Positions 1 through 64,000 of a stretch of 64,000 nucleotides of DNA are shown here, in pieces. The stretch is from Rhodococcus jostii RHA1 (lineage in GTDB: Bacteria; Actinomycetota; Actinomycetes; Mycobacteriales; Mycobacteriaceae): contig NC_008268.1 of NCBI RefSeq assembly GCF_000014565.1, positions 6,204,501-6,268,500 of the forward strand, given 5' to 3'. How positions within the stretch are numbered: the stretch's first letter is position 1; each line of letters begins with the position of its first letter. The notes beneath the pieces are model-generated. The model saw nothing but the letters and a program-made list of their open reading frames with translations, was not told where the DNA came from and did not search any database. A program made the translations under genes and the position numbers.

Positions 1-2
1 TC

Positions 3-1016
3 GTGTTCGCAGCCCTGGTGCCCACCCATCAGCTGACCCCGTACTGGCTGTTCGGCGTGACGGTTGCATTGGCGGTGACGCGGAAGATCCGCCCGTGGTG
101 GCTCCCCGTTCCCTACTTCGCGATCCTCGTCGCCTATCTCGTTCCCCGGCTGGACATCGTTGCACCGTACGGGCTGCTGTCCGGTTTCAACCCGGTCGAC
201 AACGCCGCCAGCAACGTGACCGCCGTCGGCACGTTCGGGAAGATCTTCACCTCCGCCGTGTGCCGATCCCTGTCCGCGGGCATCGTCCTGCTCGCCGTGG
301 TCTGCGCGATCCTCCTTTGGCGTCGCAAGCGTTCCGCCTGGGTCGGGACCGTCATGGCGTTCAGTTCGTTCGCGCTGCTGGCCGGTCAGAGCTACGGCGG
401 TGAGGCGATCTTCCGGGTCTATCTCTACGCCGTGCCCGGGTGCGCGATTCTCATCGCGCCGATCCTCGTGGACGCTCTCACGATCAGGTTCCGGTCCGGA
501 GTGCTTCGCCGAGTCGTCCCGGTCGGACTCGCGAGCGGACTGGCCTACGTGACGTTCGCGGGCCTGCAAGGCTATTTCGGGTTGTGGTCGCTCGTCATCG
601 GATATCAGTCCCAGGTGACGTTCGCGGAGGACATCCTCGCGAACGAGAAGCCGCCGGCGACGGTCATGTCCCTCTATCCCGCCGGTCTTCCCACTCGGAT
701 CAGCGCCGACTACATCAAGTTCGCCGTCGTCGACAAGGATTTCGATCAACCCTTGCTGGCCTTGCCCCCGGCCGTGCTGGAGGGCTTCCCCCGCGGCGGC
801 CAGATCGAGATGCTCACCGCGGATGCGGCGGAACGCGACGGCGACACGTATCTCGTGTTCAACACGCAGGGCACTGCCGCCATCCGCTACTACGGTTATC
901 TACCCGACGGATCCGTCGAGAACTTCGAGGACCAGATGCGGTCCAGCCCCGACTGGTCCGTGTACGCGCAGGACGACAACAGCACGATCTTCCGTTACAC
1001 GGGGCCGCGCCGGTAA
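3..1016 (+). CDS. Membrane protein, 5' end outside the window
   Basis: The reading frame is open from the first bases and ends at TAA 1014-1016, so the true start probably lies upstream. The visible 337 residues carry several hydrophobic helices in the first 200 residues (for example around 15-50, 90-110 and 115-165). A soluble C-terminal part of about 130 residues follows and lacks a motif I recognise. A polytopic protein of cell-envelope polysaccharide metabolism is possible because a secreted glucanase follows 55 bases later, but this is inference from position only. Function unknown. Confidence 0.6.
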   Translation: MFAALVPTHQLTPYWLFGVTVALAVTRKIRPWWLPVPYFAILVAYLVPRLDIVAPYGLLSGFNPVDNAASNVTAVGTFGKIFTSAVCRSLSAGIVLLAVVCAILLWRRKRSAWVGTVMAFSSFALLAGQSYGGEAIFRVYLYAVPGCAILIAPILVDALTIRFRSGVLRRVVPVGLASGLAYVTFAGLQGYFGLWSLVIGYQSQVTFAEDILANEKPPATVMSLYPAGLPTRISADYIKFAVVDKDFDQPLLALPPAVLEGFPRGGQIEMLTADAAERDGDTYLVFNTQGTAAIRYYGYLPDGSVENFEDQMRSSPDWSVYAQDDNSTIFRYTGPRR

Positions 1017-1071
1017 CGGCCACGTCGCGTATTCGGTCACGACCGGTCACGGCGACGCCTAGCATCGGCAC

Positions 1072-1911
1072 ATGCAGCGGACGCGCTCGGCCCTGTTCGA
1101 GATTGCGTTGACGTGCTCGGTGGCGCTGTGCGCGCTGTCCCTCACCCCGGTTGTTGCCGCCGCCGCGTCCGGCGGTGGAGGCCTCCGGACCGCCTACCCC
1201 GGATACGCCGTGATCGGCAGCGACGAATTCGACGGACCTGCAAACGCGGCACCCAATCCACTGTTCTGGGGCTACGACCTCGGAGGCGGTGGGTGGGGCA
1301 ACAACGAGAAGCAGGTGTACACCGACTCCCGCCAGAATTCGCGACTCGACGGCAACGGTCGTCTCGTCGTCGAGGCCCGCAGAAACGGTGGCGGGTTCAC
1401 GTCGGCGCGGCTCGTGACGCGTGGAAGGTTCGAATTCACGTACGGGGTGATCGAGGCCCGGATTCAGGTACCGTCCGGCCCGGGAATCCATCCCGCGTTC
1501 TGGACGCTCGGGAGCAACATCACCAGCGTCGGGTGGCCTGCCTGCGGGGAGATCGACATCCTCGAGGTGATCGGGGACGGTTCCCGATACCACGCGGGAG
1601 TGCACGGCCCGACCGTCGGCGGCGGGCACTGGGAACGCTCGACGAACGGCACGATCGGTGCGAACCTCAGCGCGGGTTTCCACGACTACGCCCTGATCAA
1701 AGCACCGGGCCGCATCTCGGTGGGCATCGACGGGAACATCGTCGGCACGGTCACCACCGCGGACCTGCGACCCGAGGAACGCTGGGTGTTCGACGCCCCG
1801 GCGTACCTGCTGTTCGATGTGGCCGTCGGCGGGAACTGGCCCGGCCCGGTCACGTCGTCGACACGCTTTCCCGCCACCATGCTGGTGGACTGGGTGAGGT
1901 TCTCCCAGTGA
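1072..1911 (+). CDS. Secreted glycoside hydrolase family 16 (endo-beta-glucanase-like)
   Basis: A 279-residue protein with an N-terminal signal peptide (hydrophobic stretch about 10-32, probable cut near the Ala-rich segment at 29-32). The GH16 active site reads GEIDILEVIG at residues 159-168: E160 is the expected nucleophile, D162 the assisting residue and E165 the acid/base. Family members hydrolyse beta-1,3 or beta-1,3-1,4 glucans with retention; the exact glycan cannot be read here. The length fits a single catalytic domain without a carbohydrate-binding module. The role is probably extracellular, in glucan use or envelope remodelling. Confidence 0.85.
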   Translation: MQRTRSALFEIALTCSVALCALSLTPVVAAAASGGGGLRTAYPGYAVIGSDEFDGPANAAPNPLFWGYDLGGGGWGNNEKQVYTDSRQNSRLDGNGRLVVEARRNGGGFTSARLVTRGRFEFTYGVIEARIQVPSGPGIHPAFWTLGSNITSVGWPACGEIDILEVIGDGSRYHAGVHGPTVGGGHWERSTNGTIGANLSAGFHDYALIKAPGRISVGIDGNIVGTVTTADLRPEERWVFDAPAYLLFDVAVGGNWPGPVTSSTRFPATMLVDWVRFSQ

Positions 1912-1941
1912 CGTCCGGGACGCGCGAGTTTCGGGTGTGAA

Positions 1942-1947
1942 TAGAAT
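1942..1947 (+). promoter_or_regulatory. Predicted -10 element TAGAAT for a leaderless mRNA
   Basis: TAGAAT sits 7 bases before the ATG at 1955. That places the expected transcription start on the A of the start codon, so the mRNA for the small Cys/His protein would be leaderless, a common arrangement in Actinobacteria. No Shine-Dalgarno sequence is present, which agrees. Confidence 0.5.
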
Positions 1948-1954
1948 CAGGTTC

Positions 1955-2101
1955 ATGGCCGTGTCGACCTCAGAGTGCCGCTGCGGTCATCCATTCGCCG
2001 CTCACGAGCATTACCGCAAGGGCACGTCCTGTGCAGTGTGCGACTGTCCGCGGTTTCGGCGGCCACTTCCCCGGTTGATCCGGAAACTCGTCGGCCGCTG
2101 A
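1955..2101 (+). CDS. Small Cys/His-rich protein (48 residues), possible zinc-binding
   Basis: ATG 1955 to TGA 2099-2101 encodes 48 residues. The N-terminal half holds C8, C10, H12, H17, H19, C26, C29 and C31 in an ordered pattern (ECRCGHPF, AHEHYRKG, CAVCDCPRF), and the C-terminus is basic. Such spacing suggests a small zinc-ribbon or treble-clef protein. I recall similar short CGH..HEHYR..C..C.CPRF proteins in actinobacterial genomes but know of no assigned function. The TAGAAT box 7 bases upstream supports leaderless expression from this ATG. Composition is coding-like although the gene is too short for most gene finders. Confidence 0.6.
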   Translation: MAVSTSECRCGHPFAAHEHYRKGTSCAVCDCPRFRRPLPRLIRKLVGR

Positions 2102-2160
2102 CCGCGATCGCGCACGGTAGCGTGCAGATCCGGGCACAGTCGACGAGTACTGCCTTACGG

Positions 2161-2281
2161 GCAGCCACGGAAACATACTATGGGTATCTTTTTGGACTAT
2201 ATTTCAGCATGTACGTCGTGCAAAGATGGACATCTGGATACTTCAAATCCCTTTAATTGACGACGGCAGGCGGCAGTTCGG
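2161..2281. other. AT-rich leader upstream of the GGDEF/EAL gene
   Basis: About 100 bases (2165-2265) are clearly richer in A/T than the rest of the window, with runs such as ATCTTTTTGGACTATATTTC. No gene, repeat or inverted repeat was found in it. It most likely contains the promoter of the c-di-GMP gene that follows. The local composition change could also mark a junction of transferred DNA. Confidence 0.4.
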
Positions 2282-5200
2282 GTGGTGGCGATGGGACATC
2301 GGTCAGCCGAGCGGGTGGGGACGTCGTCGAGTGCCGAGGCCGTGTGGAAAGGCGGTCTGTGGGCGATCGCGGTCGCATTCATCGTTCCGTCGCTGCTGTT
2401 CGCGCTGGGTTCGTGGTGGGGATGGGATGGAGCGTTTACGACGATCGTGATTGCCGACGTGAGTCTGCTGGTGTTCGTGGTTCTCGCCACCGCGTGTGCC
2501 GCCTGGGCTGCCTGGGTAGGGCGGGGCGCGGTGCGCCATAGCTGGTCGGCGTTGGCAGGTGGGCTGGCGGCCTGGTCGGTCGGTCAAGCCATCTGGTGCT
2601 ACCACGTGGTGGGCCAGCGAAGTGATCAGATACCGTTCCCCTCCGCGGCGGCTGCGGCATATCTGTTGTTCCCGGTCGGCGCATGCGCGGCGCTGTTGTT
2701 GTTCCCGGCCGGTGACAGCGGACAGTCCCGTACCCGGCTGATTCTGGACGGAATCATCGTGGCCGGTTCACTGTTCGTGGTGTCCTGGGTAAGCGTGCTC
2801 GGCAGCGTGTACCGCGCGAGAAGCGACACACCGGTCAGCCTCGTGTTGTCCCTCGCCTATCCTGTCGCCGACCTGGTGATTGCGACGATGGCGATTGTGG
2901 TTCTGACCCGAGCGCGGGCGGGGGAACGCCTGACCCTGGGACTGCTGTGCATCGGGATCATTCTCATGGCGTTGTCGGCCAGCGCGGTCTCCTACCTGAC
3001 CGCGCTGGGCACCTATCACAACGGCGGTGTCACCGACCTGGGCTGGGTGGCAGCCTTCGTCTCGATTGGGCTGGCGGCGCTGTCGAGCACCCGCACACCG
3101 TCGCCCGAACCGGTCCCGGTGCAGATTCCGTCCCGAGCACGGTTGTGGCTGCCGTACGTTCCGTTGTTGCTGGCCGTTGCGGTCGGCCTGCAGCGAGAGC
3201 TGCCCAGCCTGGGCTCCGGCCCGATTCCCGCCGCGATTTTGGTCCTGGTATTCACCTTGTTGGCACGGCAGTTCATCGTGTTGGCCGAGAACCGGCGGCT
3301 GTTGCTCACCGTGGCCCGACAGGCCTTTCGCGACCGACTGACCGGACTGGCGAACCGTGCGTTGTTTCTCGACCGACTCGACCAGGCACTGCAGCGCCAA
3401 CGACGGGAACTGACACCGATCGTGGTGCTGTGTGTGGACCTCGACGATTTCAAGACAGTCAACGACAGCCTCGGCCATCCCGCAGGGGACGAGCTGTTGA
3501 TCCGCGTTGCCGAACGGCTCACCGGGTGCGTGCGGAGCACCGACACCGTCGCCCGGCTCGGAGGTGACGAGTTCGCGGCACTGGTCGAAGGGAGCGTCGA
3601 GGATGCTCTGTCGGCCGCAGATCGGGTGCTCGAGGCATTCATCCCGCCGTTCGTCATCGATGGTGTCGCGCTCTCCATCCGTCCCAGCATCGGACTGACC
3701 ATTGCCACATCCGAGGTCCCCGACGCGACGACCGAGAGCCTGCTCAAACAGGCAGATTTGGCAATGTACGTGGCCAAACGCTGCGGCGGGGGCTGCCTTC
3801 GCAGTTTCATGCCGAATCCGGCCGGCTTCGACGAGATCGACGGGCGAACCCACGCCGACCACCCCACCCTCCGAACCATCGACACCGGGCCCGGGGAGAT
3901 CGAGAACCTGCCGCGAGCCGTGGAATCCGTAGAGGAGCAGGCTCTCTCGGGGTGGGGCGACGCGACCGGACTGTTGTCGGCACACAGCCGAACGCGGCCG
4001 TTTCGGACCGGCTGGGTGTCGCCACCCGGTCGGTCACGGCGCGGTGTGATTGCGGCGCTCGGGCTTCTGCTGATCGGTGCGGTTCTGTACGGGATCTCGA
4101 TCGCGGCAGGGGATCAGGCAGGCTGGATCGTGCTGCGCGAGGTGCTCTACGACGGATTGACGCTGTCGGTCGGCGTCGTGGTCGCCGCTCGCGCGTGGTG
4201 GGTGCCGGCCGAGCGGCAGGCATGGTGGCTGATCGCGCTGGGGCTGACGAGCTGGTGCGTGGGCGATGTGGTGGCGATGTCGTGGGTGCCCGATGGACAG
4301 TCCCCATCGCTGGCCGATCCGCTGAAGTTGGCGTTCTACCCACTCGTCTACATCGGGCTGGTGTTGCTCCTCCGCGCGCGAGCGCGGCGATTACCGGCCG
4401 AGATCTGGTTGGATGCCATCACCGCCGGTTTGACCTTGGCGGCGCTGGCAGCGGCCCTCGCATTCGGTCCGATCGAGTCGGTGGCGAGCGGATCGCCCGC
4501 AGCGGTGATCGTCGGGTTGGCATACCCGGTGGGAGACGTGCTGCTCCTGGCGCTCGCGGTCGGAGCGCTTGCGGTGCTGGGTTGGCGTGCCGAGCAGCGG
4601 TGGGTGCTGCTGGTCGCGGGGTTCATGCTGTTCGCGGTGGCCGACACTGTCTATCTGTTTCGCAATGCCGACGGTTACGTCGAGGGCACGTGGATCGATG
4701 CGCTCCCGCACGTCGCGGTGTTGCTGGTGGCCATGGCCAGTTGGCGGGCCCCCGGCCCGCGGCGATCCGATCAGCGCCCCGGGCTGGCTATCTGGGTTCC
4801 CCCACTGGTGTGCACCGCCGCGGCGGTGGGCCTTCTGGTGCTCGACCACGATGCGCGGCTGTCGCGGCTCGCGGTGGTTCTGGCCGCGCTCAGCCTGCTC
4901 GCGGTCGCCGCCCGATTCGCAGTGACGTTCCGTGAAGTAGTCGTCCTGGCCGACAGCCACCGCGAGGCGAGGACCGACGACCTCACGAACCTGGCAAATC
5001 GGCGGGCAATCACGGCCGCTCTGGCGGCCGAGTACTTCGACCACGTGGCACAGCCGGCCGGGCAACCCCGACGTCCGGGTCCCGGCGTGCTGCTGATGGA
5101 TCTGGACCGGTTCAACGAGATCAATGATTCCTTCGGACGGTATGTGGGCGATCAGTTGCTGCGCCAGGTCGCGGATCGGCTGGCCCGGTCGGTGCGGCCG

Positions 5201-6265
5201 GGCGATCTGCCGGCCCGCATCGGCGGAGACGCGTTCGCGGTCCTACTCCCGTCAGGGATCGATCTTGCGGAAGCCTGTGCGCTGGCTGATCGTCTGCTCG
5301 AAGTGTTACGCGAGCCGTTTGACCTCGACGAGGTCACCGTTCACGTCGAGGCGAGCATCGGGATCGCCCTCTGCCCGCAACATTGCGCCAACCCCCAGGA
5401 CTTGCTGCAGCGCGCGGGAGTGGCGATGTATCGGGCCAAGTGCGACCGCCGCGCGCTCGAGGTGTACGACGCCGCCGAGAACCAGCGCAGCATGGAGGAG
5501 CGGCAGACCATCGACGAGCTGCGGACGGCGATCGCTGGTGGTCAGCTCACGTGTTACTACCAACCGAAGGTCAGTACATGCGACGGCCGGGTGCACGGCG
5601 TCGAGGCTCTCGTTCGGTGGGAGCATCCCCTCCGCGGTTTACTCCTGCCCGATCAATTCCTTCCTCAGGCCGAACAGTCCGGACTGATGCGTCCACTGAC
5701 AGCGAGAGTGCTGGAGCTTGCGCTGGGTCAGGCGAGGAGCTGGCTCGATCGTGGTATATCGCTGACCGTCGCAGTGAACCTGTCGGTCACGAATCTGCTC
5801 GACGCAGACCTGGTTGCCGAGATCGACCGACTCCTGGACGACCTTCGGTTACCCGCCGACACGTTGATCCTCGAGATCACCGAAAGCGTGCTGATGACCG
5901 ACTACAGGCGCGCCAGAAGGGTGGTCGAGGCGCTGCAGGGTCTGGGAATCGGATTGTCGATCGACGACTACGGCACCGGCTGGTCCTCCCTTGCCTATCT
6001 GCAGGACCTCGCCGTCGATGAGCTGAAGCTCGACCGGATCTTTGTCGCCCGCCTCGCCAGCGACCCTCGATCCGTCGCGATCGTCCGATCGACCGTGGAG
6101 CTCGCACACAGCCTGGGTGCGTCTCTGGTCGCCGAAGGCGTCGAAGACGAAGACACCCTGAAGGCCTTGCGTCGATACGGCTGCGACGTCACCCAGGGGC
6201 ACTACCACGGCCGTCCGCTGCCCCCCGACCAGCTCGACCTTCGGTTGCTCGGCCGGCACCGTTGA
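2282..6265 (+). CDS. Tandem membrane GGDEF + GGDEF-EAL cyclic-di-GMP protein
   Basis: A 1,327-residue protein built as two membrane-GGDEF units in series, ending in an EAL domain. Unit 1: about eight membrane helices (residues 20-340), then GGDEF from DRLTGLANR near 350 with an intact RLGGDEF near 425 and an RxxD inhibitory site (RSTD) five residues before it. Unit 2: a second helical block (about 590-880), then a GGDEF domain whose motif reads GGDAF near 981 (Glu replaced by Ala), so probably inactive. The EAL domain starts near 1074 and keeps EALVRW, the Asn of VNLSV, EITES, DDYGTG, KLD and VTQGH, so phosphodiesterase activity is expected. Possible starts are GTG 2282, GTG 2285 and ATG 2291; no strong ribosome site separates them. 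Confidence 0.88.
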   Translation: MVAMGHRSAERVGTSSSAEAVWKGGLWAIAVAFIVPSLLFALGSWWGWDGAFTTIVIADVSLLVFVVLATACAAWAAWVGRGAVRHSWSALAGGLAAWSVGQAIWCYHVVGQRSDQIPFPSAAAAAYLLFPVGACAALLLFPAGDSGQSRTRLILDGIIVAGSLFVVSWVSVLGSVYRARSDTPVSLVLSLAYPVADLVIATMAIVVLTRARAGERLTLGLLCIGIILMALSASAVSYLTALGTYHNGGVTDLGWVAAFVSIGLAALSSTRTPSPEPVPVQIPSRARLWLPYVPLLLAVAVGLQRELPSLGSGPIPAAILVLVFTLLARQFIVLAENRRLLLTVARQAFRDRLTGLANRALFLDRLDQALQRQRRELTPIVVLCVDLDDFKTVNDSLGHPAGDELLIRVAERLTGCVRSTDTVARLGGDEFAALVEGSVEDALSAADRVLEAFIPPFVIDGVALSIRPSIGLTIATSEVPDATTESLLKQADLAMYVAKRCGGGCLRSFMPNPAGFDEIDGRTHADHPTLRTIDTGPGEIENLPRAVESVEEQALSGWGDATGLLSAHSRTRPFRTGWVSPPGRSRRGVIAALGLLLIGAVLYGISIAAGDQAGWIVLREVLYDGLTLSVGVVVAARAWWVPAERQAWWLIALGLTSWCVGDVVAMSWVPDGQSPSLADPLKLAFYPLVYIGLVLLLRARARRLPAEIWLDAITAGLTLAALAAALAFGPIESVASGSPAAVIVGLAYPVGDVLLLALAVGALAVLGWRAEQRWVLLVAGFMLFAVADTVYLFRNADGYVEGTWIDALPHVAVLLVAMASWRAPGPRRSDQRPGLAIWVPPLVCTAAAVGLLVLDHDARLSRLAVVLAALSLLAVAARFAVTFREVVVLADSHREARTDDLTNLANRRAITAALAAEYFDHVAQPAGQPRRPGPGVLLMDLDRFNEINDSFGRYVGDQLLRQVADRLARSVRPGDLPARIGGDAFAVLLPSGIDLAEACALADRLLEVLREPFDLDEVTVHVEASIGIALCPQHCANPQDLLQRAGVAMYRAKCDRRALEVYDAAENQRSMEERQTIDELRTAIAGGQLTCYYQPKVSTCDGRVHGVEALVRWEHPLRGLLLPDQFLPQAEQSGLMRPLTARVLELALGQARSWLDRGISLTVAVNLSVTNLLDADLVAEIDRLLDDLRLPADTLILEITESVLMTDYRRARRVVEALQGLGIGLSIDDYGTGWSSLAYLQDLAVDELKLDRIFVARLASDPRSVAIVRSTVELAHSLGASLVAEGVEDEDTLKALRRYGCDVTQGHYHGRPLPPDQLDLRLLGRHR

Positions 6266-6302
6266 TGCACATGCGGTGTCACGTGCGCGGGATCGGGAGG
6301 CG

Positions 6303-7589
6303 CTACGTGAACAGTCCCTGACCCCAGTACTGCCCCTCGGCGAGGCCGGGCGGGCAGGCGAAGAGGGCGGACCCGACGTGCTGGATGTACTCGTTCATCG
6401 CATCGTTCCGGGACAGGTTGAGTTGCATCGGCACGAACTGTTCCTGCGGGTTGCGGCAGTAGGCGATGAAGAAGAGTCCGGCGTCGAGGTGGCCGAAACC
6501 GTCGGAGCCGTCGGTGAAGTTGTATCCGCGACGGAGGATCTGGATGCCGCCGAGTTCCTGAGCGGACGCCAGCCGCACGTGCGCGTCGACGTCGATCACC
6601 GGGTCGTGACCCTTCTTGGAATCGAGGTCGAGTTCGTCGAATTCCGCCTTGCCGCTCAGCGGGGCGCCGGTGCCCTTGGACCGTCCGATCACTCGTTCCT
6701 GCTCGCCGAGCACGGTGCGGTCCCACTGCTCGATGAGCATGCGGATCCGCCGCGCCACGAGGTATGCGCCGCCGCCCATCCACGCCTGGTCGTCGCCGGA
6801 CGCCACCCACACGTGCTGATCGAGGATGCTGGGTTCCTCGGCCTTGATGTTGTTCGTTCCGTCCTTGAACCCGAACAGGTTTCGCGGTGTGTCCTGGGTG
6901 GTCGACGTCGACGAGGTGCGGCCGAACCCCAGTTGCGACCACCGGACCGAGGCCGTCCCGAACGCGACGCGCGCCAGGTTGCGGATGGCGTGCACGGCCA
7001 CCTGCGGGTCGTTGGCGCACGCCTGGATCGCGATGTCGCCACCGCTGCGCGCCGGGTCCAGGTTGTCCGCCCGGAAGTGCGGAAGGTCGACGAGCGCGGC
7101 GGGCTTCTTGGACGCGAACCCGAACCGGTCGTCGAACAGTGAGGGCCCGAACCCGATGGTGAGCGTCAGCTGGGACGCCGGAAGGCCGAGCGCCTCACCG
7201 GTGTCGCTGGGCGGGACGTAGGCGCCGTCGCCGATGGCACCGTCCGGGGTGGCCTCCTCGCCGGCGGTCATCCGCGCGGCCATCTCGGTCCACTTCTTCA
7301 GGAGTGCTTCGAGTTCCTCACGGGACTTCGTGGTGACGTCGAACGCCACGAAGTGCATCCGGTCCTGCGCCGGCGTCACGATGCCTGCCTGGTGTTCACC
7401 CCGGAAGGCGACGACGTCGGCGTGCGAGAGTGGCGGTTCGGCGGCGGTGGCGCGCCCGACCAGTGCACCGGCGCCGGCGAGGGCGGCTCCCGCCCCGACG
7501 GCGCCGAACAGACGTCGTCGGGACATGCCCTTGCGCTCGTCCACCGAGGTGGTCGTGTCGGTCGTACCGGTTGGATCAGTCATGATCAT
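6303..7589 (-). CDS. efeB: EfeB, Tat-exported dye-decolourising (DyP) haem peroxidase
   Basis: A 428-residue DyP-type peroxidase. Near the N-terminus a twin-arginine motif (SRRRLFGAV) precedes a hydrophobic stretch ending in ATAAEPP, so folded haem protein is exported by Tat. The GFKDGTNN segment is the GxxDG distal motif of the family. In EfeUOB systems the peroxidase acts outside the membrane with EfeO to deliver iron to the EfeU permease. The start ATG 7589 overlaps the efeO stop as ATGA, giving translational coupling; ATG 7583 is a later alternative. It is the last gene of the operon and converges on the GGDEF/EAL gene with 37 bases between. Confidence 0.93.
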   Translation of the reverse strand: MIMTDPTGTTDTTTSVDERKGMSRRRLFGAVGAGAALAGAGALVGRATAAEPPLSHADVVAFRGEHQAGIVTPAQDRMHFVAFDVTTKSREELEALLKKWTEMAARMTAGEEATPDGAIGDGAYVPPSDTGEALGLPASQLTLTIGFGPSLFDDRFGFASKKPAALVDLPHFRADNLDPARSGGDIAIQACANDPQVAVHAIRNLARVAFGTASVRWSQLGFGRTSSTSTTQDTPRNLFGFKDGTNNIKAEEPSILDQHVWVASGDDQAWMGGGAYLVARRIRMLIEQWDRTVLGEQERVIGRSKGTGAPLSGKAEFDELDLDSKKGHDPVIDVDAHVRLASAQELGGIQILRRGYNFTDGSDGFGHLDAGLFFIAYCRNPQEQFVPMQLNLSRNDAMNEYIQHVGSALFACPPGLAEGQYWGQGLFT

Positions 7590-8725
7590 GCGCCTGCTAC
7601 CACGCCCTGAACCTGGCTGACCTCGGCCGAGAGGGCGTCGATCTTGCGCGACAGTTCCTGGCGCTGTTGTTCGTTGACAGTGTCGTAGAAGACGAACCCG
7701 TCGCCCTGGCGGTACTGAGCGAGTTCGGCATCGAGGTCCGCGAAACGCTGGGTGATGTTCGCGGACAGTTCGGGATTGCGTTCGTCGATGATCGGCTGCA
7801 GTGCGGCGACCGCGGCCTGCGAGCCGTCGACGTTGGCCTGGAAGTCCCACAGGTCGGTGTGCGAGAAGATGTCTTCCTCACCGGTGATCTTCGACGTCGA
7901 GATCTCGTCGAGCAGCCCCTGCGCGTCGCCGGCGATCTTGGTGGGGTCGATCGTGTAGTCCTCGGCGTTCACCTGGTCGGCGAGGTACTGGACGTCGACG
8001 ACGAGTTGGTCGGCGATCGCGTTGGTGTCGGGCTGGGGACCGGTGACCCACAGATCCTTCTCGAGCCGGTGGAAGCCCGTCCATTCCTGCCCGGGTTCGA
8101 GGTCGGCCTCCCGCAGGTCGAGCTTGGGGTCGAGTTCGCCGAAGCTCTCCGCCTCGGGCTCGATGCGCTCGTAGTAGGTGCGGGAGGCGGGGAAGAGGGC
8201 CTTGGCCTGCTCGACGTTGCCCACCTTGACGGCGTCGACGAACTGCTGCGTCGTGTCCTGCAGCGCGACGACCTGGCTGCGGATGTAGCGGCGGTAGCCG
8301 TCGGCGGCCTCGGCGAGTTGCCCGCTCTCGTCGGATGCGCTCATCGAGTCGCCGGTGACGGTGAAGTCCTGACGGATGCCGTTGCCGACCATGCCGGGCT
8401 TGCACGCGAGCTGGTAGGTGCCTGCGTCGGGCAGCGACACGATGAGCTGGCGGGTGAGCCCGGGACCGATGTTCTCGACCTCACCCATCGCCCGGTCGCC
8501 CTCCGCGTACACGTAGAACTCGGTGACCTTGCTGCCGTTGTTCGTGACCTGGAACGTGTTGTTCCCGGTGGTCCCGGAGTCGGCACTGACGTCACACGTG
8601 TCGTCGCTCGCGGTGACGGTGATGTCGTCCGTGCTCGCGGTCGACTTCTCGGTGCAGCCTGCGAGCGCCAGCGGCAGCAGAGCGACCGAGGCGAGGGCGA
8701 AGGTGGTGCGGCGCGGGGTCTTCAT
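7586..8725 (-). CDS. efeO: EfeO, iron-uptake lipoprotein (cupredoxin + M75 domain)
   Basis: A 379-residue exported lipoprotein: basic start, hydrophobic stretch, and lipobox LALAGC with the acylated Cys near residue 23. An N-terminal cupredoxin-like domain (about 35-130) is followed by an imelysin/M75 domain with the conserved HxxE (HRLE in GFHRLEKDLW). In the family this protein binds iron outside the membrane and passes it to EfeU. ATG 8725 was chosen because it gives the lipoprotein signal; longer readings lack one. It starts 16 bases after efeU and overlaps efeB by 4 bases. Confidence 0.93.
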   Translation of the reverse strand: MKTPRRTTFALASVALLPLALAGCTEKSTASTDDITVTASDDTCDVSADSGTTGNNTFQVTNNGSKVTEFYVYAEGDRAMGEVENIGPGLTRQLIVSLPDAGTYQLACKPGMVGNGIRQDFTVTGDSMSASDESGQLAEAADGYRRYIRSQVVALQDTTQQFVDAVKVGNVEQAKALFPASRTYYERIEPEAESFGELDPKLDLREADLEPGQEWTGFHRLEKDLWVTGPQPDTNAIADQLVVDVQYLADQVNAEDYTIDPTKIAGDAQGLLDEISTSKITGEEDIFSHTDLWDFQANVDGSQAAVAALQPIIDERNPELSANITQRFADLDAELAQYRQGDGFVFYDTVNEQQRQELSRKIDALSAEVSQVQGVVAGA

Positions 8726-8741
8726 GGGCGGAAGTTGCCTT

Positions 8742-9668
8742 TCACGAAACGGTCTCGTCGGGGGTGGGAGTGGCAGTGCGCTCGGGTGCCGCATCAGCTG
8801 CAGGTGCAGCGGGGGCCGGTGTGGGTGCGGAGACGGGCCGGAGGAACAGGAACAGGACCACGACGACGTACACGACCCAGGCGACGGCCTGGAGGACGGT
8901 CGGGTCGGGCCGGAAGTTGAAGATCCCCGCCATGACGGTGCCGTACCAGCTGGACGCGTCGTAGCCGCCGGAGATGTCGAAGGCGAGTGCCGAACCGCCG
9001 GGCAGGACTCCGCCGATCTGCAGGGCATGGATGCCGTACCCGAGGATTCCGGCGGCGACGATGATCAGGAAGATGCCGGTGTACTTGAAGAATTTCGCGA
9101 AGTCGAGCCGGACGGCGCCGAAGTACAGCAGGACCGTGAGGACCGCGGCGGCGACGATGCCGAGCAGCAGGCCGACGAGGGGCCAGGCGCTGCCCGCCGT
9201 GTTCTCCGCGTACCCGACCATGAGGAGCGCGGTCTCCACGCCTTCGCGGCCGACGGCGAAGAAGGCGAGGGTGAGCACCGCGACGGGACCGGCGACCAGA
9301 GCTTTCTCCATGCCCGCCTTGAGGTCGTGGGAGATGGTCCGCGCAGCCTTGCGCATCCACAGCACCATGACGGTGACGATCGCGACCGCGACGAGAGACG
9401 CGACGCCGGCGATGATCTCCGCGGTGAGCCCGGTGACGGTGGACGTTCCGTAGTGGATGACGAGGAAGATCGCCGCCACCATCGCCACGGCGATGCCGAC
9501 GCCGAGCCAGACCCACTTGAGTGCGTCCTTGCGTTCCGCTTTCACGAGGAACGCGGCCAGGATCATGACGACGATGCCCGCCTCGAGGCCCTCGCGCAGG
9601 CCGATCAATCCACTGCCGAACAGTTGTGTGGCGATCGACGGCGCGGTCCCTGCGGCGAGGACGGACAT
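8742..9668 (-). CDS. efeU: EfeU, FTR1-family iron permease
   Basis: A 308-residue membrane protein with about seven helices. It carries both FTR1-type REGxE motifs, REGLEAG near residue 25 and REGVETA in a later helix; the glutamates form the iron path in this family. The C-terminus is a short Pro/Ala-rich tail. ATG 9668 begins MSVLAAGTAP directly before the first helix. It is the first gene of efeUOB, and two IdeR-like boxes lie 41-84 bases upstream, so transcription is expected to be repressed when iron is plentiful. Confidence 0.93.
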   Translation of the reverse strand: MSVLAAGTAPSIATQLFGSGLIGLREGLEAGIVVMILAAFLVKAERKDALKWVWLGVGIAVAMVAAIFLVIHYGTSTVTGLTAEIIAGVASLVAVAIVTVMVLWMRKAARTISHDLKAGMEKALVAGPVAVLTLAFFAVGREGVETALLMVGYAENTAGSAWPLVGLLLGIVAAAVLTVLLYFGAVRLDFAKFFKYTGIFLIIVAAGILGYGIHALQIGGVLPGGSALAFDISGGYDASSWYGTVMAGIFNFRPDPTVLQAVAWVVYVVVVLFLFLRPVSAPTPAPAAPAADAAPERTATPTPDETVS

Positions 9669-9708
9669 GCAGACTCCTGGGCGAGGCGAGGTCGAGCCGA
9701 GTGGTCCG

Positions 9709-9730
9709 CAAGGTTGGGTAGGCAACCTTG
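9709..9730 (-). promoter_or_regulatory. IdeR/DtxR iron box 1 upstream of efeU
   Basis: CAAGGTTGGGTAGGCAACCT begins a near-symmetric element that resembles the DtxR/IdeR operator TTAGGTTAGGCTAACCTAA. It lies directly upstream of efeU and next to a second box, which suggests two regulator dimers bound side by side. Confidence 0.7.
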
Positions 9731-9733
9731 CGA

Positions 9734-9752
9734 TAGGCAAGGCGAACCTTAG
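9734..9752 (-). promoter_or_regulatory. IdeR/DtxR iron box 2 upstream of efeU
   Basis: TAGGCAAGGCGAACCTTAG matches the 19-base DtxR/IdeR operator at most positions, keeping the TAGG and CCTTA ends. It is separated by three bases from box 1. With box 1 it predicts iron-dependent repression of efeUOB. Confidence 0.75.
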
Positions 9753-9855
9753 GCCTGTGGAAAACATACACCGCGCCTCCTTGTCCGAAGAACCCCTCAC
9801 CAGCACTTTTACAACCCTTTACCTTTGGTGTGTTGTCACGCCGTGACCCGGCTCG

Positions 9856-12167
<2,312 letters not shown>

Positions 12168-12200
12168 CGTTCGACAGTCGAGTAAGGGGTGTTGGGGTAG

Positions 12201-12926
12201 GTGGCACAGCGCGGCAGGCCGCGGTCGTCCGGAGCAAGTCCGGGCGGCCGGGGCTCCGGGCGTGGTGAACGGGCCCGCGGAAACCGGGCGGACGGCACTC
12301 CCGGCGGAGCGCGGCGCCCCCGCACCACCAAGTCGACGACGCCGGGGCAGGCCGACGGCAAACCGGACGCCGTCGACGGCGCCGACACCGGCAAGGTGCT
12401 CCCCGGTCGCGCCCGCCCGAGACGGGTGGGCGCGACCGGGGCCGCCCGCGCAATTCGCTCCGAGCACACGATCCTCGGACTGTCGACGGGCAAGGCGCTC
12501 GTCCTCGTCATGGTCGTGCTGCTTCTCGCGCTCACCCTCGCGGTTCCGCTGCGCAACTACCTCACCCAGCGTGGGGAAGCGGATCGTATTGCGGCGGAAC
12601 AGGTTCAGCTCGAGAAGGATCTGCAGGAACTGCGGATACTCGAGGAGCGATACTCCGACCCCGCCTACATCGAGGCGCAGGCACGCGGCCGGCTCCGGTG
12701 GGTGAAGCCCGGCGACACCCCGTTCCAGGTGCAGTTGCCCGGCGACTACAAGGAACCGGAGAAGCCGGAGGAGAAGGACGCCGAGATGGCAGGCCCCTGG
12801 TACTCCGACCTGTGGAAGACCATTTCAGAACCGCCGGCAGCGCCCGAGGTGCAGCCGGCACCGGCTCCGGCGCCCCCCGTGGTGCCGCCGCCCGTACCGC
12901 CAGAACCAGGAGAACCCACCGGGTGA
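12201..12926 (+). CDS. FtsB/DivIC-like septum formation initiator
   Basis: A 241-residue single-pass membrane protein. A long disordered basic N-terminus (about 1-90, rich in Arg, Gly, Pro) faces the cytoplasm. One helix follows (KALVLVMVVLLLALTLAVPL), then a coiled-coil segment with EADRIAAEQVQLEKDLQELR and the conserved YIEAQARGRLRWVKPG region. The Pro/Glu-rich tail ends PVPPEPGEPTG. The family bridges divisome proteins FtsL and FtsQ. The next gene's GTG overlaps this stop. Long N-terminal extensions are usual in mycolata. Confidence 0.88.
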   Translation: MAQRGRPRSSGASPGGRGSGRGERARGNRADGTPGGARRPRTTKSTTPGQADGKPDAVDGADTGKVLPGRARPRRVGATGAARAIRSEHTILGLSTGKALVLVMVVLLLALTLAVPLRNYLTQRGEADRIAAEQVQLEKDLQELRILEERYSDPAYIEAQARGRLRWVKPGDTPFQVQLPGDYKEPEKPEEKDAEMAGPWYSDLWKTISEPPAAPEVQPAPAPAPPVVPPPVPPEPGEPTG

Positions 12927-13477
12927 CCACTTCGTCCGACCCGTCCAGCCCCGTGCCGCAGGAAGACCTCGACGCCGTCGCCGCCCAGCTGGGCCGCGAA
13001 CCGCGTGGAGTGCTCGAGATCGCGTACCGCAGTCCCGACGGCACGCCCGGCGTCGTGAAGACCGCGCCCAAACTTCCGGACGGAACACCGTTTCCGACGC
13101 TGTACTACCTGACCGATCCGCGACTGACCGCGGAAGCCAGCCGGCAGGAGTCCGCCGGGGTCATGCGTGAAATGACCGAGCGTCTCGGACAGGATCCGGA
13201 GCTCGCGGCTGCGTACCTGCGCGCCCACGAGTCGTATCTCGCCGAGCGCGACGCCATCGAGCCCCTCGGAACGGACTTCACCGGCGGCGGAATGCCCGAG
13301 CGCGTCAAATGCCTGCACGTGCTGATGGCCCACTCGTTGGCGAAGGGGCCGGGCGTCAACCCGCTGGGCGACGAATCGGTGGCACTGGCCGCGTCCGCGG
13401 CAGGCGGAAAGCTGAGGGGCACCGCGATTCCCGCGGACTGGCCCGGCATCGACGACGTCGAAAGTCCGGAGCAGTGA
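12923..13477 (+). CDS. DUF501 family protein
   Basis: A 184-residue cytoplasmic protein of the DUF501 family, starting VTTSSDPSSP. Conserved stretches visible here are GREPRGVLEIAYRSPDGTPG, FPTLYYLTDPRL and the late ERVKCLHVLMAHSLAKGPGV NPLGDE region, with a Cys and paired His. GTG 12923 overlaps the upstream stop as GTGA and has AGGAG at 12907-12911. The gene always travels with ftsB and ppx in actinobacteria, but its biochemical role is not established. Confidence 0.9.
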   Translation: MTTSSDPSSPVPQEDLDAVAAQLGREPRGVLEIAYRSPDGTPGVVKTAPKLPDGTPFPTLYYLTDPRLTAEASRQESAGVMREMTERLGQDPELAAAYLRAHESYLAERDAIEPLGTDFTGGGMPERVKCLHVLMAHSLAKGPGVNPLGDESVALAASAAGGKLRGTAIPADWPGIDDVESPEQ

Positions 13478-14418
13478 CGCGCGTCGCCGCCGTCGACTGC
13501 GGCACGAACTCCATCCGTCTGCTCGTCGCCGACGTCGACGAGCAGGGCGCACTGCACGACGTGTGTCGCGAGATGCGCGTCGTCCGGCTGGGACAGGGCG
13601 TGGACGCCACCGGGCGCCTGGCGCCCGAGGCCATCGAACGCACCCGAATCGCGTTGAGCGAGTATGCCGGAATGATCGCGGACGCCGGCGCCACAGCCAT
13701 CCGCATGGTGGCCACGTCCGCCACCCGCGACGCGTCCAACCGGGAAGACTTCTTCTCGATGACCCGCGAGGTGCTGGGCGCCGTCATCCCCGGCGCCGGA
13801 GCCGAGGTCATCACCGGCGACGAGGAAGCACGGTTGTCGTTCAACGGAGCAGTCGGGGAACTCGATCCGTCGCAGGGACCGTTCGTGGTCGTGGACCTCG
13901 GCGGCGGTTCCACCGAAGTGGTCCTGGGCGACGAATCCGGCGTCCACGCCGCCTTCTCCACCGACATCGGGTGCGTGCGCATCACGGAGCGCTGCCTCCA
14001 CGACGATCCGCCGACCCCCGCACAGGTCGAGGAGGCCCGCGCGTTCGCACAGGAGCGCCTGGGCGAGGCGTTCGCGCGTGTCCCCGTCGAACAGGCCCAC
14101 ACCTGGGTGGGCGTCGCCGGAACGATGACCACCATCGCCGCACTCGCCAAAGAACTGCCCGAATACGACGCCGAGCAGGTGCATCTCTCCCGCATACCGA
14201 TGCCCCGGCTGCGGGAGGTCTGCGACTCGCTGATCGCCATGACCCACACCGAACGGGCCGCGCTCGGCCCGATGCACCCGGGGCGGGTCGACGTCATCGG
14301 CGGCGGCGCGATCGTGACCCTCACACTGGCCGACGCATTCGAGAAGAAGGCCGGCATCGACCAACTCGTCGTCAGCGAACACGACATCCTCGACGGAATC
14401 GCATTGTCGATCGCCTGA
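13474..14418 (+). CDS. Ppx/GppA exopolyphosphatase family protein
   Basis: A 314-residue protein of the ASKHA fold. The phosphate-binding loops VAAVDCGTNSIRLLVADV (start) and VVDLGGGSTEVVLG (near residue 135) are intact. The family removes the terminal phosphate of polyphosphate or of pppGpp; short actinobacterial members like this one have only the catalytic core. GTG 13474 overlaps the DUF501 stop as GTGA, completing a translationally linked eno-ftsB-DUF501-ppx block. A strong hairpin 20 bases after the stop probably ends transcription. Confidence 0.93.
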   Translation: MTRVAAVDCGTNSIRLLVADVDEQGALHDVCREMRVVRLGQGVDATGRLAPEAIERTRIALSEYAGMIADAGATAIRMVATSATRDASNREDFFSMTREVLGAVIPGAGAEVITGDEEARLSFNGAVGELDPSQGPFVVVDLGGGSTEVVLGDESGVHAAFSTDIGCVRITERCLHDDPPTPAQVEEARAFAQERLGEAFARVPVEQAHTWVGVAGTMTTIAALAKELPEYDAEQVHLSRIPMPRLREVCDSLIAMTHTERAALGPMHPGRVDVIGGGAIVTLTLADAFEKKAGIDQLVVSEHDILDGIALSIA

Positions 14419-14437
14419 GTTAGGGTGATCTGCGCGC

Positions 14438-14464
14438 GGTCGCCGAGCGACACCCTCGGCGACC
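14438..14464 (+). terminator. Hairpin terminator after ppx
   Basis: GGTCGCCGAG (14438-14447) and CTCGGCGACC (14455-14464) form a perfect 10-bp stem with a 7-base loop. No T-run follows, as is common for actinobacterial terminators. It separates ppx from the tRNA gene that starts five bases later. Confidence 0.65.
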
Positions 14465-14468
14465 GGTA

Positions 14469-14545
14469 GCCCCTATAGCCCAATTGGCAGAGGCAGCGGA
14501 CTTAAAATCCGCACAGTGTCGGTTCGAGTCCGACTGGGGGCACCA
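14469..14545 (+). tRNA. tRNA-Leu (anticodon UAA) with short variable arm
   Basis: A full cloverleaf folds: acceptor GCCCCTA/TGGGGGC, anticodon stem GCGGA/TCCGC with loop CTTAAAA (anticodon TAA), T-stem GTCGG/CCGAC with TTCGAGT, and encoded CCA at 14543-14545. The anticodon predicts leucine. The variable region is only about five bases (ACAGT), whereas normal tRNA-Leu is class II with a long variable arm, so this molecule has an unusual class I shape for its codon. Confidence 0.92.
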
Positions 14546-14568
14546 CTGTCCGGGCGTGCTTGGGCGGA

Positions 14569-15345
14569 TCAGGACGTTCGGACGAGTTCCGCCCGCATCT
14601 GGGTGAACAGGAACAGTCCGGGGCGTCCGGAGATCTGCTCGTACTCGCGCACGACGTCGTCCATGAACTCCGGCACGGCTGCGTCGTCGAGGTGCGTGGT
14701 CCAGTCGGTGGATCCGACGGTGCACCACCGCGCGAATTCCTCCCGGGAACCGAAATCCCATTCGACATCGCGCACGACGAGGTCGGTGGTGTCGAGTCCT
14801 GCCGCCCTCGCGACGTCGCGGAACTTCTGCGGTTGGATGTGGATGAACGGCGCCGTGAAGTCGGCGAAGAACTCCGCCCACCGTGGGCGCGCCGAGATGG
14901 CCATCATCACGTCCTCGACACTGGTCCGCGGGCTGGCGCACACCATCTGGATGATCACACGTCCGCTGTTCACGACGCTGCGGGCGATTCCGGCCAATGC
15001 CACCTGCAGGTCGGGGACCCAGTGCAGCGCGTTGAACGACACCGCGACGTCGAACTCGCCGTCGAACGGGAGGGCGCGTGCGTCGGCGATACGGAACTCG
15101 GCGCGGGTGCCGTCCGGCAAGACTCTGGATTGGGCCTTCGCGATCATCCGCGGCGATGCGTCCACTCCGACCACCGAACCGCCGGGAAGGCGCTCCGCGA
15201 TTCGGAGCGTGACGAATCCGTCGCCGCATCCCACGTCGAGCACCCGTTCATTGCCCGCGAGGGCGAGTTCCGCGATCGACTCCTCCGCGACGGCGCGCTG
15301 GAGGGCGCCGACGTCGGCGTAGCCTTCGCCGTCCCAATCGACCAT
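14569..15345 (-). CDS. Class I SAM-dependent methyltransferase (Tam-like)
   Basis: A 258-residue Rossmann-fold methyltransferase. Motif I reads VLDVGCGDGFVTLRIAERLP near residue 35, followed by the acidic VVGVDASPRMI, then FRIADARALPFDGEFDVAVS and the LHWVPD segment. The overall pattern resembles trans-aconitate 2-methyltransferases and related small-molecule enzymes; the substrate cannot be read. ATG 15345 opens MVDWDGEGYADV. It converges on the tRNA, leaving 23 bases between them. Confidence 0.8.
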   Translation of the reverse strand: MVDWDGEGYADVGALQRAVAEESIAELALAGNERVLDVGCGDGFVTLRIAERLPGGSVVGVDASPRMIAKAQSRVLPDGTRAEFRIADARALPFDGEFDVAVSFNALHWVPDLQVALAGIARSVVNSGRVIIQMVCASPRTSVEDVMMAISARPRWAEFFADFTAPFIHIQPQKFRDVARAAGLDTTDLVVRDVEWDFGSREEFARWCTVGSTDWTTHLDDAAVPEFMDDVVREYEQISGRPGLFLFTQMRAELVRTS

Positions 15346-15366
15346 GACGGCCGGGCCCGGCCTACC

Positions 15367-15738
15367 TCAGGCGCCCTGGTGGTGCGGGCTCGAGTGTGCG
15401 CCGCCCCCGGCCCGCGCGATGGACGCGCGGACGCGGGCAGTGGCCTGCCAGATCTGGGTGCTGTCGTGGACGCTGATGACCGGTATGCCCTGCTCACGGG
15501 CGTGCTGAACGGTCAGTGCGTCCTGGGGTGAGCCGACCCCGTCGAGGACGTCCTCGGTGACGATCGCGCAGAGCGCGGGGCCGTCCATCTTCCGGACGGG
15601 CTCGAGTCCGTGGACCACCATCCACTGCTTGACCATCGCCCAGTGCGACACCTCTTTGTACCGCGTGGGGTTGCCGATGAAGAGAACCCGACGGGAGCGG
15701 CGGGCGCGAGCGATATCGATGTGCGTGACGGTAGCCAT
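15367..15738 (-). CDS. Small BRCT-like protein of unknown function
   Basis: A 123-residue cytoplasmic protein. ATG 15738 has an AGGAA ribosome site. After a basic N-terminus (ARARRSRRVLFIG) the segments CAIVTEDVLDGVGSPQDALT and HAREQGIPVISVHDSTQIW resemble the alternating beta/alpha pattern of a BRCT domain, which usually senses phosphopeptides or nicked DNA ends. This resemblance is weak and other Rossmann-like folds are possible. The C-terminus is Gly/His-rich. It is read in the same direction as the methyltransferase with 21 bases between, so they may be co-transcribed. Confidence 0.6.
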   Translation of the reverse strand: MATVTHIDIARARRSRRVLFIGNPTRYKEVSHWAMVKQWMVVHGLEPVRKMDGPALCAIVTEDVLDGVGSPQDALTVQHAREQGIPVISVHDSTQIWQATARVRASIARAGGGAHSSPHHQGA

Positions 15739-15832
15739 GGCGGAGGGTTCCTGTCCGTTGCGGGATTCCGTACTGTCAATCCCCACTCGGAGCCGTTTCG
15801 TTACGCACCGGTCCAAGAAGTTCGCCATTCCC

Positions 15833-15883
15833 GCGTACGTGAGTGAGAAAGAGTGCTCGAACACGCTTTGCCGGTCACGTACG
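15833..15883. terminator. Imperfect stem-loop between small genes
   Basis: CGTACGTGA (15834-15842) pairs with TCACGTACG (15875-15883). Inside, AAAGAGTG (15848-15855) pairs with CACGCTTT (15862-15869) with one mismatch. The element lies downstream of the secreted-protein gene and upstream of the BRCT-like gene on the same strand, so it could end transcription of the former. Confidence 0.45.
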
Positions 15884-15892
15884 TACGGTCCG

Positions 15893-16336
15893 TCAGCTGC
15901 CGAACGGACTGCCGGACGAGCCTCCGCCGCCCGGTCCCGACGTCTCGGTGACGGTGACGACGGTGGGTTCGACGGTGCCGTTGGTCAGCGGCGGGATGCT
16001 TCCCCACTGTTCGAACGACGGCACGCTCGAGCAGGACCATTGCACCGCGTACTCGCCGGGGTCGAGGGTGGCCCTGAGCTCGCCGTCGTCTCCGCCCATC
16101 ACGGTGGCCGGGCCCACGGTGGCGGCCGAAACGGTTCCGTCGACGGACCGGACGTTCATCACGCACACCACTGCCCCGGGGGCGGCGTACCGGACGTCCA
16201 TCACCACGACATTCCCGTCGACGCCGATACCGACCGTGAGGTCTTCGGGTGCCGCGGACGCGGTGGGGGCGGCGAGCAGACTCGCGCCGGCGACAGCGGC
16301 GGCGATACCTACGGTTCGTGCAATCGTGACCTTCAT
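15893..16336 (-). CDS. Small secreted protein, unknown function
   Basis: A 147-residue protein with a clear signal peptide: MKVTIARTVGIAAAVAGASL continuing to APTASAAP, probable cut after ASA near residue 28. The mature part is a beta-rich segment with two Cys (CVMNV and WSCSS), compatible with one disulfide outside the cell, and a Gly/Ser-rich tail. ATG 16336 has GGAAGG upstream. I do not recognise a family; similar small exported proteins are common in Rhodococcus. It is monocistronic as far as can be seen. Confidence 0.75.
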   Translation of the reverse strand: MKVTIARTVGIAAAVAGASLLAAPTASAAPEDLTVGIGVDGNVVVMDVRYAAPGAVVCVMNVRSVDGTVSAATVGPATVMGGDDGELRATLDPGEYAVQWSCSSVPSFEQWGSIPPLTNGTVEPTVVTVTETSGPGGGGSSGSPFGS

Positions 16337-16503
16337 TGGTGCATCCTTCCGGACTTCTCGGTTGCCGGGTGATATGAGGCAGGAGCCACCCGGGAGTATC
16401 GCACCTCGAACCCTCATCTGCTGGGATGTGGAAGGTGGAACACTGCTGGTCTGGGAGTTCGGCGTGTCGATCCGACACCCGGTGCATCGAAGGAGACGGC
16501 GAA

Positions 16504-16938
16504 GTGCTCGGACGGAAGAACTACACGAAGGAAGAGATCGATCACGCCGAGGCGTCCGTCGCGGAGCAGGTCGCCGCGTACACGTCGCTGACGGGGGCGA
16601 TTGCGGGCGAGGTCACGGGCAAGAAGGTCTTCGCCGCACTCGAGGACTTCGAGTCACTGTTCTTCGACAACATGGTCCTGGTGCTGGACCGCTACTTCGT
16701 CCACCGGATCCGGGCGGTGACGGGCAAGGACGGGAACCCGCTCAACGAAGTCGAGATCGTCGCCGACTCGTTGATGAACAACGACGGTGTCCTGCGCGGC
16801 ATCAGCGTCCTGAAGTATGTCTCCGGCCAGTCCGTTCTGAAGCTCGAGATCGGCGACCGGATCCGTGTGAGCGCCGACGACTTCGAGCGGCTGTCGGCGG
16901 CGTTCTTCGCGGAACTGCGGTCGCGGTTCCTGGCATGA
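16504..16938 (+). CDS. Conserved hypothetical protein (144 residues)
   Basis: A soluble protein starting VLGRKNYTKEEIDHAEASVA. GTG 16504 was chosen because AAGGAG (16490-16495) precedes it by eight bases. The sequence is helical at the N-terminus, then beta-rich with EVEIVADSLMNNDGVLRG and SVLKLEIGDRIRVSADDFER. I do not recognise a family. The stop overlaps the next start as ATGA, so it is translated together with the metallophosphoesterase and may assist or regulate it. Confidence 0.75.
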   Translation: MLGRKNYTKEEIDHAEASVAEQVAAYTSLTGAIAGEVTGKKVFAALEDFESLFFDNMVLVLDRYFVHRIRAVTGKDGNPLNEVEIVADSLMNNDGVLRGISVLKYVSGQSVLKLEIGDRIRVSADDFERLSAAFFAELRSRFLA

Positions 16939-17537
16939 GCGTGTGGTTCACGTCCGATCTGCACCTTCGTCACGCACGGCTGGTGGAGATCCGGGGCTTC
17001 GACTCGGAGATCGATGCGCACGACGAATCCATCCTCGACGCGTTGGGCGCCGCCGTCGGGAGCGGCGATCAACTCTGGATACTCGGCGACATCACCGTCG
17101 GAGGTAAGACCGCCGAGGACTGGGCGCTGCGCGCACTGGGCGAGTTCGCACGGAAGCGGAACGTCGAACTGCATCTGATCCCCGGCAATCACGACTCGTG
17201 TCACCCGATGGCGAACCGCAACAGTCACATCCGGCAACGGGTGTTCCTGGAGACGTTCGCGTCGGTGCAGTTGTTCGCGCGGCGGAAGATCGCGAGCGAG
17301 ACCGTCCTGCTCTCGCATTTCCCGTACGTCGGCGACCACACCGCGGAGGACCGGGGCGTGAAGTACCGGCTGCAGGACGAGGGAGAGTGGTTGCTGCACG
17401 GGCATACTCACCAGGACGGCGTGCTCGATCCGTCCGTGCATCCGCGGCAGATCCACGTGGGCTGGGACAGTTGGCGCAAGCCCGTGCACGTCGACGAGAT
17501 CGCGGAGATCATCGAGTCGGGCGCGTCGATTCGGTGA
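16935..17537 (+). CDS. Calcineurin-like metallophosphoesterase
   Basis: A 200-residue single-domain enzyme with every metal-site block: DLHLRH near residue 8, GDIT near 50, GNHDS near 85, HFP near 130 and HGHTH near 155. Such proteins bind two metal ions and hydrolyse phosphoesters; the substrate of this small class is not fixed. It starts at ATG 16935, overlapping the upstream hypothetical gene by four bases. Its 3' end overlaps the convergent AraC gene by 29 bases (17509-17537). Confidence 0.88.
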   Translation: MSVWFTSDLHLRHARLVEIRGFDSEIDAHDESILDALGAAVGSGDQLWILGDITVGGKTAEDWALRALGEFARKRNVELHLIPGNHDSCHPMANRNSHIRQRVFLETFASVQLFARRKIASETVLLSHFPYVGDHTAEDRGVKYRLQDEGEWLLHGHTHQDGVLDPSVHPRQIHVGWDSWRKPVHVDEIAEIIESGASIR

Positions 17538-18498
17538 CCGGTGTGGCGTCGGCACGGTATCGGCCGGGCGTCGATCCGTGCGCGTTCTTGAACAGCCGGG
17601 AGAAGTGGGCGGCGTCGGCGAAACCCCAGCGGGCACCGATGGCCGAGACGGGTAGGTCGCGGTAACTGGGGTCGGCGAGATCGCGTCGGCACTGCTCGAG
17701 GCGGCGGCGTCGAATCCATCCGCTGACCGTGTCGCCGTCGGCTTCGAACATTTTCTGCAGGTGCCGCACCGAGATGTGATGCGCGGCGGCGATCGAGTGC
17801 AGATCCAGGTCCCGGTCGGCGAGCCGCTCGTCGATGAAGGCGGTGACCCTGGCGAGCAATGCGTCCCCGCGCGACTGCGGGAGCACCCCGCCGGCGAGGT
17901 GAAGTTGCTCGGCGAACGCGGCCGCGACCAGATCGAGGACGGCATCGCCGAGGTGCACCGCGACGGTGGGTGAGGCGTCGGCGATCTGTTCGCCGAGCCC
18001 GCGCAACAGCGGGGTGACGACGGCGCCGAGGCCCTGCCCGCCTGGCACTCGGCGTGCGGTGAGCTGGGCGACGCCGTCGGGCGGAACACGGAGGAGGTGC
18101 CGGGGGAACATCACGACCAGCATCCGGAACCGGTCGTCGAACGACAGCTGATACGGCCGGGTCGTGTCGTAGATCGCGAAGTCGCCGGGCGTGAGAGCGG
18201 TTTCGCGGCCGTCCTGGCTCAGGACGCAATTCCCGCGCACCTGCAGTCCGAGTTTGAAGTAGTCGGGGTTCGCGGCGCGGATGGTCCGGGGCGTTCGCCG
18301 AATGACGTGCGGGGCGGCCGTGACCTCGCTGATCCGAACCGCGCCGACCGTCACGCCGCGGACGACGCCACGGAAGTCGTCGTGGTCTGCCGACGTCATC
18401 TCGAGGGGGACGAACGCGTCGCTCACCGCCTCGCGGAACTCGTCGAACGAGACGAGGCGCTGTGCCGCCGGACGAATGACACTGCTCGCGGCCACCAT
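17509..18498 (-). CDS. AraC-family transcriptional regulator
   Basis: A 329-residue regulator. The N-terminal beta-barrel sensing domain includes TPGDFAIYDTTRPYQLSF and the RMLVVMFPRHLL stretch typical of the AraC-binding-like class. The C-terminal domain has two helix-turn-helix units: DLHSIAAAHHISVRHLQKMF and the family signature around WGFADAAHFSRLFKNAHG. ATG 18498 lies five bases after the MarR stop, so the two regulators form one operon. The ligand is unknown; targets could be the dehydrogenase genes upstream. Confidence 0.88.
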   Translation of the reverse strand: MVAASSVIRPAAQRLVSFDEFREAVSDAFVPLEMTSADHDDFRGVVRGVTVGAVRISEVTAAPHVIRRTPRTIRAANPDYFKLGLQVRGNCVLSQDGRETALTPGDFAIYDTTRPYQLSFDDRFRMLVVMFPRHLLRVPPDGVAQLTARRVPGGQGLGAVVTPLLRGLGEQIADASPTVAVHLGDAVLDLVAAAFAEQLHLAGGVLPQSRGDALLARVTAFIDERLADRDLDLHSIAAAHHISVRHLQKMFEADGDTVSGWIRRRRLEQCRRDLADPSYRDLPVSAIGARWGFADAAHFSRLFKNAHGSTPGRYRADATPVTESTRPTR

Positions 18499-18503
18499 CT
18501 GTC

Positions 18504-19043
18504 TCAATTGCGTTTGACGGCTTCGCGGGCGGCGGTGCCCGACGCCAGCTTCTCCAGCAACCCGATCAGGACGAGCCGTTCCGACGGTGTCAGCGTCTCG
18601 GTCCACGTCTGCTCGCGTTTGTTGTGCGCCGAGTACGTGCTGACGATGGCGTCGTGTCCGGCGTCGGTCAGCTCGAGGTCGACCGCCCGGCGGTCGCCGG
18701 CGGACGGTCGCCGCGTCACGAGACCGTCGCGCTCGAGCGTGTTCACCAGCGCCGACACGGCAGACCTGCTCATCCCGGACAGCGAGGCCACCCGCTTGGC
18801 TTCGCACGGTCCGGCGAGCCACAACACGAACAGCACGCGGAATCCGGGCCAGCTCCACCCGCTGGGCCGGTGGACCGTCGACTCGAGGTCGTAGACGAGG
18901 GCACTGGTCACGCGGTGCAGTGCGAGAACCAGCCGCATCGACACCGGATCGACCTCGGGCAGTTCGTCGACGGTCTTGCCCACCGCGAAGTCCACGAAGG
19001 ACAGGAAGTCCAGGTTGCTCTGGTCGGTCGTCTCCTCGGGCAT
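18504..19043 (-). CDS. MarR-family transcriptional regulator
   Basis: A 179-residue winged-helix protein. The recognition region reads AKRVASLSGMSRSAVSALVN and the wing contains RRPSAGDRRAVDLELT, both typical of MarR. The start ATG 19043 is preferred over GTG 19049 because a -10 box (TAACCT) ends six bases before it, giving a leaderless mRNA. It is co-transcribed with the AraC gene. MarR proteins usually bind a palindrome near their own promoter; the 46-base palindrome upstream is a candidate but belongs to a dispersed family. Confidence 0.9.
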   Translation of the reverse strand: MPEETTDQSNLDFLSFVDFAVGKTVDELPEVDPVSMRLVLALHRVTSALVYDLESTVHRPSGWSWPGFRVLFVLWLAGPCEAKRVASLSGMSRSAVSALVNTLERDGLVTRRPSAGDRRAVDLELTDAGHDAIVSTYSAHNKREQTWTETLTPSERLVLIGLLEKLASGTAAREAVKRN

Positions 19044-19049
19044 GACCAC

Positions 19050-19078
19050 AGGTTAGCGGCCGAATGGGTGTAATCAAA
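19050..19078 (-). promoter_or_regulatory. Predicted promoter of the MarR-AraC operon
   Basis: On the minus strand TTTGAT is followed after 17 bases by TAACCT, which ends six bases before ATG 19043. The spacing fits a sigma-70 type promoter whose transcript starts at the start codon itself. Confidence 0.5.
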
Positions 19079-19094
19079 GCCTTGACAAATGGCG

Positions 19095-19140
19095 CCCGTG
19101 AGTACTTGTTAACGTCGGGCGGTTAATAAGTACTCACAGG
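19095..19140. repeat. 46-base palindrome, CCCGTG family, copy 1
   Basis: Arms 19098-19113 and 19122-19137 are 16-bp inverted repeats with one mismatch around an 8-base spacer. The element begins CCCGTGAGTACTT and is 46 bases long, like the elements at 25947 and 33319. It sits between a dehydrogenase gene (its stop lies in the right arm) and the MarR gene. It could act as a terminator, an operator, or both. Confidence 0.75.
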
Positions 19141-19967
19141 CCGCGCGCGGCATTGCCTGCGTCGACGGGCAGGACGATACCGCTGATGTGTGCGCTGCCC
19201 TCGGCGGCGAGGAACAGCACGACCCGGGTGATCTCGGCGGCGTCCAGCCACGCCACGGGCTGGGCGTGCAGGCTGCGGAACACCGGTTCCACGTCCTCCG
19301 CTGCGGGCGCCTCGAGGTCGGGTCGCATCATCCGGTAGAGGGCGTCATTGTGAATCATCGGTGTCGAGATATTGCCCGGCGCAATCGCATTCACCGTGAT
19401 GCCTTGCGGGGCGAGGTCGAGCGCCGCGCTCTTGGTGAGCCCGATGACGCCCCACTTCGACGCCGCGTACGCGGCCATGTTGGTGTTGCCGGCCCGGCCG
19501 AGCATCGACGAGATGGTGATGATCCGGCCGTATCCCCGCCGGATCATGCCGGGCGCCACCGCTCCCACGGTGTTGAAGACGCCGGTGAGGTTGGAACCGA
19601 TCGCCTCCGACCACTGCTCCTGCGTGAGCGACTGCACCGGGGCGGCCACCGAGACGCCGGCATTCGCGACCGCGACGTCGATCCGCCCGAACTCGGACTC
19701 CGCCTCCGCGATCAGTGCGTCCATCGCCGCCCGGTCGGCGGTGTCCGCCTCGGCGGTGATGCACCGGCGACCGGTGGCGCGCACCAGCTCCGCGGTCTCG
19801 CCGAGGTCGGCGGCGGTGGCCAGGGGATAGTTCACCGCCGGGCTGTCCTCGCAGCGGTCGCACAGAACTATGTCTGCTCCGCGCTCGGCCAGTGCGACCG
19901 CGTGGCTGCGGCCCTGGCCTCGGGCGCCGCCGGTGATCAGGGCGACCCGGCCTTCGAAGTCTTCCAT
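19134..19967 (-). CDS. Mycofactocin-type short-chain dehydrogenase
   Basis: A 277-residue SDR. The nucleotide site GGARGQGRSHAVALAERGAD, the NAG motif, catalytic Ser in ITISSM and YAASK are intact. The insert after the first beta strands (YPLATAADLGETAELV) is the mark of mycofactocin-coupled SDRs, which hold NAD tightly and pass electrons to the redox peptide mycofactocin rather than free NAD. In this locus it probably oxidises a steroid hydroxyl or side-chain alcohol. It is the last of three SDR genes read together, 24 bases after the preceding one. Confidence 0.85.
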   Translation of the reverse strand: MEDFEGRVALITGGARGQGRSHAVALAERGADIVLCDRCEDSPAVNYPLATAADLGETAELVRATGRRCITAEADTADRAAMDALIAEAESEFGRIDVAVANAGVSVAAPVQSLTQEQWSEAIGSNLTGVFNTVGAVAPGMIRRGYGRIITISSMLGRAGNTNMAAYAASKWGVIGLTKSAALDLAPQGITVNAIAPGNISTPMIHNDALYRMMRPDLEAPAAEDVEPVFRSLHAQPVAWLDAAEITRVVLFLAAEGSAHISGIVLPVDAGNAARGL

Positions 19968-19991
19968 CGTCGTTCTCCTGTCCGGGGCGGA

Positions 19992-20735
19992 TCAGCGCAG
20001 CTTGATGCTGCCGCCGTCCGCCATCAGTGTCTGTCCGGTCATGTACCGCGAATCTTCGGACGCGAGGAACACCGCTACGGGCGCGATATCGGTCTCGGGA
20101 TCGCCGATCCGCTGGAGCGGAACCTTCGCCACGGACGCGGCGGCACGGTCGGGGAATCGTTCCTGCCAGGCGAGGACGCCCTCGGTCGCGGCGAACGGGC
20201 AGATCACGTTCACCCGGATCTGGTCGGCAGCCCACTCGTTGGCCGCCACCCGGCTGACGCCGCGGATCGCTTCCTTCGCCGCGGCGTACGACGTCTGGGT
20301 GGGCATGCCGTCGAGCCCGGACCCGGACGCGAAGTTGATCACCGACCCGTTCGACGCCTTCAACTGCTCGTAGCAGGCCTGCATGAGGTGCACGACCGGA
20401 TAGAACCCGGTCCGAAATGAGAGGTCGAACATCTCCTGGGTGTGGTCGATCAGCAGTGCCTGCCGCGAGGCGTGGGCGTTGTTGACCAGGACGTCCACGG
20501 ATCCGAACGCGGCGACGGCGGCGTCCCGGATCTGCTCCGCGGACTCGCGCCGGGAGATGTCGGTGTTCAGGAAGCGAGCGGACGATCCCAGTTCCAGCTC
20601 GAGGTCCTTGCCGCGTTCGTCGTCGATGTCGACGAACAGGACGTTGGCGCCCTCACGGACGAACACCGTCGTCACGGCCCGGCCGATGCCTCCGGCGCCG
20701 CCCGTCACGATCGCCGTCTTTCCGTGCAACCTCAT
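19992..20735 (-). CDS. Short-chain dehydrogenase/reductase
   Basis: A 247-residue classical SDR: TGGAGGIG nucleotide loop, acidic VDIDD selecting NAD, a catalytic Ser in NFASGSGLDG, and YAAAK. The usual NNAG reads NNAH here, a small variation. ATG 20735 gives MRLHGKTAIVTGG. Substrate not determinable; a hydroxysteroid (3-, 7- or 12-hydroxyl) is the likely class given the locus. It lies 25 bases downstream of the 311-residue SDR and 24 bases before the mycofactocin-type SDR. Confidence 0.82.
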   Translation of the reverse strand: MRLHGKTAIVTGGAGGIGRAVTTVFVREGANVLFVDIDDERGKDLELELGSSARFLNTDISRRESAEQIRDAAVAAFGSVDVLVNNAHASRQALLIDHTQEMFDLSFRTGFYPVVHLMQACYEQLKASNGSVINFASGSGLDGMPTQTSYAAAKEAIRGVSRVAANEWAADQIRVNVICPFAATEGVLAWQERFPDRAAASVAKVPLQRIGDPETDIAPVAVFLASEDSRYMTGQTLMADGGSIKLR

Positions 20736-20760
20736 CGTGTGCTCCTTCTGCGGGTGTGGC

Positions 20761-21696
20761 TCAGACATCGGCGGTGTCGCCGGTCGCCAGCGCGACGTTC
20801 TCCAGTTCGGCGACGCTGAACGCGGCATAGTTCTCGTACGGTCCGCGGCCGGCGAAATAGGGTGTGAGACGATCCTCGAGCTCCTCGGGTGAGAACGCGG
20901 AACCCGCTGCGTCGAAGCGGTTCTCGACCTTCGGCGCCGCCATCAGCGCGACCATCTTGCCGTACACGACGAACACCTGCCCGTTGATCTCCTCGGAGGC
21001 GGGGGAGGCCAGGTAGTGGACGAGGGTGGCGACCCGTTCGGGGGACAGGGGGTCGAGTCCCGCGTCGGCCGTGTTCTCGCCGAACGCGTCGGCGGTCATG
21101 GCCGTCCTGGCGCGCGGGCAGATCGCGTTGGCGCGCACCCCGTAACGCGACAGGCCCTGTGCCGTCGACAGTGTGAGCGCGGTGATCCCGGCCTTCGCGG
21201 CCGAGTAGTTGGGCTGGCCCGCCGATCCGAACAGGAACGCCTCGGACGACGTGTTGACGACCCGCCCGTACACGGGGCCTCCGGCGGCCTTGCTCGCCTC
21301 GCGCCAGTGCACGGCGGCGGCGCGCGAGGTGGCGGCGTGCCCTTTGAGATGGACGCGGATGACGTCGTCCCAGTCGGTTTCGGAGAGGTTGAAAATCATC
21401 TTGTCGCGCAGGATTCCGGCGTTGTTGACGAGGATGTCCATCGATCCGAACGTGCGGACGGCCTCGTGCACGAGGCGTTCGCCCAGCGCCCAGTCGGAGA
21501 CGTCGCCGGTCACGGCGGTGGCGCGGCCGCCGGCCGCCGCGATCTCCGCGGCCACCTCGTGTGCGCCCTCGCCCATGTCGTTGACGACGACTGCCGCGCC
21601 TGCGGCGGCGAGTGCGAGGGCTTCGGCCCGGCCGAGGCCTGCGCCTGCGCCGGTGACGACGGCGGTGCGTCCGGCGAGACTGAGTGATTCCGTCAT
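20761..21696 (-). CDS. SDR of the HSD4/ChsB1 type (3-hydroxyacyl-CoA dehydrogenase)
   Basis: A 311-residue SDR with TGAGAGLGRAEA, VVNDMGEG, NNAGILRD, Ser in NTSSEAF and YSAAK. The NAGILRDK segment and the extended C-terminus resemble multifunctional-enzyme-2 dehydrogenases and mycobacterial Rv3502c (ChsB1), which oxidise the 3-hydroxyacyl-CoA of a steroid side chain. That role would complete a beta-oxidation cycle with the hydratases elsewhere in the window. First gene of a three-SDR operon; ATG 21696 has AGGAG upstream and a TAGAAT box 34 bases before it. Confidence 0.82.
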   Translation of the reverse strand: MTESLSLAGRTAVVTGAGAGLGRAEALALAAAGAAVVVNDMGEGAHEVAAEIAAAGGRATAVTGDVSDWALGERLVHEAVRTFGSMDILVNNAGILRDKMIFNLSETDWDDVIRVHLKGHAATSRAAAVHWREASKAAGGPVYGRVVNTSSEAFLFGSAGQPNYSAAKAGITALTLSTAQGLSRYGVRANAICPRARTAMTADAFGENTADAGLDPLSPERVATLVHYLASPASEEINGQVFVVYGKMVALMAAPKVENRFDAAGSAFSPEELEDRLTPYFAGRGPYENYAAFSVAELENVALATGDTADV

Positions 21697-21721
21697 GGGA
21701 ACTCCTGATTGCGAGAAGAAG

Positions 21722-21735
21722 TAGATTTCATTCTA
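21722..21735 (-). promoter_or_regulatory. TAGAAT-containing promoter/operator candidate before the SDR operon
   Basis: On the minus strand TAGAATGAAATCTA has inverted ends (TAGA/TCTA) and includes a good -10 hexamer. It shares TAGAAT and the A/T-rich run with elements at 24991 and 45883, though the right half differs. It may be simply a -10 box. Confidence 0.4.
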
Positions 21736-21750
21736 GTTGTATCGCACGAA

Positions 21751-21771
21751 CTACTGCTCAGTCACCAGTAG
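21751..21771. promoter_or_regulatory. Inverted repeat in the SDR/MFS divergent region
   Basis: CTACTG (21751-21756) and CAGTAG (21766-21771) form an exact 6-base inverted repeat with a 9-base centre, 55 bases upstream of the SDR operon and 160 before the transporter. It is a possible operator; nothing identifies the regulator. Confidence 0.35.
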
Positions 21772-21931
21772 GGCGCGATCTGATGGAGGAATGTTTTCTA
21801 GTTTTCCTGCCGATTAGGCATCGACGACACCGGCTGCGGGCAGGTCTCGGTGAGTGGGAACTGTGGTCGACGTCACTGGACGGCATGCCAGGTTGGGCGT
21901 GCTGATCCTCTCGAATCCCCCGGAGCCACAT

Positions 21932-23404
21932 ATGCATAACATGCCCCTGTCCCCAGGTGAGGCGGAGCGCGCACCGCTCTCACGCGGGAAGGCGTTCGCC
22001 CTGCTGGCCTTGATCATCCTTCTGGTCGAAGTCATCCCGCTCGCCTACAACTTCGTCACCCCGGCGCTGCCGGAGATCGCGAAACACTTCGGCACCGCGA
22101 ACGTCGGCTGGGTGATCACGATCGTCACCCTGATGCTCGCCGCCTCGACTCCGCTCGTCGGCAAACTCGGCGACATCTACGGCAAGAAGCGGATGATGCT
22201 CGTGTCCGCCGCGGTTTTCGGAGTCGGTTCACTACTCGGCGCGCTGGCCCCCAACTTCGAACTCTTCCTCGTGGGCCGCGGCTTGCAGGGTGCGGGCATG
22301 GCGATCCTCGTGCTCGCCTACGGCTTGATCCGAGACATCCTGCCCCCGTCGATCATTCCCGTGGCCGTGGGATTCGTCGCCACCGGAATGGGGGCCAGCA
22401 CCATCCTCGGCCCGATCATCGGCGGTTACCTCATCGACCACTTCGGCTACACCGGCGTGTTCTGGGCGCAACTCCTCCACGTGGCGGTCGTCGGAATCGC
22501 GGTCGCGATCTTCGTTCCCGAGACCACGCTGCGGACGCGATCGAAGCTGGATGTGCTCGGCGCGGCCATCCTCGGCCTCGGCGCCTTCGTGCTGCTGTTC
22601 GGTATCGGCAAGGCCACCGCGTGGGGTTACACGGCCCCGCAGACATTGCTGTGCGTTGGCGGCGGGCTCGCCATCCTCGCCGGCTGGCTGCTCTACGAAC
22701 GCACGCCGAAGGAACCGCTCATCGACCTGCAGATGCTGAAGCACGGACCCGTCGCGAAAACATTGGCCGCCAGCGGTTTCGTCCAGTTCGTCCTGGTCAG
22801 CCATTCGATGCTCATCCCGATGTTCGTGATGACCGATCCCGACCTCGGTCTCGGTTACGGATTCGGAGTCACCGCACTCGCCGTCGCCATCTACACCGTC
22901 CCCACGGGCGTCGTGTCGATGATCGCGGGCCCGGTCGGCGGATACTTCACCCGCCGCATCGGCCCGGCACCGGTTCTGGTGTTCGGCGGCGCGTCCCTCG
23001 CACTCGGATCGTTCCTGCTCGCCACCCTGCACCACTCGACGGTCCAGATGATGTTCGGGCAGTTGGTGATCGGCCTCGGGCTCGGTTCCGCGTCGGCGAC
23101 GCTGCCGAACCTCATCATGCGCACCGTGCCCGCGCAGACACAGGGGATCGCAGGCGGGATGCTGAACCTGTCCGGCTCGCTGGGCAGTGCGATCGGCAGT
23201 CAGGTGATGATCGCCATCGTCGCGATCCCCGGTGTTGTCCTGGTGGGCCGCGCCGCGCAGTACTCGGAGAAGGGCTTCGTCTACGCCTTCTTCACCCTCG
23301 CCGTCGCCGGAATGCTGGCCGCGGTGATGGGACTTCTCCTCATCCGCAACAAGATCGAGCGTCCGGTCGACGTGGCGTCGCCGAAGTCGGAGATGGTCGC
23401 CTGA
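21932..23404 (+). CDS. MFS transporter, 14-helix DHA2-like (candidate bile acid carrier)
   Basis: A 490-residue membrane protein with about 14 helices. The MFS loop motif appears as GKLGDIYGKKRMMLVSA after helix 2 and the antiporter-type motif as GPIIGGYLIDHFG in helix 5. ATG 21932 has GGAG six bases upstream; earlier in-frame starts lack a ribosome site. Position opposite hydroxysteroid dehydrogenases suggests uptake or efflux of a steroid acid. A transporter of this type (CamM) is known for cholate metabolites in Rhodococcus jostii RHA1, but identity with it is my guess. Confidence 0.85.
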   Translation: MHNMPLSPGEAERAPLSRGKAFALLALIILLVEVIPLAYNFVTPALPEIAKHFGTANVGWVITIVTLMLAASTPLVGKLGDIYGKKRMMLVSAAVFGVGSLLGALAPNFELFLVGRGLQGAGMAILVLAYGLIRDILPPSIIPVAVGFVATGMGASTILGPIIGGYLIDHFGYTGVFWAQLLHVAVVGIAVAIFVPETTLRTRSKLDVLGAAILGLGAFVLLFGIGKATAWGYTAPQTLLCVGGGLAILAGWLLYERTPKEPLIDLQMLKHGPVAKTLAASGFVQFVLVSHSMLIPMFVMTDPDLGLGYGFGVTALAVAIYTVPTGVVSMIAGPVGGYFTRRIGPAPVLVFGGASLALGSFLLATLHHSTVQMMFGQLVIGLGLGSASATLPNLIMRTVPAQTQGIAGGMLNLSGSLGSAIGSQVMIAIVAIPGVVLVGRAAQYSEKGFVYAFFTLAVAGMLAAVMGLLLIRNKIERPVDVASPKSEMVA

Positions 23405-23421
23405 CAGTTTCCTTGCCGGAC

Positions 23422-23452
23422 CACGAGGCCCGCAGCATCTGCGGGCCTCGTG
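23422..23452. terminator. Bidirectional hairpin terminator
   Basis: CACGAGGCCCGCAG (23422-23435) and its exact complement (23439-23452) form a 14-bp stem with a 3-base CAT loop. It lies between the convergent MFS transporter and NTF2-like genes and can stop transcription from both sides. Confidence 0.85.
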
Positions 23453-23473
23453 TCGGTGTGGCAGTCCAAGTGT

Positions 23474-23956
23474 TCAGGCGCGCACACCCGCCGCCAGCAG
23501 GATGCGCGCCTCCTCGCGACCGTCGAGCAACCGATTGACGCGCCGGGTCACCTTCCACTCGCCGTCGATCTTGGCGAGCTCCCACCGGTTGGCGGTGATC
23601 CGGTGGACGCGGAATCCGTTTTCGTCGTGAATGATCAACTGCGACTTGCACGTGGCCACCGCGGTGTCACCGTCGACGCGCACGTGCCCGGGCTCGAGCA
23701 TGTGCGCGCAGCCGCCGCCGATCCAGCCCTGATGCGCCTGCGACTGCACCATTGCCGTGATGGCCGCATGCCCGCGCATCACCCCGGTGTCGACGTCGTA
23801 CACACCGTCCTCGGTCCACAGACGCGCGACCGCGTCGGCCGAACCGCTGTCGATGGCGGGACCGTAGGCTGTCATCAGCTCGAGGATGGCGAGCTTGTCT
23901 TCGAGCGCGGTGACGCGTTCGGCAAGTGCGCGGACGAGGTCTTCGGTGCCGGTCAT
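23474..23956 (-). CDS. NTF2/SnoaL-like protein, candidate bile acid 7-alpha-dehydratase type
   Basis: A 160-residue protein: an N-terminal helix (VRALAERVTALEDKLAILEL) then an NTF2-like cone. Y31 and D36 in MTAYGPAIDSG, with H85 or H91 in CAHMLEPGHV, match the order of the Tyr/Asp/His set of BaiE bile acid dehydratase; other SnoaL-like enzymes share part of this. If active it would eliminate a ring hydroxyl from a 3-keto steroid. ATG 23956 overlaps the luciferase-like gene as ATGA, so the two are co-translated. Confidence 0.78.
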   Translation of the reverse strand: MTGTEDLVRALAERVTALEDKLAILELMTAYGPAIDSGSADAVARLWTEDGVYDVDTGVMRGHAAITAMVQSQAHQGWIGGGCAHMLEPGHVRVDGDTAVATCKSQLIIHDENGFRVHRITANRWELAKIDGEWKVTRRVNRLLDGREEARILLAAGVRA

Positions 23957-24849
23957 GGACGGATCCTGTCTTCGGTTGGGGTGCGGAAGGAGAGGCCGAG
24001 TTCGTCGCCCAGCTGCCGGAGGGCCTCCAGTTGCTCGCAGTAGTGGGCTGCACTCGTGGACGCGAGGGTGGCGCTGACGACGGTGGTGCCGGCGTCGCGT
24101 CGTCGTTCGAGGGCACGGGTCACGGTGTCGCGCGAGCCGATCGGGTCGAGGGGCGCGCCCGCGCTGAGGACCACGTCGAAAGCGTCGGGGAGGTAGACCT
24201 TGGTGAGCAGCGTGCACAATTCGTCGAGCGAGAGACCGAACGGCACCCACCCGTCGCCGAGCGTCACCGCGCGGCGCAGGGACCGCAGTGTCCGTCCCCC
24301 GATCCACAGCGGGACCCGTGGCTGGACGGCGTGCGGTTCGACGACGACGCCGTCGAAGTCGTAGAACGTGCCGTGGTACTCGGGCCGAGGTTGCGACAGC
24401 GACGCACGGAGCGCCGCGAGGGCGTCGTCGGCGCGGGCGCCCCGGTCGTCGAAATGGGCGCCGAGCAGGTCGAATTCCTCGCGCAGGCTGCCCACGCCCA
24501 GCCCGAGGACGAGGCGGCCGCCGCTGACGACGTCGAGCGTGCCGTAGCGCTTCGCGATCTCGAGGGGGTGGTGATAGCCGAGCACCAAGACCTGGGTGGC
24601 GAGGCGGATGCCGGTGGTGTGGGCGGCGAGGAACCCGAGGGTCGCGAGCGGGTCCCAGTACGTACCGCCGCGCTCGATCGCGACGTCGGTGGGGACGGCG
24701 ACGTGCTCGCTGCAGGTGAGGTGGTGGTAGCCGAGGCGGTCGGCCGTGCCGGCGATCGCGGTCAACTCCGCGATGCCGGCGCCGAGTTCCCAGTCCGCGC
24801 GGACCGCGGGGTGCGCGATGACGATGGGTGGCGCGATTCCTATGTGCAT
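23953..24849 (-). CDS. Luciferase-like (LLM) flavin/F420 oxidoreductase
   Basis: A 298-residue TIM-barrel protein. TADRLGYHHLTCSEHVAVP, LATQVLVLGYHHPLEIAKR and GRLVLGLGVGSLREEFDLLG are typical of the bacterial luciferase superfamily, subgroup TIGR03619, which mostly uses F420. Substrate unknown; a steroid or CoA ester is likely from context. ATG 24849 is the first good start. The gene is divergent from iclR across about 200 bases, and the NTF2-like gene overlaps its stop by four bases. Confidence 0.85.
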   Translation of the reverse strand: MHIGIAPPIVIAHPAVRADWELGAGIAELTAIAGTADRLGYHHLTCSEHVAVPTDVAIERGGTYWDPLATLGFLAAHTTGIRLATQVLVLGYHHPLEIAKRYGTLDVVSGGRLVLGLGVGSLREEFDLLGAHFDDRGARADDALAALRASLSQPRPEYHGTFYDFDGVVVEPHAVQPRVPLWIGGRTLRSLRRAVTLGDGWVPFGLSLDELCTLLTKVYLPDAFDVVLSAGAPLDPIGSRDTVTRALERRRDAGTTVVSATLASTSAAHYCEQLEALRQLGDELGLSFRTPTEDRIRP

Positions 24850-24924
24850 CAGGTGGTTACTCCGCTGTCGGGGGTCGGTCTGTCGTCACCGTTGTAGTGG
24901 AGGTGCCCGCGGGTCGCGCGGGCA

Positions 24925-24940
24925 TTCCCGCTGACCGGAC
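24925..24940 (+). promoter_or_regulatory. Shared element TYCCRCTGACCGRGAC, copy before iclR
   Basis: TTCCCGCTGACCGGAC, pointing toward iclR and 110 bases before its start. It is one of eight intergenic matches in the steroid locus to the same 16-base pattern (see findings). Regulator unknown. Confidence 0.5.
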
Positions 24941-24990
24941 GCGGCGATTGTCCGATTTCTTCCCCGCGGCGGGCACGGCTGGTACATTTT

Positions 24991-25005
24991 AAGAATTCAT
25001 TTCAA
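24991..25005 (+). promoter_or_regulatory. AAGAATTCATTTCAA, candidate operator before iclR
   Basis: The element sits 45-60 bases before the iclR start in an otherwise GC-rich divergent region. It matches TAGAATACATTTCAA at 45883 at 13 of 15 positions. The core GAATnnATTTC is an imperfect palindrome. Confidence 0.5.
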
Positions 25006-25050
25006 TTTTTGTCGGGCGTATGCGTGTGACCAGGATATTTGGAGGCGTCG

Positions 25051-25944
25051 ATGACTGTCGTCGATTCGGATGATGCACTGTCGGTACCCGCTGCGAAGAA
25101 GGATCTGCCACCGTCGATGGTCGAGCGGATGACGCTGATCCTCGACGCGTTCGACGGCCGCACGTCACGCCTGACCCTCGAGGAGGTCGCGTGCCGCACC
25201 CGGCTACCGCGGTCCACGGTGCACCGCATCCTCGACCAGCTGGTTCGCCTCGACTGGGTCGACCACGCCAGCTTCGGCTACTGCCTCGGACGGCGCGCGA
25301 TGGGTCTCGGCGGCGGCGACAACGGGCACAGCCAGGTCCGGGCCGCGGCGGCCCCGCTGCTGCACGACCTGCACATGCAGACCGGAATGGTGGTGCACCT
25401 GGCCGTGCTGGACGGCGCGGAGAGCGTGTACCTGGACAAGGTGGGCGGACGGATGGCCGCAAGCCTGCCGTCGCGGGTGGGTGGGCGCGTGCCCGCCTAC
25501 ACGACGGCGGGCGGCAAGGCGATGCTGGCGTGGGTCGACCCGGAGGAGGTCGACGGCATGTACGGGCCGCGGCTCAACCGGAGCACGGACCGCACGATCA
25601 CCGAACTGTCCACACTGCACCAGGAGCTCAACCGGATCCGGCAGCGCCGCGGCCTCGCGTTCGAGCGAGGGGAGGCGGTGCGCGGAATCGGGTGCGTCGG
25701 TGTCGCGGTCCGCAGCGCCGACGGGCCGGTGGCCGGCATCTCGCTGTGCGGCGACGCGCGGACCGTCCAACTCGAACGCGTCGCCCCGCTCGTCGTCGAC
25801 GCCGCCCGGGAAGTCACCCGGACGCTCCACCCCGAACTGGGAACACCCCGTCGCGGCCGCCGGACCCCGGAGATCCCGGACAGCTCGTGGTCGACCGAGA
25901 CGCTGGACCAGCTCCTCGCGGTGCAGTCCGGTCAATGGCTGTAG
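25051..25944 (+). CDS. IclR-family transcriptional regulator
   Basis: A 297-residue regulator. The N-terminal winged helix includes LTLEEVACRTRLPRSTVHRI, and the C-terminal effector-binding domain contains VYLDKVGG, PAYTTAGGKAMLAW and GIGCVGVAVRSADG, typical of IclR. The last 40 residues are a Pro/Arg-rich extension. ATG 25051 has GGAGG five bases upstream. IclR proteins control aromatic and carboxylic acid catabolism, so control of the neighbouring steroid genes is plausible. It converges on hsaB with a strong hairpin between. Confidence 0.9.
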   Translation: MTVVDSDDALSVPAAKKDLPPSMVERMTLILDAFDGRTSRLTLEEVACRTRLPRSTVHRILDQLVRLDWVDHASFGYCLGRRAMGLGGGDNGHSQVRAAAAPLLHDLHMQTGMVVHLAVLDGAESVYLDKVGGRMAASLPSRVGGRVPAYTTAGGKAMLAWVDPEEVDGMYGPRLNRSTDRTITELSTLHQELNRIRQRRGLAFERGEAVRGIGCVGVAVRSADGPVAGISLCGDARTVQLERVAPLVVDAAREVTRTLHPELGTPRRGRRTPEIPDSSWSTETLDQLLAVQSGQWL

Positions 25945-25946
25945 CG

Positions 25947-25992
25947 CCCGTGCGCGCGTAAGGAGTCTCTGGACTCGTTACGCGCGCACGGG
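25947..25992. terminator. 46-base palindrome, CCCGTG family, copy 2 (bidirectional terminator)
   Basis: Arms 25947-25961 and 25978-25992 are a perfect 15-bp inverted repeat. Inside, GAGTC (25963-25967) and GACTC (25972-25976) extend the stem, leaving a 4-base loop. It lies between the convergent iclR and hsaB genes and contains the hsaB stop codon. It aligns over its full length with the element at 33319. Confidence 0.85.
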
Positions 25993-26514
25993 TCGCGGAG
26001 CGGCGTCGAGGCCGAACCCGCCCCGGAAGAACACCATCGGCCGCTCCTCGCACACCGATTCGAGTTCCCGGACCCGTCCGATCACGACGTCGTGGTCGCC
26101 GGCGGTGTGCACCGACTGCACGTCCGCGTGCACGCGCACGAGGACCCCCGGCAGTGACGGCGTCGACCACCGCGACGGCTCCCAGGCGAGCCCGTCGAAC
26201 TTGGTGCCCCGGCTCGAGCCGAACCGGAAACAGAGGTCCGTCTGGTCCTCGCGCAGCACGTTGATCGTGAAACGCCGCGACCGCCGGATGCGCGGCCATG
26301 CCCGCCCGCGGTGATCGGCGCAGAACAGGATCAACGGCGGCTCCAGGGACACCGACGCGAACGACTGACACGTGAAACCCACCGGACCCTCGGTGTCGAG
26401 GCCGGTCACCACCGTCACTCCGCTGGCGAATTGGCCGAGGGCACGGCGCATCTCGTCCGGTGACGGTGCGTCCGAGCGTGTCCCGGACTGGGCGCCGGCC
26501 GGTTCGGTTGCCAT
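25978..26514 (-). CDS. hsaB: HsaB-like flavin reductase component
   Basis: A 178-residue flavin reductase of the HpaC/HsaB family: ALGQFASGVTVVTGLD near the N-terminus, VGFTCQSFASVSLEPPLILF and the late HDVVIGRVRELE. It reduces FMN or FAD with NADH and supplies it to the HsaA monooxygenase, which hydroxylates the phenolic ring of the opened steroid. ATG 26514 follows GGAGG. It is divergent from hsaD, with facing copies of the shared 16-base element between. It is the only reductase of this kind seen for two HsaA-like oxygenases. Confidence 0.85.
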   Translation of the reverse strand: MATEPAGAQSGTRSDAPSPDEMRRALGQFASGVTVVTGLDTEGPVGFTCQSFASVSLEPPLILFCADHRGRAWPRIRRSRRFTINVLREDQTDLCFRFGSSRGTKFDGLAWEPSRWSTPSLPGVLVRVHADVQSVHTAGDHDVVIGRVRELESVCEERPMVFFRGGFGLDAAPRPVRA

Positions 26515-26602
26515 CAGACCGCCTCCGATTGCTGTTCCGTCGCCGACCCGTTCGACGATCGTCCCCGAGGCTAGGGACGGTGCCGAACGGTCACGAGATG
26601 CC

Positions 26603-26619
26603 GTCTCGGTCAGTGGAAA
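26603..26619 (-). promoter_or_regulatory. Shared element, copy pointing toward hsaB
   Basis: Minus strand TTTCCACTGACCGAGAC, 89 bases before the hsaB start. Together with the copy at 26653 on the other strand, each divergent gene has its own element in its own direction. Confidence 0.5.
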
Positions 26620-26652
26620 TCCCCGGCCGATGCCTGCGCGAGCAGGGCGATG

Positions 26653-26668
26653 TCTCGCTGACCGGGAT
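26653..26668 (+). promoter_or_regulatory. Shared element, copy pointing toward hsaD
   Basis: TCTCGCTGACCGGGAT, ending 43 bases before the hsaD start codon. The distance is almost the same as for the copy before the second HsaA-like gene (41 bases). Confidence 0.5.
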
Positions 26669-26711
26669 CGCTTCTGTCCGAGCCGGGAGCGCGCTGGCAA
26701 CGTGACCGACC

Positions 26712-27587
26712 ATGACGACTGACTCGAGTTACGAGGGCACCCTGAAGGAGCTGAAGACCGACCTCGGCGTGCTTCGCTACCACGAGGCCGGCGACGGCCC
26801 GCCTCTTCTGCTGCTGCACGGCTCCGGCCCCGGCGTGACGGGGTGGCGCAACTTCCGCGGCAACCTCGGCGTCTTCGCCGAGCACTTCCGCACCTTCGTC
26901 CTGGAGTTCCCGGGATTCGGGGTCAGCGACGACTTCGGCGGCCATCCGATGCTCACAGCAGGCGACGCGGTGCTCCGCTTCCTCGACGGGCTCGGGCTCG
27001 ACGAGGTGGCGATGCTCGGAAACTCGATGGGCGGCATCGTCGCCACCCAGTTCGCCATCGCGCACCCCGACCGGGTCGGCAAGCTGATCACCATCGGCGG
27101 CATCGGCAGGAACCTCTTCAGCCCCGGCCCCGGTGAGGGCATCAACCTCCTGATGGAGTTCACGGACGACCCCACCCGGGAACGACTGATCGCGTGGCTG
27201 CACTCGATGGTGTTCGACCCCGCGATGGTCACCGAGGAACTGATCGAGGAACGCTGGACGCAGGCCACCGATCCCGAGACTCTCGCCAGCGCCCGCAAGA
27301 TGTACAGCAAGGCGGCGTTCGAGGCCGGAGCCCGGGCCGCACTCGAATCCGACGCGGCCCCGTACTGGGCTCAGCTGCACAAGGTGAAGGCACCGACACT
27401 GCTCACGTGGGGTCGCGACGACCGAGTCAGCCCGCTGGACATGGCGATCATCCCGATGCGGTCGATTCCCCGGGCGGAACTGCACGTGTTCCCGAACTGC
27501 GGGCACTGGGCGATGATCGAACAGAAGACGGCGTTCGAGAGTGCCGTCCTCGCCTTCCTGCTCCGCAAGGACGGCAGCGGACGATGA
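26712..27587 (+). CDS. hsaD: HsaD, meta-cleavage product hydrolase
   Basis: A 291-residue alpha/beta hydrolase. LLLLHGSGPG forms the oxyanion region, the nucleophile is S105 in GNSMGG, and D236 (or D237) in WGRDDR and H265 in NCGHW complete the triad. HsaD splits the C-C bond of the ring-opened product 4,5:9,10-diseco steroid (4,9-DSHA), giving a hexahydroindane acid and 2-hydroxyhexadienoate. First gene of the hsaD-kstD-hsaEGF-hsaA-hsaC run; its stop overlaps kstD as ATGA. The length equals that of mycobacterial HsaD. Confidence 0.92.
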   Translation: MTTDSSYEGTLKELKTDLGVLRYHEAGDGPPLLLLHGSGPGVTGWRNFRGNLGVFAEHFRTFVLEFPGFGVSDDFGGHPMLTAGDAVLRFLDGLGLDEVAMLGNSMGGIVATQFAIAHPDRVGKLITIGGIGRNLFSPGPGEGINLLMEFTDDPTRERLIAWLHSMVFDPAMVTEELIEERWTQATDPETLASARKMYSKAAFEAGARAALESDAAPYWAQLHKVKAPTLLTWGRDDRVSPLDMAIIPMRSIPRAELHVFPNCGHWAMIEQKTAFESAVLAFLLRKDGSGR

Positions 27588-29296
27588 GCGGCACCGAAGA
27601 AACCTTCGACACCACAGTCGATTTCCTCGTCGTCGGCAGCGGTGGCGGCGGCATGGCCGCGGCGATCACCGCCGCCGACCGGGGAATCGACACTCTCGTC
27701 ATCGACAAGGGCGCCACGTTCGGCGGATCCACCGCCATCTCCGGGGGCGGCATCTGGATTCCCAACGCCCCGACGCTGCGGGAGAAGGGCGTGATCGACT
27801 CACGGGAGTCGATCCGCCGCTACCTCGACATCATCACCGAGGGCACGGTTCCCGCCGACCGGCTCGACGCGTTCGTCGACAAGGGCCCCGAGCTGATGGA
27901 ACTGCTCGACCGCAGCCCGCACATGAAGCTCTACTGGGTGAAGGGCTACTCCGACTACCACCCGGAGTACGACGGCGGCCGACCGCTCGGGCGCACCATC
28001 GAATGCACGCCGTTCGACACCCGGGCGCTGAAAGAGGACGAGCAGTACCAGCGTCCGAACAGCATGAAGGGCCCGCTCGGACTGTGGGTCACGTCCAAGG
28101 ACTACCACGACCTCGCCATGGTCAAGCGCACCTGGAAGGGCCGCAAGGCATCCCTCGTCGCGGCGTGGCGGGTGGCGTCCAACGTGATCCGCCGACGCCA
28201 CATGGCCACCGGCGGCCGGGCACTCGTGGCGCGGATGCGGATGGTCCTCAAGGACGCCGGAGTGCCGCTGTGGCTGAAGACGTCGATGACGGAACTGATC
28301 GTCGACGGCACAGGAGCAGTCGTCGGTGTTCTCGCCCAACGCGACGGACGGACGGTCCGGATCGGGGCGCGTCGCGGCGTGCTGCTCGCGACCGGCGGAT
28401 TCGACCACAACCAGGACATGCGCGCGAAATACCTGCCCAAGCACGGCGTCCCGGACGTCAGTGCCGGTGCCAGGGAGAACACCGGCGACGGCATCGTCGC
28501 CGGCCAGAAGCTCGGCGCGGCGGTCGACCTCATGGACGACGCCTGGTGGATGCCGTCGGTGTTCCACCCGATGGGCGCCGTGATCCCGCTCGTCTCGGAA
28601 CGGTGCATTCCGCCGTCGGTGATCGTCGACGGTCGCGGCGAACGCTTCACCAACGAGTCGTCGCCGTACGTGAACTTCGTGCACGACCAGCTCGACGGCG
28701 GTCACGTCCCGGCGTGGTTCGTGATGGACGGCAAGGCGAAGTCGCGGTATCCGTTCGCGCAGGTTCTGCCGGGTGTGCCGTTCCCGCAGGGGTTCTACGA
28801 TTCCGGAGTCGTGCACAAGGCGGACACGCTGCGCGACCTCGCCGATGCGATCGGCGTCAAGGCCGACACCCTGGTTGCGACCATCGACCGGTTCAACGGC
28901 TTCGCCCGCACCGGCAAGGACGAGGACTTCGGCCGCGGCGACAGCGCGTACGACCGGTACTACGGCGACCCGACGATGAAGAATCCGTGCCTCGACGAGA
29001 TCGTCCAGGGACCGTTCTACGCAATCCGATGCGAGGCAGGCGACCTGGGCACCAAGGGCGGCCTCGTCACCGACGCCGACGCACGGGTGCTCCGCGAGGA
29101 CGGCTCCGTCATCGACGGCCTGTACGCCACCGGCAACACGTCGGCGTCGGTGATGGGCAACGAATACGCCGGCGCGGGCGCGACCATCGGTCCCGCCATG
29201 GTGTTCGGCTACATCGCCGCGCTGCACGTCGCCGACGTGAGTCGCGAAGCGTCCCGGACCACGCGAGCGCACTCACGTGCGGGAGAGGTGGCGTGA
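27584..29296 (+). CDS. kstD: 3-ketosteroid delta1-dehydrogenase (KstD), first copy
   Basis: A 570-residue flavoprotein. The FAD site is VVGSGGGGMAAAITAADRG with GGSTAISGGGIW following, and the C-terminal EYAGAGATIGPAMVFGY carries the Tyr and Gly of the KstD active site. The enzyme inserts the C1-C2 double bond into ring A of 3-ketosteroids, which with 9-alpha-hydroxylation triggers ring B opening. It is slightly longer than typical KstD (about 510-560). It starts at ATG 27584 within the hsaD stop, and hsaE starts at its stop codon. Confidence 0.9.
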   Translation: MSGTEETFDTTVDFLVVGSGGGGMAAAITAADRGIDTLVIDKGATFGGSTAISGGGIWIPNAPTLREKGVIDSRESIRRYLDIITEGTVPADRLDAFVDKGPELMELLDRSPHMKLYWVKGYSDYHPEYDGGRPLGRTIECTPFDTRALKEDEQYQRPNSMKGPLGLWVTSKDYHDLAMVKRTWKGRKASLVAAWRVASNVIRRRHMATGGRALVARMRMVLKDAGVPLWLKTSMTELIVDGTGAVVGVLAQRDGRTVRIGARRGVLLATGGFDHNQDMRAKYLPKHGVPDVSAGARENTGDGIVAGQKLGAAVDLMDDAWWMPSVFHPMGAVIPLVSERCIPPSVIVDGRGERFTNESSPYVNFVHDQLDGGHVPAWFVMDGKAKSRYPFAQVLPGVPFPQGFYDSGVVHKADTLRDLADAIGVKADTLVATIDRFNGFARTGKDEDFGRGDSAYDRYYGDPTMKNPCLDEIVQGPFYAIRCEAGDLGTKGGLVTDADARVLREDGSVIDGLYATGNTSASVMGNEYAGAGATIGPAMVFGYIAALHVADVSREASRTTRAHSRAGEVA

Positions 29297-30081
29297 TGCT
29301 GAGCGATGCGCAGCGACTGTCCGCCGCCCACCTGCTGCGGAACGCCGAACAGGACCGTGCGCCGATCGACCCGTTGACCACCGTGTTCCCGGGCATCGAC
29401 GTGGTCGACGCCTACGAGATCGCGCTGATCAACATCCGGGCGCGGCGGGAGGCGGGCGAGACGGTGTACGGCCACAAGGTCGGGCTGTCGTCCGAGGTCA
29501 TGCAGAAGATGATGGGCGTGGACGAGCCCGACTACGGACATCTGCTGTCGAGCATGGTGTACACCGAGGGGACGCCGATCGACACCGCCCGGTTCTGCTA
29601 TCCGCGCATCGAGGTGGAGATCGGTTACGTCCTCGGCGAGACCCTGCCGGGGGAGGGGTGCACCGAAGAGGACGTGCTGGCGGCCACCGAATACATCGTT
29701 CCCAGCATCGAACTGATCGACTCCCGAATCACGGACTGGAAGATCGGCCTCGCCGACACGATCGCCGACAACGCGTCCTCGGCAGGCGTGATCCTCGGCG
29801 CCGGACGGGGGGAGCCGGCGAACGTCGACATCGGCGGGATCTCCGCCGTGCTGTTCCAGGGCGAGGAGGAGATCGCGCGGGGTGAGGCGTCGGCGGTGCT
29901 CGGCAATCCCACGAAGGCCGTGGCCTGGCTGGCCCGGAAGGTCGCGAGCTTCGGAGTGCGACTCGAGGCCGGGCACGTGATCCTTCCCGGCTCGTGCACC
30001 CGCGCGATCGACGCCCGGCCCGGTGACGTGTTCCGCGCCGATTTCAGTGACATCGGTTCCGTATCAGTAGAATTCAAGTGA
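29296..30081 (+). CDS. hsaE: HsaE, 2-hydroxypenta/hexa-2,4-dienoate hydratase
   Basis: A 261-residue hydratase of the MhpD/HsaE family. [32 protein letters not shown] and the [10 protein letters not shown] metal-site segment are conserved. It hydrates the dienoate released by HsaD to 4-hydroxy-2-oxohexanoate. ATG 29296 shares its A with the kstD TGA; GTG 29293 is an alternative. The last residues overlap hsaG. Order hsaE-hsaG-hsaF is the standard C5/C6 fragment module. Confidence 0.92.
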
Positions 30082-30995
30082 AGGCGACAACTGTGACCAA
30101 GGCTCTCGCCGCGATCGTCGGATCCGGCAACATCGGCACCGACCTGCTGTACAAGCTCCTCCGCTCGGAGATCATCGAGCCCCGCTGGATGATCGGCGTC
30201 GACCCCGACAGCGAGGGACTGAAGCGCGCCGCGGACCGGGGTGTGATCGCCAGCGCCGAAGGCGTCGACTGGCTGCTCGCCCAGGACGAGCGCCCCGACA
30301 TCGTCTTCGAGGCCACGTCCGCCTACGTGCACCGGGCGAACGCCCCCCGCTACCGGGAACTTGGCATCCAGGCCGTCGACCTCACCCCCGCCGCGCTCGG
30401 ACCCGCCGTCGTGCCCGCCGTGAACATGGGCGAGCACCGGACCGCGCCGAACGTCAACCTCATCACGTGCGGCGGCCAGGCGACCATCCCGATGGTGTAC
30501 GCCGTCTCCCGGATCACCGAGGTGGCGTACGCCGAGATCGTCGCCAGTGTGGCGTCGCCGTCCGCAGGCCCGGGCACCCGCGCGAACATCGACGAATTCA
30601 CGATCACCACGAGCCGGGGCATCGAGACGATCGGCGGGGCGAAGAAGGGCAAGGCGATCATCATCCTGAACCCGGCCGAACCGCCGATGTTCATGAAGGA
30701 CACCGTGTTCTGCTCCATTCCCGCCGACGCCGACCGGGACGCGATCACCGCGTCCATCCACGACGTCGCGGCGTCCGTGCAGGCGTACGTCCCCGGCTAC
30801 CGACTGCGCGCCGAACCGCAGTTCGACGACCCGACGCCGATCAGCGGTGGCCTCGCCCGGGTCGGCATCTTCCTCGAGGTCGAGGGCGCGGGCGACTTCC
30901 TGCCGCCCTACTCCGGCAACCTCGACATCATGACCGCCGCCGCCACCAAGGTCGGCGAGAGTTTCGCGACGCAGATCCTCGGCGCGAGCGTCTGA
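30078..30995 (+). CDS. hsaG: HsaG, acylating acetaldehyde/propionaldehyde dehydrogenase
   Basis: A 305-residue NAD-dependent enzyme. [20 protein letters not shown] is the NAD site, the catalytic Cys lies in [12 protein letters not shown], and [14 protein letters not shown] closes the family signature. It converts the aldehyde channelled from HsaF into acyl-CoA (propionyl-CoA in steroid degradation). GTG 30078 overlaps the hsaE stop; GTG 30093 is possible. HsaF follows after 35 bases; the two form one complex. Confidence 0.93.
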
Positions 30996-31030
30996 CGCGT
31001 CCGCCCCATTCACTCTTCGAAGGAATACCG

Positions 31031-32089
31031 ATGCCTTACAGTGCCGATCTCGACATCCGGGTGACGGACTCGTCCCTGCGCGACGGGTCCCACGCCAAGC
31101 GACACCAGTTCACCGTCGAACACGTCCGCTCGATCGTCGGGGCACTCGACGCCGCCGGGGTCCCGGTCATCGAGGTCACCCACGGCGACGGACTCGGCGG
31201 TTCCTCGTTCAACTACGGCTTCAGCCACACCCCGGAGCAGGAACTGATCAAGGCCGCGGTGGAGACGGCGGAGCGGGCCAGGATCGCGTTCCTCATGCTC
31301 CCCGGACTGGGGGTCCAGTCCGACATCCGCGAGGCCGCGGACAACGGCGCGAGCATCTGCCGCATCGCCACGCACTGCACCGAAGCCGACATCTCCGTGC
31401 AGCATTTCGGTCTCGCCCGCGAACTCGGGCTGGAGACGGTCGGCTTCCTGATGATGTCGCACAGTCAGCCGCCGGAGGTTCTCGCGAAGCAGGCCCGGAT
31501 CATGGCCGACGCCGGCTGCCAGTGCGTGTACGTGGTGGACTCGGCCGGGGCGCTGATCCTGAACGCCGTCAGCGACCGCGTGTCCGCCCTGGTGGCCGAA
31601 CTCGGCGACGACGCGCAGGTCGGCTTCCACGGGCACGAGAACCTCGGGCTCGGTGTCGCCAACTCGGTGCTCGCCGTCGAGGCCGGCGCCCTGCAGATCG
31701 ACGGCTCCACCCGGCGGTTCGGTGCGGGCGCGGGCAACACCCCGGTCGAGGCGTTCGCCGCCGTGACCGAGAAGCTCGGAATCCGCACCGGCATCGACAC
31801 TCTGAAGATCATCGACGCGGCCGAGGACGTCGTCCGTCCGATCATGGACGGCGACTGCCAGCTCGACCGGCTGTCGCTGATGATGGGCTACGCGGGTGTC
31901 TACTCCAGCTTCCTCAAGCACGCCGATTCCCACGCCCGCCGGTACGGGGTGTCCGGTGCGGAGATCCTCATCGAAGCCGGCCGACGCAAGCTGGTCGGCG
32001 GCCAGGAGGACCAGCTGATCGAGATCGCCCTCGGCCTCGCAGACCGGGGCCCCGCGGGTTCCGCAGTCGCCGAGAAGAAGTCCGCCTAG
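31031..32089 (+). CDS. hsaF: HsaF, 4-hydroxy-2-oxovalerate/hexanoate aldolase
   Basis: A 352-residue class II aldolase. The N-terminal [18 protein letters not shown] holds the Arg/Asp pair, and [15 protein letters not shown] the metal-binding histidines. The C-terminal communication domain contains [16 protein letters not shown], which contacts HsaG. It splits 4-hydroxy-2-oxohexanoate into pyruvate and propanal, channelled to HsaG. ATG 31031 has AAGGA upstream. Note SLRDGSHA instead of the usual TLRDG, a conservative change. Confidence 0.93.
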
Positions 32090-32129
32090 GCGTTTCGCCG
32101 GGTACCGACACCAGAAAGCCGAGATCATC

Positions 32130-33308
32130 ATGGGCCAGGTTCTTGACAGGATCGAACAGTACGCGGACGAGATCCGAGCGGAAGGCGCCGAAGGCGACAA
32201 GCTGATGCGCCTGTCCGACACCTCCGCGAAACGGTTGCGCGACTCCGGAGTGATACGGATGCTCCAGCCCACGGAGTACGGCGGCTACGAATCGCATCCG
32301 CGCGAGTTCGCCGAGACCGCAATGGGCATCGGCGCCATCGACGGGGCCGCGGGCTGGGTGAGCGGCATCGTCGGCGTCCACCCGTGGGAACTGGCGTTCT
32401 TCGACCGCACGGCCCAGGACGAGGTGTGGGGCGAGGACTCCGACATGTGGATGGCCTCGCCGTACGCCCCGATGGGGGTGGCCGTGCCCACCGACGGCGG
32501 CTACGTCCTCAACGGCCGGTGGTCGTTCTCCTCGGGCACCGACCACTGCGGGTGGATCATGATCGGCGCCGCGGTCGGCGACCGGGACGGCAACCGGGTG
32601 ATGCCCCCGCAGATCCTGCACGTGCTGCTGCCACGCTCGGACTACGACATCGACCAGGACAGCTGGAACGTCGTCGGATTGCGCGGCACCGGGTCCAAGG
32701 ACCTGATCGTCAAGGATGCGTTCATTCCTCAGCACCGGACGTTGCAGGCCGACAAGGTCTTCGACGGGTCCGCGCCGAAGGAGTTCGGCCGCACCCAGAC
32801 GCTGTACAACTTCCCGTTCTCGTGCATCTTCCCGCTCGGCATCACGTCGTCGCTGATCGGCATCGCCGAGGGCGCCCTGGCCTGCCACCTGAACGCGCAG
32901 CGTGAACGTGTCACCGTGTCGGGCACCGCGATCAAGGACGATCCGTACGTGCTGTTCGCGATCGGCGAGGCGGCGGCGGAGATCGCGGCGTCGCGCGCGG
33001 CGATCCTCGAGACGGTCGATCGGTTCTGGGACATGACCGAGAAGGGCCAGGACGTCTCGTTCGAACTCCGCTCCATCGGCCGGCGCACGCAGACGGCCGC
33101 GGCCTGGCGGGCAGTGCGCGCCGTGGACGAGATCTTCGCGCGATCCGGTGGCGGTGCGCTCCAACTGAAGACACCCCTGCAGCGCTTCTGGCGGGATGCC
33201 CACGCCGGCCTCTCCCACGCCATCCATGTGCCGGGTTCGATCTTCCACTCCTCGGCGCTGACTCAGCTCGGCGGGGAACCTCAGGGCATCCACCGGTCGA
33301 TGATCTAG
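32130..33308 (+). CDS. hsaA: HsaA, flavin-dependent monooxygenase (first copy)
   Basis: A 392-residue group D flavin monooxygenase with acyl-CoA-dehydrogenase fold. Landmarks are MLQPTEYGGYESHP, GAAGWVSGIVGVHPWELAFF, GRWSFSSGTDHCGW and the C-terminal LQRFWRDAHAGLSHAIHVPG. With reduced flavin from HsaB it hydroxylates 3-HSA to the catechol 3,4-DHSA. Length equals the mycobacterial enzyme. It lies 40 bases after hsaF and 88 before hsaC, whose dioxygenase acts next. The palindrome at 33319 follows it. Confidence 0.92.
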   Translation: MGQVLDRIEQYADEIRAEGAEGDKLMRLSDTSAKRLRDSGVIRMLQPTEYGGYESHPREFAETAMGIGAIDGAAGWVSGIVGVHPWELAFFDRTAQDEVWGEDSDMWMASPYAPMGVAVPTDGGYVLNGRWSFSSGTDHCGWIMIGAAVGDRDGNRVMPPQILHVLLPRSDYDIDQDSWNVVGLRGTGSKDLIVKDAFIPQHRTLQADKVFDGSAPKEFGRTQTLYNFPFSCIFPLGITSSLIGIAEGALACHLNAQRERVTVSGTAIKDDPYVLFAIGEAAAEIAASRAAILETVDRFWDMTEKGQDVSFELRSIGRRTQTAAAWRAVRAVDEIFARSGGGALQLKTPLQRFWRDAHAGLSHAIHVPGSIFHSSALTQLGGEPQGIHRSMI

Positions 33309-33318
33309 GCGCTCCGCA

Positions 33319-33364
33319 CCCGTGAGTGGTTAAGGAGTGCAGGGACTCGTCAACCACGCACGGG
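33319..33364. repeat. 46-base palindrome, CCCGTG family, copy 3
   Basis: Arms 33319-33333 and 33350-33364 match at 13 of 15 positions, with inner GAGT/ACTC. It is the same length as the copy at 25947 and shares its ends and the TAAGGAGT/ACTCGT core. Unlike that copy it lies between two co-directional genes (hsaA and hsaC), so it may reduce read-through into hsaC. Confidence 0.75.
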
Positions 33365-33396
33365 CGGCGGAGCCGCCTCCAGGAAAGGACGTTCAC

Positions 33397-34308
33397 ATGA
33401 CCGACATTCGAGGGCTCGGCTATCTCAGGATCCAGACGAAGGACGTGCCACGCTGGCGTGGGCTGGTGGTGGACGGGCTGGGCATGGCCGAGGGTTCCGG
33501 CCCCGAGCCCGACGGCCTGTACCTGCGCGTCGACGAGCGGCGGTCGCGGCTGATCGTCCTCCCGGGCGACACCGACAAGGCGCTCGCGGTGGGGTGGGAG
33601 GTGCGCGACCAGTTCGCCCTCCAGCGGGTGCGTGAGCAGGTGGAGAAGGCGGGTGTCACGGTCGACGTCTTGTCCGAGGAGGAGTCGCGGTACCGCGACG
33701 CCGAGCAGGTGATCGCGTTCGACGATCCGTCCGGCACACGGGTGGAGGTGTTCTTCGGACCCGTGCTCGACCACAGTCCGGTCGTCACCCCGCACGGCGG
33801 GCGGTTCGTCACCGGCGCACAGGGCCTGGGGCACGTGGTCCTCCCGACCCCGGCGTTCGAGGAGGCCTACACGTTCTACACCGAGGTGCTGGGCTTCCTG
33901 CCCCGCGGGGCGATCCGGCTCGGACCGGCCGACGCCCCGGGACCGGCCCGCCGCGTGCGGTTCATGGGTGTCAATCAGCGCCATCACAGCCTCGCGTTGT
34001 GCCCTGCGCCGCACAGCGGCGAACCCGGGATGGTGCATCTGATGACGGAGGTCGACACGCTCGACGCCGTCGGGCAGGCACTCGACCGGCTCGGCAAGCT
34101 CGGCTTCTCCATCTCGTCGACCCTCGGTCGCCACACCAACGACCGCATGGTGTCGTTCTACGTGCGTGCCCCCGGCGGCTGGGACCTCGAGTTCGGGACG
34201 GAGGGCGTGCTCGTCGACGAGAAGCATTACACCGCCGAGGAAATTACGGCCGACAGCTACTGGGGTCACGACTGGTCGGGTTCCGAGCCGCTGGCGGCGT
34301 TCTCATGA
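33397..34308 (+). CDS. hsaC: HsaC, extradiol (iron) catechol dioxygenase
   Basis: A 303-residue two-domain vicinal oxygen chelate dioxygenase. Iron ligands are H146 (GLGHVV), H214 (MVHLMTEV) and E265 (DLEFG); H197, H246 and Y255 are the expected second-sphere residues. It cleaves the catechol ring of 3,4-DHSA next to the hydroxyls, giving 4,9-DSHA for HsaD. ATG 33397 has AGGAAAGGA upstream. Its stop overlaps the lipase start as ATGA, linking that gene to the operon. Confidence 0.93.
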   Translation: MTDIRGLGYLRIQTKDVPRWRGLVVDGLGMAEGSGPEPDGLYLRVDERRSRLIVLPGDTDKALAVGWEVRDQFALQRVREQVEKAGVTVDVLSEEESRYRDAEQVIAFDDPSGTRVEVFFGPVLDHSPVVTPHGGRFVTGAQGLGHVVLPTPAFEEAYTFYTEVLGFLPRGAIRLGPADAPGPARRVRFMGVNQRHHSLALCPAPHSGEPGMVHLMTEVDTLDAVGQALDRLGKLGFSISSTLGRHTNDRMVSFYVRAPGGWDLEFGTEGVLVDEKHYTAEEITADSYWGHDWSGSEPLAAFS

Positions 34309-35459
34309 CGTTGTCGCGTGCCCGGATCGGAGCGGTGGCGGCGCTCGTCCTCCTCGGTGGAAGTGCCTGTTCCACTGCGACTTCCGAGACGGCGGCGGAT
34401 CCGGCCGCACTCCGGCCGGGACAGCTGCTGTCGTCCCGCGCAGTCGCGGACGGTCCGGCACTGCCGAGCGCCGCGCGGAACGAGGTGATCACCTACGCGT
34501 CGCAGGACGGCAACGGCGACCCCGTCGTGGTGTCGGGCACCGTATCGATTCCCCGCACGCCGGCACCCGAGGGCGGATATCCGGTGATCAGCTGGGCGCA
34601 CGGCACGACCGGCGTCGCCGACGCCTGCGCCCCGTCCGCGGATTTCGCCGGCGGCCCAGCCCACGGCTATCTCTCCGGGGTGAACGCGTCCCTCGACGAC
34701 TGGGTCGCCAGGGGATATGCGGTGGTGAGCACGGACTACCAGGGTCTGGGCACGCCGGGCATCCACCCGTACGTCAACGGTGACACGGAGACGAACGCCG
34801 TCGTGGACATCGTCCGCGCCGCCCGGGCGATGGATCCGGCGGTCGGCTCGACGTGGTTCGTGATCGGCCACAGTCAGGGTGGGCAGGCGGCGTTGTTCAC
34901 CGCCGCGCAGGGCGGGGAGCGCGCCCCGGAACTGCACCTCGGTGGTGCCGTGGCGATCGCCCCGGGCAACGGGCTCGACCAGACGCCGCAGTACTTCCGC
35001 TCCGGTGTTCCGGGTATCGAAGCGGCCGAGGCGTTCCTCCCGCTGATCCTCCTCGGAGCCCAGGCAGCGGATCCTGCCATCGACCCGTCGGCGTTGCTGA
35101 CGGAGCAGGCGCAATCGCTGTTGACGGTGGCGCGGACCGGGTGCATCGACGACATCCGGAAGGTCCCGCCCGTGCCCGCCGATCAGGTCTTCCGTCCCGA
35201 CGCCGACCTGGGACCGCTCACCGAGTATTTGGCACGCCAGGAGCCGTCGAGGGTCCACGTGCAGGTTCCGACGCTGGTCGCGCAGAGTTCCGGCGACCTG
35301 GTGGTGAGCAAGCCGTCGACGGATCTGATGGTGAAGACGTTGCAGGACAACGGGAACGAACTGACCTATCGGACGTACGAGGGTGTGGACCATCGCGGGA
35401 CGATCGGCGTGTCGCAGAAGGACGCGCAGGAGTTCGTCGCCGGGATCCTCGCTCGCTGA
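34305..35459 (+). CDS. Exported lipase/esterase lipoprotein (LIP family)
   Basis: A 384-residue alpha/beta hydrolase of the secretory lipase type. The N-terminus is a lipoprotein signal ending LLGGSACS. VISWAHGTTG is the oxyanion region, GHSQGG holds the nucleophile near residue 188, and GVDHRGTI supplies a late His. Several Cys suggest a disulfide. Such enzymes hydrolyse lipid or sterol esters at the cell surface, so it could release steroid from conjugates; that is inference. It is translationally coupled to hsaC. Confidence 0.82.
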   Translation: MTLSRARIGAVAALVLLGGSACSTATSETAADPAALRPGQLLSSRAVADGPALPSAARNEVITYASQDGNGDPVVVSGTVSIPRTPAPEGGYPVISWAHGTTGVADACAPSADFAGGPAHGYLSGVNASLDDWVARGYAVVSTDYQGLGTPGIHPYVNGDTETNAVVDIVRAARAMDPAVGSTWFVIGHSQGGQAALFTAAQGGERAPELHLGGAVAIAPGNGLDQTPQYFRSGVPGIEAAEAFLPLILLGAQAADPAIDPSALLTEQAQSLLTVARTGCIDDIRKVPPVPADQVFRPDADLGPLTEYLARQEPSRVHVQVPTLVAQSSGDLVVSKPSTDLMVKTLQDNGNELTYRTYEGVDHRGTIGVSQKDAQEFVAGILAR

Positions 35460-35478
35460 GGACGCCGGGACCTCGACC

Positions 35479-35538
35479 CGACTACACAACCATCAACAGA
35501 GCGTTGACAACAGACTGTTGATGGCGTGTGGTGGTCGG
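35479..35538. terminator. Long imperfect hairpin after the hsa operon
   Basis: CCATCAACAG (35490-35499) and CTGTTGATGG (35515-35524) form a perfect 10-bp stem with a 15-base loop. ACAC/GTGT and CGAC/GTCG pairs continue it outward. It starts 20 bases after the lipase stop and probably ends the long hsa transcript. A TTGACA lies in the loop (35504-35509), so an operator-promoter role is also possible. Confidence 0.6.
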
Positions 35539-35584
35539 GTGACCACCGGCAGGTCCACCAGGACTTCCTGCGCACAACGTTGCC

Positions 35585-35881
35585 GTGGCGGACGCGTGCA
35601 CCGCCTGGCAGCTGGCCGAGATGGGTTTCGGCGAGACGACCGTGACCTTCGACGAGACGATCACCCGGCTGGCGACCGCGGCCGACGCCCTGGCCGAATT
35701 CGAGGCGCCCCTGGTCGCGGGCATGGACCGGTTCGCCGGCTATCACCGGCGGTTCGCCGGTGCCCTCGAGCGAGCGGGCACCGATCCGGCCTGGATCACG
35801 GCAACCGACCGCGACTCCTGCCACCGCGCCTGGTTCGAGTTCCACGAGGACCTCATCGCTTCCCTCGGCCTGGCCCGATGA
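35585..35881 (+). CDS. Small hypothetical protein (98 residues)
   Basis: GTG 35585 opens VADACTAWQLAEMGFGETTV. The protein is helical throughout, with aromatic and acidic residues (AGMDRFAGYHRRFAGALERA), no membrane helix and no signal. No ribosome site is obvious, which lowers confidence, but codon third positions are GC-rich as in real genes here. I do not recognise a family. It lies between the hsa-operon hairpin and the leaderless DUF427 gene. Confidence 0.5.
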   Translation: MADACTAWQLAEMGFGETTVTFDETITRLATAADALAEFEAPLVAGMDRFAGYHRRFAGALERAGTDPAWITATDRDSCHRAWFEFHEDLIASLGLAR

Positions 35882-35887
35882 CAGGCC

Positions 35888-35893
35888 TAGTCT
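35888..35893 (+). promoter_or_regulatory. Predicted -10 box for leaderless DUF427 mRNA
   Basis: TAGTCT ends six bases before ATG 35900, so transcription would start at or next to the start codon. No ribosome-binding site is present between them. Confidence 0.45.
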
Positions 35894-35899
35894 CGAATT

Positions 35900-36742
35900 A
35901 TGGGCCTACGACTGCGAGACAGCATCGGACGTCAGTTGCGCGAGCTTCGCTACGAGCCGACGGCGAAGCGGATCCGTGCGGTGCTGAACGGGACCACGGT
36001 GGTCGACAGTGACCGTGCGGTCCTGGTCTGGGAACCGCGGCGCGTCGTTCCCACGTACGCGGTGCCGGCGGAGGACATCGACGCGGAGTTGTCGCCGGAG
36101 CCAACGGATTCGGTGCCGGTCGAGGGCGCCGGCGACGTCGGTTTCGCCCTGCCGGACGTGACGACGATGCCGGTACTCGATCCGCGGGTGCCGTTCTCGG
36201 TGCACAGCACGGAGGGCGAACCCGTCGTGCTCCGTACCGCCGGCGCGGAGTACGCCGTGGGGTTCCGGCCCGGAGACGAGGGCCTGACCGGGTACGTGGT
36301 TCTCGATTTCGACGGCTTCGACCGCTGGCTCGAGGAGGACGACGAGATCGTCGGTCATCCGCACGACCCGTTCCAGCGCATCGACGTTCGCCGCACGTCC
36401 CGCCATATTCGGGTGATGCTGGGCGACACCCTCCTCGCCCACACTCGGCGGGCGAAAATGCTGTTCGAAACACTACTTCCGGTCCGCTACTACCTGCCGC
36501 CCGGCGACGTCGTCGCGGAGCTGCAACCGAGTGCGACGACGTCGTACTGCGCCTACAAGGGCGAGGCCGCCTACCGGTCCGCGGTCACCGCCGGCGGAGT
36601 GCTTCACGACATCGCGTGGCGATACGACGAGCCCCTCGTCGACGCATCGGAAGTTCGGGGACTCGTGGCGTTCTTCGACGAGCGGCTCGATCTGGTCGTC
36701 GACGGTGTGGCCCGGCCTCGGCCGGTGACCCCCTGGTCCTAG
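35900..36742 (+). CDS. Double DUF427 domain protein
   Basis: A 280-residue cytoplasmic protein with two DUF427 repeats. The first (about 20-70) contains RIRAVLNGTTVVDSDRAVLV. The second (about 165-270) contains HIRVMLGDTLLAHTRRAKML, PVRYYLPPGDV, YCAYKGEAAYRS and the final VAFFDERLDLVVDG. The function of the family is not established. Its stop TAG overlaps the convergent LtrA stop on the other strand at a CTAG (36739-36742). No link to steroid metabolism is visible. Confidence 0.85.
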   Translation: MGLRLRDSIGRQLRELRYEPTAKRIRAVLNGTTVVDSDRAVLVWEPRRVVPTYAVPAEDIDAELSPEPTDSVPVEGAGDVGFALPDVTTMPVLDPRVPFSVHSTEGEPVVLRTAGAEYAVGFRPGDEGLTGYVVLDFDGFDRWLEEDDEIVGHPHDPFQRIDVRRTSRHIRVMLGDTLLAHTRRAKMLFETLLPVRYYLPPGDVVAELQPSATTSYCAYKGEAAYRSAVTAGGVLHDIAWRYDEPLVDASEVRGLVAFFDERLDLVVDGVARPRPVTPWS

Positions 36743-38034
36743 TACTTCTCGCGGGTGCCGGTGTCTGCGCGGCCGAGGACGATCTCGAGCGCCCGGGCCT
36801 CGTGGGCGTGCCCGAGCAATTCGTATCCGACGACCGTGACGACCGGTGCCAGCATCACCACGATCAGACACCACGCCATCGACACGCCTTGCGCGGCCAG
36901 CACCAGTGCGAGCGCGATCGTGGCCGCGGTCAGGACGAGGAGCAGGATGTGGAACGGGTCGGGCACCCGCAGCAGATACGTGTACAGCGCGTAGACGCCC
37001 GCGAGGAAGATCGCGACGGGCGCGGCGACGGAGAGCACCGTCGCCGTCGCGCCGATGTGGGAGGCGTGTTCGATGTAGTACGCGGCCACGTGTAGTCCGG
37101 CCCCCACCGCGGCCAGCGACGCGAAGAGCGCGATGTGGCTGTAACCCCAGACGAACGACCGGCTGCGGTACACCGCGAGCACCTCGGCCGACGGCAGGGT
37201 GTAGTACACCCACCACAGTCCGAACGTGAGCCCGATGCCGGCGACCGCGACGAGTATCGCGTCGAGCGTCCAGCCCTGGTGTTCGACCACCGCGGACAGT
37301 GATGCCACGGTGCCGATCACACCTTCGCCGAGGGTGATGATCACGAGCAGGCCGTGACGCTCGACGATGTGGTGTGCGTGCCAGGGTGTTCCGCCCTTGT
37401 ACCGTTCGGCGATGACGGGGCTGGTCAGCTCGACGAGGATGAGTATCGCGCCGAGGCCGAACGCGTACTCGACGGTGAGGGGCGCGATCACCGATGCGAC
37501 CCAGCCGATCTGCGCGAGGACGAGCATCGTGGCATACGTCAGTGACGCGGAACGGTGCTCGGGGTCGTGTTTGGCTGCGCGCAGCCATTGGAACACCATG
37601 GCGATGCGCATGACGATGTACCCGGACACCATCACGGAATTGTCGAGTTCGACCCCGCGGTCGATGGACGCGAACATCGGAGGCATGCCCAGCGCCAGGA
37701 TGATGACGCCGATCATCTGGATCATGGTGGTGACCCGGTAGATCCAGTCGTCGGTGTCGTAGGCCGACGCGAACCAGGAGAAGTTGATCCACGCCCAGAT
37801 GATCGAGAACATCGCGAACGCGAATCCCGCGAGTCCGGCGGCGACGTGTCCTTCGGCGACGAGGTGCGCGAACTGATCGCCGGCGACGCCGAACGCGACG
37901 ACGAACGTCAGGTCGAACAGCAGCTCCAGCGGCGTTGCCGCACGGTGTTCCTCGTGCGGATCACGCCCGACCATCTTCTGGACACGGTGGGCGAGCCTTC
38001 TGCTGTTCGGTGCCGGTTGTCCGGGCGTGTTCAC
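36739..38034 (-). CDS. LtrA-like (low temperature requirement A) membrane protein
   Basis: A 431-residue protein with about 11-12 membrane helices. The N-terminal EEHRAATPLELLFDLTFVVA and the HHIVERHGLLVIITLGEGVI helix are hallmarks of the LtrA family. The biochemical role is unknown; the name comes from a Listeria cold-growth mutant. GTG 38034 is the only plausible start and lies nine bases after the stop of the upstream hydrolase gene, so the two are probably one transcript. Confidence 0.9.
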   Translation of the reverse strand: MNTPGQPAPNSRRLAHRVQKMVGRDPHEEHRAATPLELLFDLTFVVAFGVAGDQFAHLVAEGHVAAGLAGFAFAMFSIIWAWINFSWFASAYDTDDWIYRVTTMIQMIGVIILALGMPPMFASIDRGVELDNSVMVSGYIVMRIAMVFQWLRAAKHDPEHRSASLTYATMLVLAQIGWVASVIAPLTVEYAFGLGAILILVELTSPVIAERYKGGTPWHAHHIVERHGLLVIITLGEGVIGTVASLSAVVEHQGWTLDAILVAVAGIGLTFGLWWVYYTLPSAEVLAVYRSRSFVWGYSHIALFASLAAVGAGLHVAAYYIEHASHIGATATVLSVAAPVAIFLAGVYALYTYLLRVPDPFHILLLVLTAATIALALVLAAQGVSMAWCLIVVMLAPVVTVVGYELLGHAHEARALEIVLGRADTGTREKY

Positions 38035-38043
38035 GGCGGTCCG

Positions 38044-38859
38044 CTACGGAGTTCCCTGGTCTGCCTGCACCACGAGGTCCGCGACCGCGCCGGGCTGGGA
38101 CACCAGGACGGCGTGCGACGCCGAAACTTCCGTGATCCGGGCTCCCGCGCGCGTCGCCATGAACCGCTCCGCGGCCGCCGGAATCACGCGATCGTTCTGC
38201 GCGACCATGGCCCAGCTGGGTGTCGACGCCCACGACGGATCGGCGGTCGGCTCGAGGTTCGCGACGAGCGCAGCCGACTTCTGGTGCGCGATCATGCCTG
38301 CGACGGTGGCGTCCGAGACGTCCTGGGCGAACACCTCGTGGAAGCGGCCGGGATCGATGTAACCGTCGAGGTTTCTCCCGGCGATTCCGGTGGGATCGTT
38401 CTCGACAACCTTCACCTGCAGCACCGGTGGGAGCAGCTGGCTGCCGGGAAACCGGATCGGGTCGAGGTTCAGCATGACGGGCTCGCCCTGCGCCGGGGCG
38501 AAGGCCGCCACGTAGACGAGGGCCTCGACGTTCGGCGAATGCACGTTGGTGATGACCGCGCCGCCGTAGGAGTGACCGACGAGCACCACCGGTCCCGGGA
38601 TGTCCGCGAGCACCTTCTCGATGGCGGCGGAGTCGTACGCCGGTCCGCGCAACGGGTTGTCCGGGACCACGACTTCGTACCCTCGGCCGCGCAGTTCCGC
38701 GGCCACCGCATCCCAGCTGGTGGTGTCGGCGAACGCACCGTGGACCAGCACCACTGTCGGCAGGTCCTGGGCGACGGCCGGTCCGGCCCCCACGATGAGC
38801 GTTCCGGCAGCCGCGATCGCGCACGCGGCAACGGCGGTTCGTAGTCGAAGAAGTCGCAT
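38044..38859 (-). CDS. Exported alpha/beta hydrolase
   Basis: A 271-residue protein with a signal peptide (hydrophobic AVAACAIAAAGTLIVGAG, cut after AVA). VVLVHGAFADTTSW is the oxyanion region, GHSYGG carries the nucleophile Ser, and SASHAVLVSQPG the catalytic His. It resembles secreted esterases of the salicylate-esterase-like group. ATG 38859 has GGGAG upstream; GTG 38862 is the alternative. Substrate unknown. First gene of a two-gene unit with the LtrA protein. Confidence 0.83.
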   Translation of the reverse strand: MRLLRLRTAVAACAIAAAGTLIVGAGPAVAQDLPTVVLVHGAFADTTSWDAVAAELRGRGYEVVVPDNPLRGPAYDSAAIEKVLADIPGPVVLVGHSYGGAVITNVHSPNVEALVYVAAFAPAQGEPVMLNLDPIRFPGSQLLPPVLQVKVVENDPTGIAGRNLDGYIDPGRFHEVFAQDVSDATVAGMIAHQKSAALVANLEPTADPSWASTPSWAMVAQNDRVIPAAAERFMATRAGARITEVSASHAVLVSQPGAVADLVVQADQGTP

Positions 38860-39090
38860 CACTCGTCTCCCGAGTCAGGAAAGAACACAGTGGGTAGGGG
38901 TGAAGGGGCCTGCGCGCCAGGTGTAGTCGTGCGACGACAGGCACCGTCATACGAGAGCAACGCCGTGGCCTGGCCCTTCGTCGCTGAGATTACTCGCCCG
39001 CAGCGCGGTCGGCATCATTTCGGCTAGCGTGATCGGAGGGGGACTTTTCGCTCGTGTGTGCACGCTCCGCTCTCGTCAGGAGGAATCCCC

Positions 39091-39876
39091 GTGGATCTCG
39101 CGTTGGGCGGCACCGTCGCCGTGGTCACCGGAGCCAGCAAAGGTATCGGGCTCGCCATCACCCGGGCGCTCGCCGCGGAAGGCGCGTTCGTGGTGGCGGG
39201 GGCGCGTTCGCCCGGCCCCGAACTGGAAGAACTCGTCCGCAGCGGAACGGTGGAGGCGGTGAGCGTCGACCTGTCGACCCCCACCGGCCCGGGTGAACTC
39301 GTCGCCGCCGCCACTGCTCGGGGCAGTCTCGGCGTCGTCGTCAACAATGTCGGCGCCGCCCACCCGAGACTGACCGGTTTCCTCGACGTGACCGACGAAG
39401 ACTGGATCACGACGATGAATCTCAACCTGATGTCGGCGGTGCGGACGATCCGCGCCGCTCTGCCGACGATGATCGCGGCGGGCCGGGGAAGTATCGTGAC
39501 CACGAGTTCGGTCAACAGTTTCCTGCCCGACCCCACCGTCATCGACTACTGCGCGTCCAAGGCCGCGCTCACCAACTTCTCGAAGGCTCTGTCGAAAGAG
39601 GTGGGACCGTTGGGTATTCGGGTGAATACCGTCAGTCCCGGTCCCGTGTCGACCGCCCTGTGGCTCGGCGACGACGGGGTCGCCGCCACGGTGGCGCGCG
39701 CCGCAGGCGGCGACCCGGAGGCAGTGGCGGAGCGTGCCGCGACGCAGGCGGTCACGGGCCGGTTCACCCGTCCGGAGGAGGTGGCGGATCTCGTCGTGTT
39801 CCTCGCGAGCGACCGGGCGGGCAATGTGACGGGGTCCGATTTCGTGATCGACGGCGGGCTCGTCACCACCCTCTGA
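39091..39876 (+). CDS. Short-chain dehydrogenase/reductase
   Basis: A 261-residue classical SDR: TGASKGIGLAI, AGARSPG (favouring NADP by lacking the acidic residue), NNVGAAHPR, Ser in VTTSSVNS and YCASK. GTG 39091 follows an AGGAGG ribosome site by seven bases. It probably acts on a steroid alcohol or ketone, but the substrate cannot be read. It converges on the next SDR with nine bases between, with no terminator in the gap. Confidence 0.82.
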   Translation: MDLALGGTVAVVTGASKGIGLAITRALAAEGAFVVAGARSPGPELEELVRSGTVEAVSVDLSTPTGPGELVAAATARGSLGVVVNNVGAAHPRLTGFLDVTDEDWITTMNLNLMSAVRTIRAALPTMIAAGRGSIVTTSSVNSFLPDPTVIDYCASKAALTNFSKALSKEVGPLGIRVNTVSPGPVSTALWLGDDGVAATVARAAGGDPEAVAERAATQAVTGRFTRPEEVADLVVFLASDRAGNVTGSDFVIDGGLVTTL

Positions 39877-39885
39877 CGTTCGAGT

Positions 39886-40677
39886 CTAACGGCGGCCCAG
39901 AAGTTTCCGCATTCCCTCGGCAGCCCCGCGCACCAGGGTGTCGCGGGGGAAACCGCTACGCTTGCGGGCCGCGTCGTAGTTGCCGCCCGCCACCCAGACC
40001 GGCCCGTCGGCGATGTGTGCGAGCCCCTCACGGGCAACGTCTTCGGGTTCGGCGACGTTCATTCCGGGAAGATCGAAGTTCAGGCCCGCCCGGACCATCG
40101 CAGGCGTGCGGGTGACGCCGAGGACCAGTTCGACCACGTGGACGCCGAACGGTGCGAGTTCGAGCCAGAGGCTTTCCGCGAAGATCCGGCCGAACGCCTT
40201 GGATGCGGCGTAGATGCTCTGGTCTTCCGAACCCAGGTACCCGGCCAGCGAACCGACCAGCACGATGCCGCCGCGGCCGCGGTCCTTCATCCTCGCACCG
40301 AAATGCTGCGACAGGTGCAGCTGAGAGGTGATGTTCAGGTCGATGACGCGGTGGAAGCCGGCGAGGTCTCCGCTGACGAACTCGTGTCCGTAACTGTTGG
40401 CTCCGGCGTTGAAGATCATCAACCCGACCTCGACGTCGTCGGTGGCCGTGCGGATCCGGTCGAGGGCGTCCGGATCGAGAAGATCGAGCGCGAGTGTGCG
40501 CACCAGGACGCCGTGGGCACGGACCTTGGCCGCGGTCTCCTCGAGCGGCCCGGGTTTGCGGGCGATCAGCACGAGGTTGATCGCCGCGCGGCCCAGCTCC
40601 TCGGCGAAACTCGCGCCCACACCCTCGGAGCCGCCTGCGATCACGGCCCACGGCCCGTAGCGCTCGGTGTCGATCAT
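39886..40677 (-). CDS. Short-chain dehydrogenase in the kshA operon
   Basis: A 263-residue SDR with a variant nucleotide loop (AGGSEGVG), IARKPG suggesting NADP, FNAGANSYG, a Ser in LVGSLAGYLG and YAASK. ATG 40677 has GGAAGG upstream. It is the third gene after kshA and the small zinc-ribbon protein, 22 bases downstream of the latter. A hydroxysteroid dehydrogenase role for ring hydroxyls before or after 9-alpha-hydroxylation is likely. Confidence 0.8.
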   Translation of the reverse strand: MIDTERYGPWAVIAGGSEGVGASFAEELGRAAINLVLIARKPGPLEETAAKVRAHGVLVRTLALDLLDPDALDRIRTATDDVEVGLMIFNAGANSYGHEFVSGDLAGFHRVIDLNITSQLHLSQHFGARMKDRGRGGIVLVGSLAGYLGSEDQSIYAASKAFGRIFAESLWLELAPFGVHVVELVLGVTRTPAMVRAGLNFDLPGMNVAEPEDVAREGLAHIADGPVWVAGGNYDAARKRSGFPRDTLVRGAAEGMRKLLGRR

Positions 40678-40699
40678 GTTGTGTCCTTCCGGAAATCGT

Positions 40700-40954
40700 T
40701 CAGTGGGCGGCGACGGGCGTCGGGACGGGGTCGGGATCGCGCACCGGGACGGCACCCTCTTCCGCGGCTCGGGTGATCGACGCCGTCAGCGCCGCGCATT
40801 CTTTACGGGGAGCGCCAGGGCGCCCCGGTCCCGCACTGCCGATCTCGCGGCACCGGGCTCGGGCTGCGTCGTCCCACTGAACGGAAGTGTGTTCCCAGCT
40901 GTTCTTCCGGACCAGGACGCTCGCGCCGCACTCAGTGCACTGCAGCGGTTGCAT
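40700..40954 (-). CDS. Small zinc-ribbon-like protein between kshA and an SDR
   Basis: An 84-residue protein beginning MQPLQCTECGASVLVRKNSW. C6 and C9 form a CxxC knuckle, and C35 and C53 could complete a metal site. The segment HTSVQWDDAARARC follows the knuckle, and the tail is Pro-rich. ATG 40954 lies inside the last 23 bases of kshA, so translation is coupled. I recall short proteins with a CxxC and an HTS-QW segment near oxygenase genes in mycobacteria, but no role is known; an accessory to KshA is a guess. Confidence 0.7.
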   Translation of the reverse strand: MQPLQCTECGASVLVRKNSWEHTSVQWDDAARARCREIGSAGPGRPGAPRKECAALTASITRAAEEGAVPVRDPDPVPTPVAAH

Positions 40955-42095
40955 CGGCTTCGCGCGCCTTTCGTGCGAGGTTCTCTTCCACTTCCCGCTT
41001 CCACGACTCGACCGGCCGGGTGGTGTCGAGTTCGAACTCGAACCGCTCGGTCATTTGCGGGGTCACCGCATCGACGTCGACGTAGAACTGCTCGTACCAC
41101 CGTCGCAGCTGGTAGACCGGGCCGTCCTCCTCACACAGGAGCGGATTCTCGATGCGGGTCTTGTTCTTCCAGATCTCGATGTCCTGCTCGAAACCCTTCG
41201 CGATGAACGTGCCGAAACTCTTCGCCATCTCGGTGGCCGCCTCGCCGTCGAGTTCCTTCGACTTCTTGACGATGATGCCGTACTGCAGCACGAACTTGTC
41301 GGCGCTGACGGGGTAGTGGCAGTTGATCAGCACGGAGTCGACATCGTGCGTCTCGTAGCGGTACGTCAGGTCGTCGACCATGAACGAAGGTCCGAAATAC
41401 GTAGCATCCGAGCGACTTCCGAGCATGCGGGGCTGTCCCGACGCGTGCGGGCGCATGTCGTCGCGGGCCTGGCCGCGCATGAACTGGCTGGCGACGTGGC
41501 CCTCGAAGACGTTCTTGAAGTAGGTGGGGAACGAGTAGTGCACGTAGAAGAAGTGCGCCATGTCGACGATGTTGTCGACCACCTCGCGGCAGTTGGTGTC
41601 GACCGTGGTCCGGTACCAGACCCAGTCCGTCCACTCGTCGTCGAGTGCGCCGTCGATGCGGGGAATCGTGACGTCCACGGGCGGCGGATTGCCCTCCGGA
41701 TCGTTCCACACGAACAGCATCCCGTCCTGGTCGAGCGCGTGCCACGACCGGGTCCGGGCGAGCGGCGGAACCCGGCGTGCGTACGGAATCTTCTTGCACC
41801 GGCCGTTGCTTCCCCACCGCCAGTCGTGGAACGGGCACGCCACCTCGTCGCCTTTGACCGTGCCCTGGCTGAGGTCGCCGCCCATGTGCCTGCAGTAGCC
41901 GTCGAGCACGGTGAGATCGCCCGCACTGTCGGCGAAGACGACGAGCTTGGTCCCGAACGCTTGCACGGAATGGGGCTTGCCGTCCCGGAATGCCTCGGAC
42001 AATCCGATGCAGTGCCATCCACGGGCGAATCGGGTGGGCGCTGCGCCCGCGTCGATTTCGCGTACCTCGACTGTCTCGGACTGTTGGGTGGTCAC
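40932..42095 (-). CDS. kshA: KshA, 3-ketosteroid 9-alpha-hydroxylase oxygenase
   Basis: A 387-residue Rieske oxygenase. The 2Fe-2S cluster ligands are C68, H70, C87 and H90 (CRH then CPFH, 16 residues apart). The mononuclear iron site includes H181 and H186 in DMAHFFYVHY, with N175 or D178. It hydroxylates C9 of 1,4-diene-3-keto steroids, which opens ring B. GTG 42095 begins VTTQQSETVE. Its reductase partner KshB is not in this window. The gene is divergent from the second HsaA-like gene. Confidence 0.92.
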   Translation of the reverse strand: MTTQQSETVEVREIDAGAAPTRFARGWHCIGLSEAFRDGKPHSVQAFGTKLVVFADSAGDLTVLDGYCRHMGGDLSQGTVKGDEVACPFHDWRWGSNGRCKKIPYARRVPPLARTRSWHALDQDGMLFVWNDPEGNPPPVDVTIPRIDGALDDEWTDWVWYRTTVDTNCREVVDNIVDMAHFFYVHYSFPTYFKNVFEGHVASQFMRGQARDDMRPHASGQPRMLGSRSDATYFGPSFMVDDLTYRYETHDVDSVLINCHYPVSADKFVLQYGIIVKKSKELDGEAATEMAKSFGTFIAKGFEQDIEIWKNKTRIENPLLCEEDGPVYQLRRWYEQFYVDVDAVTPQMTERFEFELDTTRPVESWKREVEENLARKAREADATAAVH

Positions 42096-42169
42096 GATGC
42101 GTCCCGTCCTCTCCTGGGCTTGTGCGGTGCCCTGCACGCTAAGTGAGCGTGGACGGCGCGCATCGCGTT

Positions 42170-42186
42170 GTCCCACTGGACGGGAC
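42170..42186 (+). promoter_or_regulatory. Shared element, weaker copy in the kshA/hsaA-like divergent region
   Basis: GTCCCACTGGACGGGAC matches the 16-base consensus at 13 positions and is itself an imperfect palindrome. It lies 75 bases before kshA and 77 before the HsaA-like gene, so it could serve either. Confidence 0.4.
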
Positions 42187-42203
42187 CGGGCGGTGAGGCG
42201 GTG

Positions 42204-42221
42204 TTTCCCGTTGAGCGAGAC
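42204..42221 (+). promoter_or_regulatory. Shared element, copy pointing toward the second hsaA-like gene
   Basis: TTTCCCGTTGAGCGAGAC ends 41 bases before ATG 42263, nearly the same distance as the hsaD copy. Confidence 0.5.
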
Positions 42222-42262
42222 GCACATCCACACGCGGGTGTGATCGCCCTACCCTCCGACAG

Positions 42263-43429
42263 ATGACGAACGAGGTCCTGGGATCGGTCCGCGGCCTGCT
42301 GCCGATGATCGCGGAACGCGCGGACAAGGTCGACGAGTCGCGGCGGGTGTCCGAACAGGTGATCCGTGAGCTCGGCGACGCCGGAATGTTCAAGATGCTG
42401 CAGCCCAGGCGGTACGGCGGCACGGAAAGCAATCCGGTGCACTTCTACGAGGTGGTGCGCGCCGTGTCCGGTGTGTGCGGTTCGACGGGTTGGCTGGCGT
42501 CCGTGCTCGGTGTGCACCCGTGGCACCTGGCGCTGTTCGACGACCGGGCGCAGCGGGACGTGTGGGGCCACGACGATTCGGTACTCGTGTCGTCCGCCTA
42601 CGCACCCGTCGGGCGGCTCGTTCCGGTCGAGGGCGGTTACCGGCTGACAGGGGACTGGCATTTCTCCTCGGGCTGCGAGCACGCGTCGTGGGCGCTGCTC
42701 GGCGCGATGGTGGTCGGGACCGCGGGCCGCCCGGTCGATTTCATGACCGCGCTGGTGCCGCGGTCGGACTACCGCATCCACGACGTGTGGGACGTGGTGG
42801 GGATGCGCGGCACCGCCAGCAACGAGATCAGCGCCGAGGACGTGTTCGTTCCCGACTACCGGATCAAGAGGAACTACGAGACGGCGCAACTGCGCGGACC
42901 CGGGCAGAAGGTGAACCGGGGACCGTTGTACCGGCTGCCGTTCGCCACGCTCTTCACCACCACCGTCGCGGCGCCGGGGGTCGGTGTCGTCGCGGGGTGC
43001 TACGAACGCTACTTGACGTTCATGCGGGAACGAGTGCGGCTCAGCCTCGGTGGCGGCCGATTCGTCGACGACCAGTTCGCCCAGGTCGCGGTGGCCCGGG
43101 CGTCGTCCGAGATCGACGCCGCGATACTGCAGATGGATCGCAACGTGCGTGAACTGTGGGAACTGGCCGAGGCCGGGGAGGAACTCCCCATGGGTCTGCG
43201 TCTGCGGGTGCGCCGCGATCAGGTTCGCGCCACCGAGCGAGCCCTCGACGCGATCGACCTGCTGTTCAAGACCGCCGGCGGGAGTTCGCTGTCGCGCGGC
43301 AACGCGATCGAACGGTCGTGGCGCGACGCCCACGCGGGCAGCGTGCACGTGGCCAACGAGCCCGAACGCGCCCTCGCCCTGTTCGGCAGGGGCGCGTTCG
43401 GGCTCCCGGTGGAGGACAACCTCGTGTAG
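42263..43429 (+). CDS. Second HsaA-like flavin-dependent monooxygenase
   Basis: A 388-residue paralogue of the HsaA encoded at 32130. It keeps MLQPRRYGGTESNPVHFYE, CGSTGWLASVLGVHPWHLAL, GDWHFSSGCEHASW and the terminal ERSWRDAHAGSVHVAN, but many other positions differ. It may hydroxylate a differently substituted phenolic intermediate, for example one with a ring C hydroxyl, using HsaB for reduced flavin. ATG 42263 lacks a strong ribosome site. Its stop abuts the stop of the convergent kstD copy. Confidence 0.85.
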   Translation: MTNEVLGSVRGLLPMIAERADKVDESRRVSEQVIRELGDAGMFKMLQPRRYGGTESNPVHFYEVVRAVSGVCGSTGWLASVLGVHPWHLALFDDRAQRDVWGHDDSVLVSSAYAPVGRLVPVEGGYRLTGDWHFSSGCEHASWALLGAMVVGTAGRPVDFMTALVPRSDYRIHDVWDVVGMRGTASNEISAEDVFVPDYRIKRNYETAQLRGPGQKVNRGPLYRLPFATLFTTTVAAPGVGVVAGCYERYLTFMRERVRLSLGGGRFVDDQFAQVAVARASSEIDAAILQMDRNVRELWELAEAGEELPMGLRLRVRRDQVRATERALDAIDLLFKTAGGSSLSRGNAIERSWRDAHAGSVHVANEPERALALFGRGAFGLPVEDNLV

Positions 43430-44968
43430 TCAGCTCCGCATGTGCTGAACTGCCCGGTAGGAGAAGACCATCGCGGTGCCGAGCGGCACTCCGGGACCGG
43501 GATAGAACCGGCCGCTGAGCGATGCGCTGGTGTTGCCCGCCGCATACAGTCCGTCGATGGGTGTGCCGTCGGCGCGCAGGACGCGGGCGTCGGCGTCGGT
43601 CCGGACCCCGCCCTTGGTGCCGAGGTCGCTGAGCACGATGCGGGCCGCGTGGAACGGGCCCTGCGACACCGGGCTCAGTGCCGGGTTCGGTGGCGCGTCC
43701 GCACCCGTGCCCGGAGGGCAGAAGAAGTTGTCGTACGGGTCCTCTCCCCGGTGGAAGGCCTCGTCGACGCCGTGCTTGGCGAAGTCGTTGAACTGTTCGA
43801 CGGTGCGGCGCAGAGCGTCTGCGGGGACGCCGATCTTCTCCGCGAGTTCCTCGATCGTGTCGGCCGAGACCCAGGTGCCCGCCGCGTGATGCTTCTCGGC
43901 GGAGATGTGCGGAATGGAGATGGCAGGCAGCACGGGCCCGCCCTCCTTCGAGTCGAACACGAGATACGAACTGCGGCTTCCGTGCTCGATCATCGCTCGA
44001 CCGAACTGGTCGTACGGCAGGGACTCGTTGAGGTACCGCTCTCCGGACGTGTCGACGAGAATGCCGCCGCGCACACCCACCATGAAAGCGCCGGAGCCGT
44101 CCGGAAGCTCGACCCCGGGGCACCACCACGCCTCGTCGAGGAGTGCGGTGTCGGCACCGATGTCCACCGCCGCCCGCAGGAGGTCACCGGTGTTCGCGCC
44201 GCGCGGGCCCATGCTCCAGTCCGCCTTGCCCGGCGTTCCGTTCTCGGTGCGCAGGGCCGCGTTGCCCTCGATCCCGCCGGCCGCGAGCAGCACGCCGCGC
44301 GTCGCCCGGATCCGGACGGTCTCACCGGCGGCGTTCGTCGCCAGGGCGCCGACCACCCGGCCGTCCTCGACGACCAGCGAGCGCGCGGCGGTCTCGGTGC
44401 GCAGTTCCGCGTGCCCGGTGCCGTGCAGCGCCATGAGAAGGCGCCCGATCAGGGCGCGGCCGCCGTTCAGTGTGCCCTCCGGATGCGGTTCCCCGGCCCG
44501 GTCGACGTCGGCCTCGGGCCGGATGACCTCACGCAGGTCCCCGACCTCGTCGCTCGGCAGGTCGAGCGGGTTGATCGCGCGACCGTAGTCCATCCGGCCG
44601 GGCGCCTTGTAGTAGTCGGGGAACGCGCGCCACTCGAACTCGATGTGGGGATCGCGTTCGAGGAGGTCGACGACCTCGGGCGCGGTGGCGACGTACGCCT
44701 CCTGACGGTCGATCTCCTCGTCACCGACCACTGCGCGCAGGTACGTGCGCGCCTTGTCCGTGGAGTCGCCGATGCCGGCGCGCTCCTGCACGGCGGTGCC
44801 CGGCAACCACACCGCGGCGCCGGAGTACGCGGACGTGCCGCCGAACAGTGGGGTCTTCTCGAGGACGAGGGTGCGCAAACCCTGCGAAGCGGCCGTGTAG
44901 GCGCCGGTCAGCGCGCCGCCCCCCGAACCGACCACCAGCACGTCGCACTCGGTTGTCCAGTCCTGCAT
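43430..44968 (-). CDS. Second KstD-like 3-ketosteroid dehydrogenase
   Basis: A 512-residue flavoprotein of the KstD/fumarate-reductase flavin family. The FAD site is LVVGSGGGALTGAYTAASQG with GGTSAYSGAAVW following; the C-terminal RFYPGPGVPLGTAMVFSY keeps the active-site Tyr and Gly. It is shorter than the copy at 27584 and diverged from it, so a different specificity is likely (delta1 or delta4(5-alpha) dehydrogenation). ATG 44968 has GGAGG upstream. Divergent from the tetR gene across 184 bases. Confidence 0.86.
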   Translation of the reverse strand: MQDWTTECDVLVVGSGGGALTGAYTAASQGLRTLVLEKTPLFGGTSAYSGAAVWLPGTAVQERAGIGDSTDKARTYLRAVVGDEEIDRQEAYVATAPEVVDLLERDPHIEFEWRAFPDYYKAPGRMDYGRAINPLDLPSDEVGDLREVIRPEADVDRAGEPHPEGTLNGGRALIGRLLMALHGTGHAELRTETAARSLVVEDGRVVGALATNAAGETVRIRATRGVLLAAGGIEGNAALRTENGTPGKADWSMGPRGANTGDLLRAAVDIGADTALLDEAWWCPGVELPDGSGAFMVGVRGGILVDTSGERYLNESLPYDQFGRAMIEHGSRSSYLVFDSKEGGPVLPAISIPHISAEKHHAAGTWVSADTIEELAEKIGVPADALRRTVEQFNDFAKHGVDEAFHRGEDPYDNFFCPPGTGADAPPNPALSPVSQGPFHAARIVLSDLGTKGGVRTDADARVLRADGTPIDGLYAAGNTSASLSGRFYPGPGVPLGTAMVFSYRAVQHMRS

Positions 44969-45058
44969 CGTCGTTTCCTCCGTTGATGGTCTGTGGAGAC
45001 TGGCGGTCCAGTCGTGGGGTTCACGCAATCGCATCCGGGCGGCCTGCGGCATGCGCGG

Positions 45059-45073
45059 TCCCACTCACCGGAC
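45059..45073 (+). promoter_or_regulatory. Shared element, copy before tetR
   Basis: TCCCACTCACCGGAC, 79 bases before the tetR start and pointing toward it. It differs from the consensus at one central base and lacks one G near the end. Confidence 0.42.
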
Positions 45074-45152
45074 GAAATTCGATGCTTTCCCGATCCAATG
45101 CGAGAATCGACACCGGATCCGGGGCTGTGTGCGGAGTAAAGGGGGATCGAGG

Positions 45153-45764
45153 GTGCCGAGAATCGCCGAAGTGCGGGACGCTGCCGAACCGAGTTCGGAG
45201 GAACAGCGGGCCCGCCACGTCCGCATGCTCGAGGCCGCGATCGAACTGGCCACCGAGAAGGAACTCGCCCGGGTCCAGATGCACGAGGTGGCCAAACGCG
45301 CCGGCGTCGCGATCGGGACGCTGTACCGGTATTTTCCGTCGAAGACGCATCTGTTCGTCGCCGTGATGGTCGACCAGATCGACCGGATGGGTGTCGGGTT
45401 CAAGAAGAGCGCGCCCCCCGGCGAATCGCCGCAGGATGCGGTGTACAACGTGCTCGTCCGCGCCACCCGCGGTCTGCTGCGACGGCCCGCACTGTCCACC
45501 GCGATGATCCAATCCACGAGCACCGCCAACGTCGCGTCCGTGCCGGACGCGGGGAAGGTCGACCGGGCATTCCGGCAGATCATGCTGGACGCCGCCGGGA
45601 TCGAACATCCGACGGAGGAAGACCTCACGGCACTGCGTCTGCTGGTGCAGTTGTGGTTCGGTGTCATCCAGTCCTGCCTCAACGGCCGGGTCTCGATTCC
45701 CGATGCCGAGTCCGACATTCGTAGGGCGTGTGACCTGCTGCTGGTCAATCTGTCGCATCGCTGA
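45153..45764 (+). CDS. KstR-like TetR-family regulator
   Basis: A 203-residue TetR protein. The DNA-binding part VQMHEVAKRAGVAIGTLYRY FPSKTHLFVA closely follows KstR, the steroid regulator of mycobacteria and rhodococci, while the ligand domain is diverged. A regulator of this bile-acid-type locus responding to a CoA intermediate is the natural reading. GTG 45153 follows GGGGGA by six bases. Two candidate operators lie between it and the fadA5-like operon. No classical KstR box was found in the window, so its site probably differs. Confidence 0.85.
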   Translation: MPRIAEVRDAAEPSSEEQRARHVRMLEAAIELATEKELARVQMHEVAKRAGVAIGTLYRYFPSKTHLFVAVMVDQIDRMGVGFKKSAPPGESPQDAVYNVLVRATRGLLRRPALSTAMIQSTSTANVASVPDAGKVDRAFRQIMLDAAGIEHPTEEDLTALRLLVQLWFGVIQSCLNGRVSIPDAESDIRRACDLLLVNLSHR

Positions 45765-45801
45765 CAGCTCGCCGGCGTAGGGCCGTCTCGCCGTCGAGAT
45801 C

Positions 45802-47110
<1,309 letters not shown>

Positions 47111-47134
47111 CCCCGAACGATCGACGAGGCCGAC

Positions 47135-49363
47135 ATGACAATGGGATTGACCGAAGAAGAGCGCGACCTGCGCGACTCGGTGCGGGGCTGGGCCACGCGG
47201 ACCGTGACCCCGGCCGTGCTCCGGGAGGCCGTCGAGGCCAAGACCGAGCAACGACCGCTGTTCTGGAAGTCGTTGGCGGACCTGGGCGTACTGGGACTCC
47301 ACCTGCCCGAAGACGTGGGCGGGGCGGGGTGCGGGCTGGTGGAACTGGCAGTGGTCACCGAGGAACTCGGCCGGGTCCTGCTGCCCGGTCCCTTCCTCCC
47401 GACCGTGCTGCTCGGTGCCGTCCTGCACGAGTCCGGGCGCACGGGTGAGCTCTCCGGGGTGGCCGACGGTTCGACCCTCGGTGCGGTGGCCCTGCAGCCG
47501 GGCTCGCTGCGTCTCGTCCGGGACGGCGGAGTGGTGACACTGGACGGTGAGTCCGGGTACGTCCTCGGCGGGCAGGTGGGCGACCTGTTCCTGCTCGCGG
47601 CAACGGATGGCGACGAGACCGTCTACGTGGTGGTCGCCCGCGACCGGCTCGACGTGACCGACCTGCCCAGCCACGACGTGGTGCGCCGCAGCGCGACCGC
47701 GGCGGCGAATCGGCTGGCGATCGCCGAAGTCGATGTGCTGCAGATCGATTCGCAACGCGTTCGCGATCTGGCGGCCACCTTGTTCGCCGCCGAGGCGTCG
47801 GGTGTCGCCGACTGGGCCGTGACCACCGCCGCCGACTACGCCAACGTGCGCCATCAGTTCGGCCGCCCCATCGGCCAGTTCCAGGGGGTGAAGCACCGGG
47901 TGGCCCGCATGCTCTGCCTCGCGGAGCAGGCCCGTGTCTGCGCGTGGGACGCGGCCCGTGCGATGAATCCCGGAAGCAGTGCCAGGGCCGCGACGGCCGT
48001 GCCGCGCTGCAGTGCGCCGGAGGCATCACTCGCGGCCGCGGTCGCCGGGGCCACCGCACCCGACGCGGCGTTCGCCGTCACCAAGGACTGCATCCAGGTA
48101 CTCGGGGGCATCGGGTATACCTGGGAACACGACGCCCACCTGTATCTGCGCCGGGCGCAGTCGCTGCGGATCCTGCTCGGGTCCACCGCATCGTGGCGGC
48201 GGCGCGTTGCCCGCGCGACCCTGGGCGGTGCCCGCCGGGTCCTCGGCATCGACCTTCCGTCGGACGCGGAGGACATCCGCGCCGACGTTGTCGCGGAACT
48301 CGCGCCCGCCGCCGCGATGGGCGAGGCGGAGCGCAGGACGTACCTGGCCGAGAAGGGTTACACCGCACCGCACCTCCCGACGCCGTGGGGCAGGGGAGCG
48401 GGTGCCGTGGAACAACTCGTGATCGCGGAGGAACTGCGCGCGGCCGCGCTGAAGCCCCACGACATGATCATCGGCAACTGGGTGGTGCCCACGCTCATCG
48501 CGCACGGCAGCGAAGAACAGTTGCAGCGCTTCGTGCCTCCGTCGCTGCGCGGCGACCTCGTCTGGTGCCAGCTGTTCTCCGAACCCGGCGCCGGATCGGA
48601 CCTCGCCGGCCTGACCACCCGGGCCACCAAGGTGGATGGTGGCTGGGTGCTGCAGGGGCAGAAGGTGTGGACGTCGATGGCCCGTGACGCGGATTGGGGC
48701 ATCTGCCTGGCCCGCACGGACGGCTCGGTGCCCAAACACAAGGGACTGTCGTACTTCCTGATCGACATGTCGGGCAGCGACGGTCTCGACATCCGGCCGC
48801 TGCGCGAGATCACCGGCGAGGCCCTGTTCAACGAGGTGTTCCTCGACGACGTGTTCGTCCCGGACGAACTCCTGGTGGGCGAACCGGGCGACGGCTGGAA
48901 GCTCGCCCGCACGACCCTCGCCAACGAACGGGTGTCGCTGTCGCACGACTCCTCGCTGGGCTCCGGCGGCGAGGCTCTGCTGACCCTGGCAGGCGAACTG
49001 CCCGGCGGCATCGACGAAGAGCAGCTGACCGTGCTCGGCAAGGTCCTGTGCGACGCACAGTCCGGCGGCCTGATGGGGTTGCGCACCACCCTGCGAACGA
49101 TCGCGGGCGGGCAACCGGGTGCCGAGTCTTCGGTCGCGAAACTGCTCGGTGTCGAACACATCCAGCAGGTGTGGGAGGTGGCGATGGACTGGGCCGGACC
49201 GCGCGCCCTGCTCGGCGACCAGCCCCGCACGTCCGCTACGCAGATGTTCCTGAACTCGCAGTGCATGTCGATCGCGGGCGGCACCACCAACGTCCAGCTC
49301 AACATCATCGGCGAACGACTGCTGGGTCTGCCCCGCGACCCCGAGCCCGGAAAGGGAGCGTGA
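47135..49363 (+). CDS. Fused two-domain acyl-CoA dehydrogenase (FadE34/ChsE3-like)
   Basis: A 742-residue protein made of two acyl-CoA dehydrogenase domains (about 1-365 and 370-742). Domain 1 keeps the C-terminal VLGGIGYTWEHDAHLYLRRA with the catalytic-type Glu. Domain 2 has the flavin-binding FSEPGAGSDLAGL and KVWTSMARDADW but ends SIAGGTTNVQLNIIGER without a Glu. This one-active-half plan is that of mycobacterial FadE34, which dehydrogenates steroid-CoA with a five-carbon side chain, as in bile acids. It starts 24 bases after the thiolase and precedes the hydratase by six. Confidence 0.88.
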   Translation: MTMGLTEEERDLRDSVRGWATRTVTPAVLREAVEAKTEQRPLFWKSLADLGVLGLHLPEDVGGAGCGLVELAVVTEELGRVLLPGPFLPTVLLGAVLHESGRTGELSGVADGSTLGAVALQPGSLRLVRDGGVVTLDGESGYVLGGQVGDLFLLAATDGDETVYVVVARDRLDVTDLPSHDVVRRSATAAANRLAIAEVDVLQIDSQRVRDLAATLFAAEASGVADWAVTTAADYANVRHQFGRPIGQFQGVKHRVARMLCLAEQARVCAWDAARAMNPGSSARAATAVPRCSAPEASLAAAVAGATAPDAAFAVTKDCIQVLGGIGYTWEHDAHLYLRRAQSLRILLGSTASWRRRVARATLGGARRVLGIDLPSDAEDIRADVVAELAPAAAMGEAERRTYLAEKGYTAPHLPTPWGRGAGAVEQLVIAEELRAAALKPHDMIIGNWVVPTLIAHGSEEQLQRFVPPSLRGDLVWCQLFSEPGAGSDLAGLTTRATKVDGGWVLQGQKVWTSMARDADWGICLARTDGSVPKHKGLSYFLIDMSGSDGLDIRPLREITGEALFNEVFLDDVFVPDELLVGEPGDGWKLARTTLANERVSLSHDSSLGSGGEALLTLAGELPGGIDEEQLTVLGKVLCDAQSGGLMGLRTTLRTIAGGQPGAESSVAKLLGVEHIQQVWEVAMDWAGPRALLGDQPRTSATQMFLNSQCMSIAGGTTNVQLNIIGERLLGLPRDPEPGKGA

Positions 49364-49369
49364 CCTGAC

Positions 49370-50242
49370 ATGGCGATCGACGTGAAGGCCGCGCTGACCG
49401 CGGAACCGTCCGTACGCGACGTGTCGTGGACCGAGCGCGACGTGATTCTCTACCACCTCGGCCTCGGCGCCGGCGAGAACACTCATGACCCCGCGGAACT
49501 GCGCTGGGCGTACGAGAAGGACCTGCAGGTGCTGCCGACGTTCGCGCTCGTCGCGGGGCAGGGAATCTCGGCCGGCGACGCACCGGCGACCGGACTGAGC
49601 CTGCCCGGCATCGACGTCGACCTGCGCAGGATCCTGCACGGCGGACAGTCGCTCACCGTGCATGCGCCGATTCCTCCGTCGGGTGAGGCCCGGGTGTCCT
49701 CGCGGGTGGCCGACGTATGGGACAAGGGCAAGGCCGCCGTCATCGTGCTCGAACAGACGGCCACCGACTCGGGCGGGAACCCGTTGTGGACCACGGGGAT
49801 GCAGATCTGGGCCCGCGATGAGGGCGGCTTCGGCGGCTCCCCGGGACCCGAGTCGGTGGCCACGGCGCCGGACCGCGCACCCGACAAGGTGCTCGTGTCG
49901 CGCACCGGGACGGCGCAGGCCCTGCTCTACCGGCTCAGCGGCGACCTCAACCCGCTGCACGCGGATCCCGACTTCGCGGCCGCGGCCGGGTTCGAAAGGC
50001 CGATCCTGCACGGGCTCGCGTCGTACGGTGTGGTGTGCAAGGCCGTCGTCGACGGGATGCTGGACGGCGATCCCACGCGCCTGCGCCACTACGCGGTGCG
50101 GTTCGCGGGCTCGCTGTACCCGGGCGAGACCGTCGAGACCGCGGTCTGGCACGACGGCGACCGGCTGACCCTGCGCGCGACGTGCCCCGACCGTGACGGG
50201 CAACCGGTGCTGACCCAGGCGACGATGGAGGTGAGCGGGTGA
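49370..50242 (+). CDS. MaoC-like double hot-dog enoyl-CoA hydratase
   Basis: A 290-residue type 2 hydratase. The N-terminal hot dog (about 1-150, with VLPTFALVAGQG and VADVWDKGKAAVIV) is non-catalytic. The C-terminal hot dog holds the hydratase-2 signature RLSGDLNPLHADPDFAAAAG with the Asp/His pair, then ILHGLASYG. It hydrates the enoyl-CoA made by the fused dehydrogenase. It resembles mycobacterial Rv3538. A paralogue lies at 62793. The stop overlaps the thioesterase GTG. Confidence 0.88.
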   Translation: MAIDVKAALTAEPSVRDVSWTERDVILYHLGLGAGENTHDPAELRWAYEKDLQVLPTFALVAGQGISAGDAPATGLSLPGIDVDLRRILHGGQSLTVHAPIPPSGEARVSSRVADVWDKGKAAVIVLEQTATDSGGNPLWTTGMQIWARDEGGFGGSPGPESVATAPDRAPDKVLVSRTGTAQALLYRLSGDLNPLHADPDFAAAAGFERPILHGLASYGVVCKAVVDGMLDGDPTRLRHYAVRFAGSLYPGETVETAVWHDGDRLTLRATCPDRDGQPVLTQATMEVSG

Positions 50243-50889
50243 GCGTCGGTACACATCCCACATTCGAGAACAGCCCGTCGGGGACGGTGCTGACGTCACC
50301 GCCCGACGGTTCCGCCGTCGACCGGGCGACCGACGCCGCCCGGCGTGTGGTCGACGCGCTGCTGCGGACCGATCGCGGCAACGCCAACCTCGAGCGCGTC
50401 GCGGAAGAGCTGAACAGCATCGCCGGGCATCTCGAGGAACACGCGCCCGCCGTCGCCGAGCGGCTGATCGACATGTGGAACGGCGAAGGGGTCACCCGGC
50501 ACGATCCCGTCACCGGACCCGAGAACGCGCTCGCGCCGCCCGTGGTCCTCGAGGGACTGTCCGACGGATCGGTCCGGGGCACCGTCACACTGACCATCCC
50601 GTACCAGGGGCCGCCGGGGCACGTCCACGGCGGCGTGTCCGCACTCCTGCTCGACCACGTCCTCGGCGTCGCCAACGCCTGGGGTGGAAAAGCCGGCATG
50701 ACAGCGCAGTTGAGCACCCGCTACCACCGCCCGACGCCGCTGTTCGAACCGCTCACCCTCACTGGGAAGCTGATGTCGGTCGACGGACGCAAGATCACCA
50801 CCGCCGGCGACATCCGGACCGCGGACGGCCAGGTGTGCGTGTCGGTCGAGGGACTGTTCGTCGACAAGACCGTGCCCCGCCCACGATGA
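50239..50889 (+). CDS. PaaI-type hot-dog thioesterase
   Basis: A 216-residue single hot-dog protein with an N-terminal helical extension of about 75 residues (a possible dimer or partner region). The catalytic block is PGHVHGGVSALLLDHVLGVA, typical of PaaI/4HBT thioesterases, followed by LSTRYHRPTPLFEPL. It could free CoA from a stalled steroid-CoA ester. GTG 50239 overlaps the hydratase stop as GTGA, so it is translated with the side-chain enzymes. Confidence 0.83.
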   Translation: MSVGTHPTFENSPSGTVLTSPPDGSAVDRATDAARRVVDALLRTDRGNANLERVAEELNSIAGHLEEHAPAVAERLIDMWNGEGVTRHDPVTGPENALAPPVVLEGLSDGSVRGTVTLTIPYQGPPGHVHGGVSALLLDHVLGVANAWGGKAGMTAQLSTRYHRPTPLFEPLTLTGKLMSVDGRKITTAGDIRTADGQVCVSVEGLFVDKTVPRPR

Positions 50890-50908
50890 CCCCGATCAGG
50901 AGCAGAAA

Positions 50909-51723
50909 ATGACGTCACCCGGCCGTTTCGAGAACAAGGTCGTCTTCGTCACCGGCGCGGCGCGTGGGCAGGCCGCGCCGAGGCCGTCCGGTTCGCGTCC
51001 GAGGGCGCCGACGTCATCGCGATCGACGCCTGCACCGAATTCGCGTCCACCGCCTATCCCGGCGCCACCCAGGACGACCTGGCCGAGACGGTCCGGCTCG
51101 TCGAGTCCACCGGGCGGCGGATCGTCTCCGCCACCGCGGACGTGCGCGATTTCGAGGGCCTCTCGCGGGCCCTCGCGGACGGCATCGAGCAGTTGGGCCG
51201 CCTCGACGTCGTGATCGCGAACGCGGGCATCTGCTCGGGTGCGTTGTCGTGGGAGATCACCGCCGAGCAGTGGCAGGAGACGGTCGACGTCAACCTCACG
51301 GGAACGTTCCACACCGCGAAGGCGGCGGTTCCGTATCTGATCGAGCAGGGTGAGGGCGGCGCCGTCGTTTTCACCAGTTCGGTGTCCGGGCTGAAGGGCA
51401 CGCCGTTCACGGGGCACTACGTCGCCACCAAGCACGGCATCACCGGGCTCGCGAAGACGATGGCGAACGAACTCGGTGAGTACCGCATCCGCGTCAACAC
51501 GGTGCACCCGGCGGGCGTGGACACCGGCATGAAGGTGCGTGACCTGCACCCGCTCATCGCCCGGTACGCGTCGACGCTCGGCTCCATCTACCAGAATTCG
51601 CTGCCCTACCGCATCACCCAGCCGGAGGACGTCGCCGCCGTCGTCGCGTGGGTGTGTTCCGACGAGGCGAAATACATCACCGGGGCGCAGATTCCAGTCG
51701 ATCTCGGCAACCTCATCCGCTGA
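50909..51723 (+). pseudogene. Mycofactocin-type SDR broken by a one-base frameshift
   Basis: ATG 50909 opens MTSPGRFENKVVFVTGAARG Q, then the frame is lost. In the next frame the protein continues with RAEAVRFASEGADVIAIDAC, the mycofactocin-type insert TAYPGATQDDLAETVRLV, VIANAGICSG, Ser in VVFTSSVSG, YVATK and a normal end at 51723. Restoring one G in the GG at 50971-50972 (GGCAGGGCCGC expected) rejoins both parts into a full-length SDR of about 271 residues. It is either a sequencing error or a recent inactivation. All catalytic residues downstream are intact. Last gene of the fadA5-like operon. Confidence 0.85.
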
Positions 51724-51740
51724 GGTACACCTCTCCTGCT

Positions 51741-51791
51741 CGCCGAATGTCACAGTGGTGCAGTTCGACTGTACCACTGTGACATTCGGCG
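51741..51791. terminator. 51-base palindrome, CGCCGAATGTCACA family, copy 1
   Basis: Arms 51741-51759 and 51773-51791 are a perfect 19-bp inverted repeat. Inside, CAGT (51761-51764) and ACTG (51768-51771) close the stem on a 3-base TCG loop. It lies between the convergent SDR pseudogene and the fadD gene and can terminate both. A second copy with the same arms is at 63626. Confidence 0.85.
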
Positions 51792-51805
51792 TTCGGCCAC
51801 CGGGG

Positions 51806-53467
51806 TCAGACGGTGATGTCCCGGCGGACCATCTTGCCGGTTGCGTTGCGGGGCAACAGGTCGGTGGTGATCCGCCAGCGGGTAGGGACCTTGAAATACG
51901 ACAGGCGATCCGCGGCGTACTCGCGCAGTTCCGCCTCGGTGGCCGCGGCACCCGGTCGCAACACCACGACGGCCGCCACCTCCTGCCCCAGATCCTCGTG
52001 GGGCGTCCCGATCACCGCGCACTCGAGCACCTCCGGGTGCTCGTCGAGGCACTGCTCGATCTCGGTGGGATACACGTTCTCCCCGCCGCGCAGGATCAGA
52101 TCCGAGCGACGTCCGGTCAGCCGCAGGCGACCGTTCTCGACGAGTCCGTAGTCGCCGGTCCGGAGCCACCGGCCCGGGGCGATCGCCGCGGCGGTGGCGG
52201 CCTCGTCCTCCCAGTAGCCGAGCATCACGAACGGGCTGCGCACACACACCTCACCCTCGACGCCGTCGGGCAGCCACTCCCCGTACGGGTCGCGGATCTC
52301 CATGCTCACCGTGATGATCGGACGGCCCAGAGTGCCGGGGAACTGTTCGAGTTCGGGGGCGGTGGCGACGGCGATCGCGGTACTGCACTCGGTGAGTCCG
52401 TAACTGTCCACGAGGGCGTTGCGCGCGAACGGCACCTTCTCGCGCAGCCGTTCCTTGAACGCGACCGACGACGGTGCGGACGCCAGCGAGAACGACGTGA
52501 GCGACGACAGGTCGTACTTGTCGAGGTCGTCGTGTTCGACCAGACGGGACGCCATCGTGGGTACCGCTCCCCAGTTGGTGACCCGTTCCCGCTCGACGAG
52601 GCGGAGCACGGCGTCCACGTCGAATCCGCCCTGGTGCATGACGACCGCGCCGCCCGTCGCAAGCCGCGGAATCACCAGATTGTGCAGGCTCGCGATGTGG
52701 AACAGGGGAGACGTCAGGAGGTAGCGAAGCGGACTCGGCACCGCCGGATCGACAGGGCGTCCACTGAACTCGCCGACCACCGCGTCGCTGAACCGGTGGT
52801 AGTCGACGACGGCCAGAATGTTGCGCTGAGAGTGCAGCGCTCCCTTGGGCCTGCCGCTCGTGCCGCTGGTGTAGAGGATGGCGGCGGGATCGTCCTCGTC
52901 GACGTCGGTGTGCGGCATCGGGGACCCTGCGTACCGCGCGAAGAGCGCAGGCAGATCCTCCTCCATCGTGAGGACCGGGAGGTCGGTGCCGACCGCGGCG
53001 AGTGTCTCCGCGCGCTTCGCGTCGGCGACCACCACGGTGGGGCGACTATGCGTCAGTCCGTACTCGACCTCCCGCGGAACCCACCAGCCGTTCAACCCTA
53101 CGCTGATGGCGCCGAGCACCTGCGTGGCCCAGAACGCAACCACCCACTCGGGGGTGTTCGCGGCCAGGATCGCCACCCGGTCACCCTTCCGGACGCCGTA
53201 GTCCTCGCGCAGCGCCGTCGCCAGGGCCGCGACCGCGGCGGCGTGCTCGGTGTAGGACATGCGGCGATCGGCGGTCACGAGGTAGTCGCGGTCGCCCCAC
53301 CGGAGCGACGTGGTGAGGAGCTCGCCCACCGACCGCCCACGGTTCTTCATCACCGGCATCCGGGTGCCGAGCACCGGCTCCTCGACGAGTTCGAACCGGC
53401 CACCGGGTCCGGTGAGGCGGGACATCACCTGATCCAGGTGCAACTGTGGATCTGTAGGGGCAGTCAT
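51806..53467 (-). CDS. Acyl-CoA synthetase (steroid acid CoA ligase candidate)
   Basis: A 553-residue ANL-family ligase. The P-loop is [16 protein letters not shown], the adenine motif SYGLTECS, the hinge [19 protein letters not shown] and the terminal Lys in [10 protein letters not shown]. It activates a carboxylate with ATP to the CoA ester. The locus suggests the side chain of a bile acid; CasG-type ligases of R. jostii do this for cholate, but which family member this is cannot be decided by eye. ATG 53467 begins MTAPTDP. Divergent from the reductase gene. Confidence 0.87.
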
Positions 53468-53540
53468 CGGGGCGACCTTTCGTCCTCGGGCACTCGTACC
53501 GACACAAGATGGCACGCCGTGACGGGCGCCCGGACGTGGT

Positions 53541-53557
53541 TACCACTCAGCGAGACT
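53541..53557 (+). promoter_or_regulatory. Shared element, copy before the old-yellow-enzyme gene
   Basis: TACCACTCAGCGAGACT carries the 16-base pattern with two changes in its centre, 64 bases before ATG 53622 and pointing toward it. No copy points toward the divergent fadD. Confidence 0.42.
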
Positions 53558-53621
53558 GCCGCGATCCGTGACATCCCGGCGCCGTTACGTTCGACAGCGA
53601 ATCGCAGCTGGAGGAACTCAT

Positions 53622-54815
53622 ATGACGATAGATCTCGACCCGCCCGCAGTGAAGGTCGATCCGCTCGCCCCGGCCAAACTCGGGCCGATCACCCTGCGCA
53701 ATCGTGTGATCAAGGCAGCGACGTACGAGGGCCTGACCCCGAAGGGGCTGGTCACCGACGAGCTCATCGAATTCCATCGGCAGCCCGCCGCCGGAGGCGT
53801 GGGCATGACGACCGTCGCGTACTGCGCGGTCGCCGCGGATGGACGCACGTCGCCCGGCCAGATCCAATGGACCGACGAGACGATGCCGGGTCTGCGGAAG
53901 CTGACCGACGCCATCCACGCGGAGGGTGCCGCAGTGTCGGCGCAGATCGGCCACGCGGGACCGGTCGCGGCCGCGAAGTACATCGGATTCCCGGCCTTGG
54001 GCCCGTCCCGCGCGTTCCGGGTGACCACTCAGAACTTCTCCAAGCCGGCCTCCACGGCAGACATCGCCCGGATCGTCGAGGCTCACGCCAACGCGGCTCG
54101 CCGCGCGGTGGAGGCGGGGTTCGACGCCGTGGAGATCCATTTCGGCCACAACTACCTGATCAGCTCCTTTCTCAGCCCGAAGGTCAACAAGCGCACGGAC
54201 CGGTACGGCGGATCGCTGGCGAACCGCGCCCGGTTCGCGCTCGAGACCGCCCGCGCCGTCCGCGACGCGGTGGGGGAGCGGATCGCGATCCTCGCCAAGC
54301 TGAACATGGACGACGGTGTGCCCGGGGGCTTCTGGGTGGACGAGGCCATCCAGGTGGCGCAGTGGCTCGAACAGGACGGTTCGCTGGACGCGCTCGAGCT
54401 CACCGCGGGCAGTTCGCTGCTGAACCCGATGTACCTGTTCAAGGGCGACGCGCCGCTCCGCGAGTTCGCCGCCGTCATGCCGCAGCCGACGAAACTGGGA
54501 ATCCGGTTGGTCGGCAGGCACTTCCTGAAGGAATACCCCTACCGCGACGCCTACCTTCTCGAGGACGCCCGCCAGATCAGGGCCGCCGTGACGATGCCGC
54601 TCGTCCTCCTCGGCGGCATCACCGGCAAGGCGACCATGGACCTGGCGATGGCGGAAGGCTTCCAGTTCGTGGCCGTCGCACGGGCACTCCTGCGGGAACC
54701 CGACCTCGTCAACCGGATCACGGACGAGACCCACAACCCCGGTCTGTGCATTCACTGCAACAAGTGCATGACGGCGATCTACGGTGGCACCCACTGCGTG
54801 CTTCGCGTGCCGTGA
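53622..54815 (+). CDS. Old-yellow-enzyme reductase with C-terminal Cys cluster (BaiCD-like barrel)
   Basis: A 397-residue FMN TIM barrel of the NADH:flavin oxidoreductase family: FDAVEIHFGHNYLISSFLSP and NKRTDRYGGS are diagnostic. The C-terminus has Cys at 376, 379, 382 and 392, like the iron-sulfur site of 2,4-dienoyl-CoA reductase and BaiCD/BaiH, but the FAD domain of those enzymes is absent. It may reduce a ring double bond left after dehydration of a hydroxysteroid; that is inference. ATG 53622 follows GGAGGA. It heads an operon with an acyl-CoA synthetase and a luciferase-like gene. Confidence 0.86.
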   Translation: MTIDLDPPAVKVDPLAPAKLGPITLRNRVIKAATYEGLTPKGLVTDELIEFHRQPAAGGVGMTTVAYCAVAADGRTSPGQIQWTDETMPGLRKLTDAIHAEGAAVSAQIGHAGPVAAAKYIGFPALGPSRAFRVTTQNFSKPASTADIARIVEAHANAARRAVEAGFDAVEIHFGHNYLISSFLSPKVNKRTDRYGGSLANRARFALETARAVRDAVGERIAILAKLNMDDGVPGGFWVDEAIQVAQWLEQDGSLDALELTAGSSLLNPMYLFKGDAPLREFAAVMPQPTKLGIRLVGRHFLKEYPYRDAYLLEDARQIRAAVTMPLVLLGGITGKATMDLAMAEGFQFVAVARALLREPDLVNRITDETHNPGLCIHCNKCMTAIYGGTHCVLRVP

Positions 54816-54841
54816 GCGTGCATACCGCGTCGATAGGAGAG

Positions 54842-56509
54842 ATGGAGTTGGAACGCACCACGATCGCCCGGATGCTGTTCGACCGGCTGGGCGACGACAG
54901 GCTGGGAGTGCGCACCCGGGAACAGGATTGGACCTGGGACGAGGTGGTGCGCGAGAGTGCGGCCCGCGGCGCCGTCGCGTCCTCGCTGCGGCGCGACGGA
55001 CCGTTCCACGTCGGCGTCCTGCTCGAGAACACCCCCGAGTTCCTGTTCTGGCTGGGCGGCGCGGCGCTCGCAGGCGCCGCCGTCGTCGGCGTCAATCCGA
55101 CCCGCCGCGGCGCGGAACTCGAGGCCGAGATCCGGTACGTCGACTGCCAGCTGATCGTCACGGACACCGCGGGGAAGGCGCAGCTCGCCGGTCTCGACCT
55201 CGGGCTGTCCGAGGACCGGTTTCTGCTCGTCGACGATCCGGCCTACACCGAACTCGTCGCGGCCCACGCCGTGGAGAGCCCGGCCGAGGATCCCGGAATC
55301 GACGCGTCGACGCTGTTCCTCCTGCTGTTCACGTCCGGCACCACCGGCACGTCGAAAGCGGTGCGGTGCAGCCAGGGCCGGCTCGCCCGGCTGGCGTACG
55401 CGAACACCGCCAAATACGGGCACGTGCGCGAGGACGTCGACTACTGCTGCATGCCGCTGTTCCACGGCAACGCGCTGATGGCGCTGTGGGCGCCCGCCCT
55501 CGCCAACGGCGCCACCGTCTGCCTGCCGCGCAAGTTCTCCGCCTCCGGATTCCTGCCCGACGTCCGGTTCTTCGGCGCCACGTTCTTCACCTACGTCGGC
55601 AAGGCGCTGGCGTACCTGATGGCCACACCCGAGCAACCCGACGACCGTGACAACACGCTCGTCCGCGGTTTCGGGACCGAGGCGTCCCCGGAGGACAAAA
55701 CCGAATTCGTCCGCCGGTTCGGCGCCGAACTGTACGAAGGGTACGGCTCGAGCGAGGGCGCCGGTTCGGTGACGCTCGATCCCGACGCCCCCGAGGGTGC
55801 GCTCGGCAGACCCGCGAACGAGAACATCGTCATCGTCGACCCCGACACCCGCGTGGAGAAGGCCCGGGCGCGACTCGACGAGCACGGTCGCGTGCTCAAC
55901 CCGGACGAGGCGATCGGCGAAATGGTCGACAAGGCAGGCGCGTCGCGGTTCGAGGGCTACTACAAGAACGAGGACGCGATCGCCGACCGTATCCGGCACG
56001 GCTGGTACTGGACGGGCGACCTCGGGTACGTCGACGAGGCCGGCTTCATCTACTTCGCCGGCCGGAAGGGTGACTGGATTCGGGTGGACGGGGAGAACAC
56101 CTCGGCGTTGATGGTGGAGCGCATTCTGCGGCGCCACCCGAAAGTGGTCGCCACCGGCGTGTTCGCCGTCCCGGACCCGCGGTCGGGTGATCAGGTGATG
56201 GCGGCCGTCGAGGTGGCGGACCCCACCGATTTCGATCCGGCGGAGTTCGCAGCGTTCCTCGGTAACCAGGACGACCTCGGCACGAAGGCTGCACCGCGCT
56301 TCGTCCGGGTGTCGAGGGACCTGCCGGTGACGGGATCGAACAAGGTGCTCAAACGCACGCTGCAGGAACAGCGCTGGCGTTGCGACGATCCGGTCTTCCG
56401 GTGGGTGGGACGCGGTGTTCCCGAGTACCACGAGATGACCGACAGTGAGAAGGCCGTGCTGGAGCAGGAGTTCCACACGCACGGCCGGCAACGATTCCTG
56501 CACGTGTGA
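54842..56509 (+). CDS. FadD17-like acyl-CoA synthetase
   Basis: A 555-residue ANL ligase. LFLLLFTSGTTGTSKAVRCS is the P-loop, GYGSSEGAGSVTL the adenine motif, YFAGRKGDWIRVDGENTSAL the hinge, and SNKVLKRTL the terminal Lys region. KFSASGFLPDVRFFGATF and FVRRFGAELYEGYGSSEG resemble mycobacterial FadD17, a ligase for short steroid side chains; CasI of R. jostii has that activity. ATG 54842 is only two bases from AGGAG; GTG 54812 (overlapping the previous stop) and TTG 54848 are alternatives. Confidence 0.87.
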   Translation: MELERTTIARMLFDRLGDDRLGVRTREQDWTWDEVVRESAARGAVASSLRRDGPFHVGVLLENTPEFLFWLGGAALAGAAVVGVNPTRRGAELEAEIRYVDCQLIVTDTAGKAQLAGLDLGLSEDRFLLVDDPAYTELVAAHAVESPAEDPGIDASTLFLLLFTSGTTGTSKAVRCSQGRLARLAYANTAKYGHVREDVDYCCMPLFHGNALMALWAPALANGATVCLPRKFSASGFLPDVRFFGATFFTYVGKALAYLMATPEQPDDRDNTLVRGFGTEASPEDKTEFVRRFGAELYEGYGSSEGAGSVTLDPDAPEGALGRPANENIVIVDPDTRVEKARARLDEHGRVLNPDEAIGEMVDKAGASRFEGYYKNEDAIADRIRHGWYWTGDLGYVDEAGFIYFAGRKGDWIRVDGENTSALMVERILRRHPKVVATGVFAVPDPRSGDQVMAAVEVADPTDFDPAEFAAFLGNQDDLGTKAAPRFVRVSRDLPVTGSNKVLKRTLQEQRWRCDDPVFRWVGRGVPEYHEMTDSEKAVLEQEFHTHGRQRFLHV

Positions 56510-56522
56510 CGGTGAGGGTGAC

Positions 56523-57410
56523 ATGAAACTGGGTGTGGTGGTTCCCGTCGAGCTGGGAGGGGCGGGCGAGCCCGAGTGGATACTCGAATTCGCGAGGGCC
56601 GCCGAATCACTCGGATTCGACGAGATCTCCGCGGTCGAGCATTCGGTCGTCATCGCGGACACGGCGAGTGCCTATCCGTACTCGCCCACCGGCAAGTCGC
56701 ACCTGCCCGACGACTGCAGCCTGCCGGACCCGCTGGAACTGCTGTCGTTCGTCGCCGGCGCCACGACGACCCTCGGTCTCGCGACGGGCGTGCTGGTGCT
56801 GCCCAACCACCACCCGGTGGTGCTGGCGAAGCGTCTCGCCACCCTGGACCGACTGTCCGCTGGGCGTCTGCGCATCTGCCTCGGTCTCGGCTGGATGCGC
56901 GAGGAGATCGAGGCCTGCGGCGGCGACTTCGACCGGCGCGGCGCGATCGCCGACGAGGCGATCGCGGTGATGCGGGCGCTGTGGTCAGGTACCGCCGCGG
57001 TCGACTTCGCGGGCGAACACTTCTCCTTCCGCGGCGCCCAGAGCTGGCCCAAACCCCACCGGGATTCGGGAGTGCCGCTCTACATCGGCGGACACAGCCC
57101 GGCGGCCGCACGGCGGGCAGGGCGGCTCGGCGACGGGTTCCAGCCGCTCGGCCTGGCCGGTGACGACCTGGACCGGGCGATCGCCCGGATGCGGGCGGCG
57201 GCAGCGGACGCCGGCCGCGATCCCGCCGACGTCGACCTCGTGCTGGGTGCCACGCTGCCACGGCTCGACGAGGCCAAGCTCGACCGAAGCCGGGACCTGG
57301 GCGCGAATCGGCTCGTGCTGTCGGTGTCCCGGCACGCGCAGTCCCTCGGCCAGGTCATCGACGAGATGGCCGCCTGTTCGGCGCGGTTGGGCCTCAGTCC
57401 GGCACGGTGA
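56523..57410 (+). CDS. Luciferase-like (LLM) oxidoreductase, second copy
   Basis: A 295-residue TIM barrel of the luciferase superfamily (F420-type TIGR03619 subgroup): RAAESLGFDEISAVEHSVVI, LATGVLVLPNHHPVVLAKRL, GRLRICLGLGWMREEIEACG and VPLYIGGHSPAAARRAG. It is a diverged paralogue of the gene at 23953. Both are paired with an NTF2-like gene, which suggests two parallel steps of the same chemistry. ATG 56523 has GAGGG upstream. Its 3' end overlaps the convergent NTF2-like gene by 17 bases. Confidence 0.85.
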   Translation: MKLGVVVPVELGGAGEPEWILEFARAAESLGFDEISAVEHSVVIADTASAYPYSPTGKSHLPDDCSLPDPLELLSFVAGATTTLGLATGVLVLPNHHPVVLAKRLATLDRLSAGRLRICLGLGWMREEIEACGGDFDRRGAIADEAIAVMRALWSGTAAVDFAGEHFSFRGAQSWPKPHRDSGVPLYIGGHSPAAARRAGRLGDGFQPLGLAGDDLDRAIARMRAAAADAGRDPADVDLVLGATLPRLDEAKLDRSRDLGANRLVLSVSRHAQSLGQVIDEMAACSARLGLSPAR

Positions 57411-57834
57411 CCGGCACGTCCTCGCTGAAGTCGACGATCAGTTCGCGCCGGGAGAACTGCCAGCCTGTGTCGCCGAGCACGTACCGGTCGTGGTAGCGCA
57501 ACGCGATCCGGTTGTCGCGGAATCCGTTTCGACCGGCATAGACGTGGTGCGCCGTGCAGTACGTCTCGCCCGACGCCGTCGACCCGCCCACGTCGATCAC
57601 CTGCTGGTGAACGACGTGGCGGGTGGACTGCAGATGCGAGACCGCGTCCACGACGGCGGACGCGAGCACGTCACTGCCGCGGAGTTCCGTTGCCGCGCCG
57701 GTGCCCGTCAGCGCGGGCGGGAGGACGAACGTCGCGTCGGAGTCGAACAACGCCGCGAGCGTCGCCGCCTCGCGCCGGTCGACGGCCCGCGCATAGCGGG
57801 CGGTGAGTTCGGTGAGAGCGAATCCGGTGGCCAT
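57394..57834 (-). CDS. NTF2/SnoaL-like protein, second copy
   Basis: A 146-residue NTF2-fold protein: TARYARAVDRREAATLAALF contains Y14 and D19 in the same spacing as Y31/D36 of the copy at 23474, and RHVVHQQVIDV supplies candidate His. The end is acidic. It could be a dehydratase or isomerase acting on a steroid CoA ester or ketone. ATG 57834 begins MATGFALTEL; an upstream GTG would add nine residues. It is divergent from the igr-like operon and overlaps the convergent luciferase-like gene. Confidence 0.78.
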   Translation of the reverse strand: MATGFALTELTARYARAVDRREAATLAALFDSDATFVLPPALTGTGAATELRGSDVLASAVVDAVSHLQSTRHVVHQQVIDVGGSTASGETYCTAHHVYAGRNGFRDNRIALRYHDRYVLGDTGWQFSRRELIVDFSEDVPVTVPD

Positions 57835-57874
57835 TCCACCATTCCAGCGGACACGCGGCATCGGCGACAGCCGC

Positions 57875-57891
57875 CTCCCGCTGACCGAGAC
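57875..57891 (+). promoter_or_regulatory. Shared element, copy before the igr-like operon
   Basis: CTCCCGCTGACCGAGAC, 82 bases before ATG 57974 and pointing toward the operon. It matches the consensus fully apart from the first base. Confidence 0.5.
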
Positions 57892-57973
57892 ATCGGCACC
57901 GAGGCGTGGGAGTGCTGATTAGCGTCCAGAACACACGTGGCGACAGCCACGCACAGGTTTGAGGAGAACGCCG

Positions 57974-59140
57974 ATGGATGTGAGGGAATCGCCCGGGCAG
58001 CGGGAACTCCGGCGGGAGTTGCGAGCCTACTTCGCGGCGCTGCTGCCGGAGGAGACGCGGCGGATCGCGGGTGAGGAGGGTGTGGGCGGAGAGCACTTCC
58101 GCGACATCGTGCGGCTGCTGGGCAAGGACGGCTGGCTGGGTGTCGGCTGGCCGGTGGAGTACGGCGGGCAGGGACGGTCGATCGAAGACCAGTTCGTGTT
58201 CTTCGACGAGGTGCAGCGGGCCGGGTTGCCGTTCCCGTTCGTCACCGTCAACACCGTCGGCCCCACCTTGATGAAGTACGGCACCGAGGAGCAGAAGGCA
58301 CGGTTCCTTCCCGGCATCCTTGCCGGCGACATCGTCTTCGCCATCGGCTACACCGAACCGGAAGCCGGCACCGACCTCGCCTCGCTGCAGACCCGCGCCG
58401 TGCGCGACGGGGACACCTGGGTGGTCGACGGCAACAAGATCTTCACCAGTGGCGCCAACACGGCCGACTACGTGTGGCTGGCGTGCCGCACCGATGCGGA
58501 TGCGCCCAAACACAAGGGCATCTCGATCCTCATCGTTCCCACCGACGATCCCGGCTTCAGCTGGTCACCGATCCACACCGTGGGCGGGCTGACGGTCACG
58601 TCGACCTACTACAGCGGGATCCGGGTCGGCGATCAGGACGTCGTGGGCGACGTCGACGGCGGGTGGCAGCTGATCACCGCGCAGCTCAATCACGAACGCA
58701 TCGGGCTCGCCGCGCTCGGCGGCCGCACGCTCGGACTGTGGCACCGGGTCCTCGACTGGGCCCGTCAGAACGGGGCACTCGACATCCCGTGGGTGCAGAT
58801 GGACTTCGCGCGCACGCACGCGAAGCTCGAGGCGATGCGACTACTGAACTGGAAGATGACCGTCGCGGTCGCGCGGGATGCGTTGTCGGGGGCCGACGCC
58901 GGCGCCACCAAGACGTACGGCACCGAAACCCACGTCGACGTCTATCGCACGCTGCTCGGGATCCTCGGTGCCGCCGGCCGGTTGCGTCCGGGCTCGCCGG
59001 GCGCGATCCTCGCCGGCCAGATCGAACAGATCTCACGCCAAAGCGTGGTCAACACGTTCGGCGGCGGCGTCAACGAGGTGCTGCGCGACATGGTCGGCAC
59101 CCTCGGCCTCGGACTCGCCCGCGAGAAGAGGGTGAAATGA
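57974..59140 (+). CDS. chsE2: Acyl-CoA dehydrogenase, ChsE2/FadE29-like
   Basis: A 388-residue acyl-CoA dehydrogenase. WLGVGWPVEYGGQGRSIEDQ, GYTEPEAGTDLASLQTRAVR (flavin contact) and KIFTSGANTADYVWLACRTD are typical, and SRQSVVNTFGGGVNEVLRDM closes the fold without a clear catalytic Glu in the usual place. In mycobacteria ChsE1 and ChsE2 form a mixed tetramer that dehydrogenates the propionyl-CoA side chain. ATG 57974 follows GAGGAG. First gene of a run whose next four junctions are stop-start overlaps. Confidence 0.87.
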   Translation: MDVRESPGQRELRRELRAYFAALLPEETRRIAGEEGVGGEHFRDIVRLLGKDGWLGVGWPVEYGGQGRSIEDQFVFFDEVQRAGLPFPFVTVNTVGPTLMKYGTEEQKARFLPGILAGDIVFAIGYTEPEAGTDLASLQTRAVRDGDTWVVDGNKIFTSGANTADYVWLACRTDADAPKHKGISILIVPTDDPGFSWSPIHTVGGLTVTSTYYSGIRVGDQDVVGDVDGGWQLITAQLNHERIGLAALGGRTLGLWHRVLDWARQNGALDIPWVQMDFARTHAKLEAMRLLNWKMTVAVARDALSGADAGATKTYGTETHVDVYRTLLGILGAAGRLRPGSPGAILAGQIEQISRQSVVNTFGGGVNEVLRDMVGTLGLGLAREKRVK

Positions 59141-60075
59141 GCGAACTCCTTACCCGCCTCCTCGCTTTCGAGGGACGGACGATCGTCCCGGCCACCTGGG
59201 GTCCCGACCCGGTGAACACTCCCATGATCAGGCACTGGGTCGAGGCGATGGGCGACACGAGCCCGGTCTACCTCGACGACGCCGCCGCGCGCGCCACCGG
59301 CCGCGGCGGCGCCGTCGCACCCGCCCAGATGCTGCAGGTGTGGACGATGCGCACATTCGCGGACAAGATGTCCGGCGCCGACCCGTCACCCGTCTGTACG
59401 GAACTGATCGCCACACTCGACGAGGCGGGATTCACGTCCGTCGTCGCCACCGATTCCGACCAGGAATTCTTCGCCGAACTGCGCCCCGGCGACCGGGTGA
59501 GCACGACCGAGGTGGTCGAGTCCGTCTCCGCGGAGAAGCAGACCGGTCTCGGCGCCGGACATTTCGTCACCACCCTCAAGACGTACCGCAACGGCGACGG
59601 CGAGATCGTCGGAACCCAGCGGTGGCGGACACTCCGATTCCGGCCCACCGAACGTCCGGCCCCGCGCCCGCTTCGCCCGCGGCCCGCGCTCAACGACGAC
59701 AACGCCTTCTGGTTCGCGGCCGCACGTGAGCACCGCCTGGTCATCCAGCGGTGCGCGAGGTGCGGTGTGCTGCGGCACCCGACCGGACCGATGTGCGGGG
59801 AGTGCCGCTCCACCGAATGGGACACCGTCGACGCGTCGGGGCGGGGCACCGTCTACACGTTCGTCGTCAATCACCACCCGAAGATCGACGCGTTCGACTA
59901 CCCACTGGTCGTCGCGGTGATCGAACTCGAGGAGGGCACCCGCCTGATCGCCAACATGACAGGCGTCGAACCCGAACACGTGCACATCGGAATGCCCGTG
60001 GAACTGGACTGGATCGACGCCGACCCGGAACTCACACTGCCCGCATTCCGGCCCGCAGCATCGGAGGAACACTGA
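59137..60075 (+). CDS. chsH2: ChsH2-like: MaoC domain fused to DUF35 zinc-ribbon/OB domain
   Basis: A 312-residue two-domain protein. The N-terminal MaoC-like half (about 1-175) contains MGDTSPVYLDDAAARATGRG. The C-terminal DUF35 half has a zinc ribbon RCARCGVLRHPTGPMCGECR and an OB fold with GRGTVYTFVVNHHP. In mycobacteria ChsH1 and ChsH2 form the side-chain enoyl-CoA hydratase, and the DUF35 half docks to the aldolase Ltp2. ATG 59137 overlaps chsE2 as ATGA; the stop shares a base with chsE1. Confidence 0.9.
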   Translation: MSELLTRLLAFEGRTIVPATWGPDPVNTPMIRHWVEAMGDTSPVYLDDAAARATGRGGAVAPAQMLQVWTMRTFADKMSGADPSPVCTELIATLDEAGFTSVVATDSDQEFFAELRPGDRVSTTEVVESVSAEKQTGLGAGHFVTTLKTYRNGDGEIVGTQRWRTLRFRPTERPAPRPLRPRPALNDDNAFWFAAAREHRLVIQRCARCGVLRHPTGPMCGECRSTEWDTVDASGRGTVYTFVVNHHPKIDAFDYPLVVAVIELEEGTRLIANMTGVEPEHVHIGMPVELDWIDADPELTLPAFRPAASEEH

Positions 60076-61187
60076 TGGATTTCACCTTCGGCGAGGAGCA
60101 GGAAGCGGTCCGCGGACTGGCCGCGGACGTATTCGCTGCCAAGTCGCGACCCGAGCGGATCAAGGACGTCGAATCGAGTGCCGACCGGATCGACCGGGAA
60201 CTGTGGCGCGAACTGGCCACCACAGGGCTGCTCGGCATCGCCCTGCCCGAGAACCTCGGTGGCGGCGGCATGGGGCTCGCAGAACTGTGCGTCCTACTCG
60301 AGGAGCAGGGCCGGACCGTGGCGCCGGTTCCGCTGTGGCCGCACGTGCTCGGCGCACTCGCGATCGCCGAGTTCGGGACACCGGACCAACGTGCCGCCCT
60401 GGTCCCCGCGGCGGCCGACGGCAGCCTGATCCTCACGGTCGGGCTCGAGGAATTCGGACCGTACGTCGCGGGCGAACCGGCGACGACGGCACGCGAGGTG
60501 GACGGCCGGTGGCAGGTGCACGGCGCCAAGCCCGCGGTGCCCGTGGCGCACGTCGCCGAACGCCTCCTCGTCTCCGCGACCACCGACAGTGGTCCGGCGC
60601 TGTTCCTGGTGCACCCGGGGGCCGCGGGTGTGACGGCGCAGCAGGCGGAGTCGACCACCCACGAGATCTGCGCGAACGTCACGTTCGTCGCGGCCCCCGC
60701 GGAACCGGTCGGCCCGGCGGACGGTAGCGCGGTGCGGTGGCTGATCGAACGGGCGGAACTGGCGGTCGCCGCCCTGCAACTGGGCGTCGGGGAGGGCGCG
60801 GTGCGGCAGGCGGTCACCTACCTCAACGGACGCACCCAGTTCGGCCGCCCGCTCGCGACGTTCCAGGCCGTCACCCATCAGCTCGCGGACTGCTACATCG
60901 ACCTCGAGGCCATGCGGGTGACGCTGTGGCAGGCCGTGTGGCTCGTCGCGAGCGGGGAAGATCCGGGAACCGCTGTGCTGGTCGCGAAATGGTGGGCGAC
61001 CGACGGCGGGCAGCGGGTCGTCCACCGCACGCAGCACGTGCACGGCGGTATCGGCGTGGACACCGACTACCCGGTGCACCGGCACCTGTTGTGGGGCAAA
61101 CAGCTCGCCGCCACCTTCGGCGGAGCCGGCTCCGACCTGGCACGTCTGGGCGCGCAGCTGGCGGCCGGGGTGGAGGTGGTCGCATGA
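60075..61187 (+). CDS. chsE1: Acyl-CoA dehydrogenase, ChsE1/FadE28-like
   Basis: A 370-residue acyl-CoA dehydrogenase. LLGIALPENLGGGGMGLAEL, then a reduced middle domain lacking the usual flavin Thr/Ser motif, then RTQFGRPLATFQAVTHQLAD and TQHVHGGIGVDTDYPVHRHL. These features match the FadE28 partner of the ChsE1-ChsE2 complex. ATG 60075 shares its A with the chsH2 stop. Gene order differs from mycobacteria, where fadE28 precedes fadE29; here chsH2 lies between the two dehydrogenase genes. Confidence 0.86.
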   Translation: MDFTFGEEQEAVRGLAADVFAAKSRPERIKDVESSADRIDRELWRELATTGLLGIALPENLGGGGMGLAELCVLLEEQGRTVAPVPLWPHVLGALAIAEFGTPDQRAALVPAAADGSLILTVGLEEFGPYVAGEPATTAREVDGRWQVHGAKPAVPVAHVAERLLVSATTDSGPALFLVHPGAAGVTAQQAESTTHEICANVTFVAAPAEPVGPADGSAVRWLIERAELAVAALQLGVGEGAVRQAVTYLNGRTQFGRPLATFQAVTHQLADCYIDLEAMRVTLWQAVWLVASGEDPGTAVLVAKWWATDGGQRVVHRTQHVHGGIGVDTDYPVHRHLLWGKQLAATFGGAGSDLARLGAQLAAGVEVVA

Positions 61188-61615
61188 CCGCGACCGTCGG
61201 CGCGACGACCTACGACGCCGTCACGATCGGCGATCGACTGCCGGAGCTGGTGATTCCGCTGACCCGCACCCTGATCGTCGCCACCGCCCTCGCCACCCGC
61301 GACTTCCAGGACGTTCACCACGACCCGGCCCTCGCGCTGGAGAGGGGGTCGAAGGACGTGTTCATGAACATCCTCACCACCAACGGGCTGGTGGGGCGGT
61401 TCGTCACCGACTGGGCCGGACCGCACGCGTCGCTCCGCCGGATCGCGGTGCGGCTCGGTGCCCCCAACTACCCCGGCGACGCGATGGCCGTGACCGGTGA
61501 GGTGGTCGCGAAGGACGGCGGCCTCGTCACCGTGAACATCCGGGGCGCGAACAGCCTCGGTGATCACGCCACCGGAACCGTCGTCGTCGCCTGGCCTGCA
61601 CGAGGAGACCTGTGA
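61184..61615 (+). CDS. chsH1: ChsH1-like MaoC hydratase subunit
   Basis: A 143-residue single hot-dog protein. TRDFQDVHHDPALALERGS holds the hydratase Asp/His pair; ILTTNGLVGRFVTDWAGP follows as in ChsH1. It supplies the active site of the ChsH1-ChsH2 enoyl-CoA hydratase acting on the steroid C17 side chain. ATG 61184 overlaps chsE1 as ATGA, and ltp2 starts inside its stop (GTGA). The length is normal for the family. Confidence 0.9.
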   Translation: MTATVGATTYDAVTIGDRLPELVIPLTRTLIVATALATRDFQDVHHDPALALERGSKDVFMNILTTNGLVGRFVTDWAGPHASLRRIAVRLGAPNYPGDAMAVTGEVVAKDGGLVTVNIRGANSLGDHATGTVVVAWPARGDL

Positions 61616-62790
61616 CCAGCCCCCTGTCGGGCGCCGCCGCGATCGTCGGCATCGGCGCCACCGAATTCTCCAAGCACTCGGGACGAAGCGAACTGCAACT
61701 GGCGTGCGAGGCGATCGTCGCCGCACTCGCCGACGCGGGCATCGACCCGTCCGAGGTCGACGGACTGTCCACGTACACCGCCGAGACGAACGGGGAGGTG
61801 CTCGTCACCCGCAACACTGGCATCGGCGAGCTGAAGTTCTTCTCCCGCATCGGTTACGGCGGCGGCGCCGCGTGCGCCACGGTCCAGCAGGCGGCGATGG
61901 CCGTGGCCACCGGCATCGCGGACGTCGTCGTCTGCTACCGCGCGTTCAACGAACGGTCCGGTGTGCGTTACGGACTCGGGCAGCACGACCGCCCGATGGA
62001 CAGCACCGCGGACCGGGCGGCGTACGCCTGGCTGACCCCGCAGGGACTGTCGACGCCCGCCCAGTGGGTGGCGATGTTCGCCCGCCGGTACATGCATCGG
62101 TACGGCGCCACGAGCGAGGACTTCGGCCGGGTCGCGGTCGTCGCACGCAAGCACGCCGCCGACAACCCCGCCGCCTGGTTCCACGGGCGGCCCATCACCC
62201 TCGACGATCACCAGAAGTCGCGGTGGATCGCCGAACCGCTGCACCTACTGGACTGCTGCCAGGAAACCGACGGCGGCCAGGCCCTCGTCGTCGTCTCCGC
62301 CCAACGTGCCAAGGACCTCCGCGCCACCCCGGCGATCGTCAAGGCCGCCGCGCAGGGCTCGGGCAAGGACCAGCACATGATGGCCAGTTACTACCGGCCC
62401 GACATCACCGGGATACCCGAGATGGGCCTCGTGGGCAGGCAACTCTACGGGCAGAGCGGTCTCGCGCCCGACGACATCTCGGCGGCGATCCTCTACGACC
62501 ACTTCACCCCGCTCGTGCTCCCGCAACTCGAGGAACTCGGGTTCTGCGGCCCCGGCGAGGCGAAGGATTTCATCCGGGACGGCAACCTCGAGGTGGGCGG
62601 CCGACTCCCGGCGAACACCCACGGCGGCCAGATCGGCGAGGCATATCTGCACGGCGTCAACGGCATCGCCGAGGCGGTTCGCCTGATTCGGGGAACGTCG
62701 ACCACACAACCGGACGGCATCGGCAACGTGCTGGTGACCGCGGGCACCGCCGTGCCCACCAGCGGCCTGATCCTGGGCAGAGAGGACTGA
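61612..62790 (+). CDS. ltp2: Ltp2-like steroid side-chain aldolase
   Basis: A 392-residue thiolase-fold lipid-transfer protein. It begins AAIVGIGATEFSKHSGRSEL and contains RIGYGGGAACATVQQAAMAV, CYRAFNERSGVRYG and the C-terminal NTHGGQIGEAYLHGVNGIAE. Ltp2 with the DUF35 part of ChsH2 performs the retro-aldol cleavage that removes propionyl-CoA and leaves a 17-ketosteroid. GTG 61612 overlaps chsH1. Its place directly behind chsH1/chsH2 matches the igr operon. Confidence 0.92.
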   Translation: MTSPLSGAAAIVGIGATEFSKHSGRSELQLACEAIVAALADAGIDPSEVDGLSTYTAETNGEVLVTRNTGIGELKFFSRIGYGGGAACATVQQAAMAVATGIADVVVCYRAFNERSGVRYGLGQHDRPMDSTADRAAYAWLTPQGLSTPAQWVAMFARRYMHRYGATSEDFGRVAVVARKHAADNPAAWFHGRPITLDDHQKSRWIAEPLHLLDCCQETDGGQALVVVSAQRAKDLRATPAIVKAAAQGSGKDQHMMASYYRPDITGIPEMGLVGRQLYGQSGLAPDDISAAILYDHFTPLVLPQLEELGFCGPGEAKDFIRDGNLEVGGRLPANTHGGQIGEAYLHGVNGIAEAVRLIRGTSTTQPDGIGNVLVTAGTAVPTSGLILGRED

Positions 62791-62792
62791 TC

Positions 62793-63605
62793 ATGACGAC
62801 AACCGAGCGCACGACGGCAGGAGCGTGGCGAGGGGCCGACCTCGGCACCCGCACCGTGAGTTACGACGAGCGCGACGCCGTCCTGTACGCACTGTCGGTG
62901 GGTGCGCGGGCCACCGAACTGGACCTCGTCTTCGAGGAGCGTCTGCGGGTGCTGCCCACGTTCGCTCTCACCCTCGCCCAGTGGGCGCCGGACGAGCTGG
63001 GGTCGCGGGGCGCCTTCGACACGAAGACGGCGCTGCACGGATCGCAGGAACTGACGGTGCTCGCGCCGCTTCCGCGTCGCGGCGAGATCGCGTTGTCGGC
63101 GTCGGTCGGCGAGGTGTGGGACAAGGGTTCGGCGGCCGTGTTCGAGGTGCGCGTCGAGTCCGAGTTCTTCGTCGCCACCTGGTCGCTGTTCGCGCCCGGT
63201 GCCGGCGGTTTCGGCGGCGATCGCGGACCCGTGAAACCGGCTCGGCCCGAGGGTGAACCGGTCACGACGTCTGTGCTGCAGACCGCGGAGAACCAGGCCG
63301 CGCTGTACCGGCTGACCGGCGACCGGCACCACATCCACATCGACCCGGCGGCGGCCGAGCGGATCGGGCAGCCCCGGCCGATCATGCACGGGCTGTGCAC
63401 CCTCGCCGCCAGCACGCTGGAACTCGCGCGGGCGCTGGACGTCCACCCGGCCGACCTCGTCCGGCTGGAGGGACGGTTCGCCGCACCGGTCTACCCGGGC
63501 GACGCGCCGTCGTTGCGGGCGTGGGGTGATGCGGGTGATGCGACGTTCGAACTCGTCCAGGACGACCGGCCGCTCATCGCAGGCGCCCGCGCCGCATTCG
63601 GCTGA
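62793..63605 (+). CDS. MaoC-like double hot-dog hydratase, second copy
   Basis: A 270-residue paralogue of the hydratase at 49370: VLPTFALTLAQWAPDELGSR and VGEVWDKGSAAVFEV in the first hot dog, RLTGDRHHIHIDPAAAERIG in the second. The signature has HH where NP is usual, but the Asp and final His remain. It probably hydrates a second side-chain enoyl-CoA, perhaps in the earlier beta-oxidation cycle. ATG 62793 follows ltp2 by two bases. Last gene of the igr-like operon; a 51-base palindrome follows. Confidence 0.86.
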   Translation: MTTTERTTAGAWRGADLGTRTVSYDERDAVLYALSVGARATELDLVFEERLRVLPTFALTLAQWAPDELGSRGAFDTKTALHGSQELTVLAPLPRRGEIALSASVGEVWDKGSAAVFEVRVESEFFVATWSLFAPGAGGFGGDRGPVKPARPEGEPVTTSVLQTAENQAALYRLTGDRHHIHIDPAAAERIGQPRPIMHGLCTLAASTLELARALDVHPADLVRLEGRFAAPVYPGDAPSLRAWGDAGDATFELVQDDRPLIAGARAAFG

Positions 63606-63625
63606 CCGGACGTTTCGTCCGTCGT

Positions 63626-63676
63626 CGCCGAATGTCACACCGGTGCAGTCGAACCGAACCGGTGTGACATACGGCG
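63626..63676. terminator. 51-base palindrome, CGCCGAATGTCACA family, copy 2
   Basis: Arms 63626-63644 and 63658-63676 are a 19-bp inverted repeat with one mismatch around a 13-base spacer. The outer 14 bases of the left arm are identical to copy 1 at 51741. It lies between the igr-like operon and a convergent SDR gene, the same context as copy 1. Confidence 0.82.
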
Positions 63677-63682
63677 CGGAGG

Positions 63683-64000
63683 TCAGGAGTGGGTCGCGAG
63701 GTAACGCGCGGGGTATTCGCCGCCGCCGTGGACGGCGAGATCGGCACCGTTCACGTACGACGCCTGCGCGCTCGCCAGGAACAGGCACGCGTCCGCGATG
63801 TCGGACGGCACCGCCATCCGCCCCATCGGCAGGGTCCGGGTGACGGCGGCACCGCCGTCGTCACCGTAGACGGACGCCGCGCTCTCGGTGCGGATGAGGC
63901 CCGTGGTGATGTGGTTGATCCGGACCTTCGGAGCCCATTCGAGCGCAAGCGCTTTCGTGAGCACGAGCAGGCCGGCCTTCGCGGCGCTGTACGCGGCGGT
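63683..64000 (-). CDS. Short-chain dehydrogenase, 5' end outside the window
   Basis: The C-terminal 105 residues of an SDR read in from the right edge. YSAAKAG (catalytic Tyr and Lys) is at the visible start, followed by LVLTKALALEWAPKVRINHI, LPMGRMAVPSDIADACLFLA and VNGADLAVHGGGEYPARYLA. The stop is at 63683-63685. It converges on the igr-like operon with a hairpin between. Probably another hydroxysteroid or hydroxyacyl-CoA dehydrogenase; cofactor preference cannot be judged without the N-terminus. Confidence 0.88.
   Translation of the reverse strand, partial: TAAYSAAKAGLLVLTKALALEWAPKVRINHITTGLIRTESAASVYGDDGGAAVTRTLPMGRMAVPSDIADACLFLASAQASYVNGADLAVHGGGEYPARYLATHS

Follow-up and report, generated by a model that had tools for sequence, protein, structure and literature searches.

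A stretch of 64,000 nucleotides of the Rhodococcus jostii RHA1 genome (the window, from here on) holds what is taken to be the cholate cluster of this organism. Recurring in the divergent promoters of that cluster is an approximate TCYCRSTSASYGRGA, a 15-bp odd-centred palindrome of two 7-base arms around one base. Two regulatory genes lie among its copies (Table 1). The first encodes an IclR-family protein, with HTH_IclR and IclR_C domains at 44.5 bits (cut-off 22) and 119.7 bits (cut-off 24), whose nearest NCBIfam model is PcaR/PcaU/PobR (123 bits; cut-off 285); the second encodes a TetR-family protein related to KstR (124 bits; cut-off 280).

Table 1. Copies of the palindrome in the window, the -10 boxes in register with them (distances from the palindrome centre) and the two candidate regulators
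Feature	Position	Strand	Genes concerned	-10 box
Palindrome TCTCGGTGAGTGGGA	21845..21859	.	between SDR gene (20761-21696, minus) and camM-like MFS gene (21932-23404, plus)	weak CAGGTT, 37 nt, toward camM
Weak palindrome copy	24926..24940	-	toward luciferase-like gene 23953-24849	-10-like TACAAC, 37 nt, luciferase-like gene side; none toward iclR (read by eye)
IclR-family regulator, proposed reader of the palindromes	25117..25944	+
Palindrome	26604..26618	-	hsaB-like gene 25978-26514	TAGCCT, 26568-26573, 38 nt, hsaB-like gene side
Palindrome	26653..26667	+	hsaD-like gene 26712-27587	weak CAACGT, 26698-26703, 38 nt, hsaD-like gene side
Palindrome TCCCACTGAACGGAA	40872..40886	.	upstream of SDR gene 39886-40677 (minus)	none found in useful direction
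Weaker palindrome	42171..42185	-	kshA-like gene 40932-42095	TAGCGT, 42136-42141, 37 nt, kshA-like gene side
Palindrome	42206..42220	+	hsaA gene 42263-43429	TACCCT, 42250-42255, 37 nt, hsaA gene side
Weak palindrome	45059..45073	+	tetR	-10-like GAGAAT, 45102-45107, 36 nt, tetR side
TetR-family regulator, rival candidate	45132..45764	+
Palindrome	53541..53555	.	between casG (51806-53425, minus) and old-yellow-enzyme gene (53622-54815, plus)	TACGTT, 38 nt, toward old-yellow-enzyme gene; CATCTT, 37 nt, toward casG
Palindrome	57876..57890	+	acyl-CoA dehydrogenase operon from 57974	TAGCGT, 57920-57925, 37 nt, operon side

An earlier note on this DNA had listed eight sites and described the element as “not a palindrome.” On the second point, it was wrong: 33 of 56 arm pairs in those very sites are complementary (28% expected), and over ten sites, the count is 41/70 at the palindrome centre and 6-26/70 at other centres. 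The list itself stands in large part. Seven of the eight places match TYCCRCTGACCGRGAC with at most three mismatches (24926, 26603 on the minus strand, 26653, 42171, 42206, 53541 and 57876), several of the coordinates given having been 1-2 bases off; the eighth, 45059, has four mismatches when counted from the letters and hence is absent at that threshold, and the sites at 21845 (between the SDR gene and camM) and 40872 were overlooked. The listed sites are indeed all intergenic, provided that tetR starts near 45132, as its orthologues indicate, and the distances of 43 and 41 bases to the start codons of hsaD and the hsaA-like gene are correct. The observation is partly confirmed, and the interpretation built on it is partly supported.

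Might all of this be chance or an effect of base composition? Two results could be read that way. The 16-mer TYCCRCTGACCGRGAC at up to three mismatches is mildly enriched (20 matches vs. 8.6 ± 2.9, with 20 reached in 1 of 100 shuffles), and the looser palindrome TCNCRNTSANCGNGA has 109 places genome-wide (control, 8) and therefore carries little weight when matched alone. Enrichment of the palindromic matrix, conservation and the promoter register described below all contradict this reading, which we find scarcely credible. The matrix, made of 254 sites outside the opacus/jostii clade (consensus TCCCGCTCAGCGGGA), has 7 matches in the 5,101 intergenic bases of the window and 0 in its 58,899 coding bases. 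Across 13 further 20-kb segments of this genome, a pair of them adjoining the window, it has a single match in 51,899 intergenic bases and a single match in 208,101 coding bases (Fisher p 3e-7, in a test that is not fully independent, as the 254 sites were chosen with an earlier matrix containing window sites). Being strict, the matrix misses the weak copies at 24926, 42171 and 45059, which we accepted because they are conserved in relatives.

Elsewhere in the genome, further palindrome sites appeared at 6651736 and C2:563949, and the sites at C1:3031740 and 7195680 lie inside coding sequence. The gene beside C1:6122221, first guessed from its N-terminus to be KstD, scores far below the cut-offs of the KstD models; a family search places it in the FAD-binding family PRK07121 (989 bits; cut-off 812).

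Orthologous promoters show conservation: the palindrome is kept at orthologous intergenic regions across eight Rhodococcus genomes, with not every genome having it at every place (the site at 40872..40886 is present in 2 of the 8). Other actinobacterial families also have it next to genes related to the linked IclR gene. For the best 80 of 341 such relatives, the surrounding stretches were searched, and 72 of the 80 contain a palindrome of at least 16.5 bits, a count that pools coding and intergenic sequence.

What the palindrome does is suggested by where it sits. Of 594 site orientations, 116 have a TANNNT box that starts 37-39 nt from the palindrome centre (3.5 expected); the figures are 40 of 161 for 19 loci of 17 genera (0.8 expected) and 5 of 20 within the window (0.14 expected). 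A search for a -35 box came back empty, with TTG at the -35 position in 1 of the 116 (shuffles, 3.8). A -10-like box at this distance puts the site near -50, where an activator would be expected; the arrangement, judged from the letters, is that of class II-like activator promoters, with an operator fixedly placed upstream of the -10 box and no -35 box. Palindrome, conservation, register and absent -35 box are all results of computation, and the element is genuine: in Rhodococcus and its relatives, it stands a set distance ahead of genes that break down bile acids.

Strict -10 boxes are scarce toward tetR (1/33) and kstD (1/19), and none was found toward casG (0/14), the luciferase-like gene (0/35), hsaE (0/10) or iclR (0/37); weaker boxes in register do occur toward tetR, casG and the luciferase-like gene. 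It is the -10 box that sets direction, and the sites do largely point toward the genes that the earlier note had given them, except at two places. Site 24926, assigned there to iclR, has its -10 fit with the luciferase-like gene on the opposite strand, and site 42171 has a box that suits kshA, again on the minus strand. We had considered autoregulation of iclR through 24926, which is not supported, there being no -10 box toward iclR at that site and no strict box in any of the 37.

Which protein, then, reads the palindrome? One reading, which we consider very improbable, is that it is a promoter element that nothing binds or that its reader is encoded outside this locus. Palindromes do occur in genomes without the IclR gene and in one stretch (L247) with neither the IclR nor the TetR gene. 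Their numbers per genome do not follow IclR presence, which counts against IclR as reader: 5-16 palindromes are counted in genus g253, where IclR is missing at 1e-45, and 0 in G464, G488 and G519, which have both regulators. Because the numbers differ from genus to genus whether or not IclR is there, we dropped them as a regulator test. Against this reading stand the linkage to IclR genes in 72/80 stretches and the symmetry itself; two-fold symmetry 37-39 nt from a -10 box is not a feature that sigma factors recognize.

More serious is the TetR-family protein, which might read the palindrome, probably as a repressor. Relatives of KstR are steroid-responsive repressors, the TetR gene is conserved along with the cluster (at 51% identity or more in 30 of 31 far genomes), and a palindrome lies upstream of it. 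Nevertheless, this reading is distinctly unlikely. An intergenic palindrome of at least 15 bits is present in 15 of 34 IclR stretches without TetR (and so missing from 19), in 5 of 7 stretches with both and in 0 of 7 TetR stretches without IclR—a small comparison (34 vs. 7; p 0.03) of related loci, with loci and 15-bit cut picked by us, in which one TetR stretch (L246) spans only 1,719 bases and another (L207) holds a distant relative. Palindromes of this kind persist beside the IclR genes of G077, G536, G658, G664 and G682, five genomes in which TetR gives no hit at 1e-33, and fixed placement near -50 without a -35 box fits an activator.

Perhaps both proteins act, IclR activating and TetR repressing through the same or overlapping sites. 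The two genes travel together with the cluster (IclR is in 83 of 84 family genomes with TetR, an overlap counted by eye), and each is preceded by an intergenic palindrome; their co-occurrence is uninformative, whether among 396 genomes of the phylum (3 and 12 hits) or among the 31 far genomes. A separate TetR operator was sought among five-base dyads across TetR upstream regions; these were common to at most 7 sequences, and no plausible second operator emerged, which speaks against joint control, a reading that we also hold to be unlikely. We favour the linked IclR over the linked TetR as reader because 15 of 34 IclR stretches without TetR keep the site and none of the 7 TetR-only stretches does and because the pobA promoter, discussed below, shares the geometry.

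Our preferred reading, to which we give a probability of roughly 70%, is that the palindromes are predicted operators of the IclR-family protein, from which it would activate the cholate genes from near -50. A dimer of the protein, loaded probably with a bile-acid or ring-degradation metabolite, would bind the 15-bp palindrome, whose centre lies around -50 in promoters with a TASSKT -10 box and no -35 box; once bound, it would recruit RNA polymerase, and the cholate genes would be turned on. Binding by IclR rather than TetR, activation and the nature of the effector are the steps that we infer.

KstR and KstR2 run the actinobacterial cholesterol pathway as repressors. The bile-acid cluster is separate, and the available text of two papers leaves its control open: one calls for further research (PMC7593942), and the other postulates a further regulator for kshA1 and kshA2 (PMC8228715). 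Now that an operator sequence and a promoter register can be paired with a named candidate for the activator, control of this cluster becomes directly addressable, and the palindrome can flag more genes, among them those of a second kshA/hsaA/hsaC-like operon in the RHA1 genome.

How does the element compare with known systems? The operators of KstR and KstR2, described in the available text as steroid-responsive repressors (PMC8228715), are also palindromes before Rhodococcus steroid genes and differ in sequence: the KstR box is TNNAACGTGTTNNA, and the KstR2 box is AAGCAAGNNCTTGCTT (PMC8228715). In the window, the KstR box TNNAACNNGTTNNA at up to one mismatch has 5 sites vs. 5.0 expected and so is not enriched, and AAGCAAGNNCTTGCTT at up to three mismatches has none; the earlier note rightly set the element apart from the KstR box. 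Its idea of an undescribed regulator holds to the extent that this is a shared regulatory site of the steroid locus belonging to neither KstR nor KstR2; a closely similar motif was, however, already in print.

That motif is Lcin1, TCCCGGT[C/G]ACCGGGA, which a 2020 study of Nocardioides simplex VKM Ac-2033D predicted upstream of genes that lithocholate induces in the corresponding cluster (PMC7593942). Like our sites, it is a 15-bp palindrome with C/G at its centre before bile-acid cluster operons, including kshA; the window sites agree with it approximately and depart further from perfect symmetry, and exact TCCCGGTCACCGGGA occurs in some far loci (L117). The motif itself, then, is not new. 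Its authors tentatively named a linked regulator, KR76_18060, which adjoins KR76_18065, the listed counterpart of ro05794 (PMC7593942). Counting from camM (ro05792), ro05794 corresponds to the luciferase-like gene next to iclR in the window, and this gene order suggests that KR76_18060 is the IclR orthologue. As far as the available description goes, Lcin1 comes without a -10 register, a missing -35 box or a factor family (PMC7593942); the register without a -35 box is new, so far as we have searched the literature.

The element also resembles the core of the IclR-family group-1 motifs (consensus GKTYCRYW3-4RYGRAMC; PMC8222616), which are odd or even palindromes around YCRY-W3-4-RYGR. Our motif is odd-centred, has YCR and YGR in place and differs in its outer bases (TC/GA, not GKT/AMC), in its centre (S, not W) and in its sixth position, which is often G (C 0.49, G 0.36). 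The word “steroid” has 0 occurrences in the main text of that paper (PMC8222616).

A parallel in another catabolic gene is pobA. In R. opacus PD630, according to the available text, deleting the IclR-type hbaR1 beside pobA abolishes pobA promoter activity, and deleting the TetR-type hbaR2 leaves it (PMC9582017). Of the 20 Rhodococcus pobA loci that were fetched, 16 have a palindrome arranged in this way beside pobA, and all 16 have NANNNT at 38 or 39 nt toward pobA, the boxes being weak and the genomes related; gene order suggests that the pobR-like gene of these loci is the hbaR1 counterpart. The pobA case concerns 4-hydroxybenzoate instead of steroids (PMC9582017), and the palindrome in the related genomes is TTTCACTSAGTGAAA. 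The points of likeness are the IclR-type activator of a catabolic gene in PD630 and, in the related genomes, a palindrome 38-39 nt from a -10-like box. We offer, as an evenly poised proposal, that one IclR-type activator drives actinobacterial bile-acid degradation, with a fixed 15-bp operator at -50 in place of the -35 box and with some promoters leaderless, and that, as the pobA register suggests, this may be a general design of actinobacterial IclR activators.

We argue, from comparison of sequences, that the element before the steroid genes is a real, conserved operator joined to a promoter design, and that it is a 15-bp palindrome of two 7-base arms around a single base. The earlier note had called it a non-palindromic 16-mer, a description that its own eight sites, picked without regard to symmetry, contradict, since 33 of their 56 arm pairs are complementary. 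Over ten window sites the count is 41 of 70 at one centre, where base composition expects 28%; other centres give between 6 and 26 of 70. Seven of the note's eight places match its pattern at no more than three mismatches, one does not, and two sites were overlooked (see the table); the pattern as written shows only a mild enrichment (20 vs 8.6). A matrix of 254 sites from outside the opacus/jostii clade scores seven hits in the window, every one of them intergenic, whereas 260 kb taken from elsewhere in this genome yield one intergenic and one coding match. The test is not wholly independent, since the matrix used to choose those sites had window sites in it. The hsaB/hsaD palindrome pair is spaced 49-50 bp in Rhodococcus and about 40, 52, 58-59, 69-70 or 83 bp elsewhere, often near helical-turn multiples.

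The window's genes, by their sequences, fit the RHA1 cholate cluster: casG, for a steroid-24-oyl-CoA synthetase (NF052580, 1012 bits, cut-off 750), HsaA (NF045629, 643 bits, cut-off 450) and a KshA C-terminal domain were found, together with hsaB-, hsaD- and kstD-like proteins scoring under curated cut-offs. Gene limits came from a codon-based gene caller made for this analysis; the tetR start was shifted to 45132 on the evidence of its orthologues, whose alignment begins at that point. One SDR gene, in its called form, is incomplete at the N-terminus: its match to the family profile begins only at position 56 (of 236), reflecting a wrong start, a truncation or a frameshift.

Across the RHA1 genome (four contigs totalling 9,702,737 bases, of which the largest has 7,804,765), TYYCRSTSASYGRRA occurs at 11 places, against one for the reversed control, and a looser palindrome at 109. 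Four of the 11 lie in the window. Another precedes a kshA-like gene (61% to that of the window), after which come hsaA-like (402 bits, cut-off 450) and hsaC-like (369 bits, cut-off 450) genes and an IclR paralogue (43%); another precedes the gene for an FAD-binding PRK07121-family protein whose sequence does not clearly mark it as a steroid enzyme; and another is flanked by a 4-hydroxybenzoate 3-monooxygenase gene (582 bits, cut-off 351) on one side and a gene of the IclR family on the other. Two of the rest are inside coding sequence and two are without explanation.

Lack of conservation at orthologous promoters had been named in the earlier note as refuting its proposal. In a sample of 143 sequences lying upstream of 24 window genes and their counterparts across eight Rhodococcus genomes, we find the palindrome again at seven orthologous intergenic regions—SDR/camM, luciferase-like/iclR, hsaB/hsaD, kshA/hsaA, kstD/tetR, casG/old yellow enzyme and before the acyl-CoA dehydrogenase operon—if patchily, some genomes missing it at some places; in the same sample nothing exceeded threshold upstream of 33397, 36739, 38044, 39091, 51142 or 19134. 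Farther afield, it reaches at least 16.5 bits in 72 of the 80 stretches around the best 80 of 341 IclR relatives (coding and intergenic pooled), in Rhodococcus, Nocardia, Microbispora, Nonomuraea, Geodermatophilus, Actinomadura and Saccharopolyspora among others, and not in the remaining eight (L104, L109, L115, L123, L133, L135, L137, L138). One stretch titled Kitasatospora arboriphila (L080) has nearly the gene and site layout of Williamsia muralis L079 and matches in position a genome placed in the window's family (G544); it is probably a mislabelled record.

The palindrome also has a promoter register, a set distance from its centre to a -10-like box. We took 386 noncoding palindromes of at least 14.5 bits from 107 loci; with near-duplicates dropped, they provide 594 orientations. 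TANNNT begins 37 nt from the centre in 45 of these, 38 nt in 44 and 39 nt in 27, and at no other offset in more than 6. For 19 loci representing 17 genera (two each from Blastococcus and Nocardia) the count in register is 40 of 161 orientations, vs 0.8 expected, and for the window itself 5 of 20, vs 0.14. The box consensus is TASSKT, and no position between box and palindrome carries much information; TTG stands at a -35 position in 1 of 116 boxed orientations, vs 3.8 in shuffles. With the -10 starting at -12, the centre would fall near -50. ATG/GTG triplets, candidate start codons, peak 13 nt from the first T of the box (13 of 39 within the span examined), and hsaA starts 50 nt from the centre, which together suggest leaderless mRNA at some genes; hsaB and kshA mostly start farther away than that. 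Within the literature searched, the predicted register and missing -35 box are new. The motif itself is already known, by prediction: PMC7593942 describes the Lcin1 motif. A palindrome near the R. ruber kshA1 and kshA2 promoters is noted in PMC8228715, with an unknown regulator postulated.

Features of the locus, and in-register boxes (orientations with box/orientations) toward each gene
Feature	Position	Strict box	Weaker box or remark
Overlooked sites	21845; 40872		
Listed site off the earlier pattern	45059		
hsaB/hsaD palindrome pair	26604-26667		
SDR gene as called	51142-51723		
hsaB		30/70	
kshA		20/28	
hsaD		15/69	
Old yellow enzyme		4/4	
hsaA		4/21	
tetR	45132-45764 (+)	1/33	NANNNT at 36 nt in 10/33
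kstD		1/19	
casG		0/14	NANNNT at 36, 37, 38 nt in 3, 5, 4 of 14
Luciferase-like gene		0/35	TAGAAC-like words at 37-39 nt (by eye)
hsaE		0/10	
iclR	25117-25944 (+)	0/37	no peak of weaker boxes in register
No labelled gene following		13/170	
Variant palindrome TCCCGTTGTCCGGGA, L195 (G003:C4:180000-192000)	5508-5522 (-)		TACCGT 38 nt from centre

The weak variant palindrome of stretch L195, where an IclR paralogue (45%) sits beside a kshA-like gene, keeps the register with altered arms.

Which protein, then, binds here? The IclR and TetR proteins travel together, and we therefore compared stretches with just one of them: of the IclR stretches that lack TetR, 15 of 34 contain an intergenic palindrome of at least 15 bits, vs 0 of 7 TetR stretches that lack IclR (p 0.03, from a hand tally of related loci at a cut that we chose ourselves) and 5 of 7 with both. 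Five genomes (G077, G536, G658, G664, G682) have no TetR match at 1e-33, about ten candidates per genome having been scored, and their IclR stretches keep strong palindromes, which in G664 are accompanied by -10 boxes at 37 nt. One stretch (L247) has the palindrome and neither gene; three genomes of one genus (G464, G488, G519; g248) have both regulators and no match to the strict palindrome, and there the operator may have diverged. The TetR protein matches the solved structure 3bjb (3e-130, 434.6 bits), annotated as merely a probable TetR regulator. An IclR consensus is given in PMC8222616. Among the open-access publications consulted, some of them as listings, we recognised none showing an IclR protein in control of these genes; the case for IclR as the activator, built from sequence, would be new within that literature.

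A parallel is pobA. The window's IclR, its paralogue and the pobR-like gene share PcaR/PcaU/PobR as nearest NCBIfam model, each under its cut-off. A pobA-type palindrome is found in 20 of 28 Rhodococcus genomes, with pobA beside it in 16 of the 20 fetched loci; all 16 have NANNNT at 38 or 39 nt toward pobA, and 13 a detectable pobR-like gene. In R. opacus PD630, according to PMC9582017, activation by HbaR1, the IclR-type regulator adjoining pobA, is proven, and the TetR-type neighbour is not required.
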